Of a stretch of DNA of 64,000 nucleotides, positions 1 through 64,000 are shown piece after piece (position 1 is the first letter of the stretch; every line of letters begins with the position of its first letter). The stretch is from Symbiodinium sp. CCMP2592. Lineage: Eukaryota; Sar; Dinophyceae; Suessiales; Symbiodiniaceae. A program made the position numbers and the translations under genes. A model generated the notes under the pieces. The model saw only the letters and a list, made by a program, of their open reading frames with translations, ran no database searches and had not been told where the DNA came from. The DNA lies in NCBI GenBank assembly GCA_905221615.1, contig CAJNDT010003223.1:868001-932000 (forward strand). Direction: 5' to 3'.

Positions 1-33
1 TGCGACTCACTGACCACTCAGTCTTATAGCAGC

Positions 34-2169
<2,136 letters not shown>

Positions 2170-2945
2170 CGTTCCAACAGATTACGAGTGCATACATGAA
2201 GAGGTGGTTTGATTGACTGAGCTAAATCATGATGACGAGACTTCGGCAGGAGGGACCCGTCCTCAACCGGTCCTCCGCTTAGCATATAACATAGAAATCC
2301 TAAACATCCTAGGCGTAGGCCGGGACGCGGAGGGCGGTTCAGAACGGGTGGGCTGGCAACGCGGAAGCCAAAAGGATGACCTCTCTGTTCAGTCTCTCCG
2401 CGCCTTGCAGCTGTTGCAAAGAGCCCTTCGCTTTGGCCATCGGAGCCCAGGTCCCTGCAAAGCACCATGGCTTCGGGCACGGTGCTTCACATGCCCCGAC
2501 GAAGGCAGGAAGTGATGGGGAGATCCTTGATTCCGAAGCCTGGAAATAACCTTTTAATTTAGCATAGCCTATATAGATTCCCTCGATCTTCAGACGGGGC
2601 CTCAGTCAGGGCTGCAGTTACTTCTACTTTTACTTCTACATAGTAGGAGCAATAGAAGCAGTAGAATGAATAGAAGTCGTAGCCTAGTGGTACTAGGAAT
2701 CGCAAACTTTGAGGGTCATATTTATAAGTACTGCGTTTGATGTGGGATCCAGGTAGCACTAACTCACGACTATGGCATCGGTTTACTTACTGCTACCATT
2801 GTATTTAATGAATAGTACGATTAGCTATGTGCACATGTCAGCATGCTCCCGTCCTCGTCTGTCTCCTGAAAGAAGTGTCGACGTCGTCCCGGTCGTCGTC
2901 GTCTCGTCGTCGGCCCTATCGCTGCTTTCTGCAGCATTGTCGTCG
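2170..2945. other. Stretch without a recognisable gene
   Basis: No exon-like frame is convincing here. A short run of TACTTCTA-type triplets lies near 2620-2700, partly self-complementary with AGTAGAA further on. Confidence 0.4.
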
Positions 2946-3212
2946 AACCCGGCACCGTCCCGGTGCACTCAGAGCTCGCCCCAGCGCCGTCCCGGCACAT
3001 TTAACGGGGTCTTTCTCGACCCGGCACCATCCCGGTGCACTGCAGGTCGGCCTCGGCGCCCTCCCGGCGCACTTCGACCGCCCGACGTCCTTCCGCAGGA
3101 GCTCCCGTGCGCCGGGATGGCGCCAGAGCAAGCCGTATAAAGACCCCGCAAATGCACCGGGATGGTGCTGGGGCACACCCTCAGTGCACCGGGATGGTGC
3201 CGGGTGTTAAAC
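2946..3212. repeat. GC-rich imperfect hairpin of about 265 bp with internal 20-25 bp direct repeats
   Basis: The left arm (about 2946-3020) and the right arm (about 3140-3212) are reverse complements with a few mismatches. The motif CCGGCACCRTCCCGGTGCAC occurs in both arms and again near 3021, itself nearly palindromic. It is much more GC-rich than its surroundings. It could be a non-autonomous transposon or a structured RNA. No coding potential is convincing. Confidence 0.75.
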
Positions 3213-3444
3213 TGACAAGTCACATGTAGCACCAGTGTATAGGAGCTACCTGTAACCTGAGTATAGCATTCTTCTTTTATCTTGTTTGTCTAGAGGCTTA
3301 AATCTGACACTACCGCAGCTCTAATCGGATCCTTGCTTTTGGCTTATTGCCACATAGGATCTATGCTCTGTCCAAAGCCTGCTATGCACCAACTCCACAA
3401 CACTAAGAACTAAGAGGTTCACGGGAGCATGAATCAAATTGGAT

Positions 3445-3625
3445 ACTTACATACAAACATACACACGTACATACATATATACTTACTTACTTACCGACTT
3501 AAGTTACTTTACCTATTTTTTCGTACCTGCTTGCTTACTTAAACTTATACTTATATATGTGTACATATGTACGTACATACATGCGTGCAAACAGACACAC
3601 ACACACAAACACGCACACATGGAAA
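3445..3625. repeat. TAC/ACAT/AC-rich simple-sequence tract
   Basis: Degenerate repeats of TACATA, CTTA and ACAC. Confidence 0.8.
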
Positions 3626-4107
3626 AACGTGCTAGCACGCGTGTTCGCCTGCGGAGAATTCAAGAACGTGCAAACTTTTCTGCGATAGGGAAAGCCATTC
3701 TAAGCCAGCGGCCAGACTCGCTTTTTTTTCGATCCCAGAAAATGAAAATCCTGAGTATTGCTTCTTCCGAAAACACTGGCATCGAAGACGTGCTTGGACT
3801 CGCACAGTACTTTGGTCCTCATGTGGTTTGTGCTATAATTGTATATAGGGGGCTGTGACCGAACAGCAGAACAGTATCCATTTCGATTTGACATGTTCAA
3901 GTACAAAAAAAGATTTATAAAGAAATCAGGCCCGTGCTTTGGAATGCCGAATATGCAGTTCTGGATCTGTTCTTTCTTTTTGGTGCCCGCACGCTTCTCT
4001 TTTGTTTTCTAATATAGGTTGTGCATTGATTTGTTTGGGTTACCTGCAAGCCTTCAGAGGTGGGGGGAGTTGGCACAGCATAGCAAAAAATGCCTTTATC
4101 GCATTGC

Positions 4108-4295
4108 CGGCTAAGTCGACTTAGCCGACTTAGCCCAAGTCACCGCTAACTCTAATAATCTGACTTAGCATAAGTCGATTTACTGACATACCGTAACTCT
4201 CCTATTTGACATATCCTAAGTCGATTCAAGCGTCCAGCTAAGTCGTGACGACTAACTCCTCGGAGTCACATAGCCTAAGTCAGCCAAGGAGATAG
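4108..4295. repeat. Cluster of degenerate AAGTCGACTTA-like palindromes
   Basis: The words CTAAGTCGACTTAGC, TAAGTCGATT, CTAAGTCG and CCTAAGTCAG recur about every 20-30 bp over about 190 bp. The core is a short palindrome. No gene lies nearby. It could be a decayed satellite or clustered binding sites. Confidence 0.55.
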
Positions 4296-4319
4296 TAAGT
4301 CAGCTAACCAATTACTAAC

Positions 4320-6265
4320 CCAACAGGGCCTCCAAGTGGGGGCGGTGGCGGGGGGTCCGGGCACACATTGGCAGCCTTTAAATACTCTTTACTTTTTAAA
4401 CACCTACAAATACAGCGGGCGGTGAGAGCGGTGGAGACGGTGGGAACGGCGAAAGCGGTGGAGGCACAGTGCAGGCGTGGCAGTAATGGAGATGGTGGGG
4501 GTGGTGGCGGTGGATGAAGGTGGTGGGGGTGGTTAGGGCGGTGAGGGCGGTGTGGGCGGTGAGGGCCTTTTTGAATATTTTTCAAACACCTACAAACACA
4601 GCGGTGGTGGCAGTGGTGGAGGTGGTGGGGGTGGTGAGGGAGAGCTGTGAGGGCGGCGGAAGCGGTGGGGGTTGGAGGTGGTGACAGGGGGAGGCACAGT
4701 GCAGGCGTGGCAGTAATGGAGGTGGGGTGGTGGCGGTGGATGAAGGTGGTGGGGCGGTGCGGGCGGTGAGGGCGGTGGGGGCGGTCCGGGGACACATTGG
4801 CAGCCTTTAAATATTCTTCAAACACCTACAAACACAGTGGTGGTGGCAGTGGTGGAGGTGGTGGGGGTGGTGAGGGCGGTGAGAGCTGTGAGGGCGGCGG
4901 AATGGGGGTAATGAGAGCGGGTGGAGGTGGTGACAGGGGCGGTGGCTGGGGGTGGTGGAGATGGTGAGGGTGGTGAAGGGCGGTGTGGGGGGTAAGGGCG
5001 GTGGGGGCGGTGGGGGCGCGGGGGGTCCGGGCACACATTGGCAGCCTTTCTATTCTCTTAAAACACCAAAAACACAGCGGTTAAAACACTGGGGGTGTGG
5101 CAGTGGTGGAGGTGGTGGGGGTGGTGAGGGCGGTGAGAGCTGTGAGGGCGGCGGAAGCGTGGAGGTGGTGGCAGGTGGTGTAAACGGTGGGGGCGGTGGC
5201 TGGGGTGCTGGAGGTGGTGAGGGCGGTGAGCGGTGGGCGGGAGGATCAAGCGGTGAGGGTGGTGGTACAGCGGTGAGAACTCTTTCAACAGAGTGGTGGT
5301 GGAGGTGGTGAGGGCGGTGGGAGGCAGTGGGGATGCAGTGAGGGCGGTGGGGGTGGTGAGGGCGGTGGGCGGTGAGGGCGGCGCGGGGGTCCGGGCACAC
5401 ATTGGCAGCCTTCAAATACTTGAACACCTACAAACACAGCGGTTAACTCTCCTGACAGAACAGTGGGGGTGGGGCATGGTGAGGGTGGTGAGAGCTGCGA
5501 GGGCGGTTCGGGTAATGAGAGCGGTGCGGGCACAGTGGAGGTGGTGGCAGGGGCGGTGGCTGGGGCTGGTGGGTGGTGAGGGCGGTGAGGGTGGTGTGGG
5601 CGGTGAGCACACATTGGCAGCCTTTAAATGTTCTTTAAACACCTACAAACACAGCGCTTATAACTCACCTGACAGAACACTGGGGGTGGTGGCAGTGGTG
5701 GAGGTGGTGGGGATGGTGAGGGCGGTGAGAGCTGTGAGGGCGGCGGAAGCTGTGGGGGCAATGAGAGCGGTCCGGGCACAGTGGAGGAATGTTAAAAACA
5801 CCTACAAATACAGCGGTGAAAACTCAGAGCGGTGGTGGAAGTGGGCGGTGGGGGGCAGTGGGGGTGGTGCTACAAAGGCAGGTGAGGGCAGTGAGGGCGG
5901 TGGGGGTGGTGAGGGCGGCGGGGCGGTGGGGGGGGCGGTGGGGGTGGTGCTACAAAGGCAGGTGAGGGCAGCGAGGGCGGTGGTGGCGGTAGGGGCGGTG
6001 TGGGCGCGGAGGGGTCCGGGCACACATTGGCAGCCTTTAAATACTCTTATATACTCTTTAAACACCTACAAATACAGCTGTGAAGGACTCTTTAAACAGA
6101 GCGGTGGTGGAGGTTGTGAGGGCGGTGAGGACGGTGGGGGCAGTGGGGGCGCGGAGAGGTCCGGGCACACATTGGCAGCCTTTAAATAGTTTTTAAACAC
6201 CTACAGATACAGCGGTGAAAGACTCTTTGAACAGAGCGGTGGAGGCGGTGGAAGCGGTGTGGGTG
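4320..6265. repeat. G-rich GGTGGNGG minisatellite with a recurring 45-bp AT-richer insert
   Basis: Almost 2 kb of GGTGGGGG/GGCGGTGAGG repeats, strongly G-biased on the + strand. It is interrupted by an insert of the form CACATTGGCAGCCTTTAAAT, then AAACACCTACAAA, then ACAGCGG, near 4363, 4790, 5031, 5393, 5607, 6017 and 6167, with partial copies near 4570 and 5790. Unit spacing is about 150-430 bp. The Gly- or Pro-rich open frames across it are composition artefacts. The strand has high G-quadruplex potential. Confidence 0.9.
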
Positions 6266-6312
6266 CGGACACCTCTCAGGATATCACGGGCGCCGCCCGC
6301 AGGGGTCGGCGG

Positions 6313-6360
6313 ATAAGTCCCTAAAATAACCAGTTACTAAGTCTCCCGACCCTCCAAGTA
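6313..6360. mobile_element. Half copy of the family B hairpin element
   Basis: Matches the right arm of family B (CAGTTACTAAGT then CCCGACCCTCCAAGTA) without its left arm. It is a truncated insertion just upstream of the PUB-like exons. Confidence 0.6.
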
Positions 6361-6573
6361 GGGGGCTACTACAAGGGATATTGTAAGCGTACTATAATAT
6401 GGGGGCCTTGATAGTTTTAGAGTAGGGTTCCTTTAAAGGGGTCCTTTGGGGGATACTACATGGATAGTACAATATGGGGGGCCTTAAGAGGGTTCCTTTG
6501 ACAGGGTCTATAGGGGATAGTACCCGTACCCGATCATGTATGCTATAGTCATAATAAGGAACTCCCACAACAG

Positions 6574-7064
6574 TATAGGCGACGAGCTCATCGCCTTCAT
6601 CAAGGAGAGATGCCCAGGTACTTGGAGCCATCTCGCCCAGGAAGCCCTCCACTTAGGCCTCGAGGCATCGCAGACTCCCCGGAGTCCTCATCGCCGCGGC
6701 CTTCAAGGGGAAAAGGAGGGACCCTTAATGGGGACCCTTACTCTATAATGGGGCTATATAATGGGTATATAATAGCTATATACCTACGGGTCCTTATTAA
6801 GGGTCCCTCCAAGAGGCACCGCTGGAAGCAACTCGAGCGGAAGTGGAGCAACTGCAGCAGCAGCTTGCTCAACGCCTCCGTCTGCAGCCAGAGGAGGCAA
6901 GCCGAAGCCTCCGAACCGTCCGAGTGGCTTTGGACAAGATCTCCGCCCAGCCCCAGGAGGAGAAGTTCCGCCGGCTGAAGGCGAGCAACGACCGGGTGGT
7001 GCGAGAGCTGCTGTCTCACTCCGAGGCGGTGGCCTTGCTGGAAAGAGCCTCAGCGGCGAAGTAG
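6574..7064 (+). CDS. C-terminal exons of a PUB-domain-like protein
   Basis: Two exons. Exon A (6574 to about 6707, after CAACAG) encodes GDELIAFIKERCPGTW and onward. Exon B (about 6812-7064) runs to TAG at 7062-7064. After a Gln/Leu-rich helix, exon B reads ALDKISAQPQEEKFRRLKAS followed by N and a GAVELL-like SEAVALLERA. That matches the PUB/PUG pattern (kI..nP.eeKfR.ikasN...v......a..LLe), which binds p97/VCP tails in proteins such as NGLY1 and UBXN6. A p97 adaptor role is therefore a family-level inference. The intron between the exons is a hairpin element. The 5' part of the gene was not found; upstream is minisatellite. Confidence 0.55.
6714..6810. mobile_element. Hairpin intron element in the PUB-like gene
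   Basis: Terminal inverted repeats GGAGGGACCCTTAA and TTAAGGGTCCCTCC bound a 97-bp element exactly between the two PUB-gene exons. CAAG lies just left and CCAAG ends the right side. The internal sequence is AT-rich (TATATAATGG). Confidence 0.65.
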
Positions 7065-7106
7065 AAGACCCGCTCTGCACCTTTAGCCCCAAATCCGAAT
7101 TCCTAA

Positions 7107-7199
7107 ATGGGAGTTTCCGAAAATTAGGGTGTCCTTATAATAAGGATCCTACTATTAAGGGTGCTATATTAGGGTCCCCTATTTTCGGAAACTCCCAAA
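7107..7199. mobile_element. Hairpin element, family E
   Basis: Inverted repeats GGGAGTTTCCGAAAATTAG and CTATTTTCGGAAACTCCC, with a central GGATCCTACTATT motif. The same family is at about 28827, 31351, 37208 and 57446, with fragments at 15423-15810 and 37440-38055. Confidence 0.8.
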
Positions 7200-7818
7200 T
7201 CTTCAACCCCAAACCTCCACATCCCCAAACCCTCCACATCTAAACCCTAAACCCAAAGCCCTGCACACTAGGAGCTGGTCCTACGAGCTGGCTTTGCAAG
7301 GTTTGATGGTATCCCTTCATAGTCCCTTCATAATGAATGTATATATTCATATACATATATATACACACACACACACACATATGCTTATCTTCACACGCAT
7401 TACATGTCCATATGCATGCATCCCCTCGTATTCTGATTGTTCCCCCCCTAAGCGCTCAATCCTAAGGAGCTGGTTTTGCCAAAGACGCCTCTACCGGCGA
7501 TTTGGTGCTCCCTTCGTCGGCCCCAATTGAGGCTCTCCGAAGGATGAGGATTCGGATTTTTGATTAGGTTCCCGGGTGCTCGAATCGGGTTTACGATTTG
7601 GGTTTAGGGTTAGGGTATTTATGAAGATTGTTCGGGTCATCGCGCTTATGAGGGTGATTAGGCTTGTCAGTGCTATGAGGGTTGCGAGGGCTAGTCGGGT
7701 TACCAGGGACGTTACATGGAGGTTCGGGCCTAGAAATAAAGAGCTGACTGAAATGCAGTGTGTATGTATATGTATATGTGTTTACATACATTCATGCGTA
7801 ACATGCACGCTTGCTTGC

Positions 7819-7914
7819 CCATCCATCCATCCCACCGTCCCTCCATCCCTCCATCCTTCCATGCTTCCATCCCTCCGACCGTCCTTCTGTCCATCCATCC
7901 ATCCATCCATCCAT

Positions 7915-7945
<31 letters not shown>

Positions 7946-8085
7946 TCCCTCCATCCCTCCATCCCTCCATCCCTCCATCCCTCCATCCCTCCATCCCTCC
8001 ATCCCTCCATCCATCCATCCATCCATCCATCCATCCATCCATCCATGCCTCCCTCCCTGTCCCTGCGTGCGTCCGTCCGTCCACA
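7819..8085. repeat. (CATC)n/(CAGC)n/(CATCCCTC)n tetranucleotide array
   Basis: About 265 bp of CATCCATC, CAGCCAGC and CATCCCTC blocks. The open reading frames across it on both strands are artefacts. Confidence 0.95.
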
Positions 8086-8087
8086 CA

Positions 8088-8460
8088 CATAACATAGCAG
8101 ACACAGCACAGCATAGCGGCTAAGCACAACTTGACAACAGAACACACGGCAACATAGCAGAACATTACACAGCACGCCGTAACATGATCTAACATAGCAT
8201 AACATGGATAGCATATCACAACTTAAGCGGAACACAGCAGATTGTAGCATAGTATGGCATAGTATAGCCTAGCAGAGCATAGCATAGCAAAGATCGCGTC
8301 GCACGGGGCATCGGATAGCATATCGTAACATAGCATAGCTTAGCAAAGCTTAGAGCAGCAAGGAGCATCGCAATACAGCATAGCACAGCCAAGCCTGGCC
8401 TGGCCTAGCCTAGCGTAGCCCAGCATAGCATAGCATAGCGAGCACAGCAATCGGCGCGTC
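8088..8460. repeat. Degenerate AGCATAGCAT/AACATAGCA repeats
   Basis: The pentamers CATAG and ACATAGC recur for about 350 bp with drift (CCTAGCCTAG, GCAAAGC). It probably derives from slippage; no exon was seen. Confidence 0.8.
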
Positions 8461-9056
8461 ATGATCACTATACTGCATGCTGTCGCATCAACACGACACT
8501 TCTATACCCACCAGGCAATAGCATGGCGAAGCATCGGCAGTCACTCCTTTCGTCAGTGAATTAGTCAGTCTGCCGTCTTCAGCTATTTTCATGCAGGTTT
8601 CTGAGAAATCTGAACAAGCCCCCCTAAACCCTAACTTCAAACCTAAACCATAAACCCTGAACTTGACAAGCCTGGGACCCCGCTTAACCCACGCCAGACC
8701 TTGCGGCGAGTTCTCTTTGCGCTTCAGTCCGAAAGCGCTGAGTCGAATACGCTCTGAAAAATAATGGTGCGCTGTGTTTAGGGTTTAGAGTTTGGGGGTT
8801 CAGAGTTTAGCGTCTAGAGTTTAGGGGTTCAGGGTTTAGGGGGTTTGTCAGCTCCCATGGCTTGCGATCTCATCGTGTTGCTGGGTCTGCAGGACATCGA
8901 CATGTGCAGTCATGATGCACGGGATGCTGCTACCATGGATCGAACCATGCAGCCTCTGCGTGGGTCCTGCAGGGATCCGTGCAGTGCCGTAATGGAAAGA
9001 TGAACTAGAGACATATGGGTTTCTGACAAGCATGGGATGCTCCATTCCACGTCAGT

Positions 9057-12000
9057 GTGAGTTTCGCATCACAGCGCAGGCCCACCAAGGGTGCAGCAGG
9101 ACAGACTATTCCGCTACCAACAAGTGCAGAGCCCTTTACCACACCGCGCCAGCATACCGAAGCAGAGCCACACGGAGCAACACTCTCAAACTTGTGTCAC
9201 CAAAGCTTCCGCCGGCGAGCAGTCTCGCTGTTTCGGTCTCCAGCTCAGCTCGAAGAGGCAGTTGCAATTCTCGTTCTGCTAGCTTCAAGTTTGCTGCTAG
9301 TGCTGCTTTCTGGCTTTGGTACGGTTGCGACCAAAAAGCCTTTAAACCCTAAACCCGAAGCCCTTAACACTACGCCGAAAGCTACAGAAGGCATGGTGGA
9401 GACCAAGCATGGTTCCCCTGCCATGAAGCCCAAGTGCGGCGCTCAATCTCTGGACCTGGGTTTATGGGTTGGGGTTTAGGGTTACTTGGAGGTTCATGGG
9501 TAGTCAAAACTAGGGTTATATATAAGTAGGACAACCATACTTACAACCCATATTCAGGGACTGGTAACCCCACTTATAACTACCCATGAACCACCAAGTA
9601 CTTGTAGGGAGGGCCATTTCATTGGGGTCCTTGTGTTTAGGGATAGGTGAGGCTTGAGATTCAGGCTTTGAAGTTGAGGATTATGGCGGGGAGGTTGGGG
9701 TCGTCAGGATTTAGGGTTTGGATTATTAGAGTTACGGTTCGCAAGTGTCAGGCTTTAGTTTTTTTCTGGAAGCGGCGGAGAACGCAGTGCCTAGTGATCT
9801 TCTGTTTGTTTCTTAGTAGGGAATGGGGGAATGGATTATGGAGACTTTTGTTGGGGATTATATAGGGATTACTTTACGGATCCATGCCCCCCACGAAGCA
9901 CCAGGAAGTCTTCCCTTCATACTTACCTATACTATTTTTGGGGGGTTCCTTGTAAAGAACATCGTGTAGGTGGGACTCAGAACCCTAGACAAAAATTTTA
10001 AGGCCCCCATATTACATCCTGATAACAGCCCTGATAGTAGCCCTTATCGACCCCCTTTTAAAGGAACCCAAAACAAAAATTTAAGGCCCCTACAGTAGTG
10101 ATCTTGACCCAGGTCCCCGCGATCGGGTACTGCAGTGAAGGGTGCGCTTCCGGTGTCTCGGATGCCACCAGAGAAAGGACGCGCTACTTTCAAAGGGATC
10201 TATAGGGGTTCCTTTAAAGGGATCTTTTGGGGTTCCTTTAAAGAAAACAGTAATATTTGTTGCTTATCTTCGTGGTTGGTTCGGTAGCCTATTTGTCCTT
10301 TGTCGTGCAATATATCACCCTACCATGCTAGCAAAGTGAAGTTTGCTTTAGCTGGGGGCGCTCAGCCTCTCACCTCTTATGTTATTGCACCCTGAACCCT
10401 AAACCTTGCTAAACTGTTGACCGTTGCCATTGAGTCCAGAATCGTCAAGAAACGGAGGGCGCTCGTTGGTTTGGGATTCAGGGTTCAGGGTTTACGCTAC
10501 ATCTTGTTTCTGATCGCCTTTTTCCCAGAGACTCCAATATCCCTTAATTAGGGAATAATTAATCCTTAAATCAGATTAAGGATCCCATTATAATTTAAGG
10601 TATTAATTAAGGGATATTGGAGTCTCTGAGTTGTCGGTGCTGCTTGCTTTCTATGGCCTTGCGGCTTTCCGAGGTTAGTGCGGCGACGTCGCTGTTGTCT
10701 GTGTCCGCAGCTGGCAACATGGCTAGGCACGGTTGAACGAGACCAACTGCTCTGGAAGCTGTGTGCTCGCAGTATGCCAGTAAGAATCGGCTGAGATCAT
10801 AACGTTGATCTTGTAGTCTTCACTACTTAGTGGATGGACCACAAGTGTGACAATGAATGTGAGACTGCAGAAACTATGCTAGCTGTACGAGCCTATTTCG
10901 GGAAGTTAGCTGGGACTGGGCATGTCATGGGTTCCAAGACGGTAAGGATACAGTGCTGCGCATGTAGAACAAAGGTCGCGAGATATAGGTGCTTGGAGGT
11001 TCATGGGTAGTTATAACTGGGGTTATAAGTCCCTTAAGTATGGGTTATGAGTATAGTTGCCCTACTTGTAACCCTATACTTACTACTCATGAACCTCCAA
11101 GTACGGTCCGTCAAAATGCGACACAAGGTACTTCCAGTGCAACTTAGCAATGGAGCGAGTCAGCAATAAAGCGATGTAAATAGGGGCCTTATAATAGTTA
11201 CTTATAAGAATCCTTAGGGATCCTTATTACGACTATAGTATATCGGGCCCCGAAATTCCTACTCTAATTATTGAATGGAGGCCCCTATAGTACTCATGGC
11301 TACTTCAGCGCTAGCAGCGTGGCAATGTAACAGTGTAGTAGTCTGCAGACTGTATTACTGTACAGCGTGGTTTGTTGTCATTGTGGGAAACCGATCGTCA
11401 CCATGCGCATACAATAGCAGTGCAGCAACCAACAGTCGGGGCAGTAAAGGTGCCAAAGGTGCCAAGTGCTGGAGAAGCGGCTGATGACAGGTTTTGGCAC
11501 AGCTGTGCCCTATGCGCTGCCCTGATCATGCCGCTGCTGATGCTGGGCACCCAGTGCTGGATAGTATGTTGCATCATACCACACTATACGGCATGCTATG
11601 CGCAGCGAGCTTCCGCTGCATGACACCTGGTTTGGATTGAAGATCTTATGTGCATTTGGCCATATTCTTCCTGCCATACGATACTGTTCATCCACATAAG
11701 ATCCTTCGTGGTTTCGTTCTTTCTTCCCGCATGGTGTTCTGTCTCGGCCAAGGATTTCGAGAGAGCCAGATCAGGTTCAGACGATGTTCTGTGAGGTACC
11801 AATATGGTGACCGTGTATTTGGAGTTTACTCAAAGGAGAGCCTACGGAAGGACTTTGTTGTAGTAGAACAGCTTTCATGTGCACTACACCGATACCTTAG
11901 TTGGAGGGTCGGGGGACTTAGCAAGTAGGTAGTAAGTAGACTTATAAGTACCCTAAAAGGGACCTAATTGATGTTATGGTACTTATAAGTCCCTAAAATA

Positions 12001-15000
12001 ACCAGTTACTAAGCCCCCCGAGCCTCCAAGTCTCATTTGCTCCCAGGTCGCATGGTTACAGTTTCTGAACACAGCACCACATCTCGATCCACTAACACAA
12101 AGCCGGCAATCCCAGAACGAGACCCACGATGCCGACGCTAGATCCTAAACCCGAAGGTGCTGAAACCCTAAAGCCTTAAATCCTAAACCCCAAACCGGAA
12201 ACCCGAGACCCTGAACCCCTAAACCCTAAACCCTACACCCTAAACCCCTAAACCCCAAACCCTTAAACCCTAAATCCCGAGATCCCTAAACCCAGAAACC
12301 GGGAAGTTCGGACGTTAGGACGCCGCCCATCTCGGACCCGTCAGATGAGGCCTTTCTGGGTCGGGGATCCGGGCACCTAATTTAGGGGCTTAAACAAATA
12401 CCATTATATACTATTTTGGAAATTCCTTATTCTGATTGTAGTATAATCGGCCCCCAAACCCTATTCTAATTATTAAGGCGCGTATAGTAACATAGAAGCC
12501 GCAATAATTACCAACACTATTCCTTGGGGCTCCTTACTACCAGGATATTGTAAAAAGGGGCAAAACTCTAGTATATCAGAGCCGCATATATAAAGGCTTA
12601 TAAAGGCACTCGGGGAATTTTCAGGGGTCTTTTAAGGAGTATAAGCCTGGCTGTAATCTTTAATAGTCCTCTATTGAAAGTTTAAGCAATCCTTCTAGTA
12701 TTCCTGATCGTAACGCTTTCACTAATCCTTGGAGAAATCTTTCCAAGGAGCCCTGTTCGACCGGAGTCTGTGCCGCTCTCATGTGTTGACAAACTTTCAC
12801 ATGAAGAGGCTTTAGACCATCAGCCCCAAACCCTACTTGGAGGTTCATGGGTAGTTATAGGTGCGGTTATAAGTCCTCCAATATGGGTTGGAAGTATAGT
12901 TACCCTACTTATAACCCTACTTGTAGCTACCCACGAACCTCCAAGTAGTGATCTTGTCTCAGGCAAACCCCAACCCTAAACCCCTAAACTCCTAAACTCT
13001 AAACCCTAAACCCTTAACCCCAAACCCTAAATTAAGCTTAGAGGATTTTGGTTTCTCCTTCTTTGCTCCATGGCTGGGCGCGCAGGAAGTCGTCGAAGAT
13101 TCGACTGGACCGTGCCCGTGTAGGCAAGGCAGGCACTGAGGATGTTCATCAGGGACCCCCAAAGCACATAAGCATAGGCATTTTGTAGGGATATCACTAT
13201 CCTTGTTTTTGCTTATGTGTTTTTTCGGGGCCCTAGTTCAGGGTTTGGGTCCTGAGCCCTGCATCCTAGCTGTTCGCAGTCGGAAAAGAGCCCTTAACAC
13301 AAAACTGAAACTCCTATGCCCTCGATTTGTTGGTAGAGACCTGTGGGATGGCCCACCAGGTACCTGCAAGTAGGGGCCACCTTCTTTGCAGTGGCTGTCA
13401 TGGCCGGGAGCTCAGTTGCGCCTAACCAGACCCCCGGGAGGATCTAGAAAGTAGATCCCCTAATTTGGGGCCCTATACTACTAAGGGTACTTTATTAGGA
13501 ACCCCCATTAAGGGATCTACTGTTTGGATCCTCCCGGGGGTATGGGTAACCTATGACAACTTGATTCCACTCGAAATTTCAGGTCTGGACCTTTGTGGCG
13601 GACGCCTTCTCAGCCGGTTGTTGCTGTAGATTTCCCCGCCTTGGCCTTCTTCTTCACGAGTTTGCAGCTATGCTGCAGGCCTGGCTGTGCTACAGCGGGC
13701 CTCTTACAGAAGGCTCGGGGCGCAAGGGATCGAGATGCTAGCCGGGCTTCACCCTCTTGCTTCATCTTGAAGCAGGCGTCCTCGCCGCCAAAAAGACGGG
13801 CATAGAAGGCCCGCTTTTCACAGCTGAGCTTCCCTGCTTGGGTTCCCCGCGCCTCTGAAGCAGGTCAAAAGACGGAAGGCGCCGATGCAAGTGCCGAGTG
13901 GAGCTCTCTAGGAAGCGGTTCCCTTCCTCAAGGTTTCCCACATCCGGAGTACAGATTTGAAGACGGGGGAGCACCCAAAACCCTAAAAACCCTTCAAGCA
14001 TGAACAGGAAACACGCAACCACAGCAGGTGAGCCCTCCGACATCTCCGAAAGCGTCCTTCAGAGAGTCGCGCAAGGCTCGATGCTGCTGACTGGGATCGG
14101 CTTTGGGTACATGTCAGTAATTAGGGTCAATACCTTAACCTGCCGAAACCTACTTTGTGGTAGCGCCCCTATGCATTCCACATTGGGGCTATTCTCGGAG
14201 CCTACCAAAAAGCATTTTTTTGGTAGTTCAAGGCAGGCTTTTGGAGGCTTGTTTCATCGCGTGAAGACTCCAGCATAAAGTGCCTTTCACCCGCTTGTTT
14301 GCCCAGAGACTCCAATATCCCTTAATTAAGGCATATACCTTAATTTTAAGGTCTATTCCCTAATCAAGGGATATTGGAGGAGTCTCTGTCTGCCGGGATA
14401 CCTCGTCAAAGCATCCCAAACCAGGAGCCCCCTGCAAGTCCTGATATGGGAGTTAGGATTAAGGGGACCCTTGGGGATAAAGACCCTCTCAATAAGGTCC
14501 CTTTTAAGAGAGCCAGATCTGGGGTTCAGAAGGCGTACCCTTTAAGGGGTCTTTCAAATAATACTACCTATGATAGCAAAACCCGGTGCCTGGGCCTGCT
14601 GCAAAGCATACTCCGGAGCAGCCTGAACGGACATCACCCTGAAAACCCGGTGTGGAACGCCCTCCGTGTCCCAGGTTTCGCAGACTTCATCATCGAAAAC
14701 AGCAGAAAGGATGGGGGCTTTGGATTGTTTCTCTTTTCTCGGTTCGAGGGCCTGCCTGGTCTGGCGGCTATCGGGGTTGGAGTTTTCCTGGGCTCCCTGG
14801 TATGGATGATGGACAAAATCCTGCATGACCCTAAGGACTCTAAACTATGAGAATTATGGTATATTCCTTATAATGGGTCAGGCAGGATTTTGTCCATCAG
14901 CACTATGGATGATGCAGCTGCGCACCACGATGCCAAAAGAAAAGCCTCTGTCACAGGAAGATCCATCAGGTTCGCGCCTCATTTTGGCGAAAGCAGAGGA

Positions 15001-16358
15001 TACTTGGAGGTTCATGGGTAGTTATAAGAGGGGTTTTAAGTCCCCTGATATGGGTTATAAGTATAGTTACCCGACTTATAACCCTACTTATAACTACCCA
15101 TGAACCTCCAAGTACAGGTTACAGCAACCCTAAACCTTAAACCCTGAACCCTAAACCCACCTGGTAAGGTATTCCTTCTGGTACCTGCAGTGGGAAAAGG
15201 GCCCGCAAAATAAAAAAAACAAACCCTAAATCCTAAACCCTAAACCCCTAAACCCTAAACCCCCAAACCCCCAAGCCCTAAACCCCAAACCCCCAACCCT
15301 GCACACCTAAACCCCTGAACCCAGGCCTTCGGGTATCCCAAACTTCTCACTGAGGCGGTGAGATGCGAAGCCTTGACCTGGCCAAGTTCGAGGCCAGCCA
15401 TGACATGATGGGATTAATGATAAAGGGTTTTCGAAAATTAGGGGTACCTTTAAAGGCTTAAGGGTACTATAAGGGTTCCTTTAAAGGGTTACTATAAGGG
15501 TTTCTTCAAAGGGCTGTAGGGGTTTGCAGTTTCCGAAAATTAGGGCGGGTACCTTTACAGGGTTAAGGGTACTATAAGGGTTCCTCTAAAGGGATCCTTA
15601 TATAGGGTTCCTTCAAGGGACCTATAAAAGGTTTAGGGTTTGGAGTTTCCGAAAATTAGGGGTGCCTGTAAAGGGTTACTAGAAGGGTACTATAATGGTT
15701 GCTTCAAATGGCTCTATAGGGGTCTAAAGTTTCCGAAAATTGGGAGGACCTCGTTTTGGGGTCCTTATAATAAGGATCCTATATATTAGGAACCCCTAGT
15801 TTCTGAAACTGGATCCTTTTTTGGGTACCATAATTTTGACAACCACCCATATAGAAGCCTAAATAGTTACCCAAATGCTTCCTTAGGGATCCTTATTACA
15901 TATCGTGGTACTAGAAGGTAGCCCCAAACCCTTAACTACTAAGGATGACAAATTACTTCGGGTTTCAAGGCTTTAGGGTCTACTGTATCCTTGTAAAGTT
16001 TCATTGTCATGGGGCTCTTTAGAAGTGTAGGGTTCTCTGATTAAAATAGAGGCCTAGATCATTACCAATATTTTTGGGGTTCCTTATTATGCTTACAGTA
16101 TAGTGGGCCCCAAAACCTACGCTAATGATTAAGGCCCCTATATTACATCCTAGCCCCTATAGTAGCCCTTATAGACCCCTTTTAATAATTTAACGGAACC
16201 CTATTCTAATTATTAAGGCCCCCTTTATTAGGGTCCTTGCAGCTGCCATCATCCAGGAGTTGGTTGCAGTTGCTCCTGCAGCTGCAGCATCAGCGCTTTA
16301 TGGCTACAAGGGCGGCAGTGGGCCTTCCAAGGCCCGCGCTTGCTTGATGTCGCCCTAA
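9057..16358 (+). CDS. Probable multi-pass membrane protein, dispersed exons
   Basis: Exon-like segments on one strand, several with hydrophobic helices. About 9057-9340: a Ser/Thr/Arg-rich stretch, then LEEAVAILVLLASSLLLVLL. About 10490-10670: YILFLIAFF then ELSVLLAFYGLAAFR, split by a family C element. About 13374-13430: ATFFAVAVMAGSSVAPNQTP. From 13582: VWTFVADAFS. About 13999-14125: ISESVLQRVAQGSMLLTGIG. About 14585-14811 with 14915-15000: GLAAIGVGVFLGSLVW. Terminal exon about 16243-16358: IIQELVAVAPAAAASALYGY, stop at 16356-16358. Introns hold TTTAGGG tracts and hairpin elements. No family was recognised. Assigning all segments to one gene is inferred from strand, hydrophobicity and the lack of other starts or stops. 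Individual exons are firmer (especially 14585-14811) than the whole model. Confidence 0.4.
9483..9600. mobile_element. Hairpin element, family A
   Basis: Left arm TACTTGGAGGTTCATGGGTA, right arm CTACCCATGAACCACCAAGTA. TA lies at each border. Confidence 0.8.
10524..10629. mobile_element. Hairpin element, family C
   Basis: Arms CCCAGAGACTCCAATATCCC and GGGATATTGGAGTCTCTGAG. It splits two hydrophobic exon-like segments of the membrane-protein gene. Confidence 0.8.
10992..11102. mobile_element. Hairpin element, family A
   Basis: Arms CTTGGAGGTTCATGGGTAGT and ACTCATGAACCTCCAAG, followed by TA. Confidence 0.85.
11181..11290. mobile_element. Hairpin element, family I
   Basis: Arms TAGGGGCCTTATAATAGTTA and GGAGGCCCCTATA, with a central GGGCCCCGAAATTC block. 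Related copies: about 12383-12489, 16044-16145, 39189-39270, 40590-40690, 45605-45735 and 56345-56450. Confidence 0.6.
11901..12029. mobile_element. Hairpin element, family B
   Basis: Arms TTGGAGGGTCGGGGGACTTA and TAAGCCCCCCGAGCCTCCAA. The interior reads GTAGTAAGTAGACTTATAAG. Confidence 0.85.
12160..12300. repeat. Intronic CCCTAAA telomere-like tract
   Basis: About 15 imperfect CCCTAAA/CCCCTAAA units, with substitutions such as CCCGAAA. It is internal, not terminal, because unique sequence continues on both sides. Confidence 0.9.
12834..12947. mobile_element. Hairpin element, family A
   Basis: TA borders, arms CTTGGAGGTTCATGGGTAGT and CTACCCACGAACCTCCAAG. It sits directly beside a CCCTAAA tract. 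Confidence 0.85.
13151..13235. mobile_element. Short hairpin element (singleton family)
   Basis: Arms AGGGACCCCCAAAGCACATA and TATGTGTTTTTTCGGGGCCCT around a short spacer. No second copy was seen in the window. Confidence 0.6.
13430..13541. mobile_element. Hairpin element (singleton family) next to a hydrophobic exon
   Basis: Arms ACCCCCGGGAGGATCT and GGATCCTCCCGGGGGT. Its left edge abuts the exon-like frame ending VAPNQTPG. Confidence 0.65.
14302..14388. mobile_element. Hairpin element, family C
   Basis: Arms CCCAGAGACTCCAATATCCC and GGGATATTGGAGGAGTCTCT. The right arm carries a 3-bp insertion (GGA). Confidence 0.8.
14807..14902. mobile_element. Hairpin element, family D', with 11-bp target duplication in an exon
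   Basis: TGATGGACAAAATCCTGCAT on the left and AGGATTTTGTCCATCA on the right. TATGGATGATG occurs at 14801-14811 and 14904-14914. Removing the sequence between, plus one repeat copy, leaves an open frame GSLVWMMQLRTTMPKEK across the joint. Confidence 0.8.
15003..15112. mobile_element. Hairpin element, family A
   Basis: TA duplicated at 15001-15002 and 15113-15114. Arms CTTGGAGGTTCATGGGTAGT and ACTACCCATGAACCTCCAAG. Removal joins GCAGAGGATA to CAGGTTACAG with the upstream frame still open. Confidence 0.85.
15205..15320. repeat. Intronic CCCTAAA telomere-like tract
   Basis: Run of CCCTAAA and CCCCTAAA units preceded by a short A run. Confidence 0.9.
15420..15810. repeat. Tandem fragments of family E arms
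   Basis: GTTTCCGAAAATTAGGG or a close variant recurs near 15428, 15530, 15645 and 15732, separated by runs of CTTTAAAGGGTTACTATAAGGG. It looks like tandem growth of an element interior. No exon was seen. Confidence 0.7.
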
Positions 16359-16930
16359 ATGATGTTGTAGCAAAGTCCAAAGACATGTCACGCTCTATTA
16401 CCCTAAACCCCTAAACCCTAAACCCTAAACCCCTAAACCCTAAACTGATATTTAGAAATACGAAACCCGAACAGAAACCCTGAACCCTGGACCCGAAGTT
16501 TCCGTGGATTCGGTGCTGAGTGATTTTGTGGGGCACGTTGTATTATTGGCGTGCTACCCTTTGCTCACGTCAATGTGAGTCCCGTGCTCATTTTCATCGC
16601 CGTTGGTCTTGTTACGTGCTGAACCTATCTGGCGCTAGATTGCTAGAAGCTTGTTTCATCTGTTGATCGACTTCTGGCACTGAACACCGGCCGGCGACAT
16701 GAATTTTCAACTAACCAGCTAATTTTGTTGTTGTGTCGTCAGCCCCCAAATGGACCGGACACCTGTGTGCGCCCCTCACAGCGAAATGAAGGGGCAACCA
16801 TCTGACATGTGCGCAGAAGCGTGGCCTACAGCACGTAGCAAGGCCAACGGTTGACAACTGGCGTCGTCGTCCGGAAAGCAAGTGAAACGACAACCAATTC
16901 ACGGCCACTACAAGCACACACACCACAAAC

Positions 16931-16997
16931 GGAGGAGTCTGCGTGGGTAATAAGGATCCCTATATAAAGCCAAACCAACCCACCCAGACTCCTCGTG
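16931..16997. repeat. Short hairpin
   Basis: AGGAGTCTGCGTGGGTAATA pairs imperfectly with CCCACCCAGACTCCT around a 30-bp AT-richer loop. It lies just upstream of the next gene. Confidence 0.55.
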
Positions 16998-17172
16998 TCT
17001 GGCGACAGGAATTTTCAGCATTTCGCTTCACCCCATCATCTCCTCTCATCTTCCTCTCATCTCATCCCCGTGCTTATCTTTGTCCTCATGTAGTTGTTCT
17101 CGCGGTGTTGCGTTCCTTGTGCATTTGTGGTCCCGTACTGCGATTTCTCAGCGTGATTCTGCATCATTACCC

Positions 17173-20100
17173 ATGTTCGTCCGCGAAAATTGGTCGGAAG
17201 GAGACCAAGGAGAAAGACATCTCCTTCGGAGTGAAGGACAGCCGCGAAGCTCGAAAGCTTTCAAGCTTGGGATTTAGGGTCTGTGGTTTTTTCGACATAC
17301 ATGCAGATCCTTTGTTGAAGTCAAGTTAGGGCTGCGGAGGATAGGGATCTAGCTGGAAGAAGCAGCATCTTCACTACGTTTGCATGCTCAAGCCGAGCTT
17401 GCAGGAAACACCTTCTCAGCCGAGCTCGAAGCCTTCCGACAAGAAAGCACAAGGCGCCTTGTGATGTACCGCTCTTCTGTAGCCATGCCCCCAGAGACTC
17501 CAACAGCCCTTAATTAAGGAATATACCTTAAATTATAGTCTAGTAGGATCCTTAATATGATTTAACGATTATTCGCTAATTATAAGGGATATTGGAGTCT
17601 CTGGGCCTAGCCTTTCTGTAACCCTTGTTCCACGCAAAGCCACTTTGCAAGGCAGAGCTGCCCAGACTCCTGCCAGTCGGTGTGGAAGCTGCGTCAACAA
17701 CACGAAGAGTGCGGTAGCCAAGGGGAAATCATGTGGGCGGTTGTCAATGTTTTTTAAGGTCCCTTTTTGGGTCCTTATTATATTACGGCACCTATTATAT
17801 AGGGTACCCAAAAAGGGCCCAGAATTTTGACAACCACCCATGTCGGACTGGCTGCTGCGGTTTGCAGAGGATGTGCTTCGGGTTCGCTCATCGCCGAGGT
17901 TGCAGTTGCTACAACTTGAGCACGCCAGACGGGAACATCCAAATACCTCAGCTGGAGACCTCCTGCTTGTCGCACGAGTGGGGGTTTAGGGGTTTAGGGG
18001 GTTTGGTGGATTTAGGCGGTTTTATGGGGTTTTAGGGGGTTTAGGGTTTAGGGTATCTCGAGGTTTATGTTTAAGGTCGCCAGGGTGCGAGCAGCCCTCA
18101 CAAAGAGGATGCAAGCTTCATTGCTTCCCAATGTGGGTAGTTGTCAAAATTATGGTCCCTTTTTGGGTACCTGAAATATTAGGTGCCGTACTATATTAGG
18201 GACCCCAAAAAAGGAACCCTATTTTGACAACCACCCAATGTCAGGACACGCCTCATCTGAACCTGTTCAAGGAGCTCCTCAGAGGCTGCCTGCCTCTACT
18301 TACATAAAATCATGATAATTTATGCTGTGTTATGCTATATCTTTATTATATTATATCACACTATATTACATTGTACTGTAATCAACTATATCTTATTATA
18401 TGATGCTATATGATGCTATATTCTGCTATATTCTGCTATATCATCTTCTTAGGACTACGCGGCTCTGGCAAAGGTTGCTTGTAGCTGGGAAAGGGTCGTT
18501 GCACTTGTCTTGCGTGTTGCAGATCGCTTGGTGGCCAACTTGATGGGCGAAGGCCAGCTGGCGATTCTTGTTGCATTCAATCGGAAGAACCGACATAGTA
18601 ACGGATTTAGGGTTTAGGGGTTTAGGGTTTAGGATTTAGGGTTGGGGTTCGCTGACTGCGGCACGGATGCCGGAATGCCCTTCATCGTGACAGGTAGTCA
18701 GAAGATCTCCGAAACCACCGACGAAGAGGCGACCTTGTTTGCTTCAGGGGTTATGGTTAGAGCCCTTTATGGTTATACAGTAATTAATGGTAACCTTATA
18801 TGTATGTTATATATATATATATAGTTCATATGTATTTATTTCTTATATATATATATATATAGATAGATCTAGATAGAGCACACACCCTTTTGGTAACCCT
18901 TATATGGTACCTTACAGGAAGACTGGAGCCCCCAAAACGGAGGCTCTTCCACCCTGGGAGCCTCGCAGGTGAAGCTTGCGGGTGGCAAGGCTTCTTCGTC
19001 AGGCCAGAAGCCAAGTCCATGGGGAACTTTGGTTTAGGGCTTTTAAGGCTTTTAGGGCTTTTAATTAGGGCTTTTTAGGGTTTGGGGTTTGGGGCATAGG
19101 ATTTTCAGGGCTCTTTCCCATGGTTTTGCAGGGCTTTTCGAGCTCGGCTTCAAGCTGCTACAGTTTGGAGATTCAGAACATACGGGAGCCCTAAAACATA
19201 CTCGATACCTTACACCCGGGCCGCTTTAAACTCGATATTATCATGCCCCAAACCCAACATACCCAAAGCCCCAAATCCCTTCACGCTGAGCATCTGCATA
19301 GTGCCTAGAGCCTTTGTTGACCTCATAGATGTAGTCCGAAAAACCTAAAGTGCTGAACCCAGCGACTGCCCCAAACCCCAAAACCTTAACCCCGAACCCT
19401 AAGAACCCTAAACCCTAAACCCTAAACTCTGAACCCCTGAACCCAAAGCCCCAAAACAAACCCTAAATAGCCCTAAACCCTAAGAAAGGCCTGGCTTCGT
19501 TGAACCCCCGGCTGCCGCGATGGTTCTCGGGCCCGGATGTGACAGCCTCGGAAGCGATCCCTTGCGGGTTCAGGGGTTTAGGGGATAAGGTTTCGGGATT
19601 TATTGTTTTGGGCTTTAGGGGTTTAGGGGTTTGGAGGTTTAAGGACTAGGGTGGGGCGCACGGTGTCGACGCTGTGACTGCTCCATGTACGAGGACGCAC
19701 GGAAAATTCGGGATGCGTTTGGGCTTAGGGTGGAGGGTTTAGGGTCTCTTGCAGGAGGGCAGTTGGCGGGAACCAGCGGCTCTTTAGTGTTTGTCTTTTG
19801 TTTAGGGTTTAGGGCTGTCGAAGCGGCGAAGCCCCAAAATTTTAAACACCTGAACTCCACACCAAACCCTAAACCCTGAACCCCAAACCCTAAAAGTCGC
19901 CGGCAAGCTTTGGAGCAATCCCTGTAAGCCTCAAGGTTCTTACTATTTTGGGGATTCCTTAATATAATTACAGCACACTGGGCCCCAAAGCCCTATTCTA
20001 CCATTGAGGCCCCCATATTACATCCTTATCATAGCACTTATAATAGACCCCTTTTAAAGGCACCCTATTCGCACCGTTAAGGCCCCTATATTAAAGCTTC

Positions 20101-20790
20101 GAAGCCGAGGCCGAGCAAGAGAAGAGCGATGCTTGCCTAAAGCCGGTGAAGGAAGACGCCCTGGAGGAAACTTCTGAATTTTCTGGTGTCTGTTTGGGGT
20201 TTGCCGGGGGTGGGGTGGGGTTTGCGGGGTTAGACCTCAAAGCTTTTGGAGTTCGGTGTTTCCTGCTGCGATTTCGTGATGCAGGTTTAGGAGTCTGGGG
20301 TCTAGGGTCAAGAGTTTCATTGCAAGGCACGGCCTACAAGCCTGCAGAGCATTGCTTGCGCAGGAGCTGTTGCTGCAGCTGCTGCAGTCCACCTCCATCG
20401 ACGACAAGATACTGGGCTTTGGAGTACCATACTTTAATACCTTTTTTGGGACCAGTATGGTATACTTCGAGGGGACCATTATGAAATAAAAGTCTATACT
20501 TTTTGGTATTGGTATTTCAAAACCCAGGATAACGGCCCCCTGGACTTCGCAGAGACACCGGAACTCCAAAGGCAGTGCCAAGGATGGAGCCTGGGGATTG
20601 CGCGGAATGTCACGATCCGAGCAGCAATAACAGCCTCAACAGTTTCAGTTCCACTGATAGTCTCCGTTTCCCACCCGAAGACCGCATATGCTGAGCAGGA
20701 GGCGGAAAGTATAGTGACTCCTGCCATTGCTGCTGCCGCCGCAGTCGCTGTTGCTGCCGCACCACATGTCATATATCATAAAGTAGAAGC
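17173..20790 (+). CDS. Multi-exon gene of unknown function containing element-derived introns
   Basis: Possible start ATG at 17173 (MFVRENWSEGDQGERHLLRS). Exon 17353-17478 reads AQAELAGNTFSAELEAFRQE. Then intron 17479-17610 (GT-AG, carrying a family C element), exon 17611-17734, element 17735-17838, exon 17844-17977 (SDWLLRFAEDVLRVRSSPRL), and a GT-AG intron 17978-18083 with TTTAGGG repeats. Exon 18084-18134 and the exon from 18242 are split by another element. Later candidates: about 18453-18597 (RVADRLVANLMGEGQLAILV), 18648-18750, 18917-19031, 19489-19568, 20094-20186 (acidic), 20326-20406 and about 20529-20620 (DNGPLDFAETPELQRQCQGW). The helical, HEAT/PPR-like look is an impression only; no domain was recognised. 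Whether exons after 18.6 kb belong to the same gene is unknown. Confidence 0.5.
17488..17604. mobile_element. Hairpin element, family C, inside a GT-AG intron
   Basis: Arms CCAGAGACTCCAACAGCCCT and ATATTGGAGTCTCTGG. The flanks supply the splice sites: GTAGCC at 17479 and CCTAG ending at 17610, giving a phase-0 join. Confidence 0.8.
17735..17838. mobile_element. Hairpin element, family F, exact frame-restoring insertion
   Basis: Arms GGGCGGTTGTCAATG and AATTTTGACAACCACCC, with ATGT repeated at both borders (17731-17734 and 17840-17843). Joining 17734 to 17844 gives QGEIMSDWLLRFAEDVLRV in the frame used on both sides. No AG dinucleotide is available at the right border for an exact join, so splicing would be non-canonical. 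Confidence 0.8.
17978..18083 (+). other. GT-AG intron with TTTAGGG units
   Basis: GTGGGGGTTTAGGGG start and GGTCGCCAG end. The flanking exons join in phase as LLLVAR plus GASSPHKED. The interior is mostly TTTAGGG/TTTAGGGG. Confidence 0.55.
18135..18233. mobile_element. Hairpin element, family F, with 8-bp target duplication
   Basis: CCCAATGT at 18127-18134 and again at 18234-18241. Arms GGGTAGTTGTCAAAAT and ATTTTGACAACCA. Exact removal reads ASFIASQCQDTPHLNLFKEL without a stop. Confidence 0.85.
20407..20528. mobile_element. Hairpin element (singleton family) between two exons
   Basis: ACTGGGCTTTGGAGTACCAT pairs imperfectly with GGTATTTCAAAACCCAG. Treating ATACTGGG...ACCCAG as the intron joins QSTSIDDK to DNGPLDFAET in frame. 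Confidence 0.6.
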
Positions 20791-20879
20791 CAGAAAGTTG
20801 GAACGTTATCCTCATGCCCATCGGGTAAATTAAATGGAGCCCCACCACATCTTCCAAATCGATGTTCCAACTTTCTGGG
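20791..20879. mobile_element. Short hairpin element (singleton family)
   Basis: CAGAAAGTTGGAAC on the left and GTTCCAACTTTCTGGG on the right. The opposite strand is open across it, so the orientation of any exon here is uncertain. Confidence 0.55.
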
Positions 20880-21039
20880 CTGCACTCAAAAGAAACCGGG
20901 GCAACATAGTCATCATTGTGGTAGTCAGCATATAGCTGCACCTACAAGATGAGATTAAACTTGGCCCAAGAGACCATGGTTCTGTCAACTCGCCGTTCAA
21001 CCCTTAAATCCTGAAGCCCCAAACCCGTATCCCTAAGAC

Positions 21040-21185
21040 CAGAAACCCCTAAACCCTAAACACCACACCCTAAACCCCAAAACCCTAAATCCTAAAACCC
21101 TAAAAACCTAATCCCTAATCCCTAAACGCTAAACCCCTAACCCTAAAACCCTAAACCCTAAACCCCAAAAGAAAACCCTAAAACC
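21040..21185. repeat. Intronic CCCTAAA telomere-like tract
   Basis: About 15 CCCTAAA variants, ending just before the first TPR exon. Confidence 0.9.
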
Positions 21186-21191
21186 GCGAAG

Positions 21192-24100
21192 GACTCCGGA
21201 ACGTCCACCTCCTCCATGGCCGAGCATGCTCGAGAAGTTGGCAACAAATACTTCAAGGCTTGGGGGTGTTGCTTTGTGGATGTAGGGTTTAGGAGTTTAA
21301 AAGTTTAGGGTTCACGGGGTTTAGGGTTTAGGAGTTTAGGGTTTAGGGTTTTGAATTTAGGGTTGCCTGTCCTATGTGGTTTGGCTCCCACTGCCTCCTG
21401 TGACCTGAGCTTCGGCCCCATCCTCCCCAGCCACCCCTCAAGGGGGCTTTGCCTCCCTTGTGGTCATCCTTCTGCGTGCCGCTCTCGTCCTTCTCCGCTT
21501 CCTCTGTGGTCCTCCATCTCCTGGGTTTTACGGGTGTGTGGGGTGTTCATGTGAGCAGGCTACAACGGTGCCACTTCACCATCATGATAGAACTTTCGGA
21601 ACTTGCCATGTCAAGAGATGCTTCCATTGCTGCAGTGTCTACTTTGGTGGTATCATGTTTGACGTCTGTACAATCCTGTACTGGTCTGCATCTGCTGTTG
21701 CTTCATCGTGCAGCCATTCCGCCGCACGTGCCCTAAGCCATAATAAACATCATGCCTTCGACCCTGAACCGTACGCTCGAAATCCCAGCGTGAGGCTTAA
21801 AGGGCGTACTATCGCCAGGGACGGCGTCCATGTTCACTATTGTGGTTTTGTTTGACTTGGTCAAAACCGCAGACTCTGTCGTTCCTTCTTTGGGCGTGCA
21901 GTCGCAAGGCACCGCGCGCATTCGTGTTCTGCTCATCAGAATCACTGATATGTAGTGAAGCACTTGGGAAACAAACCCTTCTGGAGTTGGCCAACGGAGC
22001 ATCGCTTGGTAAGTTCGAGAATCTGAACAAAAGCCGACTCTTGCGTTGGTTGGCATGCTCGCAGATGCAAGCGGAATACGGTCAGATACGACGTAAGTCC
22101 AGGAACAATTGGCCTGAACCTAGCATTTTTTGCCGCCTGGTGGGAATCGTCGGAGGATCGTATTTTGCAGGTCAGGCTCGAGGAGGTGCAGCAAGATGCC
22201 TTCGGTGGTCATGTTTCGTGCCATTTCGATGGTCTTCTGCTGAGCACTTCTATGATCCAGTCAACCGAGACGTCCTGACTGCCACACCGACTTCGGTTCC
22301 AGCTGCGATGGCTTTTCTCGGTGCGGGCTTAAAGCAGGTTATCAAATGCAAAGGCCGGCATCCTTAATCTTAATGCCCTGGGTCCTAGCACCCCGTATCC
22401 CTAGCAGTCTTGGCGCCAGTACCACAAGGGCACCAACAGGGTTAAAGGTTTTGTTAGGGTTCTATAAGGATTACTAGATGTGTTTCTTTACTATGAGTGT
22501 GATTTTAAGGGTTCTGTTTTCAGCTATTCTTAGGATGCATGTTTGGGGGCTTATGGTATAGAGCTGTTTTGGACATAGGTGTTAGGGTTTTGCTTAGGTT
22601 TCGGTTTGGAGCTGTTAAGTTTTTGTTGTTGGTTTTGGGGGTTTGGGAATTAATTAGGTTCCGTGATCTGCGCAACATCACTTGATGAGGATATTCCCTA
22701 ACTCCCATAAACACCCTAGAATCTCTAGAACCTCTTGCGTCAGGAGCAGCAGTTCGCCACCGCCGTGCACTGCTACGAGGTCACACAACGGTACGTAAAG
22801 TCGGTATTACGCATTATTGCGATCACTGCGCTGTATCTTTGAATGTGCATAAGTTGGCTTTTCAGATGGGGCTTTCAGGGCTTGGTGCTTCGAGGCTCAG
22901 CGGATCCAACGGTCCGGTTGTAGCCCTATAAGGGTCCAAGTGCCCAGCTATCATATACTCTCCTAAATCCTAACCTACGTGACTACTACCCTAAACCCGA
23001 ATACCTAATTTTTGGATCCTTTGGACCCTTAGGGTAGGGACTTGGGCCTGAGACTCTGGTGGATGGTTAAGGCACCTTGGCACGATTGACAGTGGCTGTA
23101 TACGGGCGCAAGCCTGTGCACTTGCTTTGATCAAAACATCGTCCTAGATTTCCGGGATGGTAGAAGAGTGTAGTAGTGTTTTCAGATACCACCGGTGAAT
23201 TGCAACAGAAAATGCGTGCAATGGCAAGTTGTGAGTATTCTAGCTCGGAGCCATGCTCCACACCTGGAGCCCCAATCCCTAAACTTCCCAAATCCATCAC
23301 CCCTAAATCTTTGCAACCCCTGAACCCTAAACCCTACCTTAACCCTGAAGAACCTACCTTTTTAAGGACTTGTAGAAGGAAATCATAATGGGGGGAACCC
23401 TAAAAGGTAGGTTTTTCAGGGTTAAGGTAATCCCTAAATCCGACAGAAATCCAACGCCGAAGACTCGAGCGGAAAGGGCCTCGGGAGAGAGATCCACGTC
23501 AGGTCGCCGCCTTGCTCTGCCCGTCTGGCTCTGCCTGTGTGGGCCTGAAGGGCTTCTCAGAGTCACCAGCGTTCCCAGAGACTCCAATATCCCTTCATTA
23601 AGGAATACCTAGGGCTCCTTTAAGGATCTTTAAGGGGGCCTTTAAGGGATCTATAGGGTTTAGAGTTTCAGCAGCCTTGTCCTTTTTCATGGTTCCTCCA
23701 AACGAATAGACAGACCGGCTAGTAGACCTTCTTAAATAATTCCTACTAAGGGATATAAGTATAGGGCTCTGTCTATTATTTCTAAAAGGACAAGGGTGCT
23801 TCTCAGAGTAACCAGCGTTCCCAGAGACCCAAATATCCCTTAATTAAGGAATATACCTTAAATCATATTAGGGATCCTACTGCAAATTTTAGGTATATTC
23901 CTTAATTAAGGGATATTGTAGTCTCTGGGTTTGGGGTTTAGAGTTTAAGTTACAGTGACACCTTACAAGGCCCTTATACTGGGTATCGATGTGGGACAAC
24001 CTTTAATTTCCCTTATTATTTAATTCAAAGCCCTAGTTGTAAACAATTTTGGGGACTGTCGAAATTGACACCTAGTATAACTGCCTATTACACTTTAGTA

Positions 24101-27100
24101 TAATTACCTATTACACTTTGGCTTGAAGCGCCCTTATAAATAAGCCTGTAGTAAACCTACAGTACACGCTTCTGCATGCCATTTCAGAATTCAGATTGTG
24201 TGGCAAGAACCATCAATGACGAGGATGCCAAACGGTCAAATGAACGACCGAACGAATAGTGCATCACCGAAGACTACCCCAGGACTTCTATTGATACGTG
24301 TCGAAATCCCGAAACCCGGCTGCTTTCCTTTCGCGCAACAAGGCCAAACGGAGCAGCTGGCGAGCTACCACTGCCCCAGCCTCAGAATAATCTTCCCAGG
24401 CTCACCATTATAGTTACACGTCTGTAGTCATCAGCCCCATGCTCTTAACGCCCGATTGCAGGAGCCTGATTCAGACATCCTGGCACGCTATATAACCCCA
24501 GGGTATCTTGAATTTGGACTCAAACTTTCAGCGCTGCACCCAACGGTCGCTAGAAACGCGGAAGCAGAAGGCTGTCATGTAGAAGTTTATGGTACATTTT
24601 GAACGAAACTACTTGCACATCTCAGTATGATGTGTAGTGCAACATGTTCTGTCTTGTTTTTTTCTATATATGTGTATATACGTTTCTTTTCACACATTAT
24701 ATGTTAACTGTGGATATAAGTACGCAAGTATATGTATCGGTCTATCTATCTACCTGTACTAAAACTATGAGAGAGGACTGTTGCGGCGAGTGAAGATAAA
24801 CATCTACTGCCGTACACACGCCACAACAGCAGCTATCTTAACCCCAAATAACCTACTTCTTTAAGGACTCATATAAGGAAATCATACTAAGCAACCCCAA
24901 ACATGCAGGTTCATTCGGGTCCAGGTATTTACAATGGCTTCCAGCCCGCCGCAACATACCCAGAGACTAGGAATATAGCTTAAATCATGTTAGGGATCCT
25001 ACTATAACTCAAGGTATATTCCTTGATTTAGGGACATTAGAACCCACCAAACTCTAAACCCTATAGATCCCCTATAGATCCCTCAAAGGAGCCTTAACTC
25101 CAGGTATTCCTTGATGAAGAAATATTGGAGTCTCTGGGTGCCAAGGCAACTGTGCTCTGGCGTGCCTTCATCTTCACAGGCTCTGGTAGGGGATTGCAGG
25201 CTTTCGGGCTCCTGGGCGAGTGCTGAGTTTTGGGGTTTAGGGGTTTTAGTTTTAGGGTTCCGGGGCTTACGGAGTTTTAGGGGTTTAAAGGGGGTTTCGG
25301 GTTCCAGGGCAAGTTTTAGGGTTCAGGGGATTATAGAGTTTTAGTCTTCAGGGGGGTTTGAGGGTTCAGGAAAGGTTTGGAGTTTAGGGGGCTATGGGGT
25401 TTGGGGTTTAGAGTTTGGGGTTGCAGGGTTCAGGGCAGCTGATGAGATTTAGGCAGCAAGGGGGCTTCGGAGCTTAAATGGGTTTAGGGTTTAGGGTTAA
25501 CCCTAAACCCTAAACTCTAAATCTCACATTCAAGATTCTGTTGCAAACTGGACTTGAAAAGGCAGAGCCGCCGAGTGATAATGCTGGGACCTAGCTGTGA
25601 CTGGCACGAACGCCATCCCACGAATTCTGTATAGGTGTCGTTGCTGCTCGCACCAGCTATCTCTAGAGCTTCTTTGCAGGACCTTTTCAAGCTATGTGCG
25701 CTCTGGAACGAATCCCCTCGCCGCTCCAGTCCCCAATTGGGGCGTATTCAGGTTCATGTCATACATACATATTGTTTTCTCGTATACGTATGCATTGACA
25801 CAGATATCGAGAGTTAGACTATATACGAGGAGGTCGGATGTGTCAGCCCACATTAGGTCATTACTGTTGATGATATAAATCCTACATTACCCACAATCAG
25901 GAATATGCATGAATATACCCTAATATCCATAGTCTAAGGTCTTTAAGGTAATGCAGGATTTATATCATCAACCGTAGGACTTGGCGCCTGTCTTCTTCCG
26001 TCTGCAGCCTTGCACAGGTACGGGGACGCAGTCAGCGAGTGCCGCTCTGCGCTTGTGCTCATGCCATCCATGCGGAAGCCCCAGTGACCGGTATAGTGCT
26101 TGAAGGTTGGTGTTTTTGGAGGTTCATGGGGTAGTTATAAGTGGGGTTATAAGTAGGATAACTGTAGTAAAAACCATGTTAGGGGGACTTAGAATCCCAA
26201 CTATAGCAACCCATGAACCTCCAAGTAGGTTCTAGGGCTTTGGGTGCTCAGGGGTTAGGACTTTGAGAGCTTAGAGTTTGGGTCTTAGGACCTTACGGGT
26301 TCAAGGTTTAGGATGGAGGATTCCGCGGATTGAAAACGTGCAGGGGGTGGAGAGCTTTCATGTAGAAGGCAAGGGTACTTGCCGACCTCAACACGCATCG
26401 GTTCGCACGAGATGAAAAAGAGAATAAATGGATTACATATACATAACTGTAGAATAAATATATCTGGTATGTATAGATGGATTGATGGGTCGCTTGTTTG
26501 CACCACGTGTTGTCGAAGGTATAACTTAGAACTTATGACCTGGCTGCCGCTGTTGCCGGGTTGTTGTTAAGTTTAGGGATCTGGTTCAAGTTACCATGAT
26601 AAAGAACCATCTAATTTACTATAGATCCCCATATTGTGGTAACTTAAGCTTCAGGACCGCACGTTTGCTGCAGGCTGCAGGCATTTTGTGATGGCGGGAA
26701 CTGTGACACCCTGTGTGCGAGCTACCGCGCGTTTGCAACGTTGTTTTATCTAGTTGCAGCCTTTCTGCCATCGCTTCATGGCCTACTTGTGCTGCTCTGC
26801 AGTTGCGATCATCACATCAGGTTCTCTATGTTACCTTCACTTGACAGCTTCGTACCGGTACTTGATTACAGCTCATGAGTCTCACAAGTGATGCGATGAT
26901 GCATGCCATGATGCTCCGTTTGATTTTAGGGTCCTTGCGACCAATGCTTCCACCTGGTTTTGGCTGCTGGTGCGATCGTCAGTACCATCGCACTGCATTT
27001 GGTGTTTCCTACCAAAGTACCAGCCCTTTTTTATTATGATACTGTCTACTCTGCACCCTATGGTTGGGCTTCAAAAATCAATACTTTTACCTGGCCGGTA

Positions 27101-30009
27101 CCTGCGCAACCTCTATCACGAAGAGTAGCAACCAAACTCCAGAAGACCCAAGCTCTCGTCACCCGCTTAGGCTTATAGTAAACCCCAAAAAGTTGGAAAC
27201 CGGATTAAGGACAATTAGCGTTGGGATTCCCTATACATTACCCTTAAGGATTGAGGCTATTGGGTTTCCAACCTTTGGGCTTCTACTATACATAGCCAAT
27301 GGGAGAACTTCAAGTTGTTTGGCCTGACATAGCTGCTCTATCTGCAATTTTTTGAGCTTTTTATGGGGCCCGGTTCTGGGTTTAGGGCTTAGGGGTTTAG
27401 GATTTAGGATTTAGGGTTTAGGGTTTAGGGTGGAAGAAGAGTTCCAGTTAAGGGTTGGCATTTCGGCCCAGGCAGTTGACCGTAAAGGCGCTGCACAGGC
27501 GGAGAGGGCGGAGAAACTTCTTCTTTTGAGAGAAGAGGGCTTAGGGGCTTAGGGTTTAGGGTAGGCTCAAGGGGTTTAGGGTTTTGGGGTTTAGGGTTTA
27601 GGGATTTTTGCAAACAGATCAGGGTTTGTCGCCACCCTCTTCTGTTGTAAACAACCCTCTTATGCTTTCAAGCAGCCACTGTGTTTAGCCTTCGGAGTTT
27701 GGATGTTTGAGGGGCCGAAGCACTTGGACGCCCATGAAGCTTGGGAATTTTGGGGATGTAGGGTCTTGCCGGGCTAGAAGACGAGAGCTCTCTGTGCGAA
27801 AGCAGATGGTGTCTGTATTTTTTAGAATCTTCCAGGTGCTATGCCATGGGTTCTTAGAATTCTTCCACTGCATTTAGGGTTCAGTCTGGTGTCTGCGTCT
27901 GTCCTTCAGATTGTCTTCCCTTCCGACCTCTAACCAAATCTGTGTGCTCTGAAGGCGACAAGCTACACCCCAGGCCCGAAAACAAGGGTACGGTTGATGA
28001 TATAAATCCTGCATTACCTTAAGGACCCTAGACTATGGGAGTTATGGTATATTCCTTATTGTGGGTAATGCAGGATTTATATCATCAACAGTATCATTGC
28101 AAGCAGGCTGGCCGCTGCGCACATCTACCTCCGCAACTTCTGGGAGGCGGCGAGACGTGTGTGCTGCAGGATGCCTGAGCTGTACCCTAAACCCTGAAAT
28201 CCTGACCCTTAATCCGAAAAGCTCTGGACCCAAAGCCCGCAGCCTCAACCCCGTAACCCACGTAACTGCTGCACCCCTACTAGATAGGGGTATCCAGCCA
28301 TCTGTCGATGAATCTATCCATCCATCTATCCATCGGTCTCTCCATCGGTGCTAAACCCTAAAACGCCTCACCAGTAAGCCACAACAAGCAGCCAAGGCCC
28401 TGAACCCGAAAACAGAAGCTAAGCCTCAACCCGAAAGAAGAGGCCCAAAGCCCTAAGCTTCCGCCCTTTACCCAAAACCCCAGACCCTAAACCTCAACCC
28501 CCCCCCCAAAAAAAAAAAAAAAAAAAAAACCAAGCCCACAGCCCTAAACCTAAAACCCAGCACCCTAAAGCCACAACCCACAATCCTAAAACCCAGCACC
28601 CCCCTAAAGCCACAACCCACAATCCTAAGCTTCACCCCAAGGCGGCGCGCTGCCTGCAGAACTGCCTGGAACTGGAGCCCTCCAACGACCAGGCCATGGG
28701 GTTGCGAGAGACTCCAACATGGGAGTTCCCGATGGGTTTAGGGTTAAAGGGATCTATAAGGGTTCTATAAAGGGTTTAGGGTTTCTTAAAGGGATCTATA
28801 AGGGTTCTATAAAGGGTTTAGGGTTTGGAGCTTCCGAAAATTAGGGGTACCTTACTTTGGGGTCCTCCTTAGAATAAGGATCCTACTATTTGGGGTACTA
28901 AATCAGGGTCCCCTATTTTCGGAAACTCCCACATCCCTTACTTGGAGGGTCAGGGGACTTAGTAAGTAGGTAGTAAGTAGACTTATAAGTGCCCTAAAAG
29001 GGGTCCCTAATTGGGGTCCCTAATTGGGGTTATGGTACTTATAGGTACGTAAGATAACCAGTTACTAAGTCCCCCGACCCTCCAAGTAATGAAGGAAGGT
29101 ACCTTAAGTCATATTAGGGTTCCTTCTATAACTTAGGGTATATATTCCTTAGTTAAGGGACATTGGAGTCTTTGGCTGGGTAGTCAGTAGGATCCCCTGG
29201 GTTGGCGGGGCTGGTACGGTTTTGGGGTGTAGGGAGCAGGATGGGGGCTACTATAAGGCCTAGTGAAAGGCTTACTTTACGGGTAACTATAGTAGAGCTT
29301 TAAGGTGGAGGGTTTAGGGTCTAAGGCGGTTTTGGGTTAGGTTTTCAGGGTCTAGGGTTTGGGGGGTCTGGGGTTTCAGGAGTGACTAAGAGCAAAGTCC
29401 GTTCAAATGCCATGAGAACAACTAAGATAGTCTACTGCGAGGAATATCTGGATACAGCAAGAATCAGATTAAAGTCATTTTCTCACCCCGCATGACCTAC
29501 CACACAGCGTCGCTGGACAGCTGGCTGAGGCTTCCGATCTGCCCTGATGACTTCAACAAGAACAACCGCGACACTTATGCCGGTACGAATCCCTGAAGCT
29601 CAAACCCCAAATCCTAAAGCCCAAATTCCTAAACCCCTGCCCCAATCCCTACACCTGAAACCCAAAATCCCCGAGCCCAAAACCCCAAAACCTTGGCACT
29701 TTCCTTTGGCCTCGAGGTGCGGAAGTTGCTGGAAGCCGTCCAGGCAGGGCAGGGGGAGCTTTCGGAAGAGTTGGCAGCTCTATACACCCAGGGTTCACGT
29801 TTCAGGGCCTTTCGGGCTTGGCCAATAAAGTCCCTGAGCAATATAAGAGGCCGATAAACATACTTTTTGCAACAGCTTGAAAAGCACTGTTCTAAAGACA
29901 CCCTAAACCCTAAACCAACTTATTAAGGAGCCCGCAACGCGAGATCTTGCCTGGCGTCCTATGCCAGGTTCTGGAGAGCCAGCGTTCCGAGGCCGGCCTT
30001 AGTACTCTG
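21192..30009 (+). CDS. TPR-repeat protein (co-chaperone-like), small exons in large introns
   Basis: Exon 21192 to about 21260 encodes MAEHAREVGNKYFKAW, the classic start of a TPR co-chaperone domain (EeGNkyFKa). Exon 26008-26083 gives LHRYGDAVSECRSALVLMPS (helices A and B of a TPR). Exon 27434-27538 is charged (AVDRKGAAQAERAEKLLLLR). About 27951-27988 gives GDKLHPRPENKG. Exon 28092-28146 gives ASRLAAAHIYLRNFWE, and exon 28642-28700 continues AARCLQNCLELEPSNDQAMG, together a full TPR. Next: about 29498-29581 (LRLPICPDDFNKNNRDTYA, donor GTACGA), 29712-29792 (LLEAVQAGQGELSEELAALY) and about 29929-30009 (ILPGVLCQVLESQRSEAGLS, donor GTATGT). TPRs bind partner peptides such as Hsp70/Hsp90 tails; a chaperone role is inference. 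Introns hold families A, B, C, D and E and telomere-like tracts. The stop codon was not located. Confidence 0.6.
21840..22367 (+). other. Open frame of 175 codons within an intron region, doubtful gene
   Basis: Uninterrupted frame with the segment ALGKQTLLELANGASLGKFE. Composition is mixed, with no domain or splice-site support. It may be a chance frame or an unplaced exon of the TPR gene. Confidence 0.2.
23336..23429. mobile_element. Hairpin element (family with relatives at 24837 and 51326)
   Basis: CCTTAACCCTGAAGAACCTA pairs with GGTAGGTTTTTCAGGGTTAAGG. Decayed relatives begin AACCTACTTCTTTAAGGACT near 24850 and GAGCCTACCTTTTCAAGGGC near 51326. Confidence 0.65.
23553..23843. repeat. Direct repeat pair of about 43 bp flanking another hairpin
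   Basis: CTTCTCAGAGTMACCAGCGT followed by a family C left arm occurs at 23553 and again at 23801. Between them lies a hairpin with arms TTGTCCTTTTTCATGG and AAAAGGACAAGG (about 23675-23798). The first family C copy is truncated; the second (23820-23929) is complete. Confidence 0.75.
23820..23929. mobile_element. Hairpin element, family C
   Basis: Arms CCCAGAGACCCAAATATCCC and GGGATATTGTAGTCTCTGGG. Confidence 0.85.
25870..25973. mobile_element. Hairpin element, family D
   Basis: Arms TTGATGATATAAATCCTACA and GCAGGATTTATATCATCAAC around GGAATATGCATGAATATACC. Confidence 0.85.
26115..26227. mobile_element. Hairpin element, family A
   Basis: Arms TTTGGAGGTTCATGGGGTAG and AACCCATGAACCTCCAAGTA. 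Confidence 0.8.
27182..27280. mobile_element. Hairpin element (singleton family)
   Basis: CCCCAAAAAGTTGGAAACCG pairs with GGGTTTCCAACCTTTGGG. Confidence 0.65.
27989..28091. mobile_element. Hairpin element, family D, between two TPR exons
   Basis: Arms GGTTGATGATATAAATCCTG and CAGGATTTATATCATCAACAG. It directly precedes the exon encoding ASRLAAAHIYLRNFWE. An in-frame join to the upstream exon needs a GG-AG boundary; a GT-AG choice would shift the frame. Confidence 0.75.
28147..28641 (+). other. GC-AG intron in the TPR gene with repeated GCGGCG at its ends
   Basis: Exon ...TGGGAG, then intron GCGGCGAGACG...CACCCCAAG, then exon GCGGCGCGCTGC. The join gives NFWEAARCLQNCLELEPSND, a correctly spaced TPR. 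The six bases after the donor repeat at the start of the next exon. Confidence 0.55.
28827..29175. mobile_element. Three different hairpin elements in a row (families E, B, C)
   Basis: Family E at 28827-28933, family B at 28941-29086 with TA borders, and a decayed family C at about 29090-29175. Only a few bases separate them. Confidence 0.85.
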
Positions 30010-30239
30010 GTATGTAATCATAAAAATCTCACGGAATACGTAATGATAACGAAAATAGTACCTTTATTAAATTGTTGTAAAAATTTAATAATACCCTTCA
30101 GATTCCAATCTAAACTCTTCTGGCTACCCTTTACAATTTTCAGTGCCCTTGACACGCATGTAGTACGGAAAGCAGCCTTGTGCTTCCATTTTCGATAGTA
30201 CACTTCCTCGTGCCTTTGTCATACCCTTGTCACACCCGT

Positions 30240-30562
30240 TATGATCGTGGGGTTGGGGGTTCTGCGGCCAAAGCCTGCAAGGACCTAAAGAAGGGTTTGG
30301 GGCTCAGGGTTGAGATGATAATCTGTAGAAGCCGGCGAAAGCTCAGCGGAATCGGTGAAGAGGCTATGCAGAAAGAAGATGACTCCGAGACTCGAAGGGT
30401 CAACATTGTTGCTGCTTTGTGTACCAACATGGACAGATCTTCATCTCCGTCAGAGGCTGATGCCGCCATTGCTACTGCAGAGGCTGCTGCTGCTGCTGCT
30501 GCTGTCGTTGTCGTCGTGGTTGCGGTAGCTGGCTGCTCTTTTGCTGCTGGTGCCCTTTCTTG
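30240..30562 (+). CDS. Exon-like frame with Ala/Val run, membership unclear
   Basis: Open frame including GEEAMQKEDDSETRRVNIVA, then an Ala-rich stretch from a GCTGCTGCT run, then TGA. The acidic part looks like coding sequence. The Ala/Val tail is microsatellite translation. It may be the 3' end of the TPR gene or a separate locus. Confidence 0.3.
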
Positions 30563-31041
30563 ATGTTGATATAATTATGGTTACTTTAGTTGTTACTGTG
30601 ACGTACGGTGCTATCCTTGTGCTTCTCAATCTTTTGCCTGTGCTTCTTCTGTTGCGCCCGTATCAATCATGTCACAGGTAGATGGTTACCGTTTTCACTA
30701 GCTGCGTTCGAAACTGTCATTAACCTTTGTGCGGGTGCTGTGATTGCTATCAATCCGTTGTTGGTGGTCAGGGCTGTGGCCAGTACGACGGTGGCAGTCT
30801 AAACGGCCATGATGTTGTTGCTGAGCATGACGAGTCACTATTGCGTTGCATATTAACTGGTAGTGGTGGAGGGTTCACTGTCAAATTCCACTTCTGCTGC
30901 CTACCTGTCGGTATACTTGCTCTTACTACTGCTGCTGCTGCTGCTGCTACGACCACTGCTGCCACCTCCTGCCCCTGCTACCGATTACGACGACCACCCT
31001 AAACCCTAACCTCTAAACCCCTAAACCCCTAAACCCTAAAC

Positions 31042-31338
31042 GTGAGCACGTCGAAAGGCGCGGTCAAGTCGAAGCTGCATGGCTTGGGCCGACATTGGAA
31101 AGATCCAATGTGTCAGCCGAGTTCGCAGCTGAGATTCTGCTCTTAGTTGGGTTCATGGGTAGTTATAAGTGGGGTTATAAGTCCCCTTATATGGGTTATA
31201 AGTATAGTTACCCTACTTATAAACCCTACTTATAACTACCCTGCCAAGGACAAGTCGAAGAAGCGGCGGGGGAAGCAGAAGAAAGGCATGACCTTGAGTG
31301 ACGAGGCCACACCTCCACTCTGCCTTGATTTCGTGTAA
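31042..31338 (+). CDS. Two exons joined across a family A element, basic C-terminus
   Basis: Left exon (31042-31145) reads EHVERRGQVEAAWLGPTLER and on to AEILLL. The right exon starts at 31249 with DKSKKRRGKQKKGMTL and ends DEATPPLCLDFV, TAA at 31336-31338. The intron 31146-31248 has GT and AG ends and keeps phase 0. The Lys/Arg cluster resembles a nuclear localisation or RNA-binding tail. No domain recognised. Confidence 0.45.
31146..31248. mobile_element. Family A element acting as a GT-AG intron
   Basis: Left arm GTTGGGTTCATGGGTAGTTA is intact. The right arm is eroded to AACTACCCTGCCAAG, keeping the AG. Confidence 0.7.
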
Positions 31339-31350
31339 GGGTTTAGGACC

Positions 31351-31462
31351 ATATGGGAGTTACCGAAAACTAGGGATACCTTATTCGGGGTCCTTATAAT
31401 GAGGATCCTACTATTTGGGTAGTTACTACATAAGGGTGCCCTATTTTCGGAAACTCCCATAT
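31351..31462. mobile_element. Hairpin element, family E
   Basis: Arms ATATGGGAGTTACCGAAAAC and TATTTTCGGAAACTCCCATAT. One of the cleanest copies of the family. Confidence 0.85.
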
Positions 31463-31724
31463 CGGTCAGCCATGGCATTTTTGGCATGTTGTCTGGTGCG
31501 GAGGTTAAGACTTTAGGAGTTTGTGATTCAGCTCTAAGTGCTACAGTTACAAGACCTTTGTACCACTGCCAGGTGCGGCAGCTGGATCGTGAGGCAAGCT
31601 GCTGCGGCGATTCGAGAATTGCCCTGCAATCCTCGTAGGACCTTTCGCTGAGTATGCCTCTTTTTGCCGGAGTGTTTAGAGGTGTGTTGATCTACTGTTT
31701 GGCCCTCAACCCGAAACTCTAAAG

Positions 31725-34700
31725 CCCAAACCCTACGCGGTCGAACTGGGCATACCGAGAGGCCGGTATCTGGCACACCATGGTGTCGCACAACTCCAAG
31801 CTCTACATCTTCGGAGGCCTTCATTTTTTGTCTGCGTCGTATTCATATTACTAACAAGTATTGCTCTTGTATCATTACCCCTGCAACTGTATTGTTACTG
31901 TTCTTGCTGTAAATGAATCTAAGCTTATTGCTATTAAAGAAACAACAATCAGAGTAAAAGTAATGATGACTGTTACTGTTACCTTTATAAGTCTTATCGT
32001 CATTTTCATTTACGGTTTCCATGACGGTATCTAGCATTACGATGTTTGATATGACCACCCTTATTGAGTAGCCTTGCTCTCAGTTTTCAGGCGGCTTGTG
32101 CGTATCGTTGATGTTTTTGTCTACTGCCAGTACTACCGGTAGTGTTAAAGATTCAGGTTGTGCATGCTGGTTGGAAATGTAGGGCCTCGCTGGTGGAATG
32201 ACCAAGGCTTGAAAACAGCTGTCAGAACTACGCCAAACCCCTAAATTCATAGCCCACATTTTTCAATGTCTGGAGGTGGAGCTATAGCACCGGCCGAACA
32301 GAGCACAAGAGCAGCTACAAGTTCTGAGGGATACGCAACAAGAGTGACACCAGAGGTAGTGGGAGCAATGGCTGTTAATCTTTCACTACTTAAAGGATCA
32401 TGGGACTTAGTAACTAGGGTTATAAGTAGGGTAACTATACTTATAACCCCAATTAAGGTACTTATAACCTTACTTAATAAGTCCCATGATCCTCCAAGTA
32501 GAAGCTCTTGGGCGAGGCTTCTCCGATGGGGGCGAGCCGCTGGGGCAGGCTCGTCCTAGAGCCGGCATGCAGGATAAAGAATTTCCATGTTAAGAGTTGA
32601 GGGCTTAGGGTTTTAGGGTTTAGGTCTGAGGGTCTTAGGATTTCGGGCTGGTTTAGGGCTTAGGGCTTTAGGGTTTAGACCCTACTTGGAGGGTCGGGGG
32701 ACTTAGTAAGTAGGTAGTAAGCAGACTTATAAGTACCCTAAAAGGGACCCTAATCGGGGTTATGGTACTTATAAGTCCCTAAAGTAAGCAGTTACTAAGT
32801 CCCCCGACCCTCCAAGTAGGGTCTTAGGGTTTAGGGATGGTTTAGAGCCTAGAGCCTAGGGTTTTTACACCAGCTTCTCCTAGACGGGCGGAGGGAAGAC
32901 AAGAGAGAAACGAAGGGCCCACGAGCACTTGCACCGACTTTGCGCCTCTTCCCGAATCCGCAATGCCATGCCATCTCCCTCCGAAGTTCTTCTTTGCTTC
33001 GGTCCGGGTGCCTGATTGAGAGAAGTCTTACCCACCATGACAAATTTGTGGAGAGTTTCTCAATCGTACGTACAGCCAACACCTTGAGGTCTAGGAGTTT
33101 CAAGCTTACGGTTCAGACTTGCTAAATTCAGCACAGACTGCATTCCCTCGCAGGGCGATGCGCGCGGCGCATATGGAATTTCAGAGGCCAGGCTGTGAGT
33201 TTCTGGCGCAGCCTCGGCCATGAACCTTGAACTACCCTGCAAGCCCTACTTCGAGGTTCATGGGCAGCTATAAGTGGGGTTATAAGTCCCCTAATATGGG
33301 TTATAAGTATAATTACCCTACTACTCATGAACCTCCAAGTACACCCCCAACCCTAAACCCTGCAATTCTTGAACATTGCCATCCCAGTTGTGAGAAAAGC
33401 CTGCCCACATGTGCAGGTCCACCCTACCTCACAGCTTGCCCAATAGTGTAATGCCAACCCCCCTAGTACTCAAGGTATCTATAGCAGAACATGCACCCAA
33501 AGCCCTGTTGCCCTACTTTAGCTAGGAGCCCTTCAATTCCCATTGCCCCCCCCCCCCCCTCCTCGCTGCCCCAAAAAGGAAGAACCACTTACATCAGATT
33601 TCAATCCCCAGAAGGCGAAACCCCAACATCCTAAATCCCAATAGCACCTGAAGACTAAGCTGAGCTCGGGGTTCGGGTTTAGGGTCCTGGAATCCTGAAA
33701 CCTTACCGCCATAGAGCCCGAGTCCTCAAGGCGAAAAGACCCCTGGAACTCGACGCGCCTTAACTGGGTTCTTGTTGAGCTACCTAGTTGTTATCATAAG
33801 AAGGAAACCTTTTTATTTGCTACAGATCCTATTGTGGTAATTAAATTTGAACCGTTAACAAGAACCCAGTTAAGATCTGCAGTAAACCCGCGAATCCCTC
33901 AGCCCTGAAACCTCAAACCCTAAAAGCCATATTCAAGCCCAAAACCCTGAATCCATTAAGCCGTGTAAAGCCAAGAAGCCTCAGTTCCCACGGATGATGA
34001 TATAAATCCGACATTACCCATAATAAAAACAATCTACCAGAATTTCCATAGTCTAGGGTCCTTAAGGCAATGCAGGATTTCGATCATTCGTATAAGCAAC
34101 GAAACCTAGAAGCCCTAAGCCCCAATGAGTCCTTGGGAGCCCTCAACACCCTCGGCACTGAAACAACAGTAACAATCATCATAAGGGTGGTTGTCAATAT
34201 GGGGGGTCCCTTTTTGGGGGGTACCCTAAATACAAGGTGCCGTGCTATATTAAAGACCCCAAAAAGGGACCCTAATTTTGACAACCACCCATAATATACT
34301 TGATAACGCTACCAAATGTACTACTAGTCATAGCAACAACAGTAAAATGGTTATAGTCATAGTAATAGTGATAGTAGTGATCGCTATTGCAATAATAATG
34401 GTGATCGTAGTCATAGTAACAATAATAATGATAGCAGTAATCGCTATTGCTGAAGACACTAATCAGATGCAAGCCATGCAGCACTTGGAGGTTCATGGGC
34501 AGTTACTTATAACTAGCCCTGAACCTCCAAGTAGGCCCTAAACCCTAGAGAATCCCTCTAGATCCCTTTAAAGGGACCCTTAAAGGAACTGCCCTTGAAC
34601 CTGCAAGCAGGCTTTGGGTTCTGATGAGTTTCACGTATTGGATTTGGAGAGCCAGAGCCCCGGCAGGTCCGGTACTTTTGGGGGCCTTAGTAATGAGAAT

Positions 34701-37700
34701 AGGGTTCCTTTAAAGGGGAATCCTTTAAAGGGGTCTATAAGGGATCTATCCTATTTAGGCCCCATATTAGTGCCATCGCTTCGATTCTTGGGACTTTGCA
34801 ATATCGGTAGTTCGAGGGTTAGGGTTCTTGTGGGGCAGGGTTTAAAGGGTTTGGGTTGATCTACTGGCGGATTTCGGCTGAATTCCGTCTTCGGTCTGGC
34901 CTTCTTTCGCAATGCCGTTAGAGTCCCCTTCGTCGCTGATCTTGCAGCAGTGCTTTGCTATGCTAGCAAAACATATGCTTGCCACTGTATTATTGCATAA
35001 CTCGACAACATATACTGTTTAAACGGGTCATAGTTTCCTAATGTTTCCTACCTTTGCACTTGGCTTTCACTAGCTATGCATTATGCCCATAGCTTCGCGT
35101 CTAGTTGCTCAATGTTCTCTGGCTATCTTATATGACACCCCGTTTACATGTTACTCCTAAACCGTAACCCCTGAACCCTAAACGCTAAATCCTAAACCCG
35201 AATAGAAAACCCTTATTGGAATGAGCCTTATAGGAACCCTTAACGGAGCCCTACGGAGCTTCCGTAGGTACCCTTAAAGGAATCCTAACAAACTTCGCTG
35301 GCGCTTTTTTTGGACTGAGGCTGGATTCTTGTTAAGGGATTGAAAATTAAGTTACCATATTGGGGATCTATAGTAAATAGTTAATATGGTTTCCTGATCT
35401 TAAATCAAATCCCTCCAGGTAACTCAAATGAGACTCAAACTAAGTCCCTTCAGGAAACCTAAAATAAGACTCCTTAACAAGACCCACTAAAGCATTAACT
35501 AGTTAATATGGTTTCCTGATTATTATGGTATCTTCAACTAAGTCCCTTCAGGTAACTTAAAAAGCAGACTCCTTGACACGACCCACTACTTACCTTTGGT
35601 TAGTAGGGAATGGAGGAATGGGGTACACGTATAACTTACTCTTACTACCATTCTTCCATTCCCTACGAACCAAGGGTTACGGTAAGGTATAGGATTACTA
35701 AGGCCCCTATATTACAGTACCCTTATAGATCCCTTATAGTAACCCTTCTAGACCCCATTCTTCCATTCCCTACTAAACCCTAAACCCTAAACAAAAACCC
35801 CTAAACCCTAAACCAAAACCCCTAAACCGTAAACCAAAACCCTTAAACCCTAAACCAAAACCCTAAACCCCAAACCCACTAAGGTATGGAGCTACGGCAG
35901 CTCTATGGCCTCGGGGCGGGGGCGAAGCCGCCCGCGGCCTCGGTGAGGAAAGCCAGGGGTCGCCCCTTAAAGGCACCCTTAAAGCAACCCTTAAATGCAC
36001 CCTTAAAGGAACCCTTAAAGGGAGCCTTAAAGGAACCCTTAAAGGTACCCTTAAAGCAACCCTTAAAGCAACCCTTAAAGGCACCCTTAAAGGAGCCCTA
36101 GACCCTATACTTGGAGGTTCATGGGTAGTTATAAGTAGGGTGAAAAGTAGGGTAACTATACACCCTATACTTGGCGGTTCATGGGTAGTTTTAAGTAGGG
36201 ATATAAGTAGGACAACTATACTTATATCCCATATTGGGGGACTTAAAACCCCACTTATACCTACCCATGAACCTCCAAGTATAGATCCCTTGAAGGTACG
36301 AGGTGTCGGGTTTAGGGTGTAAGGTTTAGGGTTTCAGGTTTGGGGTTGAAGGTTTGGGGTTTAGGGTTTGGGGTATGTCTTCTGATGGGCCTACTGCCTA
36401 CTATCCCAGCCCGAAACCACAGGAGGAGGCCCCAGGAATGTTGGGGAGCATAGGCATGCAATAACTGCGCAGCTGTTCGCGCACCGAGGGTTTTCGGTTT
36501 AGGGGTTTAGGGTTTAGAGTTTAGGGGTTTAGAGAAGGGGCATTTTGTCGCTGCAGCTGCTGCGACTCCTGGTCTCTGATTCACAAAGGCTGTCTTTGTC
36601 TTTACCTGCCTGTGTGTCACATCATCAAGTATGAGAGTCACACAGAGGTCACCTAAGACCAGGGGTCGGGGCCAAATATCCTTACAAAGAATACCCCCTT
36701 TATAGTCCTTAACGTATTTTACTAATTATACTATAGTATCCTCCAACACACCCTGTCTCAGTCGTGACCCCCTCATTTTGTTAATCCCTGTCCCCTTTGC
36801 CGAGGCCGCAGTCTTGCTACTGCCACACGGCTACGGTGGTGGGACACTCAGAGTCGGCTAACATGACAATCCCCGCCACCGCCATCCTTAGGGCCTTCTG
36901 GTGTAGGGCTTAGGATTTAGAGTTTAGGGCTGGAAGTTGAGGGCTTAGGGTTTAGGACATTTAAGGGTTCCTACAGCCCTTAGCATACTGCGACTCTGCG
37001 TGCTGCCCGGATGATTACCGAATGAGGATCCTAAATCCTGAACCTGAACCCTAAAGGCCCTCTAAAGGCTAAACCTGCCAAGGAAGGATTCCTTAAAGGA
37101 TCCCTTTAGAGCATCCCCCCAAGGATTCCTTTGAAGGATCCCTTAGGATTTAGGGTTTAGGGATCCCAAACCCTAAATCCTAAGCCCTTTAGGGTTTCTG
37201 CTCCAAGGTGGGAGTTTCAGAAAATAGGGGACCCTAATATACGTGGAGGGTCGGGGGACTTAGTAACTGGTTATTTTAGGGACTTATAAGTACCATAACC
37301 CCAATTAGGGTCCCTTTTAGGGCACTTATAAGTCTACTTGCTACCTACTTACTAAGTCCCCCGACCCTCCAAGTACTGCCCTAAGTAGTAGGATCCTTAT
37401 TATAAGGACCCAAAATAAGGTGGCCCCGAATTTTCGGAAACTCTCAACCCCTATAGAGCCCTTTAAAGAAACCCTTGTAGTACCCTTATAGTAACCCTTC
37501 AAAGGCCCCCCTAATTTTCGGAAACTCCAAACCCTAAACCCTTTATAGATCTCCTGTAAGGAACCCTTTATAAGGATCCCTTTAAAGGAACCCTTACAGT
37601 ACTCTTAACCCTTTAAAGGTACCCCCTAATTTTCAGAAACTTCTATATGGGTGGTTGTCAAAATTATGGTCCCTTTTTATAGAGCCCTTTCAAGAAACCC

Positions 37701-40700
37701 TTCTAGTAACCCTTTAAAGGAACCCCCTAATTTCCGGAAGCTCCAAACCCTAAACCCTGTACAGATCCCTTTAAGGAACCCCATATACCTTTAAAGGAAC
37801 CCCCCAATCTTCGGAAACTCCAAACCCTAAACCCTTTTATAGATCCCTTTAAGGAACCCTATAATACCCTTAACCCTTTAAAGGTACCCCCTAATTTTCG
37901 GAAACTGTAAACCCCTATACAGCCCTTTGAAGAAACCCTTCTAGTAACCCTTTAAAGGAACCCTTATAGGTAAACCCTAAGCCCTTCATAGAACCCTTAT
38001 AGATCCCTTTAAGGAACCCGTCTAGATCCCTTTAAAGGTACCTCTAGTTTTCGGAAAGTTTCAGGTGGGCAATAGCATGCTGGTCTTCGGCGGCTGTGGG
38101 CCCAGCTTCGACCAGCTCCCGGGCCTCATGGTCTACGACTTTGCCCAGGCATTTGGGGTCTTAGGGTTTGGGGTTTTAAGGGTTTTAGGGCTTTGGGGGT
38201 TTAGGGTTTAGGGTTTAGGGGTTGAGGGTTTAGGGTTTAGGATTTAGGGGTTTAGGATTTAGGGGTTTAGGGTTCAGGGTTTAGGAATTAGGGGTTTAGG
38301 GTTTTAGGGTTCAGGGTTTAGGGTTCAGGGTGTAGGGTTTAGGAATTAGGGGTTTAGGGTTTTAGGGTTCAGGGTTCAGGGTTTAGGGTTTAGGGTTCAG
38401 GGGTTTAGAGTTCAGGGTTTAGGGGTTTAGAAACCAGGGTCCGGGTTTGCCTTAGGGTGTTTAGGGTTCCGGCTTGAGCTTTTGGCGTTAAGGGTCTGCG
38501 ACTTTGCCTAGGCACCAATCGACCGGGACTGGAAGCATAACCGCAGCGCAACCCTAGTGACTATGTTCTTACTCACGTTGTTACAGGATTTCCTGAGCCC
38601 TTAATGTGTTTCAAATTAAGTTTCATGCAGGGCCCTGTATTGCAAGATCGGGACGATAAGGGGGAAACCACCCCAGAGAATGCCGACGCCAATATTGAGA
38701 TACCACTACTGAGAATGCCGACGCCCATATTAAGCTTTCACAATGTAGAGTTTAGGGTCTTTTCGCCAGGCCTCTGTGACCGCCGTGCCCAAATACATGT
38801 GTAGTCACATGTTGGGAATGCGCTTCGAATTCGGGCGCTTCGGGGCTTGTGCTGGGCCATGCTAAACCCTGAAAGTTTGAACCCCGGGTTGCATAAAGTG
38901 ACGAAGCCCTAACGAAGCCCGGGTGTGGTTTCGTGGAGACACGGCTCAGTGCGGCTCCAGTGCAGCAGAAGCTCTTCAAACTGCCTTCCGCTCTTGTTCG
39001 ACTCGCAATCTTGATCAACCTATTTTTCCGTTGGTAGTTGGTTTGGTTTTCTTGTTGTTGTTGTTGTTGCTGTTGCGTTTGTTGCTGTCGTTGTGATTTC
39101 GGCGACGATGAACGGCCGCCAGCAGCGATAATGCTGTGAATATTCATGATGGTGAGGATGACGGTGGTTCATAGACCCTCAACCCCTAATATAGGGGCCT
39201 AAATCATCACCAATAGCGTTTTTGAGTATAATGAACTCTATAGTCTAAACATTCAGACCCCTATAGTAATTGCTACACCCCAAGCCTTCAGATCTCCAGG
39301 CCTGTAACGCTAGCAGCAAATATGGCTTCAGACTTTATGGTATTAATAGGGTTTAGGGCTTAGGGTTTATGGGTTTAGGGTATTAGGGTTTAGGGTATTA
39401 GGGTTTAGGGCTTAGGGTGTAGGGTTTAGGGGTTTAGGGAAATATTTCGCGAGACGTGCCAGGGAAAGTGGCGATGTCCTCCTTGCTCTGGCACGCCGCC
39501 TCGGCAGCGGCAAGGTCACTCTGCGTGCGCAGTGCAGGACGGAAGTCGGCGGGTCATGTCTGAAGGTTTGGGGGGTATAGCTTAGGTACGGCCCCCACAC
39601 AGTAGGAGTCTATAATAGGGCTACTATTAAGGTCCTACTATATCTGCATTATGAATCTTATTCAACTATTGCTGAGTGGGGGCCGTACCCAAGGTATAGC
39701 ATGTACTATAGGGGCCTTGATAATTAGACTAGGGTCAGGAGCCCAGTTTGAAGTAGTGGCAAGTAGAGTTAATCCGCAGCTCATATAAAACACACACAGA
39801 AAGACCGACACGTACTGTGCGAATTATCAGAACACGAAGAAACATCATGCCCCACTTGGACAAATAAATCTCTCACACAGCTCAAGAAGATACATAAAAG
39901 ATCCACAACAGCATGGAGACTTTAAAGGCAGCAAGAACACGAACATCTTTCAGGCTGAGGATTGCAGGTAAACCACGGAAGTGGCCACACTACTGACATA
40001 CACCGGCCAACGGGCCAAGACATGAGAAACCAATTCGGCTTCTGCTGGCCAACCTGATAGCTGATAGCAGCATGAGTAGGACAGAGACAGCACAAGTAGT
40101 GATTGCACAGTTGAAGCGAAATGCGCGAAAGGTCTGCATGCAGTTCTGATATGATGTGTGCACCATTAGACGCGGGGCCACCCACCAAAGGCAGAATGTG
40201 AACGTTCATAATCATCATCATCATCATCATCACATGCAAGCAGAAACGTGGCTTGTATGAGCCACAATATGCATATCTCTTGTCAAGCTGAATGGATACT
40301 CCTGTAAATCCATGTGCTCCGGCTACCTGCGATGGATCTTGGATTTACTACTGCGGATGCGTTTGCATATGAACCTGACCACGAAGCTTGCCAGGACGAT
40401 AGCTGCCTGTGCGTGTTTGGGGGCATCGAGCTCACCATTGAGCAGGGCATTGGCAGGGTTTACAACGATGCCGTCGTCCTGGACGTGACGTTGCAGTCTC
40501 AGACCTCGGATTCTTCGATAGTTGGGCTCGTAGGGCTAAGCAATGGGTTTAGGTTTCGTGGGAGGTACAGGTAGTAAATAGGTGACATAGGGGCCTAAAA
40601 GATACCAATACTTTTTTGGGGCTCTTAATTAATAATTAAAAGTATAGTATAAGATACACCCCCAAACCCTATCCCAATTATTCTTATTGCAACTTAGGTC

Positions 40701-42502
40701 AGTTACATTCGGGTGACATTGTCTGAGAGACTGCACCTGAATCGACTACCGAGTTTTCATTGCTGAGGGTACTTGGGCGGTTTGTTTTCCGCTTTCGTAG
40801 AGGCCTGAGACCGATCCTCGAAGTGCTTGGCCACTGGGCTGACGCCGCAATGGACTAAACCTTAAAAAAACCCTAAGCTCCTTAAAACAAACCTTAAGTT
40901 CCAAATTCCAAAGCCTGAGCCCAGAGCCCGGTAAGCTTGAATGTGACGGTTGATGATATAAATCCTGCATTACCCATAATAAGGAATATACCATAATTCC
41001 CATATATTAGGGTCCTTAAGGTAATGCGGGATTTATATCATCAATCCTAAACCCTAAACCCTAAAACCCTATAGATCCCTTAAAGGAGCCTCTTAAAGGT
41101 ATCCCTATAGATCCCTTTAAAGGAGCCCTATGGATTTTTATCATCAACCGGAGAACCCAGAGCCGTAAGGCCCCCCCGACCTGGAAGACGTATGGGTTCG
41201 GTAGTTCTCTAAATTAGGGGTCCCTTTTCAGGGTTCCTTCAAGGGTGCTTTTTGGGCTTCTATAGGGTTTCTGTAAGGGTACTATAAGGATAGTTCTCTA
41301 AATTTGGGTCCGTTTTTAGATTCTTAAAAGTAGTACGGCCACCCTCATGAAAAGCGCCTTAAAAGGGGGCCCGAATGCAGAGAACTATCCGTATGATACA
41401 AGGTTGCTAAACGGTTAGTACAGGGTTAAATGCCTGCTATCAGGTTTCCTCCTCGGTTACTGTGGGGTCCACTACTCGTTCTTGTCTTCCTTGCATGGTC
41501 CTCTCCTCCTAAACCCTAAACCCTAATCTTCTCCTCCCCTAAACCCTAAACCCTACACCCTAATCTTCTCCTCTCTTTATGTTTGCTCTTAGGTCCTGGA
41601 CGTGGACGAAGCAGAACCCCTCGGGCAACATCCCTGCTGCCAGGCCGGGGCTTTTTGGGGGTCCCCCGAACTAAGCGGGGTCTTCTTGAAACAACGGGGC
41701 CAGGGACCCTGGCCCTTGCTTCGGGGCCCTTTAAGGTGGGAGCCTTTTAGAGATGGAGATCATGTGCGGTGGTTTTCTAGGGCTTCGGAGCCTCCTGCTG
41801 GGGCCAAGAAGAAACCGAGCGGTTTAGTTTAGTTCAGAAACTTCAGGATTTACGTAGGGTTCAGTGGGGTTTGGGGTTTAGGGTTTAGGGGGTTTAGGGG
41901 TTTAGGGTTTAGGGTTTAGGGGTTTAGGGTTTAGGGGTTTACGGTTTACGGAGGGCCAGTGAACTGTATCTGCACAGCTGGCAGCTTCAGCCGGGTCCCA
42001 GGTTTGGGCACGCCGCGACTACTCTGCCGCGGCAGGGGCCTCAGCGAAGACCCATGAAAGCTTCAAGTTTGGTGTTCCGATGTTGCTTGCTCAGTAAGGG
42101 GAACGGGTCTAGAAAGTTCTTCACATAAAGCTTGGTGCAAGCTTTCCGATGCTCTGCCAGGCAATCGTCGTGCATGCTGGTCATTGGAGGTCGTGATCAC
42201 ATGACATCTCCCAAAGGCGGATTGGGGAGCACATCTTAAGTTCGGTCGAAGATCTGCAGTTTCATTTTGCTACTGATGCTGGAGCGGCTCCTTTAAAGCT
42301 TGCATAGATGTGATGTGATGCCTCTTTCAGATGCGCTGGTTCGCGACCACACGGGCCTTCACATTCTGGACACTGCCAGGCGGGCCAGTGTTGGATAGAA
42401 GAGGGGGGCTGCTTGCGATACCACTCTGCATGAGATCTTTTACCCCTACGCGCAATGCGTAGATGCACATATTGCATACAACAGTCTGTATATTATGTAT
42501 AC

Positions 42503-42579
<77 letters not shown>

Positions 42580-44298
42580 TGTGCACTATCTATCCCTCTA
42601 TCTTTCTATCGACCTACCTATCTATCGATCTATCTATCTATCTGCCTGTCTATCGATTTGTCTATCTATCCATCCGAAAGGAACCCAAAACCAACGTTCC
42701 CGAGGCAAACCTGGACAGAGCAGTCCTTTGGTGGCCGGCCGCCAGAGAAGGCGGGAGACAGAGCCCAGAAGTTTAGAGGTTTGATTTAGGGTTTGGGGTT
42801 TGGGGTGGGGGTTTAGGGTTTGGGGGTTTAGGGTCGGGGTTTAGGGTTTAGGAGTTTGGGTGTCTTACGGCTCGAATTCGGTTCGGGGCTTTGTGCTTAG
42901 CAGTTTGAAGTTGTGTCCAAGGCCTTTCCAGGGTGATGCTGGCGGGGTTTGTTCTGAGTTTACTGCGGTTCACACTGTTGATGGACAAAATCCTGCATTG
43001 CCCATTTTAAGGAATGTACCATACTTGCCATAGTTTAGGGTCCTTGGGGTCATGCAGGATTTTGTCCATCAGCAGCAGTGCTCTGTTCGGCTTTATAGCT
43101 GAAGCTTCTGAGGCTTGTGGGGTTGACTTCCAGTGTTCTGAGTCTGTTCGGTTTTACATTTGAAGCTTGTGGGGCTTCTGGGCCCAGAGAGCGCAATACC
43201 CAATCAAGGAATATGGCTTGAAAAATAAAGGGCTTCATATTAGGATTTTAGCTATATTCCTTAATTAAGGGGTATTGGGCCCTCTGGGGGGCTGATATCT
43301 CTGGAGGAGCTCCCCGGCAACTTGCGAAAATCTTCAGGCAGGAATTTTGGAGTCCTGCGCCACGACGACTACTATATGGACCGCAACAAGCCAAAACATC
43401 ACGGAACCGCCCAAACTCCAAACCCTGATCTCGAAACTTTCGAAACCGTAAACTCTAGATCGTAAGGCCTGAAGCCCAATCCCTATGCCCGAAACTGTAA
43501 GCTGTCAGGCATTCTACCCTTCGACCTGCTTGATTGACGATCAGACGCTGCTCTTTCTTTCGGGCAGCCGTGGTCGCTGGGAGCCTGCCAAGGACCGGTC
43601 AGCAAAGCAACCACCCAGAGACTCCAAAAGCCTTTAATTAAGGAATATACCTTGAATTATAGTAGGATCCTTAATATAATCTAAGGTATATTCCTTAATT
43701 AAGGGATATTGGAGTCTCTGGGCAGGATGACAAGACTAACGGCGCGACGAGATCAAAGTAGTACTGCTCGTCAGCTCGTCGCCGTAGTCGTCGCTGGGCA
43801 TAGCGTCTGAAACCGACAGCTCGTGAAATCTCAAGATCCTTCAGACTCTTCCTCCAACTTCCGAAAGCCGTGCTTGGAATGTCTGGAATCTGTACCATCC
43901 TCACCAAATGCAAGCACAGAGACAGGTTGCTCGAAAGATGCACCCCGAAGTGCTTCGACTTTGTCGCCAGGACGTGCTGGAAGTCTTCCTCTTGGACCTC
44001 GAGGCCTGCATGAGAGTACAGTCGCGGATGGATTCTGAGTAGCCGGAGTCACCGTAGCAGGGTGCTCGCTGTTGCTGTTGGTTTTGGCATTCGCTTCTTT
44101 GCTGCTGTCCCTAAACCCTAAACCCCAAAGGGTGCTTATCACGTTGTCGACTTAGGATTCTGGTTATTCTGGTTCAGCGTGCCCTCAGGGCCCTGTTTCT
44201 GATCACAAGATATCGAGCCTGTTGCTGTTTGACTTCTCATTTTTGGTGATATGTACGTTACAGACATATATACACATATGCGTATCATTAGATGTAAG

Positions 44299-44359
<61 letters not shown>

Positions 44360-44482
44360 TTGTATATGTATATGTATGCGTGTATATCTATACAAGTAGT
44401 AATAAGCAAACAGAGATGTATCGTTCTCTCTCTCTCTCTCTTGCTCTCTCTTTGTCTTTTTCTCTCTCTATCTCTCTCTCTC

Positions 44483-44546
<64 letters not shown>

Positions 44547-45066
44547 TCTCTCTCCTCCAAAATGTCATGCAATATCATGTATCCTCCTCTCTTAATGGCA
44601 TGGCAGGCCTGGGTTTGGAGCCGGCCATGCCTCCAGGGTATCCCGCCGAAGCCTCGGTTTACTGTGGGTTTTGCCAATTTCCATGGCTTGAGACGGCCGA
44701 TTTGGGGGTTGTGAAGCCGGTTTTCGACATATTTCAACCAGCTTTGTTGGGCTTTGTGGCACAGGCGTTGAGCTTTAAGGAGGAGCTTAGGGTTTGCAGA
44801 GGACTTTGCGAAGGATCATGCTGGCCAGCGGCAGGACCGTCAATCATCAGGAATGCGAGAATCTGTGGCAGCCCACACTTTAGGGCTTAGGGTATGTTGT
44901 AGTAGTAGGTTGGTAGGAGGTTAGGGTTAGTGGTGAGAGGTGTGGTCGTAGTAGTTCTACTCGTAGTAGTCGAAGTAGTCGTGGGAGTAGTGGCAGTAGT
45001 AGTACCAGTAAGAAGGATGCCCATATTGATGGTGTATATATATATATATATAATTATATGTATGTG

Positions 45067-45104
<38 letters not shown>

Positions 45105-45805
45105 CAGATAGCCATGACAGCAACCGGAACTGCAACAACAACCACCAGCAACTGTACTCAGATTCAATGACAGTGGCTTTACCGAGGCCGTGCCCCCGCG
45201 TGGGCCAAACAGTGGCGGCCGTGGGTGACCGCGTGTGCGCCCGTCCTTCGTTTCGTGAAGGAAGCAGAACAGGAAGCACCTGCGGGGCGGGGGTTCAGTT
45301 TAGGGTTTGGGAATGTGGCTTTTGATTTCAGCACAACTTCTGCCTAGCCAGGTACCTGTTCGGCGGATTGACCCTGCGTGGCGATGCAGCCATCGTGGAC
45401 AAGGCTGGATGCCATGTCGAGTTCTTTTTCTGGCATTTTCTGGTCTCCTGCATGGCATTGAGATTGAACCGGTGCCTGCAAGCAGCTTCGGACCACGAAA
45501 TAGCATTAAATAGCACGTAGCTTGCCAACGAACCTATCACAGATGCTGCTCAGGCCGTGTACTTGCTCGAGACGACACAGGACTTGCCAGCACAGAACTT
45601 TACTGCAAGTATAGTAAGGAACCCCCAAAACAGCATTCATTGAGGCCGCTATACTACATCCTTATAATAGCTCGTATAGTAGCCCTTATAGACCCCTTTA
45701 AAGGAACCCTATTCTAACTATTGCGGCTTCTACTATACAAAGCTTGCACAGGGCCACCTAACAGAGCTGGCGCCTAAATGTTCTGATGTGGCAGCATGTC
45801 CCTGA
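31725..45805 (+). CDS. Kelch-repeat beta-propeller protein, exons dispersed over about 14 kb
   Basis: Exons follow the Kelch blade order. About 31725-31818: REAGIWHTMVSHNSKLYIFG. About 34611-34667: ALGSDEFHVLDLESQSPG. About 35887-35958: LRQLYGLGAGAKPPAASVRK. 38065-38148: GNSMLVFGGCGP then PGLMVYDFAQ. From about 38508: APIDRDWKHNRSA. 40395 to about 40475: DDSCLCVFGGIELTIEQGIG then RVYNDAV. From 41593: VLDVDEAEPLGQ. 45162-45234 with 45352-45403: PRVGQTVAAVGDRVYLFGGL then RGDAAIVDK. About 45541-45608: DAAQAVYLLETTQDLPAQ. A final exon KLAQGHLTELAPKCSDVAAC stops at 45803-45805. Each blade shows the hydrophobic-GG strand followed by (V)xDxx. Kelch propellers are protein-interaction domains (ubiquitin ligase adaptors, actin binding), so the exact role is unknown. 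Introns are filled with hairpin elements and TTTAGGG tracts. The start codon and some exons are missing from this model. Confidence 0.65.
32266..32560 (+). CDS. Exon pair split by a family B-like element
   Basis: Left exon to 32388 ends VVGAMAVNLSL. Right exon from 32501 reads EALGRGFSDGGEPLGQARPR. Exact removal of 32389-32500 (element plus one TA) keeps the frame. It lies inside the span of the Kelch gene, so it may be a Kelch-gene exon without a blade motif. Confidence 0.4.
32389..32498. mobile_element. Family B-like element with TA duplication in an exon
   Basis: TA at 32387-32388 and 32499-32500. Arms CTTAAAGGATCATGGGACTT and AAGTCCCATGATCCTCCAAG. The left terminal 8 bp has diverged. Confidence 0.75.
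32685..32816. mobile_element. Hairpin element, family B
   Basis: TA borders, arms CTTGGAGGGTCGGGGGACTT and AAGTCCCCCGACCCTCCAAG. It is embedded in a TTTAGGG-rich intron. Confidence 0.9.
33249..33339. mobile_element. Hairpin element, family A
   Basis: TA borders, arms CTTCGAGGTTCATGGGCAGC and ACTCATGAACCTCCAAG. Confidence 0.85.
33759..33874. mobile_element. Hairpin element (family J)
   Basis: CTTAACTGGGTTCTTGTT on the left, AACAAGAACCCAGTTAAG on the right. A rearranged relative with GATTCTTGTTAAGGGATTG lies near 35328-35570. Confidence 0.75.
33995..34089. mobile_element. Hairpin element, family D
   Basis: GATGATGATATAAATCCGAC on the left, GCAGGATTTCGATCATTC on the right. The right arm is mutated. 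Confidence 0.75.
34185..34288. mobile_element. Hairpin element, family F
   Basis: GGGTGGTTGTCAATATGGGG on the left, AATTTTGACAACCACC on the right. ATAA borders both ends. Confidence 0.8.
34484..34531. mobile_element. Minimal family A element (48 bp)
   Basis: CTTGGAGGTTCATGGGCAGT and GCCCTGAACCTCCAAG, with only a short loop left. It is an internal deletion derivative. Confidence 0.7.
35969..36096. repeat. Tandem CCTTAAAGGNACC repeats
   Basis: About ten 12-bp units of the form CCTTAAAGGCAC, in frame so that a Pro-Leu-Lys repeat is open on the + strand. It lies right after a Kelch exon candidate. The same CTTTAAAGG word fills the interior of family E and I elements. Confidence 0.8.
36110..36279. 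mobile_element. Composite of a truncated and a complete family A element
   Basis: The left arm occurs twice (from 36110 and from about 36170). The right arm CTACCCATGAACCTCCAAG occurs once at the end. A very similar composite recurs at about 46585-46755. Confidence 0.75.
37208..37446. mobile_element. Family B element nested inside a family E element
   Basis: The family E left part GGGAGTTTCAGAAAATAGGG runs to AATATA at 37241. A complete family B element (37242-37373) follows, bordered by TA. Family E then resumes with GTAGTAGGATCCTTATTATA and ends TTTTCGGAAACTC. This shows that B inserts with a TA target. Confidence 0.85.
37440..38060. repeat. Tandem fragments of family E arms
   Basis: CTAATTTTCGGAAACTCCAA and variants recur at least five times, separated by CCCTTTAAAGGAACCC units. 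It mirrors the array at 15420-15810 in reverse orientation and ends right at the acceptor of a Kelch exon. Confidence 0.75.
38149..38507 (+). other. GC-AG intron of TTTAGGG repeats with 20-bp direct repeats at its ends
   Basis: The exon end GGTCTACGACTTTGCCCAG-GCA at about 38130-38151 recurs as GGTCTGCGACTTTGCCTAG-GCA at about 38487-38510. Taking the intron between them (GCATTT...CCTAG) joins MVYDFAQ to APIDRDW. The interior is about 300 bp of TTTAGGG variants. Confidence 0.6.
38160..38440. repeat. Long intronic TTTAGGG tract
   Basis: Around 35 TTTAGGG/GTTCAGG units with slips and TTTAGGAATTAGGGG variants. The orientation is opposite to the CCCTAAA tracts at 12, 15 and 21 kb. Confidence 0.95.
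39580..39704. mobile_element. Hairpin element (singleton family)
   Basis: TTAGGTACGGCCCCCACAC on the left, GTGGGGGCCGTACCCAAG on the right, with an AT-rich middle. Confidence 0.7.
40946..41046. mobile_element. Hairpin element, family D
   Basis: GTTGATGATATAAATCCTGC and GCGGGATTTATATCATCAAT, with an internal GGAATATACCATAATTCCCA. Confidence 0.9.
41872..41955. repeat. Intronic TTTAGGG tract
   Basis: About ten TTTAGGG/TTTAGGGG units. Confidence 0.9.
42506..42576. repeat. (TA)n microsatellite followed by CTAT repeats
   Basis: About 70 bp of pure TA, then a degenerate CTATCTAT run to about 42670. Confidence 0.95.
42977..43075. mobile_element. Hairpin element, family D'
   Basis: Arms TTGATGGACAAAATCCTGCA and ATGCAGGATTTTGTCCATCA. 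Shares its interior (GGAATGTACCATA) with family D, but the ends differ. Confidence 0.9.
43183..43288. mobile_element. Divergent family C element
   Basis: CCCAGAGAGCGCAATACCCA and GGGGTATTGGGCCCTCTGGG. The family C interior CCTTAATTAAGG is kept while both outer arms changed together. Confidence 0.7.
43614..43722. mobile_element. Hairpin element, family C
   Basis: CCCAGAGACTCCAAAAGCCT and GGATATTGGAGTCTCTGGG. Confidence 0.9.
43838..44040 (+). CDS. Exon-like frame with helical C-terminus
   Basis: After TCTCAAG the frame reads ESRAWNVWNLYHPHQMQAQR, RQVARKMHPEVLRLC and QDVLEVFLLDLEACMRVQSR, ending at TAG 44038-44040. It has no internal ATG-initiated long ORF but looks much more protein-like than the overlapping ATG frames. 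No family recognised. It lies within the Kelch gene span, so it may be an exon of that gene or a nested gene. Confidence 0.4.
44296..44395. repeat. (TATATG)n/(TGTATA)n tract
   Basis: Imperfect TGTATA repeats ahead of the CT tract. Confidence 0.85.
44426..44555. repeat. (CT)n microsatellite
   Basis: About 125 bp of CT with rare T or G interruptions. Confidence 0.95.
44896..45110. repeat. GTAGTAGT triplet and TATATA tracts
   Basis: Degenerate GTAGTAG to 45010, then TA-rich sequence to 45110, directly before a Kelch exon. Confidence 0.85.
45235..45351 (+). other. GT-AG intron in the Kelch gene
   Basis: GTGCGCCC start and CCTAGCCAG end. It interrupts the Val codon of VGDRVYLFGG, so this placement is well supported by the Kelch consensus. 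Confidence 0.75.
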
Positions 45806-46039
45806 CAACAGAACTTTCGCATTGCGTCCCGGCAGCGGGACGCTAAGTGATGGTGATGAAGCCACGAGTTTCCCAAGCCATCCCCATCAATCCTGAAACT
45901 CCAGACCCAACATCCGAAGCCATAAACGGTCGAAATCTGCTCCTGAGAAACCCACACTCCCAACACCCAAATGCAACGCTAGACTCAGCAACCAACATCC
46001 CGAACCCTGAGCTGCATCCAATCCTCTTCTCAGTAGTAG

Positions 46040-46185
46040 AGCAGGTAAGCTTGGACCTTTTTGGGCTACTATAACCCTTATATAATCCCAAAGGTACTCC
46101 TTTATGATACTATAATCCTGATATAATCCCAAAGGTTAACCTTTCTAATACTGTAACCCTTATATACTCCCAAAGGTTAACCTTC
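46040..46185. repeat. Three direct repeats of about 48 bp
   Basis: A block of the form ACTATAACCCTTATATAATCCCAAAGG recurs at about 46067, 46116 and 46149, each starting with a CTATAAYCC or CTGTAACCC variant. Confidence 0.65.
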
Positions 46186-46227
46186 AGTTCCCTTACATAC
46201 CGGAAAAGTAGGTCCCAGCTGTGCAAA

Positions 46228-46375
46228 ACATAGGGTTTAGGGTTTAGGGGTTTAGGGGTTTAGGGGTTTAGGGGTTTAGGGTTTAGGGGTTTAGGGGTTT
46301 AGGGTTTAGGGGTTTAGGGTTTAGGGGTTTAGGGTTTAGGGGTTTAGGGGTTTAGGGTTTAGGGTTTAGGGGAAC
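46228..46375. repeat. Intronic TTTAGGG tract
   Basis: About 20 TTTAGGG/TTTAGGGG units with few errors, ending at the next exon candidate (GAACTTCAG). Confidence 0.95.
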
Positions 46376-46380
46376 TTCAG

Positions 46381-48952
46381 GAGCGGCGCCTCGATGGTGC
46401 CAGTCTGGCACAAGCCAAGGCCTTCTCGCGAGCATTTTAATACAAGTTCCTTACTTGGAGGTTCATAGGTAGTTATAAGTAGGGCTCCTTTAAGGGTCCC
46501 TTTGAAGGGATCTATAGGGATTCTATAAGGGTATAGGGTTTAGGGCCTACTTGGAGGTTCATAGGTACAAGCCCTACACCCTATACTTGGAGGTTCATGG
46601 ATAGTTATAAGTAGGGTGAAAAGTAGGGTAACCATACACCCTATACTTGGCGGTTCATGGGTAGTTTTAAGTAGGATATAAGTAGGATAACTATACTTAT
46701 AACCCATATTAGGGGACTTATAACCGCACTTATAACTACCCATGACCCTCCAAGTAAGAATTGCCTCTGTTGTTTTCTGGACTATTTGGAAACTACAGTA
46801 TGACATGCCACAAAAGTCTATTCTGATTGTTAAGCCCCCCCTCCCCCGTCATACAATAGTTTGCTGGGGTTCGGGGCTTAGAATTTGGGGCTTGGGGCTA
46901 AGAGTTCTGCTTTGTGGCTGAGGCTGTATTCGGTTTCGGGTTGAGGGCAATACAGCAATGGAATGGTTCACCAGGTTCTATAAGCAGCGCGAAGCCTCTG
47001 ACCCTAAAGCTGCACGGTTTCGATGCGTTCCGCTCTATACCACTTTGAAGCAGTGTTCTGTGGTTGGGGTTGTTCGCTGACGGAGCGTAAAAGCAATCGA
47101 AATCTCCAAGGAGTTTGGCCTCCCCCTTCAAACCCGAACCCGAGCAACATTGAACACAGAGCTGCCTGGACCCTCGACCTCAAACGGCTTCGGGCTTAGG
47201 GTTTAGGGTTCAGGGCTTATTATTAACGAAAGGTGCACGCTGAGCCCTGAGCCCACACCTCCTCACAGCAGCCCGAACAGCCCTAGACAAAGGAGCACCC
47301 TCCATTGAACTTGCGACATCTTCAACCCTAAACGCGAAATTCTCAACCCTAAATAAAATCTAAAACCCTAAACCCTAAACCCTCTGAAACCTTATAAACC
47401 CTAAACCTAAACCTAAATCTAAAACCCTAAACCCTAATCCCTCTGAAACCTTAAACCCTAAAGCCCGAAGCACCTCTTCCGGCTCAGGCCTCCGACCTGA
47501 AGCCCACGCTGAAGAGCCTTGTGCCTGAGCCCGGCTTCGTTGAGTGCCCTGGCCCTCACAGACTTAAGGTTAGAGGTGTATTGTTTCAGAGTCTTTAGGG
47601 TTTAAGGTCAGAGGTTTAGAGTTTAAGGGGCTTTAGGCTATAGGGTTTTCGGGTTTTAGACTTTCAAAGTTTGGGGTTTGAGGGTTTCCCCTAGATCGTA
47701 AACCCTAAAGGCCCAAAGGGGTTCCAGGGTTCGGGTACTCGAAGCCTCTGTTTTGGGATTTGGGGAAATTTCGGAGCTCCACCTTCGGATGCAGCTCTTG
47801 CCATAGCGCAGGCAGATGCAGATCCCAGGAGACCCAGACTGGTCCAGGAATAGTGAGCATTTATATAAGGGTTTGTGGAGCATGTCCATAATACTGCTGA
47901 TGGACAAAATCCTGCATTACGCATTATAAGGAATATACCATAGTTCCCATAGTTTAGGGTCCTTAAGGTCATGCAGGATTTTGTCCATCAGCAGTAGTAG
48001 TTCCGAGACATAGCGTCTAACTATGCATATAGGTCATATCGGCAACCAGAAACATATGTATGCCAATCTATGCCCTGTACACGCCGAGCACCCATAGCAC
48101 ACCAGTAGGTCGAATAGCGCTCGCAAGTTCGCTTATGAAGTGGCAGGACGCTGATCATCACTGGATCACCACAAGAATCAAAATTAGAATGCGGAGAGAC
48201 TGTATACAACATGGGTAGTTGTCGCAGACTTGCAACACCAATCCGAGGAGCAATGTTGTAGCCATGACAATAGTAGGTTAATAAAGACCCACCTTATACT
48301 TATACATCACCCGTATTTGATGCACCCTATTGTACTACTGATAAGACTATAGTCGTTGCTGCAAACACCAACATTCAAATACTCCTTCCATTAGTTACTA
48401 TCGGAAGCCAGCCAGCATGTAGCTAGATAAGTTATCAGTAGCTGGCTGGCCACACAGATGCACATTCTCAAAGCAAGAAAAAACGTGGTCGGGAGAGCAG
48501 CAATCGCGCATCGCTTGCCTCCGAGGTCTTGTGCAAAGACGCCGCCAGAGGCTGGGAACATGCTGATTTCAACACACTACCTATAGTCTCCGTTGTAGCC
48601 TTCTCTTGGTTAACCAGTTTTATGGTTGGGATCCTATAATGAGTTTTTGGGTAACCAACAAAAGGAACTACAATGGAGACTATAGGTTGTCCCCGGCTTT
48701 CGGTCACAGGAGCTGGAACGTCACAGCGAAGCATACAGTCCTGCAGTTCAAAAGTCTTGTAGTAGGGTGCATGGCTTGAGTTTTAGGTAAACTCGTCAGC
48801 CTTTAGACATTCTGCCAAAGGAGAAAAACCAGCGCGACATCACGGAGAAAGCTACTACTGCCGGCACGACGTCGGCTGCCCAGAGAAGTACCGCCGCACT
48901 GATTCTGCTTTCCTGGGGTTTCGGTAGACGGTGCCTGACTGAAAGCTTGTGA
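46381..48952 (+). CDS. Multi-exon gene of unknown function
   Basis: Ordered + strand exon candidates. 46381-46437: ERRLDGASLAQAKAFSRAF. About 46950-47071: MEWFTRFYKQREASDPKAAR. 47092-47189: EISKEFGLPLQTRTRATLNT. About 47281-47325: ALDKGAPSIELATSS. 47472-47567: SDLKPTLKSLVPEPGFVECP, donor GTTAGA. About 47781-47852: DAALAIAQADADPRRPRLVQ. About 48478-48581: NRASLASEVLCKDAARGWEH. From 48689. Terminal 48807-48952: KEKNQRDITEKATTAGTTSA and a hydrophobic LILLSWGF, stop at 48950-48952. No domain recognised. Introns carry families A, D' and G and telomere-like tracts. Joins are inferred from order and strand only. It could be the C-terminal part of the Kelch gene if the stop at 45805 is not used. Confidence 0.45.
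46545..46757. mobile_element. Composite family A elements
   Basis: Three left arms (CTTGGAGGTTCATAGGTA, CTTGGAGGTTCATGGATA, CTTGGCGGTTCATGGGTA) precede a single right arm CTACCCATGACCCTCCAAG. It matches the composite at 36110-36279. Confidence 0.75.
47340..47470. repeat. Intronic CCCTAAA tract
   Basis: CCCTAAACC units with a duplicated CCCTCTGAAACCTTAAACCC block, running into an exon. Confidence 0.85.
47896..47994. mobile_element. Hairpin element, family D'
   Basis: TGCTGATGGACAAAATCCTG and CAGGATTTTGTCCATCAGCA. A nearly perfect palindrome. Confidence 0.9.
48582..48688. mobile_element. Hairpin element, family G, between two exon frames
   Basis: CCTATAGTCTCCGTTGTAGC and CTACAATGGAGACTATAGG. 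Exact removal reads HADFNTLLSPAFGHRSWNVT. A GT-AG option inside the arms (GTCTCC...CTATAG) is also open. Confidence 0.8.
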
Positions 48953-49483
48953 TTGTGAAGTTCTGGTTTTGAAGCTGCCGCATGAGGCCTGAATAAGGTT
49001 TAATGAACATCTAAGTGATTCAGTTTGCGGACAGGAGTCTGGCCGATCTACGTAGTTTACAGAGTTTATCGCTGAACATAATACTGTGAAGCAAAATGCC
49101 TGCAACCTCAGTCTATTTGCGCTGAGGCAAAGACGAAAATCATAATGTATGTATGGGAAGGCATGGCGCGATGTCGTCTATACTTCACCAACATACACGA
49201 ATGTACTCTAGGGATCGGAACAGGTAGCCTGAGTATCCCCCCATACGTAAGCTAGTTCCTATTAGTTCAAATCTACTAAGTCTCCATAATTATAGTCTAT
49301 AGTTAGTCTCTATCATCATACTATAATCTGTCACCCCTCGAAGCCGTACTCCAATCATCAAAGCGCCTTTGTTACAATCAAGTCTAAAAGCCGCGGGGAG
49401 CGAGGCCGTGCGACAGCCCTCGTGGCACCACCGCTTCCAGCACGGGAGACAGAGGCCCCTGCAGGGGTTTGGGATTTGGGGTT

Positions 49484-49627
49484 TACCTATAATCTCCATT
49501 GTAGTTCCTTTTTTTACCTATAATCTCCATTGTAGTTCCTTTTTTTGATTACCAAAAAACTCTACTATAGGATCCTAACCATAAGACTGGTTAGCCAAGA
49601 GAAGGAACTACAATGGAGACTATAGGT
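49484..49627. mobile_element. Hairpin element, family G, with duplicated left arm
   Basis: TACCTATAATCTCCATTGTAGTTCC occurs twice in tandem (from 49484 and 49516) before one right arm CTACAATGGAGACTATAGG. Confidence 0.85.
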
Positions 49628-49656
49628 AGGGTCTTGGGGTATTAGGGGTTCAGGGT

Positions 49657-50184
49657 TTATGGCCTATGCAGGGTTTTGTGGGTTTTGGGACTTTCAACTC
49701 GTGAGGGCTTCAGGAAGTGCCGCAATTCGGGTGTTAGATCTTTCAGGTTCAAGGGTTTAGGGGAGGGGTGTTTGATACGTTTAGGTGATCTTGCTCTGGC
49801 TCCTGCTCCGGCTCTTGCTCCTGCTCTGGCTTTTGCTTCTGCTCCTGCTGCATATGGTTCTTGCTCCTGATCTTGCTTCCGCCCTTGTTCTTGCTCCTGC
49901 TTCTGCTGCTGTTCCTGCTCTTGCTCTTGATCCCGCCTGAATGGCGGGGGTGATTTCAGGAGGATTTTCCGAAGCTTGTTAGGATTGCGGGAGGGGGTGC
50001 TCAGTAAACGGGGAAGGTAACAATCATAGTCTGCATGTGCATCGTGTAAGTGTAGACCCCGTGCAGCACCGCAGAAATCACAGCAAGGGCAGACATCAGG
50101 GCAACACTGGCCACTAAAGAAGGTCAGCAGGAATAGCCACTTGTGCGCCCACGCTGATGCTACCACTGCTCCAAGCTGTACCAC
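49657..50184 (-). CDS. Minus-strand open frame with hydrophobic, Cys-rich N-terminus (doubtful)
   Basis: The frame starts with a hydrophobic segment (KWLFLLTFFSG) and a Cys-rich stretch (CCPDVCPCCDFCGAARG). Its middle is a Gln/Glu repeat from a GCTCCT hexamer array at 49790-49940. Only the N-terminal third looks coding. All other supported exons in this part are on the + strand. Confidence 0.25.
   Translation of the reverse strand: MVQLGAVVASAWAHKWLFLLTFFSGQCCPDVCPCCDFCGAARGLHLHDAHADYDCYLPRLLSTPSRNPNKLRKILLKSPPPFRRDQEQEQEQQQKQEQEQGRKQDQEQEPYAAGAEAKARAGARAGAGARARSPKRIKHPSPKPLNLKDLTPELRHFLKPSRVESPKTHKTLHRP
49790..49940. repeat. (GCTCCT/GCTCTT)n hexamer array
   Basis: About 150 bp of CTTGCTCCTGCTCTGGCT-type repeats. 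Confidence 0.85.
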
Positions 50185-50311
50185 AGTTGTGGCTGTCGGC
50201 TCACTTCAAGCACAAAAGTTACAGGCATCCTTCACTTGTTTTTGCACAACCAGTCACTCAAGCCAGTGCTCCTGGTGTACTTCTGATCTCTCAGACTCAT
50301 GAATCCTGCAG

Positions 50312-50668
50312 GAGCCTCTCTCGTCGAGCACTTCGGCGTTCCGGAGCCGGTTCCTCAGATCTCGGGCTTTGGGTGATGGCAGGCTGCACTCCACCCACCC
50401 AAGCATGATGCCCAGGTGCGGCGAGCCTCAGGAAGAAGACGAGGCCCAATGGCCGAATGTGTTTCTCAAGCGCTTCTCGTGTTTGGGGATAGGAAAGTGT
50501 TGCGGTCATGGACACGAGCCCTTAACAACACCCTATAAGCCCCCCCCCCTCTCGCGCTTCAGCAGCTTCGGAAAGCTGTGCACGTGGGAGGAGATGGAGG
50601 ACGAGCCCGAGTTGAGCTTCGAGGAGCTGCTGGAGCAGGACATCCTTCGTAAGACCCTCTACGTCTAG
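50312..50668 (+). CDS. C-terminal exons of an unknown protein with acidic tail
   Basis: From CCTGCAG the frame reads LSSSTSAFRSRFLRSRAL to a GTGATGG donor. A second open segment runs RCGEPQEEDEAQWPNVFLKR and on to WEEMEDEPELSFEELLEQDI, then LRKTLYV and TAG at 50666-50668. The acidic tail has coding-like codon use. Upstream exons are not identified. Confidence 0.45.
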   Translation, partial: EPLSSSTSAFRSRFLRSRALGDGRLHSTHPSMMPRCGEPQEEDEAQWPNVFLKRFSCLGIGKCCGHGHEPLTTPYKPPPLSRFSSFGKLCTWEEMEDEPELSFEELLEQDILRKTLYV

Positions 50669-51402
50669 GGCTCTGAGGACAAGGATTTGGACCCAAAGCC
50701 ATACCACATATGCTTTTGGGGCGATTTTGACCCCAGGTACAAGCTGTGTGATGCAGGGGTCGGACTAATTACCAAAATTATTCATCAGGGCTCCAAAACG
50801 AGTTATTATGCCCCACACCCGCAGCACTAGTCTAATAATGAAGGCCCTTATTGTAAAACTCGCAAAGCCGGTGTATGGACCATAGGAAACACTTACAAAT
50901 CGTTTGTGAAGCACTTTAAACCTCGTGTATGCGCGACACAGAGCCCGTAGGAAACCCCATGACTCGATTAACTAAAGAGCCTCTGTAGAAGCCAGGAAAA
51001 ACAGCATAAATCCTATACGGCCATCAGAATGCCTTGCAGTTCGACGTATTCTTTGTGCTTTCTGGGTGATTCAGATTTTGTTCCTGTGCACGACGGCATT
51101 GCAACTTGACAGGAGAAAGCTTTCTTCAAAACGCAGAGCAAGAAGACGTCTTTCCCACGGTCGCAAGCCACTCAAGAGGTTCGCCGAAAGGACCCGGCAT
51201 GAGTCTCCATGCATGATTTCCGGGTTCTCTGAGTTACAAAGGGCTGCTTGCTAATTGTAGCGGCTGCCAATGGGCTCCTTTCTTTCCACGCAGGTCCTTC
51301 AGCAGACCCCACCCGGACGCAGAAGAGCCTACCTTTTCAAGGGCTTATTAACTAGGGGAACCGAGCCTAAAAAGGAAGCTTGTTGAGGGTTCAGACCGTT
51401 TC

Positions 51403-51702
51403 ATGTTCAGGGAAACCCCAAAGGTGTCAGGATTTCTCTTGTCAGTCGCAGAGACCCCAAAGCAACGCCGAAGCTTCGGCAGGGTGACTGACCTAACGCA
51501 GTTCTCCTGTAATAATTCAAGCCTGCTTGTCTGTAACAGAGAACCCAATGAAGCAGTGTACATGGGCTGGAATGCCAATGACGAAGAGGGGCACCAGGTC
51601 GGAGAACTACAGTTAGACAGGCATTGGAAAGGAACAGTATTGCTGCTAGGGGTTTCCACGTGGGAGATCCCCATCCTATGTGTTACTTACGTTCTTTTCT
51701 GA
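51403..51702 (+). CDS. Open frame, possible exon
   Basis: Includes VTDLTQFSCNNSSLLVCNRE and YMGWNANDEEGHQVGELQLD, ending in TGA. It begins close to a decayed hairpin with GAGCCTACCTTTTCAAGGGC. No domain recognised. Confidence 0.35.
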   Translation: MFRETPKVSGFLLSVAETPKQRRSFGRVTDLTQFSCNNSSLLVCNREPNEAVYMGWNANDEEGHQVGELQLDRHWKGTVLLLGVSTWEIPILCVTYVLF

Positions 51703-52469
51703 GCCCCTATAGAAGATTTGGAGCTGCAGACCGTCATCGTTCTTTAGGATCCTTAAGAGGGTCGCTACGTCATAAACTCCCCTAACTCACCCTTTTCTTA
51801 AGGATCTTGTTGTATACATTATATGAAGAACAAATAATAACAATAAACCATACGGTGTGACAAGATAAGCAAGTAACATCATAGCAGCAGTAGCTTCAGG
51901 GCTATCTTGCTGCTCCGAGATCTACATTTTGGCTTGTTTAAGGTAAAAGCTTAAACCCTAAACTCCTAAAGCCCAAACCCTTCCCCACGCATGTGCAGAT
52001 CCCGCACCGTAGCTGCCAGCTCTCCACTCTAGTGTAGAAGCTTGAAAAGTTAGTATTGTTATTCGCTTATCGTCCACACTATGATTATGCTAAAATATGC
52101 TCCAGCATCCCATTCTACTTATTAAGGCCCCAATATGAACCACCGACCCTCAATTCCTTGAACATCCACAGGCCTGACTCAAAGAGACCCCTGAAATTTA
52201 GGCGCAGACCGAGCATCTTGTGCCTTTCTCGCAGGAGAACCGTGGAAAGAAGGGCAGCAAGCCGTAAGCTCCTGATTCTGGTTGTAGCTGAGATGCACGC
52301 CCAAGGGCCATCGATGTTTAGAGTCGAGGCTTGTACCCTAAACCCTAAACCTAAACTGCAAACAGGGAATGCGGGTTTTACTTCCAGAGTTTTGGTGTTG
52401 CATGCACAGTGGACTGTAAGCCATCTTGTTTCGTCGTTGCCGATTTCTAATTCTCGTGTTCCAATGCAG

Positions 52470-52592
52470 AAGGCCCTAGCAGCCATCTTGACTGGGCGAC
52501 ATCCAAAGTTCCTTTTCACTTTCTTCGAGCTCCTAGTCCAAACCAGCTTCCTGGATCGACATTTGGGACCTCGCGCGGAGAAAAGGGACTGA
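52470..52592 (+). CDS. Possible terminal exon
   Basis: After AATGCAG the frame reads KALAAILTGRHPKFLFTFFE and LLVQTSFLDRHLGPRAEKRD, then TGA at 52590-52592. Hydrophobic then basic. No relatives recognised. Confidence 0.35.
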   Translation, partial: KALAAILTGRHPKFLFTFFELLVQTSFLDRHLGPRAEKRD

Positions 52593-52999
52593 AGCAGGGG
52601 GATTTTGAGGGTTCGGGGGGGAATTCTGTCTTGTGGTAGATTCAGCGGTGTTCAGTTTGACCTGTGGGACGGGATGAGGCGCACCCACATGCTACTTACC
52701 TGGTTGCTCGGCCCATGTTCAATGCCTAGCTTTGCATCAGCAGGGTGCTGCTTATGTGCTAGCCCAAGTCAAGTGACATGCGTGCCATTCGAGGATCTGC
52801 TCAGGAGCTGGTCATGCCAGCGTTGTAATGGATCCTCAACCCTAAGCCCTAAACCCGAAGCCCTAATCCCGAAACCCTAAGCCCTAATTAAACCCAAACC
52901 CTAAGCCCTAAACCGTGCAACTCCAACTCCTTCCTCCGACTTCCCGAAGATTTGTCTGTCCCTCGAAACACGAAATGAGATCACGCAGCCGCTCTTGAA

Positions 53000-53715
53000 A
53001 TTTGCTTCGTGCTGCTGCATGCACCTTGAGGTTTAGACACCGTCAGAACAGCATGTCGCATGCATCATCTCCTAGACGGCCTCGACACTTGTAGTGACTT
53101 TAGTCGATCCAGCTAAGATGTTTTCTCTCTGGTCGGGCACTTTCCGTTGCGGGGAAGTTTGTGTCGTGGCTTTACATGTCGGGACAGGGGAGTCTGATCA
53201 ATCAGAGCGCAGTTGACATTGTAACATGCATTGGGCCTCGGTGGAGCATCCATCACCTTTCACTGGCTTGGGGCATGATGATCTCTGCAGTGTGTCCGAA
53301 GCATTGACATCACTCACGCTGCTCTTTGGCAGCAGGCGGCAAAAAAAGCAGACAGCAGATACATGTCAGTAAAGCTCTTCGCAGCAGCTGTTCGAACACA
53401 ACTTTATGCAAATTCTTTTCTTGAGTGCGAAGTATGGATGCGTACTGCGACCTCCAGCAGCGGCTGTTAAAGTTAGGAGCCCGACGAAGCCATGGCGGCT
53501 AGGTTATCGTTTCGAAGAGGCTGGAGCTGACTTTCAATTGCCAAACCTTGTTCCGATTCGATCGAAACCTGAGCCCTAAACCCTGAACCCTAAACCCACA
53601 ATAGTGGATTCCGCCAACCTTAACTGCTAGGTGGAAAAAGGTGCTCAAAAAAAAACCCTAAACCCTAAGCCCTAACCCTAACCCTAAACCCTAAACTTGT
53701 GGAGCCTTCTTGGTT
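53000..53715. other. Stretch without a recognisable gene
   Basis: Only short CCCTAAA tracts (about 53570-53600 and 53650-53695) and scattered short frames were seen. Confidence 0.4.
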
Positions 53716-53723
53716 TTCTCCAG

Positions 53724-54079
53724 GGATTTTCGCATCGGCACTGTTGCTGAGCGTGATTCTTCATGGTCAGGACCTCAGTCGTTACTTGGAGGTTCATGGA
53801 TAGTTATACGGGTCGTTATAAGTGACATTTTCAGTACCTATAGCTAGGACCTATACTAAGGGCACTTTAAACCACTTATAAGTACCCATGAACTTCCAAG
53901 TAGAGCATCGCATCCTGATGTACAGACTGCTGTGGGAAGGGATGCTCAGGTGCCCAGACATTCTGCAACCACAACATAGTCCAGCCCTGAAGCTCAGAGC
54001 GCTGTGCTGTGCAAGATCTTACAGCTTCACAGCGTTCTTTCAGCCTGCCGTCACGCCGGCGCAGGCACAGAGTCTCTAG
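53724..54079 (+). CDS. Two exons restored to one frame by removing a family A element
   Basis: Exon 53724-53784 follows TTTTCTCCAG and reads DFRIGTVAERDSSWSGPQSL (20 whole codons after one base). Exon 53903-54079 continues EHRILMYRLLWEGMLRCPDI and ends TPAQAQSL, TAG at 54077-54079. The join is exact if the element and one TA are removed. A canonical GT-AG option (GAG|GTTCATGG to CCAAG|TA) adds 9 nt and also keeps the frame. Function unknown. Confidence 0.55.
53785..53900. mobile_element. Family A element interrupting an exon, TA duplication
   Basis: TA at 53783-53784 and 53901-53902. Arms CTTGGAGGTTCATGGATAGT and GTACCCATGAACTTCCAAG. Confidence 0.9.
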
Positions 54080-54494
54080 AACCGCTCGAGCCAACAGCCT
54101 GGACTCGGAATCTGGGTTAGCACCTCGGAGCGGGAGCAGGGGATAGTGTAGCGTAGCACCTCAGAGTAACCTCAGTGTCTGGGCTTTGCAAGACCAGAGT
54201 CCCGCTGTGTGGCACTGAACTGCAGAGCGTGGCAACCCTGTAGCAGTGGCGTCGTGCTGTGACACGGAAGTATGAGTGCTTATGTTCACATGACAGGTTT
54301 TCTGGTTTTGCCATTGTGATGCTACCAACACTTGAAAGAGAAGTAAACCGATATGTCAATGTGGTTGTATACATATACACACACACATACAAATACACAT
54401 GCATATACGTACTCGTATACATGTCTGTAATCGTCTGTAACCTGTGATCTCGCTACATTTTTGAAAGGTGGTCTAATGTCGTTGTCACATACAG

Positions 54495-55098
54495 GCAGCT
54501 GCAGATGCCCACCAGAGCTGCTGAACTGCACCAGGCTGTACAAAGCTGCGACCAACATCAAGGACTGGGGTTTAGGGTTTAGGGACCATTCAGGGCCGTA
54601 GATGTAGAAGTGAGCTTACGGTTCGAGATCCCATGTGCAAAGGTCACACCAAACCCTAAACCCCAAGCCCTAAACCCTAAAGTCCAAGCCCTAACCCCAA
54701 ACCCTAAACCCGAAACTGGGCGCAGGGTTCGTATCATCGCATCTTGGCGCAGGTTCGCATGGCTCCAGACGTGAATGCGCCGACTTTGGCTGGAGCCCGG
54801 AGCCCAAGCCACTTAGGGTTAAGGGTTCAGGGGTGTGAGGGTTTAGAGTTGAGAGGGGACTGTTGTGGCGTGGGAAGATAAGATACGCACAAGATAAGCA
54901 TTTTTTTACTTCTTCGTTGCTACCTGTGATGCAGCAGAACAAGCATGCTTTGCTTCGAGCGGTCTCTGTGGCAACACCCGTGACATGGAAAACTACGTGG
55001 ACGCATATGTGCAGAACACCCAAAACGAAGCGACATATGCTCATGAGGCTTGTCTTAGGACAGATTTTCATACAGATGCTCAAGGCCTTTCTGATTGA
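54495..55098 (+). CDS. Short exon group, unknown product
   Basis: Exon candidates: 54495-54567 (QLQMPTRAAELHQAVQSCDQ), about 54735-54818 (YHRILAQVRMAPDVNAPTLA), about 54935-55098 (RDMENYVDAYVQNTQNEATY, ending TDAQGLSD with TGA at 55096-55098). The intervening introns contain TTTAGGG/CCCTAAA tracts. They could continue the gene at 53724 if its stop is bypassed by splicing. Confidence 0.4.
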
Positions 55099-55910
55099 GA
55101 ACGGCCTTCATGTCATTTCAATTGTCACCGTTGTTTTTGTGATTGTAGTAACACTTCTTTAACGTAATTGTTGCAATCAGTCTTATTTCCGTTATGGTAT
55201 TGTTTACACGGTTGTTACTATAACAATATGAAGGTTCCAGGCGGGAAGTCCCCCCCTGCGAAAACACACATTACGAATAATGGCGTCGTAGTACCACATA
55301 GTATTTTGATGAAGCTGCTTCGTGCGATGAGGCAGGAGCCGTTATTTCCTTCAGTTCTTGCCTGCCGGATAGTCAACACTGCTTTCTACGCCCCGGAAAA
55401 GAGATGATCAGGGCCGACGTCATTCGTGTACTCGCGCGTCAGTATACCTGTTAGGGTTCAGGGGTCTGGGGTTTAGGGGTTTAGGGGTCTAGGGGTTTAG
55501 GGTTTGGGGGTTGAGGGTTTAGGGCAATGACAGCACTGCGATGAAAATGTAAAGTACCGACGGCACCACCACGACCACTATCAGCCGCGTTGGTGGTGCT
55601 TCTGCTGCGGCTGCTGCTGGTCGTGCTGCGACCGCTGCTGGTCCTACTGCCACGAAGATTATCACGCACTACGAATCCGCAAATCAGAATAAACTACACC
55701 ACCTTCTGTAGTACATATTGCTATCCTACTTTCATGCAGCCAGCTACACCTTTATTCTGTCAATACAATTGCATCCACCTGTAGACTGTTTTCACAGTTA
55801 TCTATAGATTGTACACTAACTCAGACTATCTCATCTAGTTTTCACGACACTTTCCACTTTTTCCTTCTCCCGAGGCCAACCCTAAATCCCGTAAGCCCTA
55901 AACCCTAAAC

Positions 55911-57580
55911 GAGGCCGAAAGCCAGAAGCTGAAATCCGGCGAGTGGATCTCGATGATCAAAGCCGGCGACGCGCGGGACTCGGTCGGACGGTTTTCAGGG
56001 CTTGGAAAAGGTATTTCTAGGTTCCCCAGTAGTACCCTTTTGCCCTTTTTTTCTTTTGGGGTCCCCTTATTCTGACCGCTTACGGTTTCCGGGGCTTCAG
56101 CGTTTAGACAAGGTATCTCTAGATTCCCCGGCACTAGTAGTACCCTTTTGCCCTTTTTGTTTTGGGGTCTCCTTTCTCGAACCGAATATTAGGAAACAGG
56201 GTACCCTTTTTATTAAGGGTGTTACTCGGAAACCTACATTTTGAAGATTTCTTATTGTTGAAGCCAGATGTAAGCGCCTGCCCGAGCTTAAACTCACACA
56301 GCTCTTCACCCCCCCCTCCCCAACACCCTTAACTCCCAACACCCTAGTATAGGGGCTCAAATAATTACCTGCATTATTTGGGGTGTTCCTTATTAAAATT
56401 ATAGTATAGTGGGCCCCAAAACCTTATTCTAATTATTAATTCCTCTATATTGCAACCTTTAGATGGTTAAGACCTAACCCCTAAACCCTAACCCCTAAAG
56501 CCCCAAACCCTCTAAACTCCTCAGGTGTTTCAATGCTCGCAGATGAAGACCAGAGACGGCCAGGTGTGAGGGCCTCAAGAACACGGCAGGACCAGTGCAC
56601 GAGTGGTTGTCAAGGGATGCCAGGTTCAGGGTTTATACGGTTTAGGGCTTAGGGTTTCGGGTTTAGGGTTTTGGTTTAGGGTTTGAGGTTTAGGGTTGGT
56701 TTTGGGTTGAGGGTTTTGGGTTTGGGGTTCAGGGTGTTTGGGTCCGGTTTTGCGGTCTTTGTGGCTTGTTTTCATTCTATCTGCGCATTTGTTCGGTGCG
56801 TTCAACATGAAAAGGCAAGGAACCCATTATGTCGTGCCTATGTGGGAGATCCTCCGGGCTTCGGGTTGACGGAGAATGTCCTTGTCCTGCGCATCTGACC
56901 CGAGGTATTTGAAGCTCGCCGATCAAGATGGCTGGGTCTTTGGGAAAGGTGTCTCCGGTGAGTGGCGCTGGCCAGTTTATCGGGCTTAAGTAGGGCTTGG
57001 GACTTAGAATTCCTAGAAGTGCTCTAAGTTTAGTGTGTACCATAAGAGTTCCTTTGAGGGTTTCTCATGTCACCAACTTCGCTGTCCACCCTAAACCCTA
57101 AACCTCTGTCAGGTGGACCGGCCGGGACATTGTTGTTCCCGTACCAGACTCGGAAGCACTGGAAGCCAAGGCTCAAGACACGCTCTCTAACAATTCCGTA
57201 CAAAGAGACTCCAACATCCCTTAATTTACGGAATGTACATGAAATCATATTCGGGTTCCTAGTAGAACTTAAGGTATATATTCCTTTATTAGAGGATATT
57301 GGAGTCTCTGGCTGAGTAGTCTTTGGGATGCCCCTTCTTGAGTCCTGGCACGAGGCGAGGATTGTCAAAGACACCATGGAGCGTCAGCTGATTCGCGACC
57401 CCTCCGACAAGCCGTGGCCCCGGCCACTCCTCTTCTTCGTTCATATGGGGGTTTTCCGAACATAGGGGACCCTAATATAGTACCCTAAATAGTGGGATCC
57501 TTATTATAAGAACCCCAAAATACGGTACCCCTAATTTTCGGAAACTCCTATATCAAGTGCTGCCGACGTTGCTTTGACCC
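55911..57580 (+). CDS. Multi-exon gene, unknown product
   Basis: Exon about 55911-55990: EAESQKLKSGEWISMIKAGD. About 56905-56985: YLKLADQDGWVFGKGVSGEW. 57112-57197: WTGRDIVVPVPDSEALEAKA, ending NNS. A GT-AG intron 57198-57342 holds a family C element. Exon from 57343: SWHEARIVKDTMERQLIRDP and PRPLLFFVH. A family E element follows, then IKCCRRCFDPLS. The frame is continuous across both element sites. The GEWxxMI and DGWVFGKG motifs look like repeated small units, but no family was recognised. Confidence 0.5.
57198..57342 (+). other. GT-AG intron carrying a family C element
   Basis: GTACAAAG donor, CTTGAG acceptor, phase 0. Arms AGAGACTCCAACATCCCTTA and GGATATTGGAGTCTCTGG lie inside (57204-57311). 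Confidence 0.6.
57446..57552. mobile_element. Family E element with ATA duplication in an exon
   Basis: ATA at 57443-57445 and 57550-57552. Arms TGGGGGTTTTCCGAACATAG and CTAATTTTCGGAAACTCC. Removal plus one ATA gives PLLFFVHIKCCRRCFDP. Confidence 0.8.
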
Positions 57581-57779
57581 CCTAAGCCTCAGACCCGTAA
57601 GCATCCTGAAACTGAAAAGCCCTGAGCCCGTCAACCCCGAAATCCTGAACCTAACCTCAAAACCCTAAAACCTTAAACCCTCAAAAACCCAAAAACCTTA
57701 AACCATCAAAAACACTAAACCTTAAACCGTAAACCCCTAAACCCGAGACGAGGTTCGCCTTGTACTTAGTGGGCGGCGC

Positions 57780-58640
57780 GCTGCCTCTCCTCTGCAAGAT
57801 GAGCTGCTTGCGGCGAGAAAATTTAATATACTATACTGTATTGTATTCTATCATTTGTAAATACACAATGTGTATATATATATATACATACACTTTTTCT
57901 ATGTATTTATGAGCTACTTTACTCTATTACAGTACGTCATGGTAAACTATATCATAGCGCATTGTCTGTATGATGTTCTGCAGAGTTGTAAAGACAGAAG
58001 TTTGACGAGTCCTCTGCCGCAGGTTCCTTGTGGCCCTCGAGCGACTTTGGGAGGAGTTCGTGTGAGAGCTGGCAAGGTAGCCGCAATCATAGACTTGCTG
58101 AAACTTCGTCGCCTCCCAAAAACTCTGCTCTTGCAGCGCGGAGAGCTCTTGTGAAGTCAGAGGGACTGACACTCGTAGTTACAATCACTTCGGATCAAGC
58201 CTGTCCGAAGCCTCTAAGGAACTACAGCCCTTCATGGCCAACACCATGTCGGTCTCGTTGACATTATGTGCAATTATAAGCTCCCGGGATTTCTGTTGCC
58301 CGGACTGCTGCTCTAGGTTTCTCCCCAGCTGTGGGGCGCGTGTGTTTGCATCATGTCTTACGAGATTCAGGCTCCGCTGCACTCTGGAGCTTCTTTATGG
58401 CTCGAAGCTAAACAGCAGCGTCAAAACGTGGCTTGTGAAATCTGATTCCATGAATGCCCTCTACCTGCTGCTTGGGCTCCGATGTTTTTGTTGTTGCGCA
58501 TGCAGTGCGAAGGGGTTGCGATTGAGTTTGTGTCCTAAGGTTTCTTGCTTTGTGGAGGTCCCATATCGCAGAGGCTGCGCGGCTCGGCGTCAGCATGAGG
58601 CGGCCGCGGAAGTTTTCAAGCTGATGTTTTGGCTTCGGCC
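57780..58640. other. Stretch with competing open frames on both strands
   Basis: A TA-rich patch lies at 57850-57900. The + strand frame 58234-58644 (Cys-rich) and the minus-strand frame 58408-58674 (FQHLSGPKPKHQLENFRG) overlap. Neither has splice or domain support. Confidence 0.3.
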
Positions 58641-58694
58641 CTGAGAGATGTTGAAATTCTTGAAGTCCCATCATAGTGCATGCACAGGAAGTGG

Positions 58695-59045
58695 TGCAGC
58701 TCGTCCAAGTGAGATCATCCGCATTTTCCGGCTATTCATGATCTCACGGTGCACGCGAACATTCTCATCCTTTATGCCGCTGCAAAGGTGTGGAGCGATA
58801 CGGCCACGGCAACAGGTGGTACATGAAAGATGCGTCAGGAAGCATCCAGGGCTCGAATTCCGTTTTCGGAGATCCATATCACGGGAAGCCCATGGAGTGT
58901 CAGTGCATGCCCGCTTCAGCGATCCAGTGGACTCGATGTGCATGCAGGCTAGCATTCTCATTCTCCATGGAGCTGCAATGGTGTGGTGCGATACGGCCAT
59001 GGGACAAGGTGGCCTGGCACGTGAAAGAAGCACCACGAAATTTCG
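58695..59045. repeat. Diverged tandem duplication of about 200-bp spacing
   Basis: The block around GTGTGGAGCGATACGGCCA (about 58788) recurs as GTGTGGTGCGATACGGCCAT (about 58979), with similar flanking CATTCTCATYCTY and GTACATGAAAG/GGCACGTGAAAG. The same frame in both copies gives CGAIRP. Coding status is unclear. Confidence 0.65.
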
Positions 59046-59756
59046 GAAAGCAAGTGCAATTGCTTGTTGAAACGGCCTGAAATGGAAGTGGAAAGCAGAA
59101 TTGCACACCAGACTTGGGACAGACAGGACGTTGACGACAAGAAGGCATTTATAGCACAGAGGGTGAGTCCAAAGCTGGCCACGGACCTGTGCTTAATCCT
59201 TCAACGCGCGAATGAAGGTAGGTTTACCAGGCGGAGCCTCTGTGGATCCGGTCAAAGGGCCGAGGACTCAAACTACAGGCCCTAGCAAGCTTCGGGACCG
59301 TGCGATTGGGATCGTACAGTATGGATTGTTCGGCGTTTGCCGTGAAGAAGCTGTTCCCAAACGGGCAACAATTTGTGGAGATTTGACAACCTTGGACCCT
59401 CAAATCTTGGGTTTCAGTGCAAGTCGTATTGCGAGAACGATGATCGGATGGACATGCCATTTCTGCAGTAGGATCGCGGACCTGCGTTGCCTATGTTCAC
59501 TGCAGGTTTTAGAGAAATCAAGGCAGCCGCACAATCCGAAAGATCCGACTGTCCCGCCAAACCTCACTGAGCGGACGTGGCAGAACATGTGTTAGGGCAT
59601 CGCAATGCATTGTAGGTGTAGAACTCTTAGCAGAACCGCATTGCAGGAACGCATCAAGGAACCTTTTGAGGAACCGTCTAAGCAGGTTAGGCGGAGAGTT
59701 GGAAGGTCCTGGCTCGAGCTTTGTAAGGAACCTCTGCAAGTCTTCTCCAAAGTCCT

Positions 59757-59773
59757 GGGTTTAGGGTTTAGGC
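59757..59773. repeat. Last TTTAGGG copies in the window
   Basis: Two and a half TTTAGGG units. No telomere-like tract or hairpin element was seen after this point. Confidence 0.8.
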
Positions 59774-59785
59774 TTCTGTGATGGG

Positions 59786-60073
59786 TGCTTGTGGAGTCGT
59801 TTCCCTGCTACGCCCTCACGAGAAGTCTCGGAAAAGCGCTGCTATCGAAACGCTGTGTCACATTGTTGGCTCTTCTTTACCTGGCGAACTGAAGCCTTGC
59901 TTGGAGAACGTTTCATGCTTCGCAATGCCAGCCAGCTTTTTGCCTTTGTCGATGCGCCGCAGCTTCTCTGGCTCAGATTTCTATGCTTGTCTTTCAAGCG
60001 TTCGTTGTTTGCCACGTCTTCGGCTGGCGGTGCTCTGCCTTCCGTGAGTCAACCGAGTTGGATGAAGTCCTGA
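59786..60073 (+). CDS. Open frame upstream of the membrane ORF, probably part of the same gene
   Basis: The frame contains FTWRTEALLGERFMLRNASQ and LFAFVDAPQLLWLRFLCLSF, ending at TGA 60071-60073. It is in the same frame as the ORF starting at 60074. A second frame (59983-60177; FRESTELDEVLSSGNACVYE, RNRHDTLHVVYFAMLGC) also looks coding, so an intron or paired frame shift near 60000-60180 is likely. Confidence 0.35.
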   Translation, partial: CLWSRFPATPSREVSEKRCYRNAVSHCWLFFTWRTEALLGERFMLRNASQLFAFVDAPQLLWLRFLCLSFKRSLFATSSAGGALPSVSQPSWMKS

Positions 60074-61759
60074 GTTCCGGCAACGCATGTGTCTATGAAG
60101 CCCGTCCGCTGCCCGGCCGCAATAGGCACGATACACTGCATGTGGTGTACTTCGCCATGCTGGGCTGCCTCATGTAGATTTCATGGCGATCCAAGGACTT
60201 CACCCGAGAAGTTTGATGCAATCTCGCTGAGCTTTGCTGACCCTGACTTCAGCATCCTTGACTCTCGCGAGTTCTTTCTATCGGAACTGCCAGCTTGCCA
60301 AGAAGCCCTCTCTGGCATTGAGCTACGCAAGGTGCCGAACTCCACCGCGGCTAAGCAGTTGCAGTTAAGCCAGAGAGTCAGAGTGAAACAGATCAAGGAT
60401 GCTATCAGCGCGGCCAAGAACCACGATGCATCTTTCGTGCGGGATCAGTACATGAGCTTGGTTGCTAAAAGCGGTTTGCGGGAAGCACCAGCTGTCGAAC
60501 TGCATATGTTTCCGGAAAGCGCACTGGACCCGTACTCGAATTGGTCCGTCCTAGTCGTTCCCAGAGCCCGCGAGATATTTGGCAAGACACTCTTTCTGTG
60601 TAATGCCTTTGCCGCCAACCGCTGTGTCGCCAAGCTTCCCTTCGAGCCATTGCCATTTCATTTTTCACATGCATTGCGTAGCTGGGATCCTTTACTAGAT
60701 ACTTCGAGGTCTGTGTCTCAGATTGAACTGATAGCCCCCGAGTTGTTCTTGCTCTTGGGTCTGGGAGTCTTGTGCTGCACAGTTGGTTGGACAGTTCTCA
60801 GACTTGCGCAGTCACTTTGCAAAATCGCGAACTCACCTGCCGTGCAGACCATTGACAAGCTATTGGAGCTGCCCCTCCCACAAACGTACCAGGTCATCAG
60901 GACTACCGTGGTATATGCAGAAGCGGAGAGCCAGGAAGTCTCACTTGTTGGGCCCTTGGACCCCTACGATGGGCATCGTGAGGTTGCAGTTGCCGAGATG
61001 AAGAGGTCCTCGTGGTATGTTCACGCCTCCGCCTTTCGGCGTTTGCTGGGTAGCCTGAGATATTGCTTGCGGTCACACCAGCCAGAGGCCGTTATGGGGC
61101 GCTTGCAGACTCCACCTGGCTGGATCATACTCTACGACGAAACAAGCAGCACAGCTGGAGTTCGTGGTGCTTGCATCACGGAACCTGCCGCCTTCAAAGC
61201 ACATACGGATTTTCTCGTGTCTCCAGGCTCTGTGCTGCGTCGCCAGCTGATTCTTGCGGCGAGCCATGCTTCAGCACAATGGAAGCTTCTTTCCGACTTG
61301 GCTAGACATTTGCCCGTGTCTAGCGTTGTAATAGCGGCACAAGGCTGCTTCTTCATGCATGTGCTCGTTCTTCAGCAAATTGAAAGAAATGTGTACTGGG
61401 GAGTGAATCATGACGAACTCCTTGAGGCGCAGCAGAAACGACTAAGTCCGACTCCGAGCTATGCCTCCTACGCCTTTGCAGCGAGTGCTGCGATCCAAGC
61501 TGTCGTGATTTTCATGACGTTCGGCGGCCAGTTCTTGGATCTCATATCTGGTTGCTCAGCGCTGTTGGTTGCGGTGGGTGTGCATGTGTGGGACTTGTAT
61601 GTATCGGTCACGGGACTCGAGAAATGGGCGCAGCCACAGCGCACTTGCGAGTGGGTCACTGGGAGCTCTACTTTGCCCAGCACACTTGACAAATTAGATG
61701 CTGTGGGCAGCAAGAGAGAATCCTGGCCTAACTGTTGCATTATGATTTGGTTTGTTTGA
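60074..61759 (+). CDS. Large open frame with hydrophobic segments, unknown product
   Basis: About 550 codons open without introns or repeats. The N-terminal part is soluble (FDAISLSFADPDFSILDSRE). One hydrophobic helix is LFLLLGLGVLCCTVGWTVL. After a mixed region (TPPGWIILYDETSS), a hydrophobic pair follows (FAASAAIQAVVIFMTFGG and CSALLVAVGVHVWDLYVSV). It ends at TGA 61757-61759, though the last residues may be intron read-through: a GT at 61755 in phase 0 could join to CTCAG before 61850. It is probably the 5' part of the ankyrin gene that follows. Family not recognised. Confidence 0.5.
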   Translation, partial: VPATHVSMKPVRCPAAIGTIHCMWCTSPCWAASCRFHGDPRTSPEKFDAISLSFADPDFSILDSREFFLSELPACQEALSGIELRKVPNSTAAKQLQLSQRVRVKQIKDAISAAKNHDASFVRDQYMSLVAKSGLREAPAVELHMFPESALDPYSNWSVLVVPRAREIFGKTLFLCNAFAANRCVAKLPFEPLPFHFSHALRSWDPLLDTSRSVSQIELIAPELFLLLGLGVLCCTVGWTVLRLAQSLCKIANSPAVQTIDKLLELPLPQTYQVIRTTVVYAEAESQEVSLVGPLDPYDGHREVAVAEMKRSSWYVHASAFRRLLGSLRYCLRSHQPEAVMGRLQTPPGWIILYDETSSTAGVRGACITEPAAFKAHTDFLVSPGSVLRRQLILAASHASAQWKLLSDLARHLPVSSVVIAAQGCFFMHVLVLQQIERNVYWGVNHDELLEAQQKRLSPTPSYASYAFAASAAIQAVVIFMTFGGQFLDLISGCSALLVAVGVHVWDLYVSVTGLEKWAQPQRTCEWVTGSSTLPSTLDKLDAVGSKRESWPNCCIMIWFV

Positions 61760-61877
61760 GTTTGGGTGGGCCGGACCACAGAAGCGAATAGACTGCGAGG
61801 GGCTTACGTCCTGTAGAGTATGATGAGCACTCGCTACTGCCAGCCATGCTCAGGAGTGCCACTTCCTTGTTGCAAGC

Positions 61878-64000
61878 ATGTTGTCTTGGACAGCGGCCAC
61901 CACTGCCTGGACTGTTTTGGCCTGCATGACCCTGGATGGTATGCGGATGCATGGCACTCTTGTTGACTACTCTTTCAGCCAGGGCTACCTTCTCTACGAA
62001 GCAGAAGCGACCACCCTGCAGAACACTCTGTTGTTGCACAGTAGCTCGGATTCCATTACATTTGCATTTCAGATTGGCGAGCATACGGCGAGTCTGAGCT
62101 TGGAGTATCAGCACCCGCAGTTGGAAGGCCGGCAGCTTCGTTTTTGTTTCACAGGTCCCATGATGCCACAAAGACATTATATTAGGGCAACCATAGCCAA
62201 CTACTTTCTCTGTGCCGGAACCCTAGCAATTCTCAGAACCGTCATAGCCCTAATATCAAGTACTTCTTCCAGATCCTCCCAAACAGAGCGCGAAGGCCAA
62301 CAGGAGGTCCTCCTGTATTCCAAAGTGGAGGCAGGTGCTGCAATGATGACTTCCTCGGTCACAGCAGGGGAGTACGCGGTGGGAGAGTCAGAAAGTCAGT
62401 TCATGGTAGTATATAATTACGGTAAGTCCTAACAAAACATGTGGTACCAGTGTCTGACAAGAGCACTGGAGACCCCGAGTTTTTGTGAGAACCTCCCAGG
62501 TGTTTCTACCACAAGGCCCTTTTTACAGTCGCATGACTCTTCGTGCAGCGAGCAAGCTGCGAATCAAAGACACAGTGCCTCCTGGTGGAGGTGATTCGGT
62601 GCTGGATTCTTTTCGAAATAAAAATGCTTTGGGACAGTTTGCGTTTGTTTCTTGTTGACTACGCGGTAGTGCTCGAAGGTATGTGATTCATGTTATACGA
62701 GTTGGGGAGACGATCAGCCTCTCTCTAAACGGCACTGCTGATGTCGACGAGCCTGCAGATCCCAACCTCACCGCGCCGTTTCATGAGAGGCGTGGCTGGA
62801 GCTACCAGAAGAAGCACTTCGATTGGCATGTGCCGAAGCTACGCGGGGATCTGACTTTGGGTGTGGAGCTCCGGCCTATCTGTTTTGCGCCCCTTGTCGG
62901 CGTTGGCCCAGGGAGGGTGTCAAAGTATGACTTGGCAACCCTGGCTCCCTCTTGCGACTGCGGCACGGAGAAGCCGGGCGTCGGCAACGACTGCCTTCAT
63001 CAGGAGATCCTTGCACTGCCAGGATCGGATGTGTGCGTCTTCCTGCGCCGTGAGCACAGTGCACGAGGACGGTTGAGGCCGGACGAAAGCCAGGGCAGTC
63101 TGTCTGGCAGGGGCTCGGACCTTGTACAATGGCTGCGAGATGTGAGCATCAGCGGCAAGTCCGTGGTTCTAATTTCTTTTCATACTGGTGACTCCGGCTC
63201 AAAATCTTGGAGGCCGTTTCGAGCAGAAAACTCGACCGATGAGTACGAGATTTCGAATTTGTTCCTGCTCTCAATGCCGGCGAGGTTGTTGTTGATGATG
63301 GACACACAGCTCGTAGTGGCTGCAACACAGGACCCTACAGATGCCGAGGAGTCTGTCCTTCCACTGCGAATTGTGCCGCACCATCCTCCAATATATCTGA
63401 GTATTCCAGCCGGGGACAGTGATGGCTTCATGCTTCCGGAGTTCAGTGTGTACAACATGCGAACCGAATACACAGCCTGCTTGTTGAGCAGTGACCAAGT
63501 ACAGGGCAATGTCTTGGATGCTCGCTTTGAGGTGCACGAAGAGCTAGTTTACTTGGGCAAGGACTGCCTAAAAAGTGAGGTCCAGCGCAAACGGTTTTGG
63601 GCAGTTCGCAAGAAAACGCCTGGTTGCAACGAATGTGCCAGCTACGTGTATCCTCCCTGGGGTGACAAAAGCGACATTACAGTGACGAGTTCTATCGTGA
63701 CATGCATGACAGCGGCAGTGGGCTTGGATGACAACGATACTTTGATTCGCAGTGTAGAGAGTCTACCAACCAAGGCAATCATGCGTGACAGGAACGACTG
63801 CAACATCTTGCAATTCGCAATACGATTGAATCGCCAAAGGATGTTGGACGAGCTGCTCAAGTATTGGAACCCAGCTTCAACAACCGCCGAGGAGACTCCA
63901 CTAGGTGTTGCAGCTTCCGAGGGGAATACAAGGATGCTGGAGTCACTCATCGCACACCGTGCTGATGTCAATGCGTTGGATCGCCGTGGCAGAAACGCAT
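61878..64000 (+). CDS. Ankyrin-repeat protein, 3' end beyond the window
   Basis: Exon 61878-62421 (ATG at 61878, possibly internal) includes ATTLQNTLLLHSSSDSITFA and a hydrophobic ANYFLCAGTLAILRTVIALI. It ends before a strong GTAAGT donor. Exon 62702 to at least 64000 joins in phase (VVYNY-VGETISLSLNGTAD) and stays open for about 432 codons. It passes through WSYQKKHFDWHVPKLRGDLT, VVLISFHTGDSGSKSWRP and YVYPPWGDKS. The C-terminal end is a canonical ankyrin repeat: TPLGVAASEGNTRMLESLIA then HRADVNALDRRGRNA. A preceding weaker repeat reads DCNILQFAIRLNRQRMLDEL. Ankyrin repeats mediate protein binding; with upstream membrane helices this may be a membrane-anchored scaffold (inference). The gene is repeat-free, unlike the rest of the window. 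Confidence 0.7.
62422..62701 (+). other. GT-AG intron of the ankyrin gene
   Basis: GTAAGTCC donor and TTATACGAG acceptor, 280 nt, phase 1. It contains neither telomere-like units nor hairpins. Confidence 0.7.

Follow-up and report, generated by a model that had tools for sequence, protein, structure and literature searches.

Probable MITE-like hairpin elements of several families crowd one Symbiodinium locus, and one or two of them may be introns

Analysis of a 64,000-nucleotide stretch of the Symbiodinium sp. CCMP2592 genome (contig CAJNDT010003223.1, positions 868,001 to 932,000; hereafter the window) indicated that its hairpins very probably belong to several families of MITE-like, non-autonomous DNA transposons, with TA, 4-bp and 2-bp duplications and a minority that is possibly spliceable. 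We base this interpretation on the excess of hairpins over chance, empty sites, direct repeats, the presence of both orientations and the number of elements per gap between gene fragments. The locus illustrates how densely small transposons with apparently three duplication rules pack a dinoflagellate-like genome, and it provides two concrete intron candidates, A11 and N1. By itself it adds no new kind of element; multi-family introners of dinoflagellates are already published.

Inverted repeats with exact arms of at least 12, counted after removal of arms with exact telomere heptamers, numbered 50 in the window and 0–3 per shuffled window (20 shuffles, 10 first-order and 10 third-order Markov); telomere-like arms persisted in some five of these repeats, among them those at 8651, 10389, 19085, 19432 and 41064. 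The analysis agrees with an earlier sequence-only reading in that several mobile hairpin families coexist at one locus, and the arms spelled out there were found in the window together with their partners. Profiles of 14 seed families matched 63 copies in the window, some whole and some partial, whereas a single shuffled window gave no match. Ten hairpins out of the 46-element set used for the splice test were folded as RNA, and all ten were more stable than each of their own 200 shuffles (z −5.3 to −12.8). The elements cover about 10% of positions 7107–57552, terminal inverted repeats are present in dispersed copies across the window, and families A to G each have copies in both orientations. 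The previously proposed length of 50–150 bp holds for most whole copies (86–146 bp) but not for A7 (48), A8 and A9 (170 and 169), the E2 complex (210) and E4 including B4 (236 bp). Similarly, the description as near-perfect palindromes suits some elements and not the rest, as identity to the own reverse complement ranged from 0.70 to 0.96 over aligned columns (42 elements).

That a dozen or more of these families are unrelated proved too strong a statement. Different families have 181 10-mers in common, above all 100 shuffles (mean 73, maximum 126), mostly between A and B (47), D and D' (27), E and F (18) and B and F (14); the notion of a dozen unrelated families was rejected on these grounds. 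By our count the groups with several copies number about five (A/B, C, D/D', E/F and G), in addition to family I and singletons. Labels I to P were assigned in the present analysis, the earlier reading having listed I and J without sequences.

The A/B group contains the TA-flanked hairpins A1 (9485–9598, −), A3 (12836–12945, +), A4 (15003–15112, +), A6 (33249–33339, +), A10 (53785–53900, −) and B3 (32685–32816, +), further hairpins A2 (10992–11101, +) and A5 (26115–26225, −), and A12 (32388–32499, −), which is intermediate between A and B. A7 (34484–34531, unstranded) is a short hairpin of two A arms, while A8 (36110–36279, −) is a composite with a doubled A arm whose layout is repeated in A9 (46586–46754, −). 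Group C comprises C1 (10524–10630, −) and C4 (23820–23929, +), both with the 2-bp direct repeat TT, C3 (17490–17605, −; CC), C5 (43614–43722, −; CA), C2 (14302–14391, +), whose flanks do not match, and a diverged copy found by the profile search (43183–43288, +), in addition to C6 and C7 described below. D/D' hairpins with TA flanks are D1 (25864–25974, −), D2 (27991–28091, +), D'1 (14803–14903, +), which lies within a long open frame, and D'3 (47894–47994, −); D'2 (42975–43075, −) is flanked by CA, and D3 (40947–41047, −) and D4 (33991–34090, −) complete the group. G is represented by G1 (48580–48686, −) and the TA-flanked G2 (49486–49626, +), in which the left arm is doubled.

Hairpins of the E/F group are E1 (7109–7196, +), with the 4-bp direct repeat AAAT, E3 (31355–31458, +; ATAT flanks), F1 (17735–17839, −; ATGT), F2 (18135–18236, +; 5-bp repeat AATGT) and F3 (34185–34290, +; ATAA). 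Profile search added a run of four partial E arms (15427–15810, +) and three matches to partial E and F arms (37460–38057, unstranded). Family I amounts to three matches, two of them weak, and includes the hairpin I1 (23337–23427). J1 (33763–33870), K1 (39589–39685), L1 (13430–13541) and O1 (20790–20878) are singletons; M1 (2109–2227) lies outside the range covered by the earlier reading, and P1 (23675–23795) has short arms and nine 10-mers in common with A. I1 and these last six are unstranded.

Three nested insertions, the only target duplications with an empty site, provide evidence of mobility. B4 (37242–37373, −) interrupts E4 (37210–37445, −) and duplicated TA; after its excision in silico, E4 aligned across the junction with its unoccupied homologue E5 (57447–57549, −; ATAT flanks). 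C7 (28705–29176, +) is a C copy interrupted by both the E2 complex (28721–28930, +), with ACAT duplicated, and B2 (28941–29086, +), with TA duplicated. Without these two insertions, the rejoined C7 aligned gap-free to C4 at both junctions, and to its unoccupied homologue C6 (57201–57312, +) with a gap of a single base next to where B2 had been. The nesting also places some insertions in time order.

The flanking sequences point to three rules of target duplication: TA for A/B, 4 bp for E/F and 2 bp for C. Exact 4-mers flank six of seven E/F elements (chance for 4 bp 0.005) and the seventh, F2, has a 5-mer; four of the six 4-mers, AAAT, ACAT, ATGT and ATAA, are not self-complementary. For C, 2-bp repeats were found in four of six copies (chance 0.069). 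TA..TA flanks occur in 18 of 26 elements, with the ends of I1, J1 and K1 placed at TA by choice. TA is its own reverse complement, and such flanks could instead belong to the inverted repeat; it is at B2 and B4 alone that duplication and repeat can be told apart. From sequence, TA duplication is shown for B by two empty sites, B2 and B4, the 4-bp rule is shown by the one ACAT site together with flanks, and the 2-bp rule is suggested by flanks; those of A, D/D', G, I, J and K are compatible with TA. E4 has no matching flanks, and neither do some members of families A, B, C, D and G. The elements, mostly about 90–145 bp long, would under this scheme insert with a fixed duplication length per group, and three rules would call for at least three different unseen transposases.

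MITEs of the Stowaway or Tc1/mariner type have TA target duplications. The hairpins resemble them in shortness, terminal inverted repeats, high copy number and, as the B2 and B4 empty sites show, TA duplication, the other TA flanks being ambiguous. They differ in a stem that extends almost from end to end and in that no partner transposase was seen: no transposase domain was detected among the 48 ORFs scanned, out of 80 listed ORFs of at least 110 aa in the window. The terminal sequences are presumably not those of Stowaway. Rfam and tRNA scans of the window gave no matches; the arm patterns had no match in viral contigs and, in genome contigs, one exact 19-mer (L001, an Asgard archaeon MAG) without partner arm, about chance level.

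The earlier reading had regarded the hairpins as introner-like. According to the introner explanation, which we consider unlikely for the set as a whole, each family creates introns by insertion into exons and copies outside exons are by-products. The families do recur at unrelated loci within the window, as expected for introners, and A11 (31146–31248, +) and N1 (6716–6813, +) have splice-type ends and join the flanking open frames on removal. However, taken together the elements do not interrupt coding frames clearly more often than controls do. ORFs across the joined flanks had medians of 84 codons for elements and 82 for controls (P = 0.14) and reached at least 60 codons for 37 of 41 elements versus 74% of 3,000 controls. 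Both flanks had a coding score of at least 0 in 8 of 46 elements versus 13.7% of 5,000 controls, and of at least 2 in 5 of 46 versus 6.5%. The coding score is coarse: at a threshold of 2, the exons on which it was trained retain just 59% of their positions. With splice constraints, scores of at least 2 on the + strand were reached by 4 of 46 elements versus 3.3% of 3,000 controls, a weak excess in favour of introners, and on the − strand by 2 of 46 versus 3.8%. The former were C6 (as 57205–57319; 3.5), N1 (as 6710–6813; 3.0), A11 (2.8) and C5 (2.4), the latter G1 (2.9) and A11 itself (2.6); without constraints, N1 scored highest on the − strand.

In favour of introners, most copies of A and B, and two of D', terminate in AG whichever way they are read; against them, E, F and most C ends lack AG. 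Moreover, several elements share one gap: between successive TPR-like or Kelch-like fragments we counted 0, 4, 2, 0, 3, 9, 1, 3 and 0 element loci, although the fragments inside 7107–57552 are short and under Pfam cutoffs and intervening exons were possibly missed. Up to nine loci per gap fit the MITE pattern and not one element for one intron, and the claim that most hairpins are introns was rejected on these tests. The region is apparently read from a single strand, and, judged from the gene fragments, the elements would have accumulated, some inside others, in apparent long introns of + strand genes and in intergenic stretches.

The introner reading may apply to a few elements at most, and one or two may be introns. 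A11 and N1, the best argued of a small minority in open frames, have GT..AG and GA..AG ends that the spliceosome could excise, a process in which the hairpin stem would draw both splice sites together. Against A11 stands that its profile match spans A positions 7–97 of 110 and stops short of its ends. The bases on its two sides, TA and GA, differ. In one frame, N1 could also be translated without splicing; it precedes an exon with a PUB-like domain (E = 2e-6, under the Pfam cutoff). F2, A4 and B1, together with D'1 and D2, are further possible candidates. The frame at D'1 is kept in two ways, by removal of 14800–14917 (GT..AG) or of the element plus TA; the AG end of D2 lies 16 bases upstream of a TPR-like fragment, with further AGs in between.

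In both orientations, most A and B elements have CT as their first and AG as their last two bases, a single base off GT..AG, and two begin with GT, A11 and B1 (11900–12030, +), the latter also finishing with AG. One can speculate on a two-step route, which we rate as rather improbable, in which A11 and B1 would be MITEs that one C-to-G substitution of their initial base made into canonical introns. If true, a genome full of neutral hairpins would be a store of near-ready introns.

Introners of dinoflagellates, in Polarella and others, were reportedly described by Roy et al. in 2023. A review that cites this work describes them as transposon-like, with many families per genome (PMC11453091), as seen for the hairpins, of which only about 2 of 46 are fair intron candidates from sequence alone. 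Published Symbiodinium microadriaticum introners have 4-bp TSDs and TIRs resembling E/F; they contain the 3' splice site, the 5' one being supplied by the TSD, whereas E/F copies here have no AG end (PMC9860276). Introns of Prorocentrum cordatum are reported to be rich in inverted repeats at either end (PMC10666404), which, like the former, favours introners. Amoebophrya introner elements share hairpins, inverted repeats, short direct repeats and non-canonical splice ends (compare GA of N1), but family-specific arms, clear here, are reported as not detected there, and placement at intron ends is suggested here for a minority of copies (PMC7789003).

Selection for regulatory or RNA-processing structures in transcripts, in place of mobile DNA, would agree with the very stable folds and a region seemingly read from one strand, and is highly improbable given direct repeats, nested empty sites, both orientations and many broken copies. 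Equally remote is multiplication by local segmental duplication instead of transposition: the printed flanks of most copies differ beyond the element and the three insertions are precise, even though a tandem 60-bp unit recurs at 36102–36221 and 46575–46696, E arms form runs, and the flanks near 23548 and 23795 are near-identical.

Inverted repeats are far more abundant in the window than expected by chance. Fifty whose arms match exactly over 12 or more bases, with spacers of at most 220, were found, arms with an exact telomere heptamer being excluded, against 0–3 in each of 20 Markov-shuffled windows (ten first-order and ten third-order); a telomere-like appearance persists in about five of the 50. 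The arms spelled out in the sequence-only reading are present in the window with partner arms, and the hairpin abundance noted there was borne out. A profile search of the window recovered 63 copies, complete or fragmentary, belonging to 14 seed families (approximately 6,050 bp), a search seeded by the very copies, the clearest ones, from which the profiles were derived; the same 14-family search of one shuffled window returned no copies. RNA folding revealed that all ten hairpins tested were more stable than each of 200 shuffles of their own sequence. Copies occur in both orientations, the counts each way in the profile search being A 6/8, B 4/1, C 7/4, D 1/3, D' (a relative of D) 1/2, E 7/4, F 3/2 and G 1/1, with orientation resolved from the less symmetric cores and the C assignments near ties. 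Elements were annotated by hand; 46 entered the coding-score and splice-constrained tests, 41 the analyses of flanks and joined frames, and 42 the comparison of self-reverse-complementarity and orientation.

Nesting provides the clearest evidence for insertion. The B element B4 (37242–37373) lies within an E copy (37210–37445), and when B4 and one TA are removed, the alignment of this copy to E5 (57447–57549), which lacks the insertion, runs across the junction. Similarly, a C copy (28705–29176) is interrupted at two places, by an E complex (28721–28930) with ACAT on both sides and by the B element B2 (28941–29086) with TA on both sides. The rejoined copy aligned ungapped at both junctions with the C element C4, and with a one-base gap adjoining the B2 junction with another, C6.

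For the remaining elements, insertion is argued from the flanks. Six of seven E and F elements had exactly matching 4-mers there (AAAT, ACAT, ATAT, ATAT, ATGT and ATAA), and the F element F2 is flanked by the 5-mer AATGT; E4, the E copy split by B4 and outside these seven, showed no flank match. Among C elements, 2-bp matches were found in four of six (TT, CC, TT and CA). For families A, B, D, D', G, I, J and K, 19 of 26 flank pairs matched, 18 of them as TA, the ends of I1, J1 and K1 having been placed at TA by hand and the A elements A11 (flanked by TA and GA) and A12 lying outside this count. Chance alone would give a matching 4-mer in 0.5% of cases and a matching 2-mer in 6.9%. Because TA and ATAT are the same on both strands, they are indistinguishable from an inverted repeat in a palindrome, and duplication can be separated from inverted repeat only where elements are nested or where the flanking 4-mers or 2-mers are asymmetric.

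Several families do coexist, but the dozen or more proposed from the sequence alone are not unrelated: 181 10-mers are common to different families, whereas 100 shuffles averaged 73 and never exceeded 126, with the pairs A–B (47), D–D' (27), E–F (18), B–F (14) and A–P (9) contributing. C and D/D' have a few core 10-mers in common (GGAATATACC and neighbours; five for C–D' versus 0.6 in shuffles, four for C–D versus 2.2), yet they differ in ends and duplications. Given this sharing, the multi-copy groups number about five (A/B, C, D/D', E/F and G), in addition to family I, with two further, weak matches in the profile search, and singletons.

The same reading likened the hairpins to introners, elements that generate introns. 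Two of them, A11 and N1, stand out on inspection in its favour; for the element set as a whole, the excess of intron-like elements is weak. The longest frames over joined flanks had medians of 84 codons for 41 elements and 82 for 3,000 random sites (P = 0.14), and reached at least 60 codons in 37 of the elements versus 74% of the sites. Coding scores of at least 0 were obtained for 8/46 elements versus 13.7% of 5,000 controls, and of at least 2 for 5/46 versus 6.5%. When GT, GC or GA and AG were required near the element ends, scores of at least 2 were reached on the plus strand by 4/46 (C6, N1, A11 and C5) versus 3.3% of 3,000 controls, and on the minus strand by 2/46 (G1 and A11) versus 3.8%. 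D'1, D2, F2, A4 and B1, also inspected for intron-like joins, may or may not be introns.

The candidate intron A11 (31146–31248, plus strand) has the ends GTTGGG..GCCAAG, by eye those of family A except that G replaces C at the first base, and its profile match to this family spans only positions 7–97 of 110. Its excision connects an open stretch of 43 codons, which begins in telomere-like repeat, to 29 codons ending in a stop, while the unspliced sequence has a stop in every frame; the joined peptide matched no Pfam family. Excision of the candidate N1 (6716–6813, plus strand; ends GAGGGA..TCCAAG) joins 67 open codons to a PUB-like exon (6813–7061; E 2e-6, below the Pfam cutoff). Against an intron, the upstream frame is open through unspliced N1, exiting in another frame. 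GA donors are accommodated in published dinoflagellate gene prediction (PMC10666404).

The gene fragments found, including this exon, lie on the plus strand. A WW domain (1–627) and ankyrin repeats in a long open frame running off the window end (62659–63999) scored above the Pfam cutoff; below it were TPR-like fragments between 21216 and 28698 (stitched, E 2.3e-4) and Kelch-like fragments between 31759 and 45406 (stitched, E 1.5e-7), whose single pieces ranged from E 0.003 down to no match. The gaps between successive fragments hold 0, 4, 2, 0, 3, 9, 1, 3 and 0 element loci, counts in which fragment ends may be a few bases off and intervening exons may have been missed. The TPR-to-Kelch gap probably lies between two genes. 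Genes seen on a single strand, together with TTTAGGG repeats and a candidate GA donor, suggest that the organism is a dinoflagellate.

Many families side by side are to be expected from published introner surveys, one of which reports 548 families across 175 genomes and, for Symbiodinium microadriaticum, introners with 4-bp TSDs and TIRs (PMC9860276). For Polarella glacialis, 12,253 introns from recent introners and 15 families with at least 100 introns each are reported (Roy et al. 2023, as cited in PMC11453091). Hairpin introners are described in Amoebophrya (PMC7789003), and such elements are reported as enriched in introns of Prorocentrum cordatum (PMC10666404) and Effrenium voratum is reported to carry more of them than its symbiotic relatives do (PMC11114475). 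As a kind, the present elements are unexceptional for such genomes; in detail they are dense and instructive. To the published picture they add nesting, three apparent duplication rules within one window, and the observation that, for most copies, intron identity is not evident.

Other repeats accompany the hairpins. CCCTAAA/TTTAGGG heptamers number 279, where equal base frequencies would predict about 8, and form 78 clusters on both strands throughout the window (e.g. 21047–21356, 38184–38460 and 46236–46365), so that telomere-like repeats are abundant at interstitial positions. One-sided E arms without partner arms occur in runs at 15427–15810 and 37460–38057, with CCTTTAAAGG-type repeats as spacers. 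Two copies of one composite A element, in which a 60-bp arm is doubled, lie 10 kb apart (36110–36279 and 46586–46754), a C arm and the flank to its left recur as a short direct duplication (23548–23600 and 23795–23850), and a long tetranucleotide repeat, CCAT x57, occupies 7819–8046.
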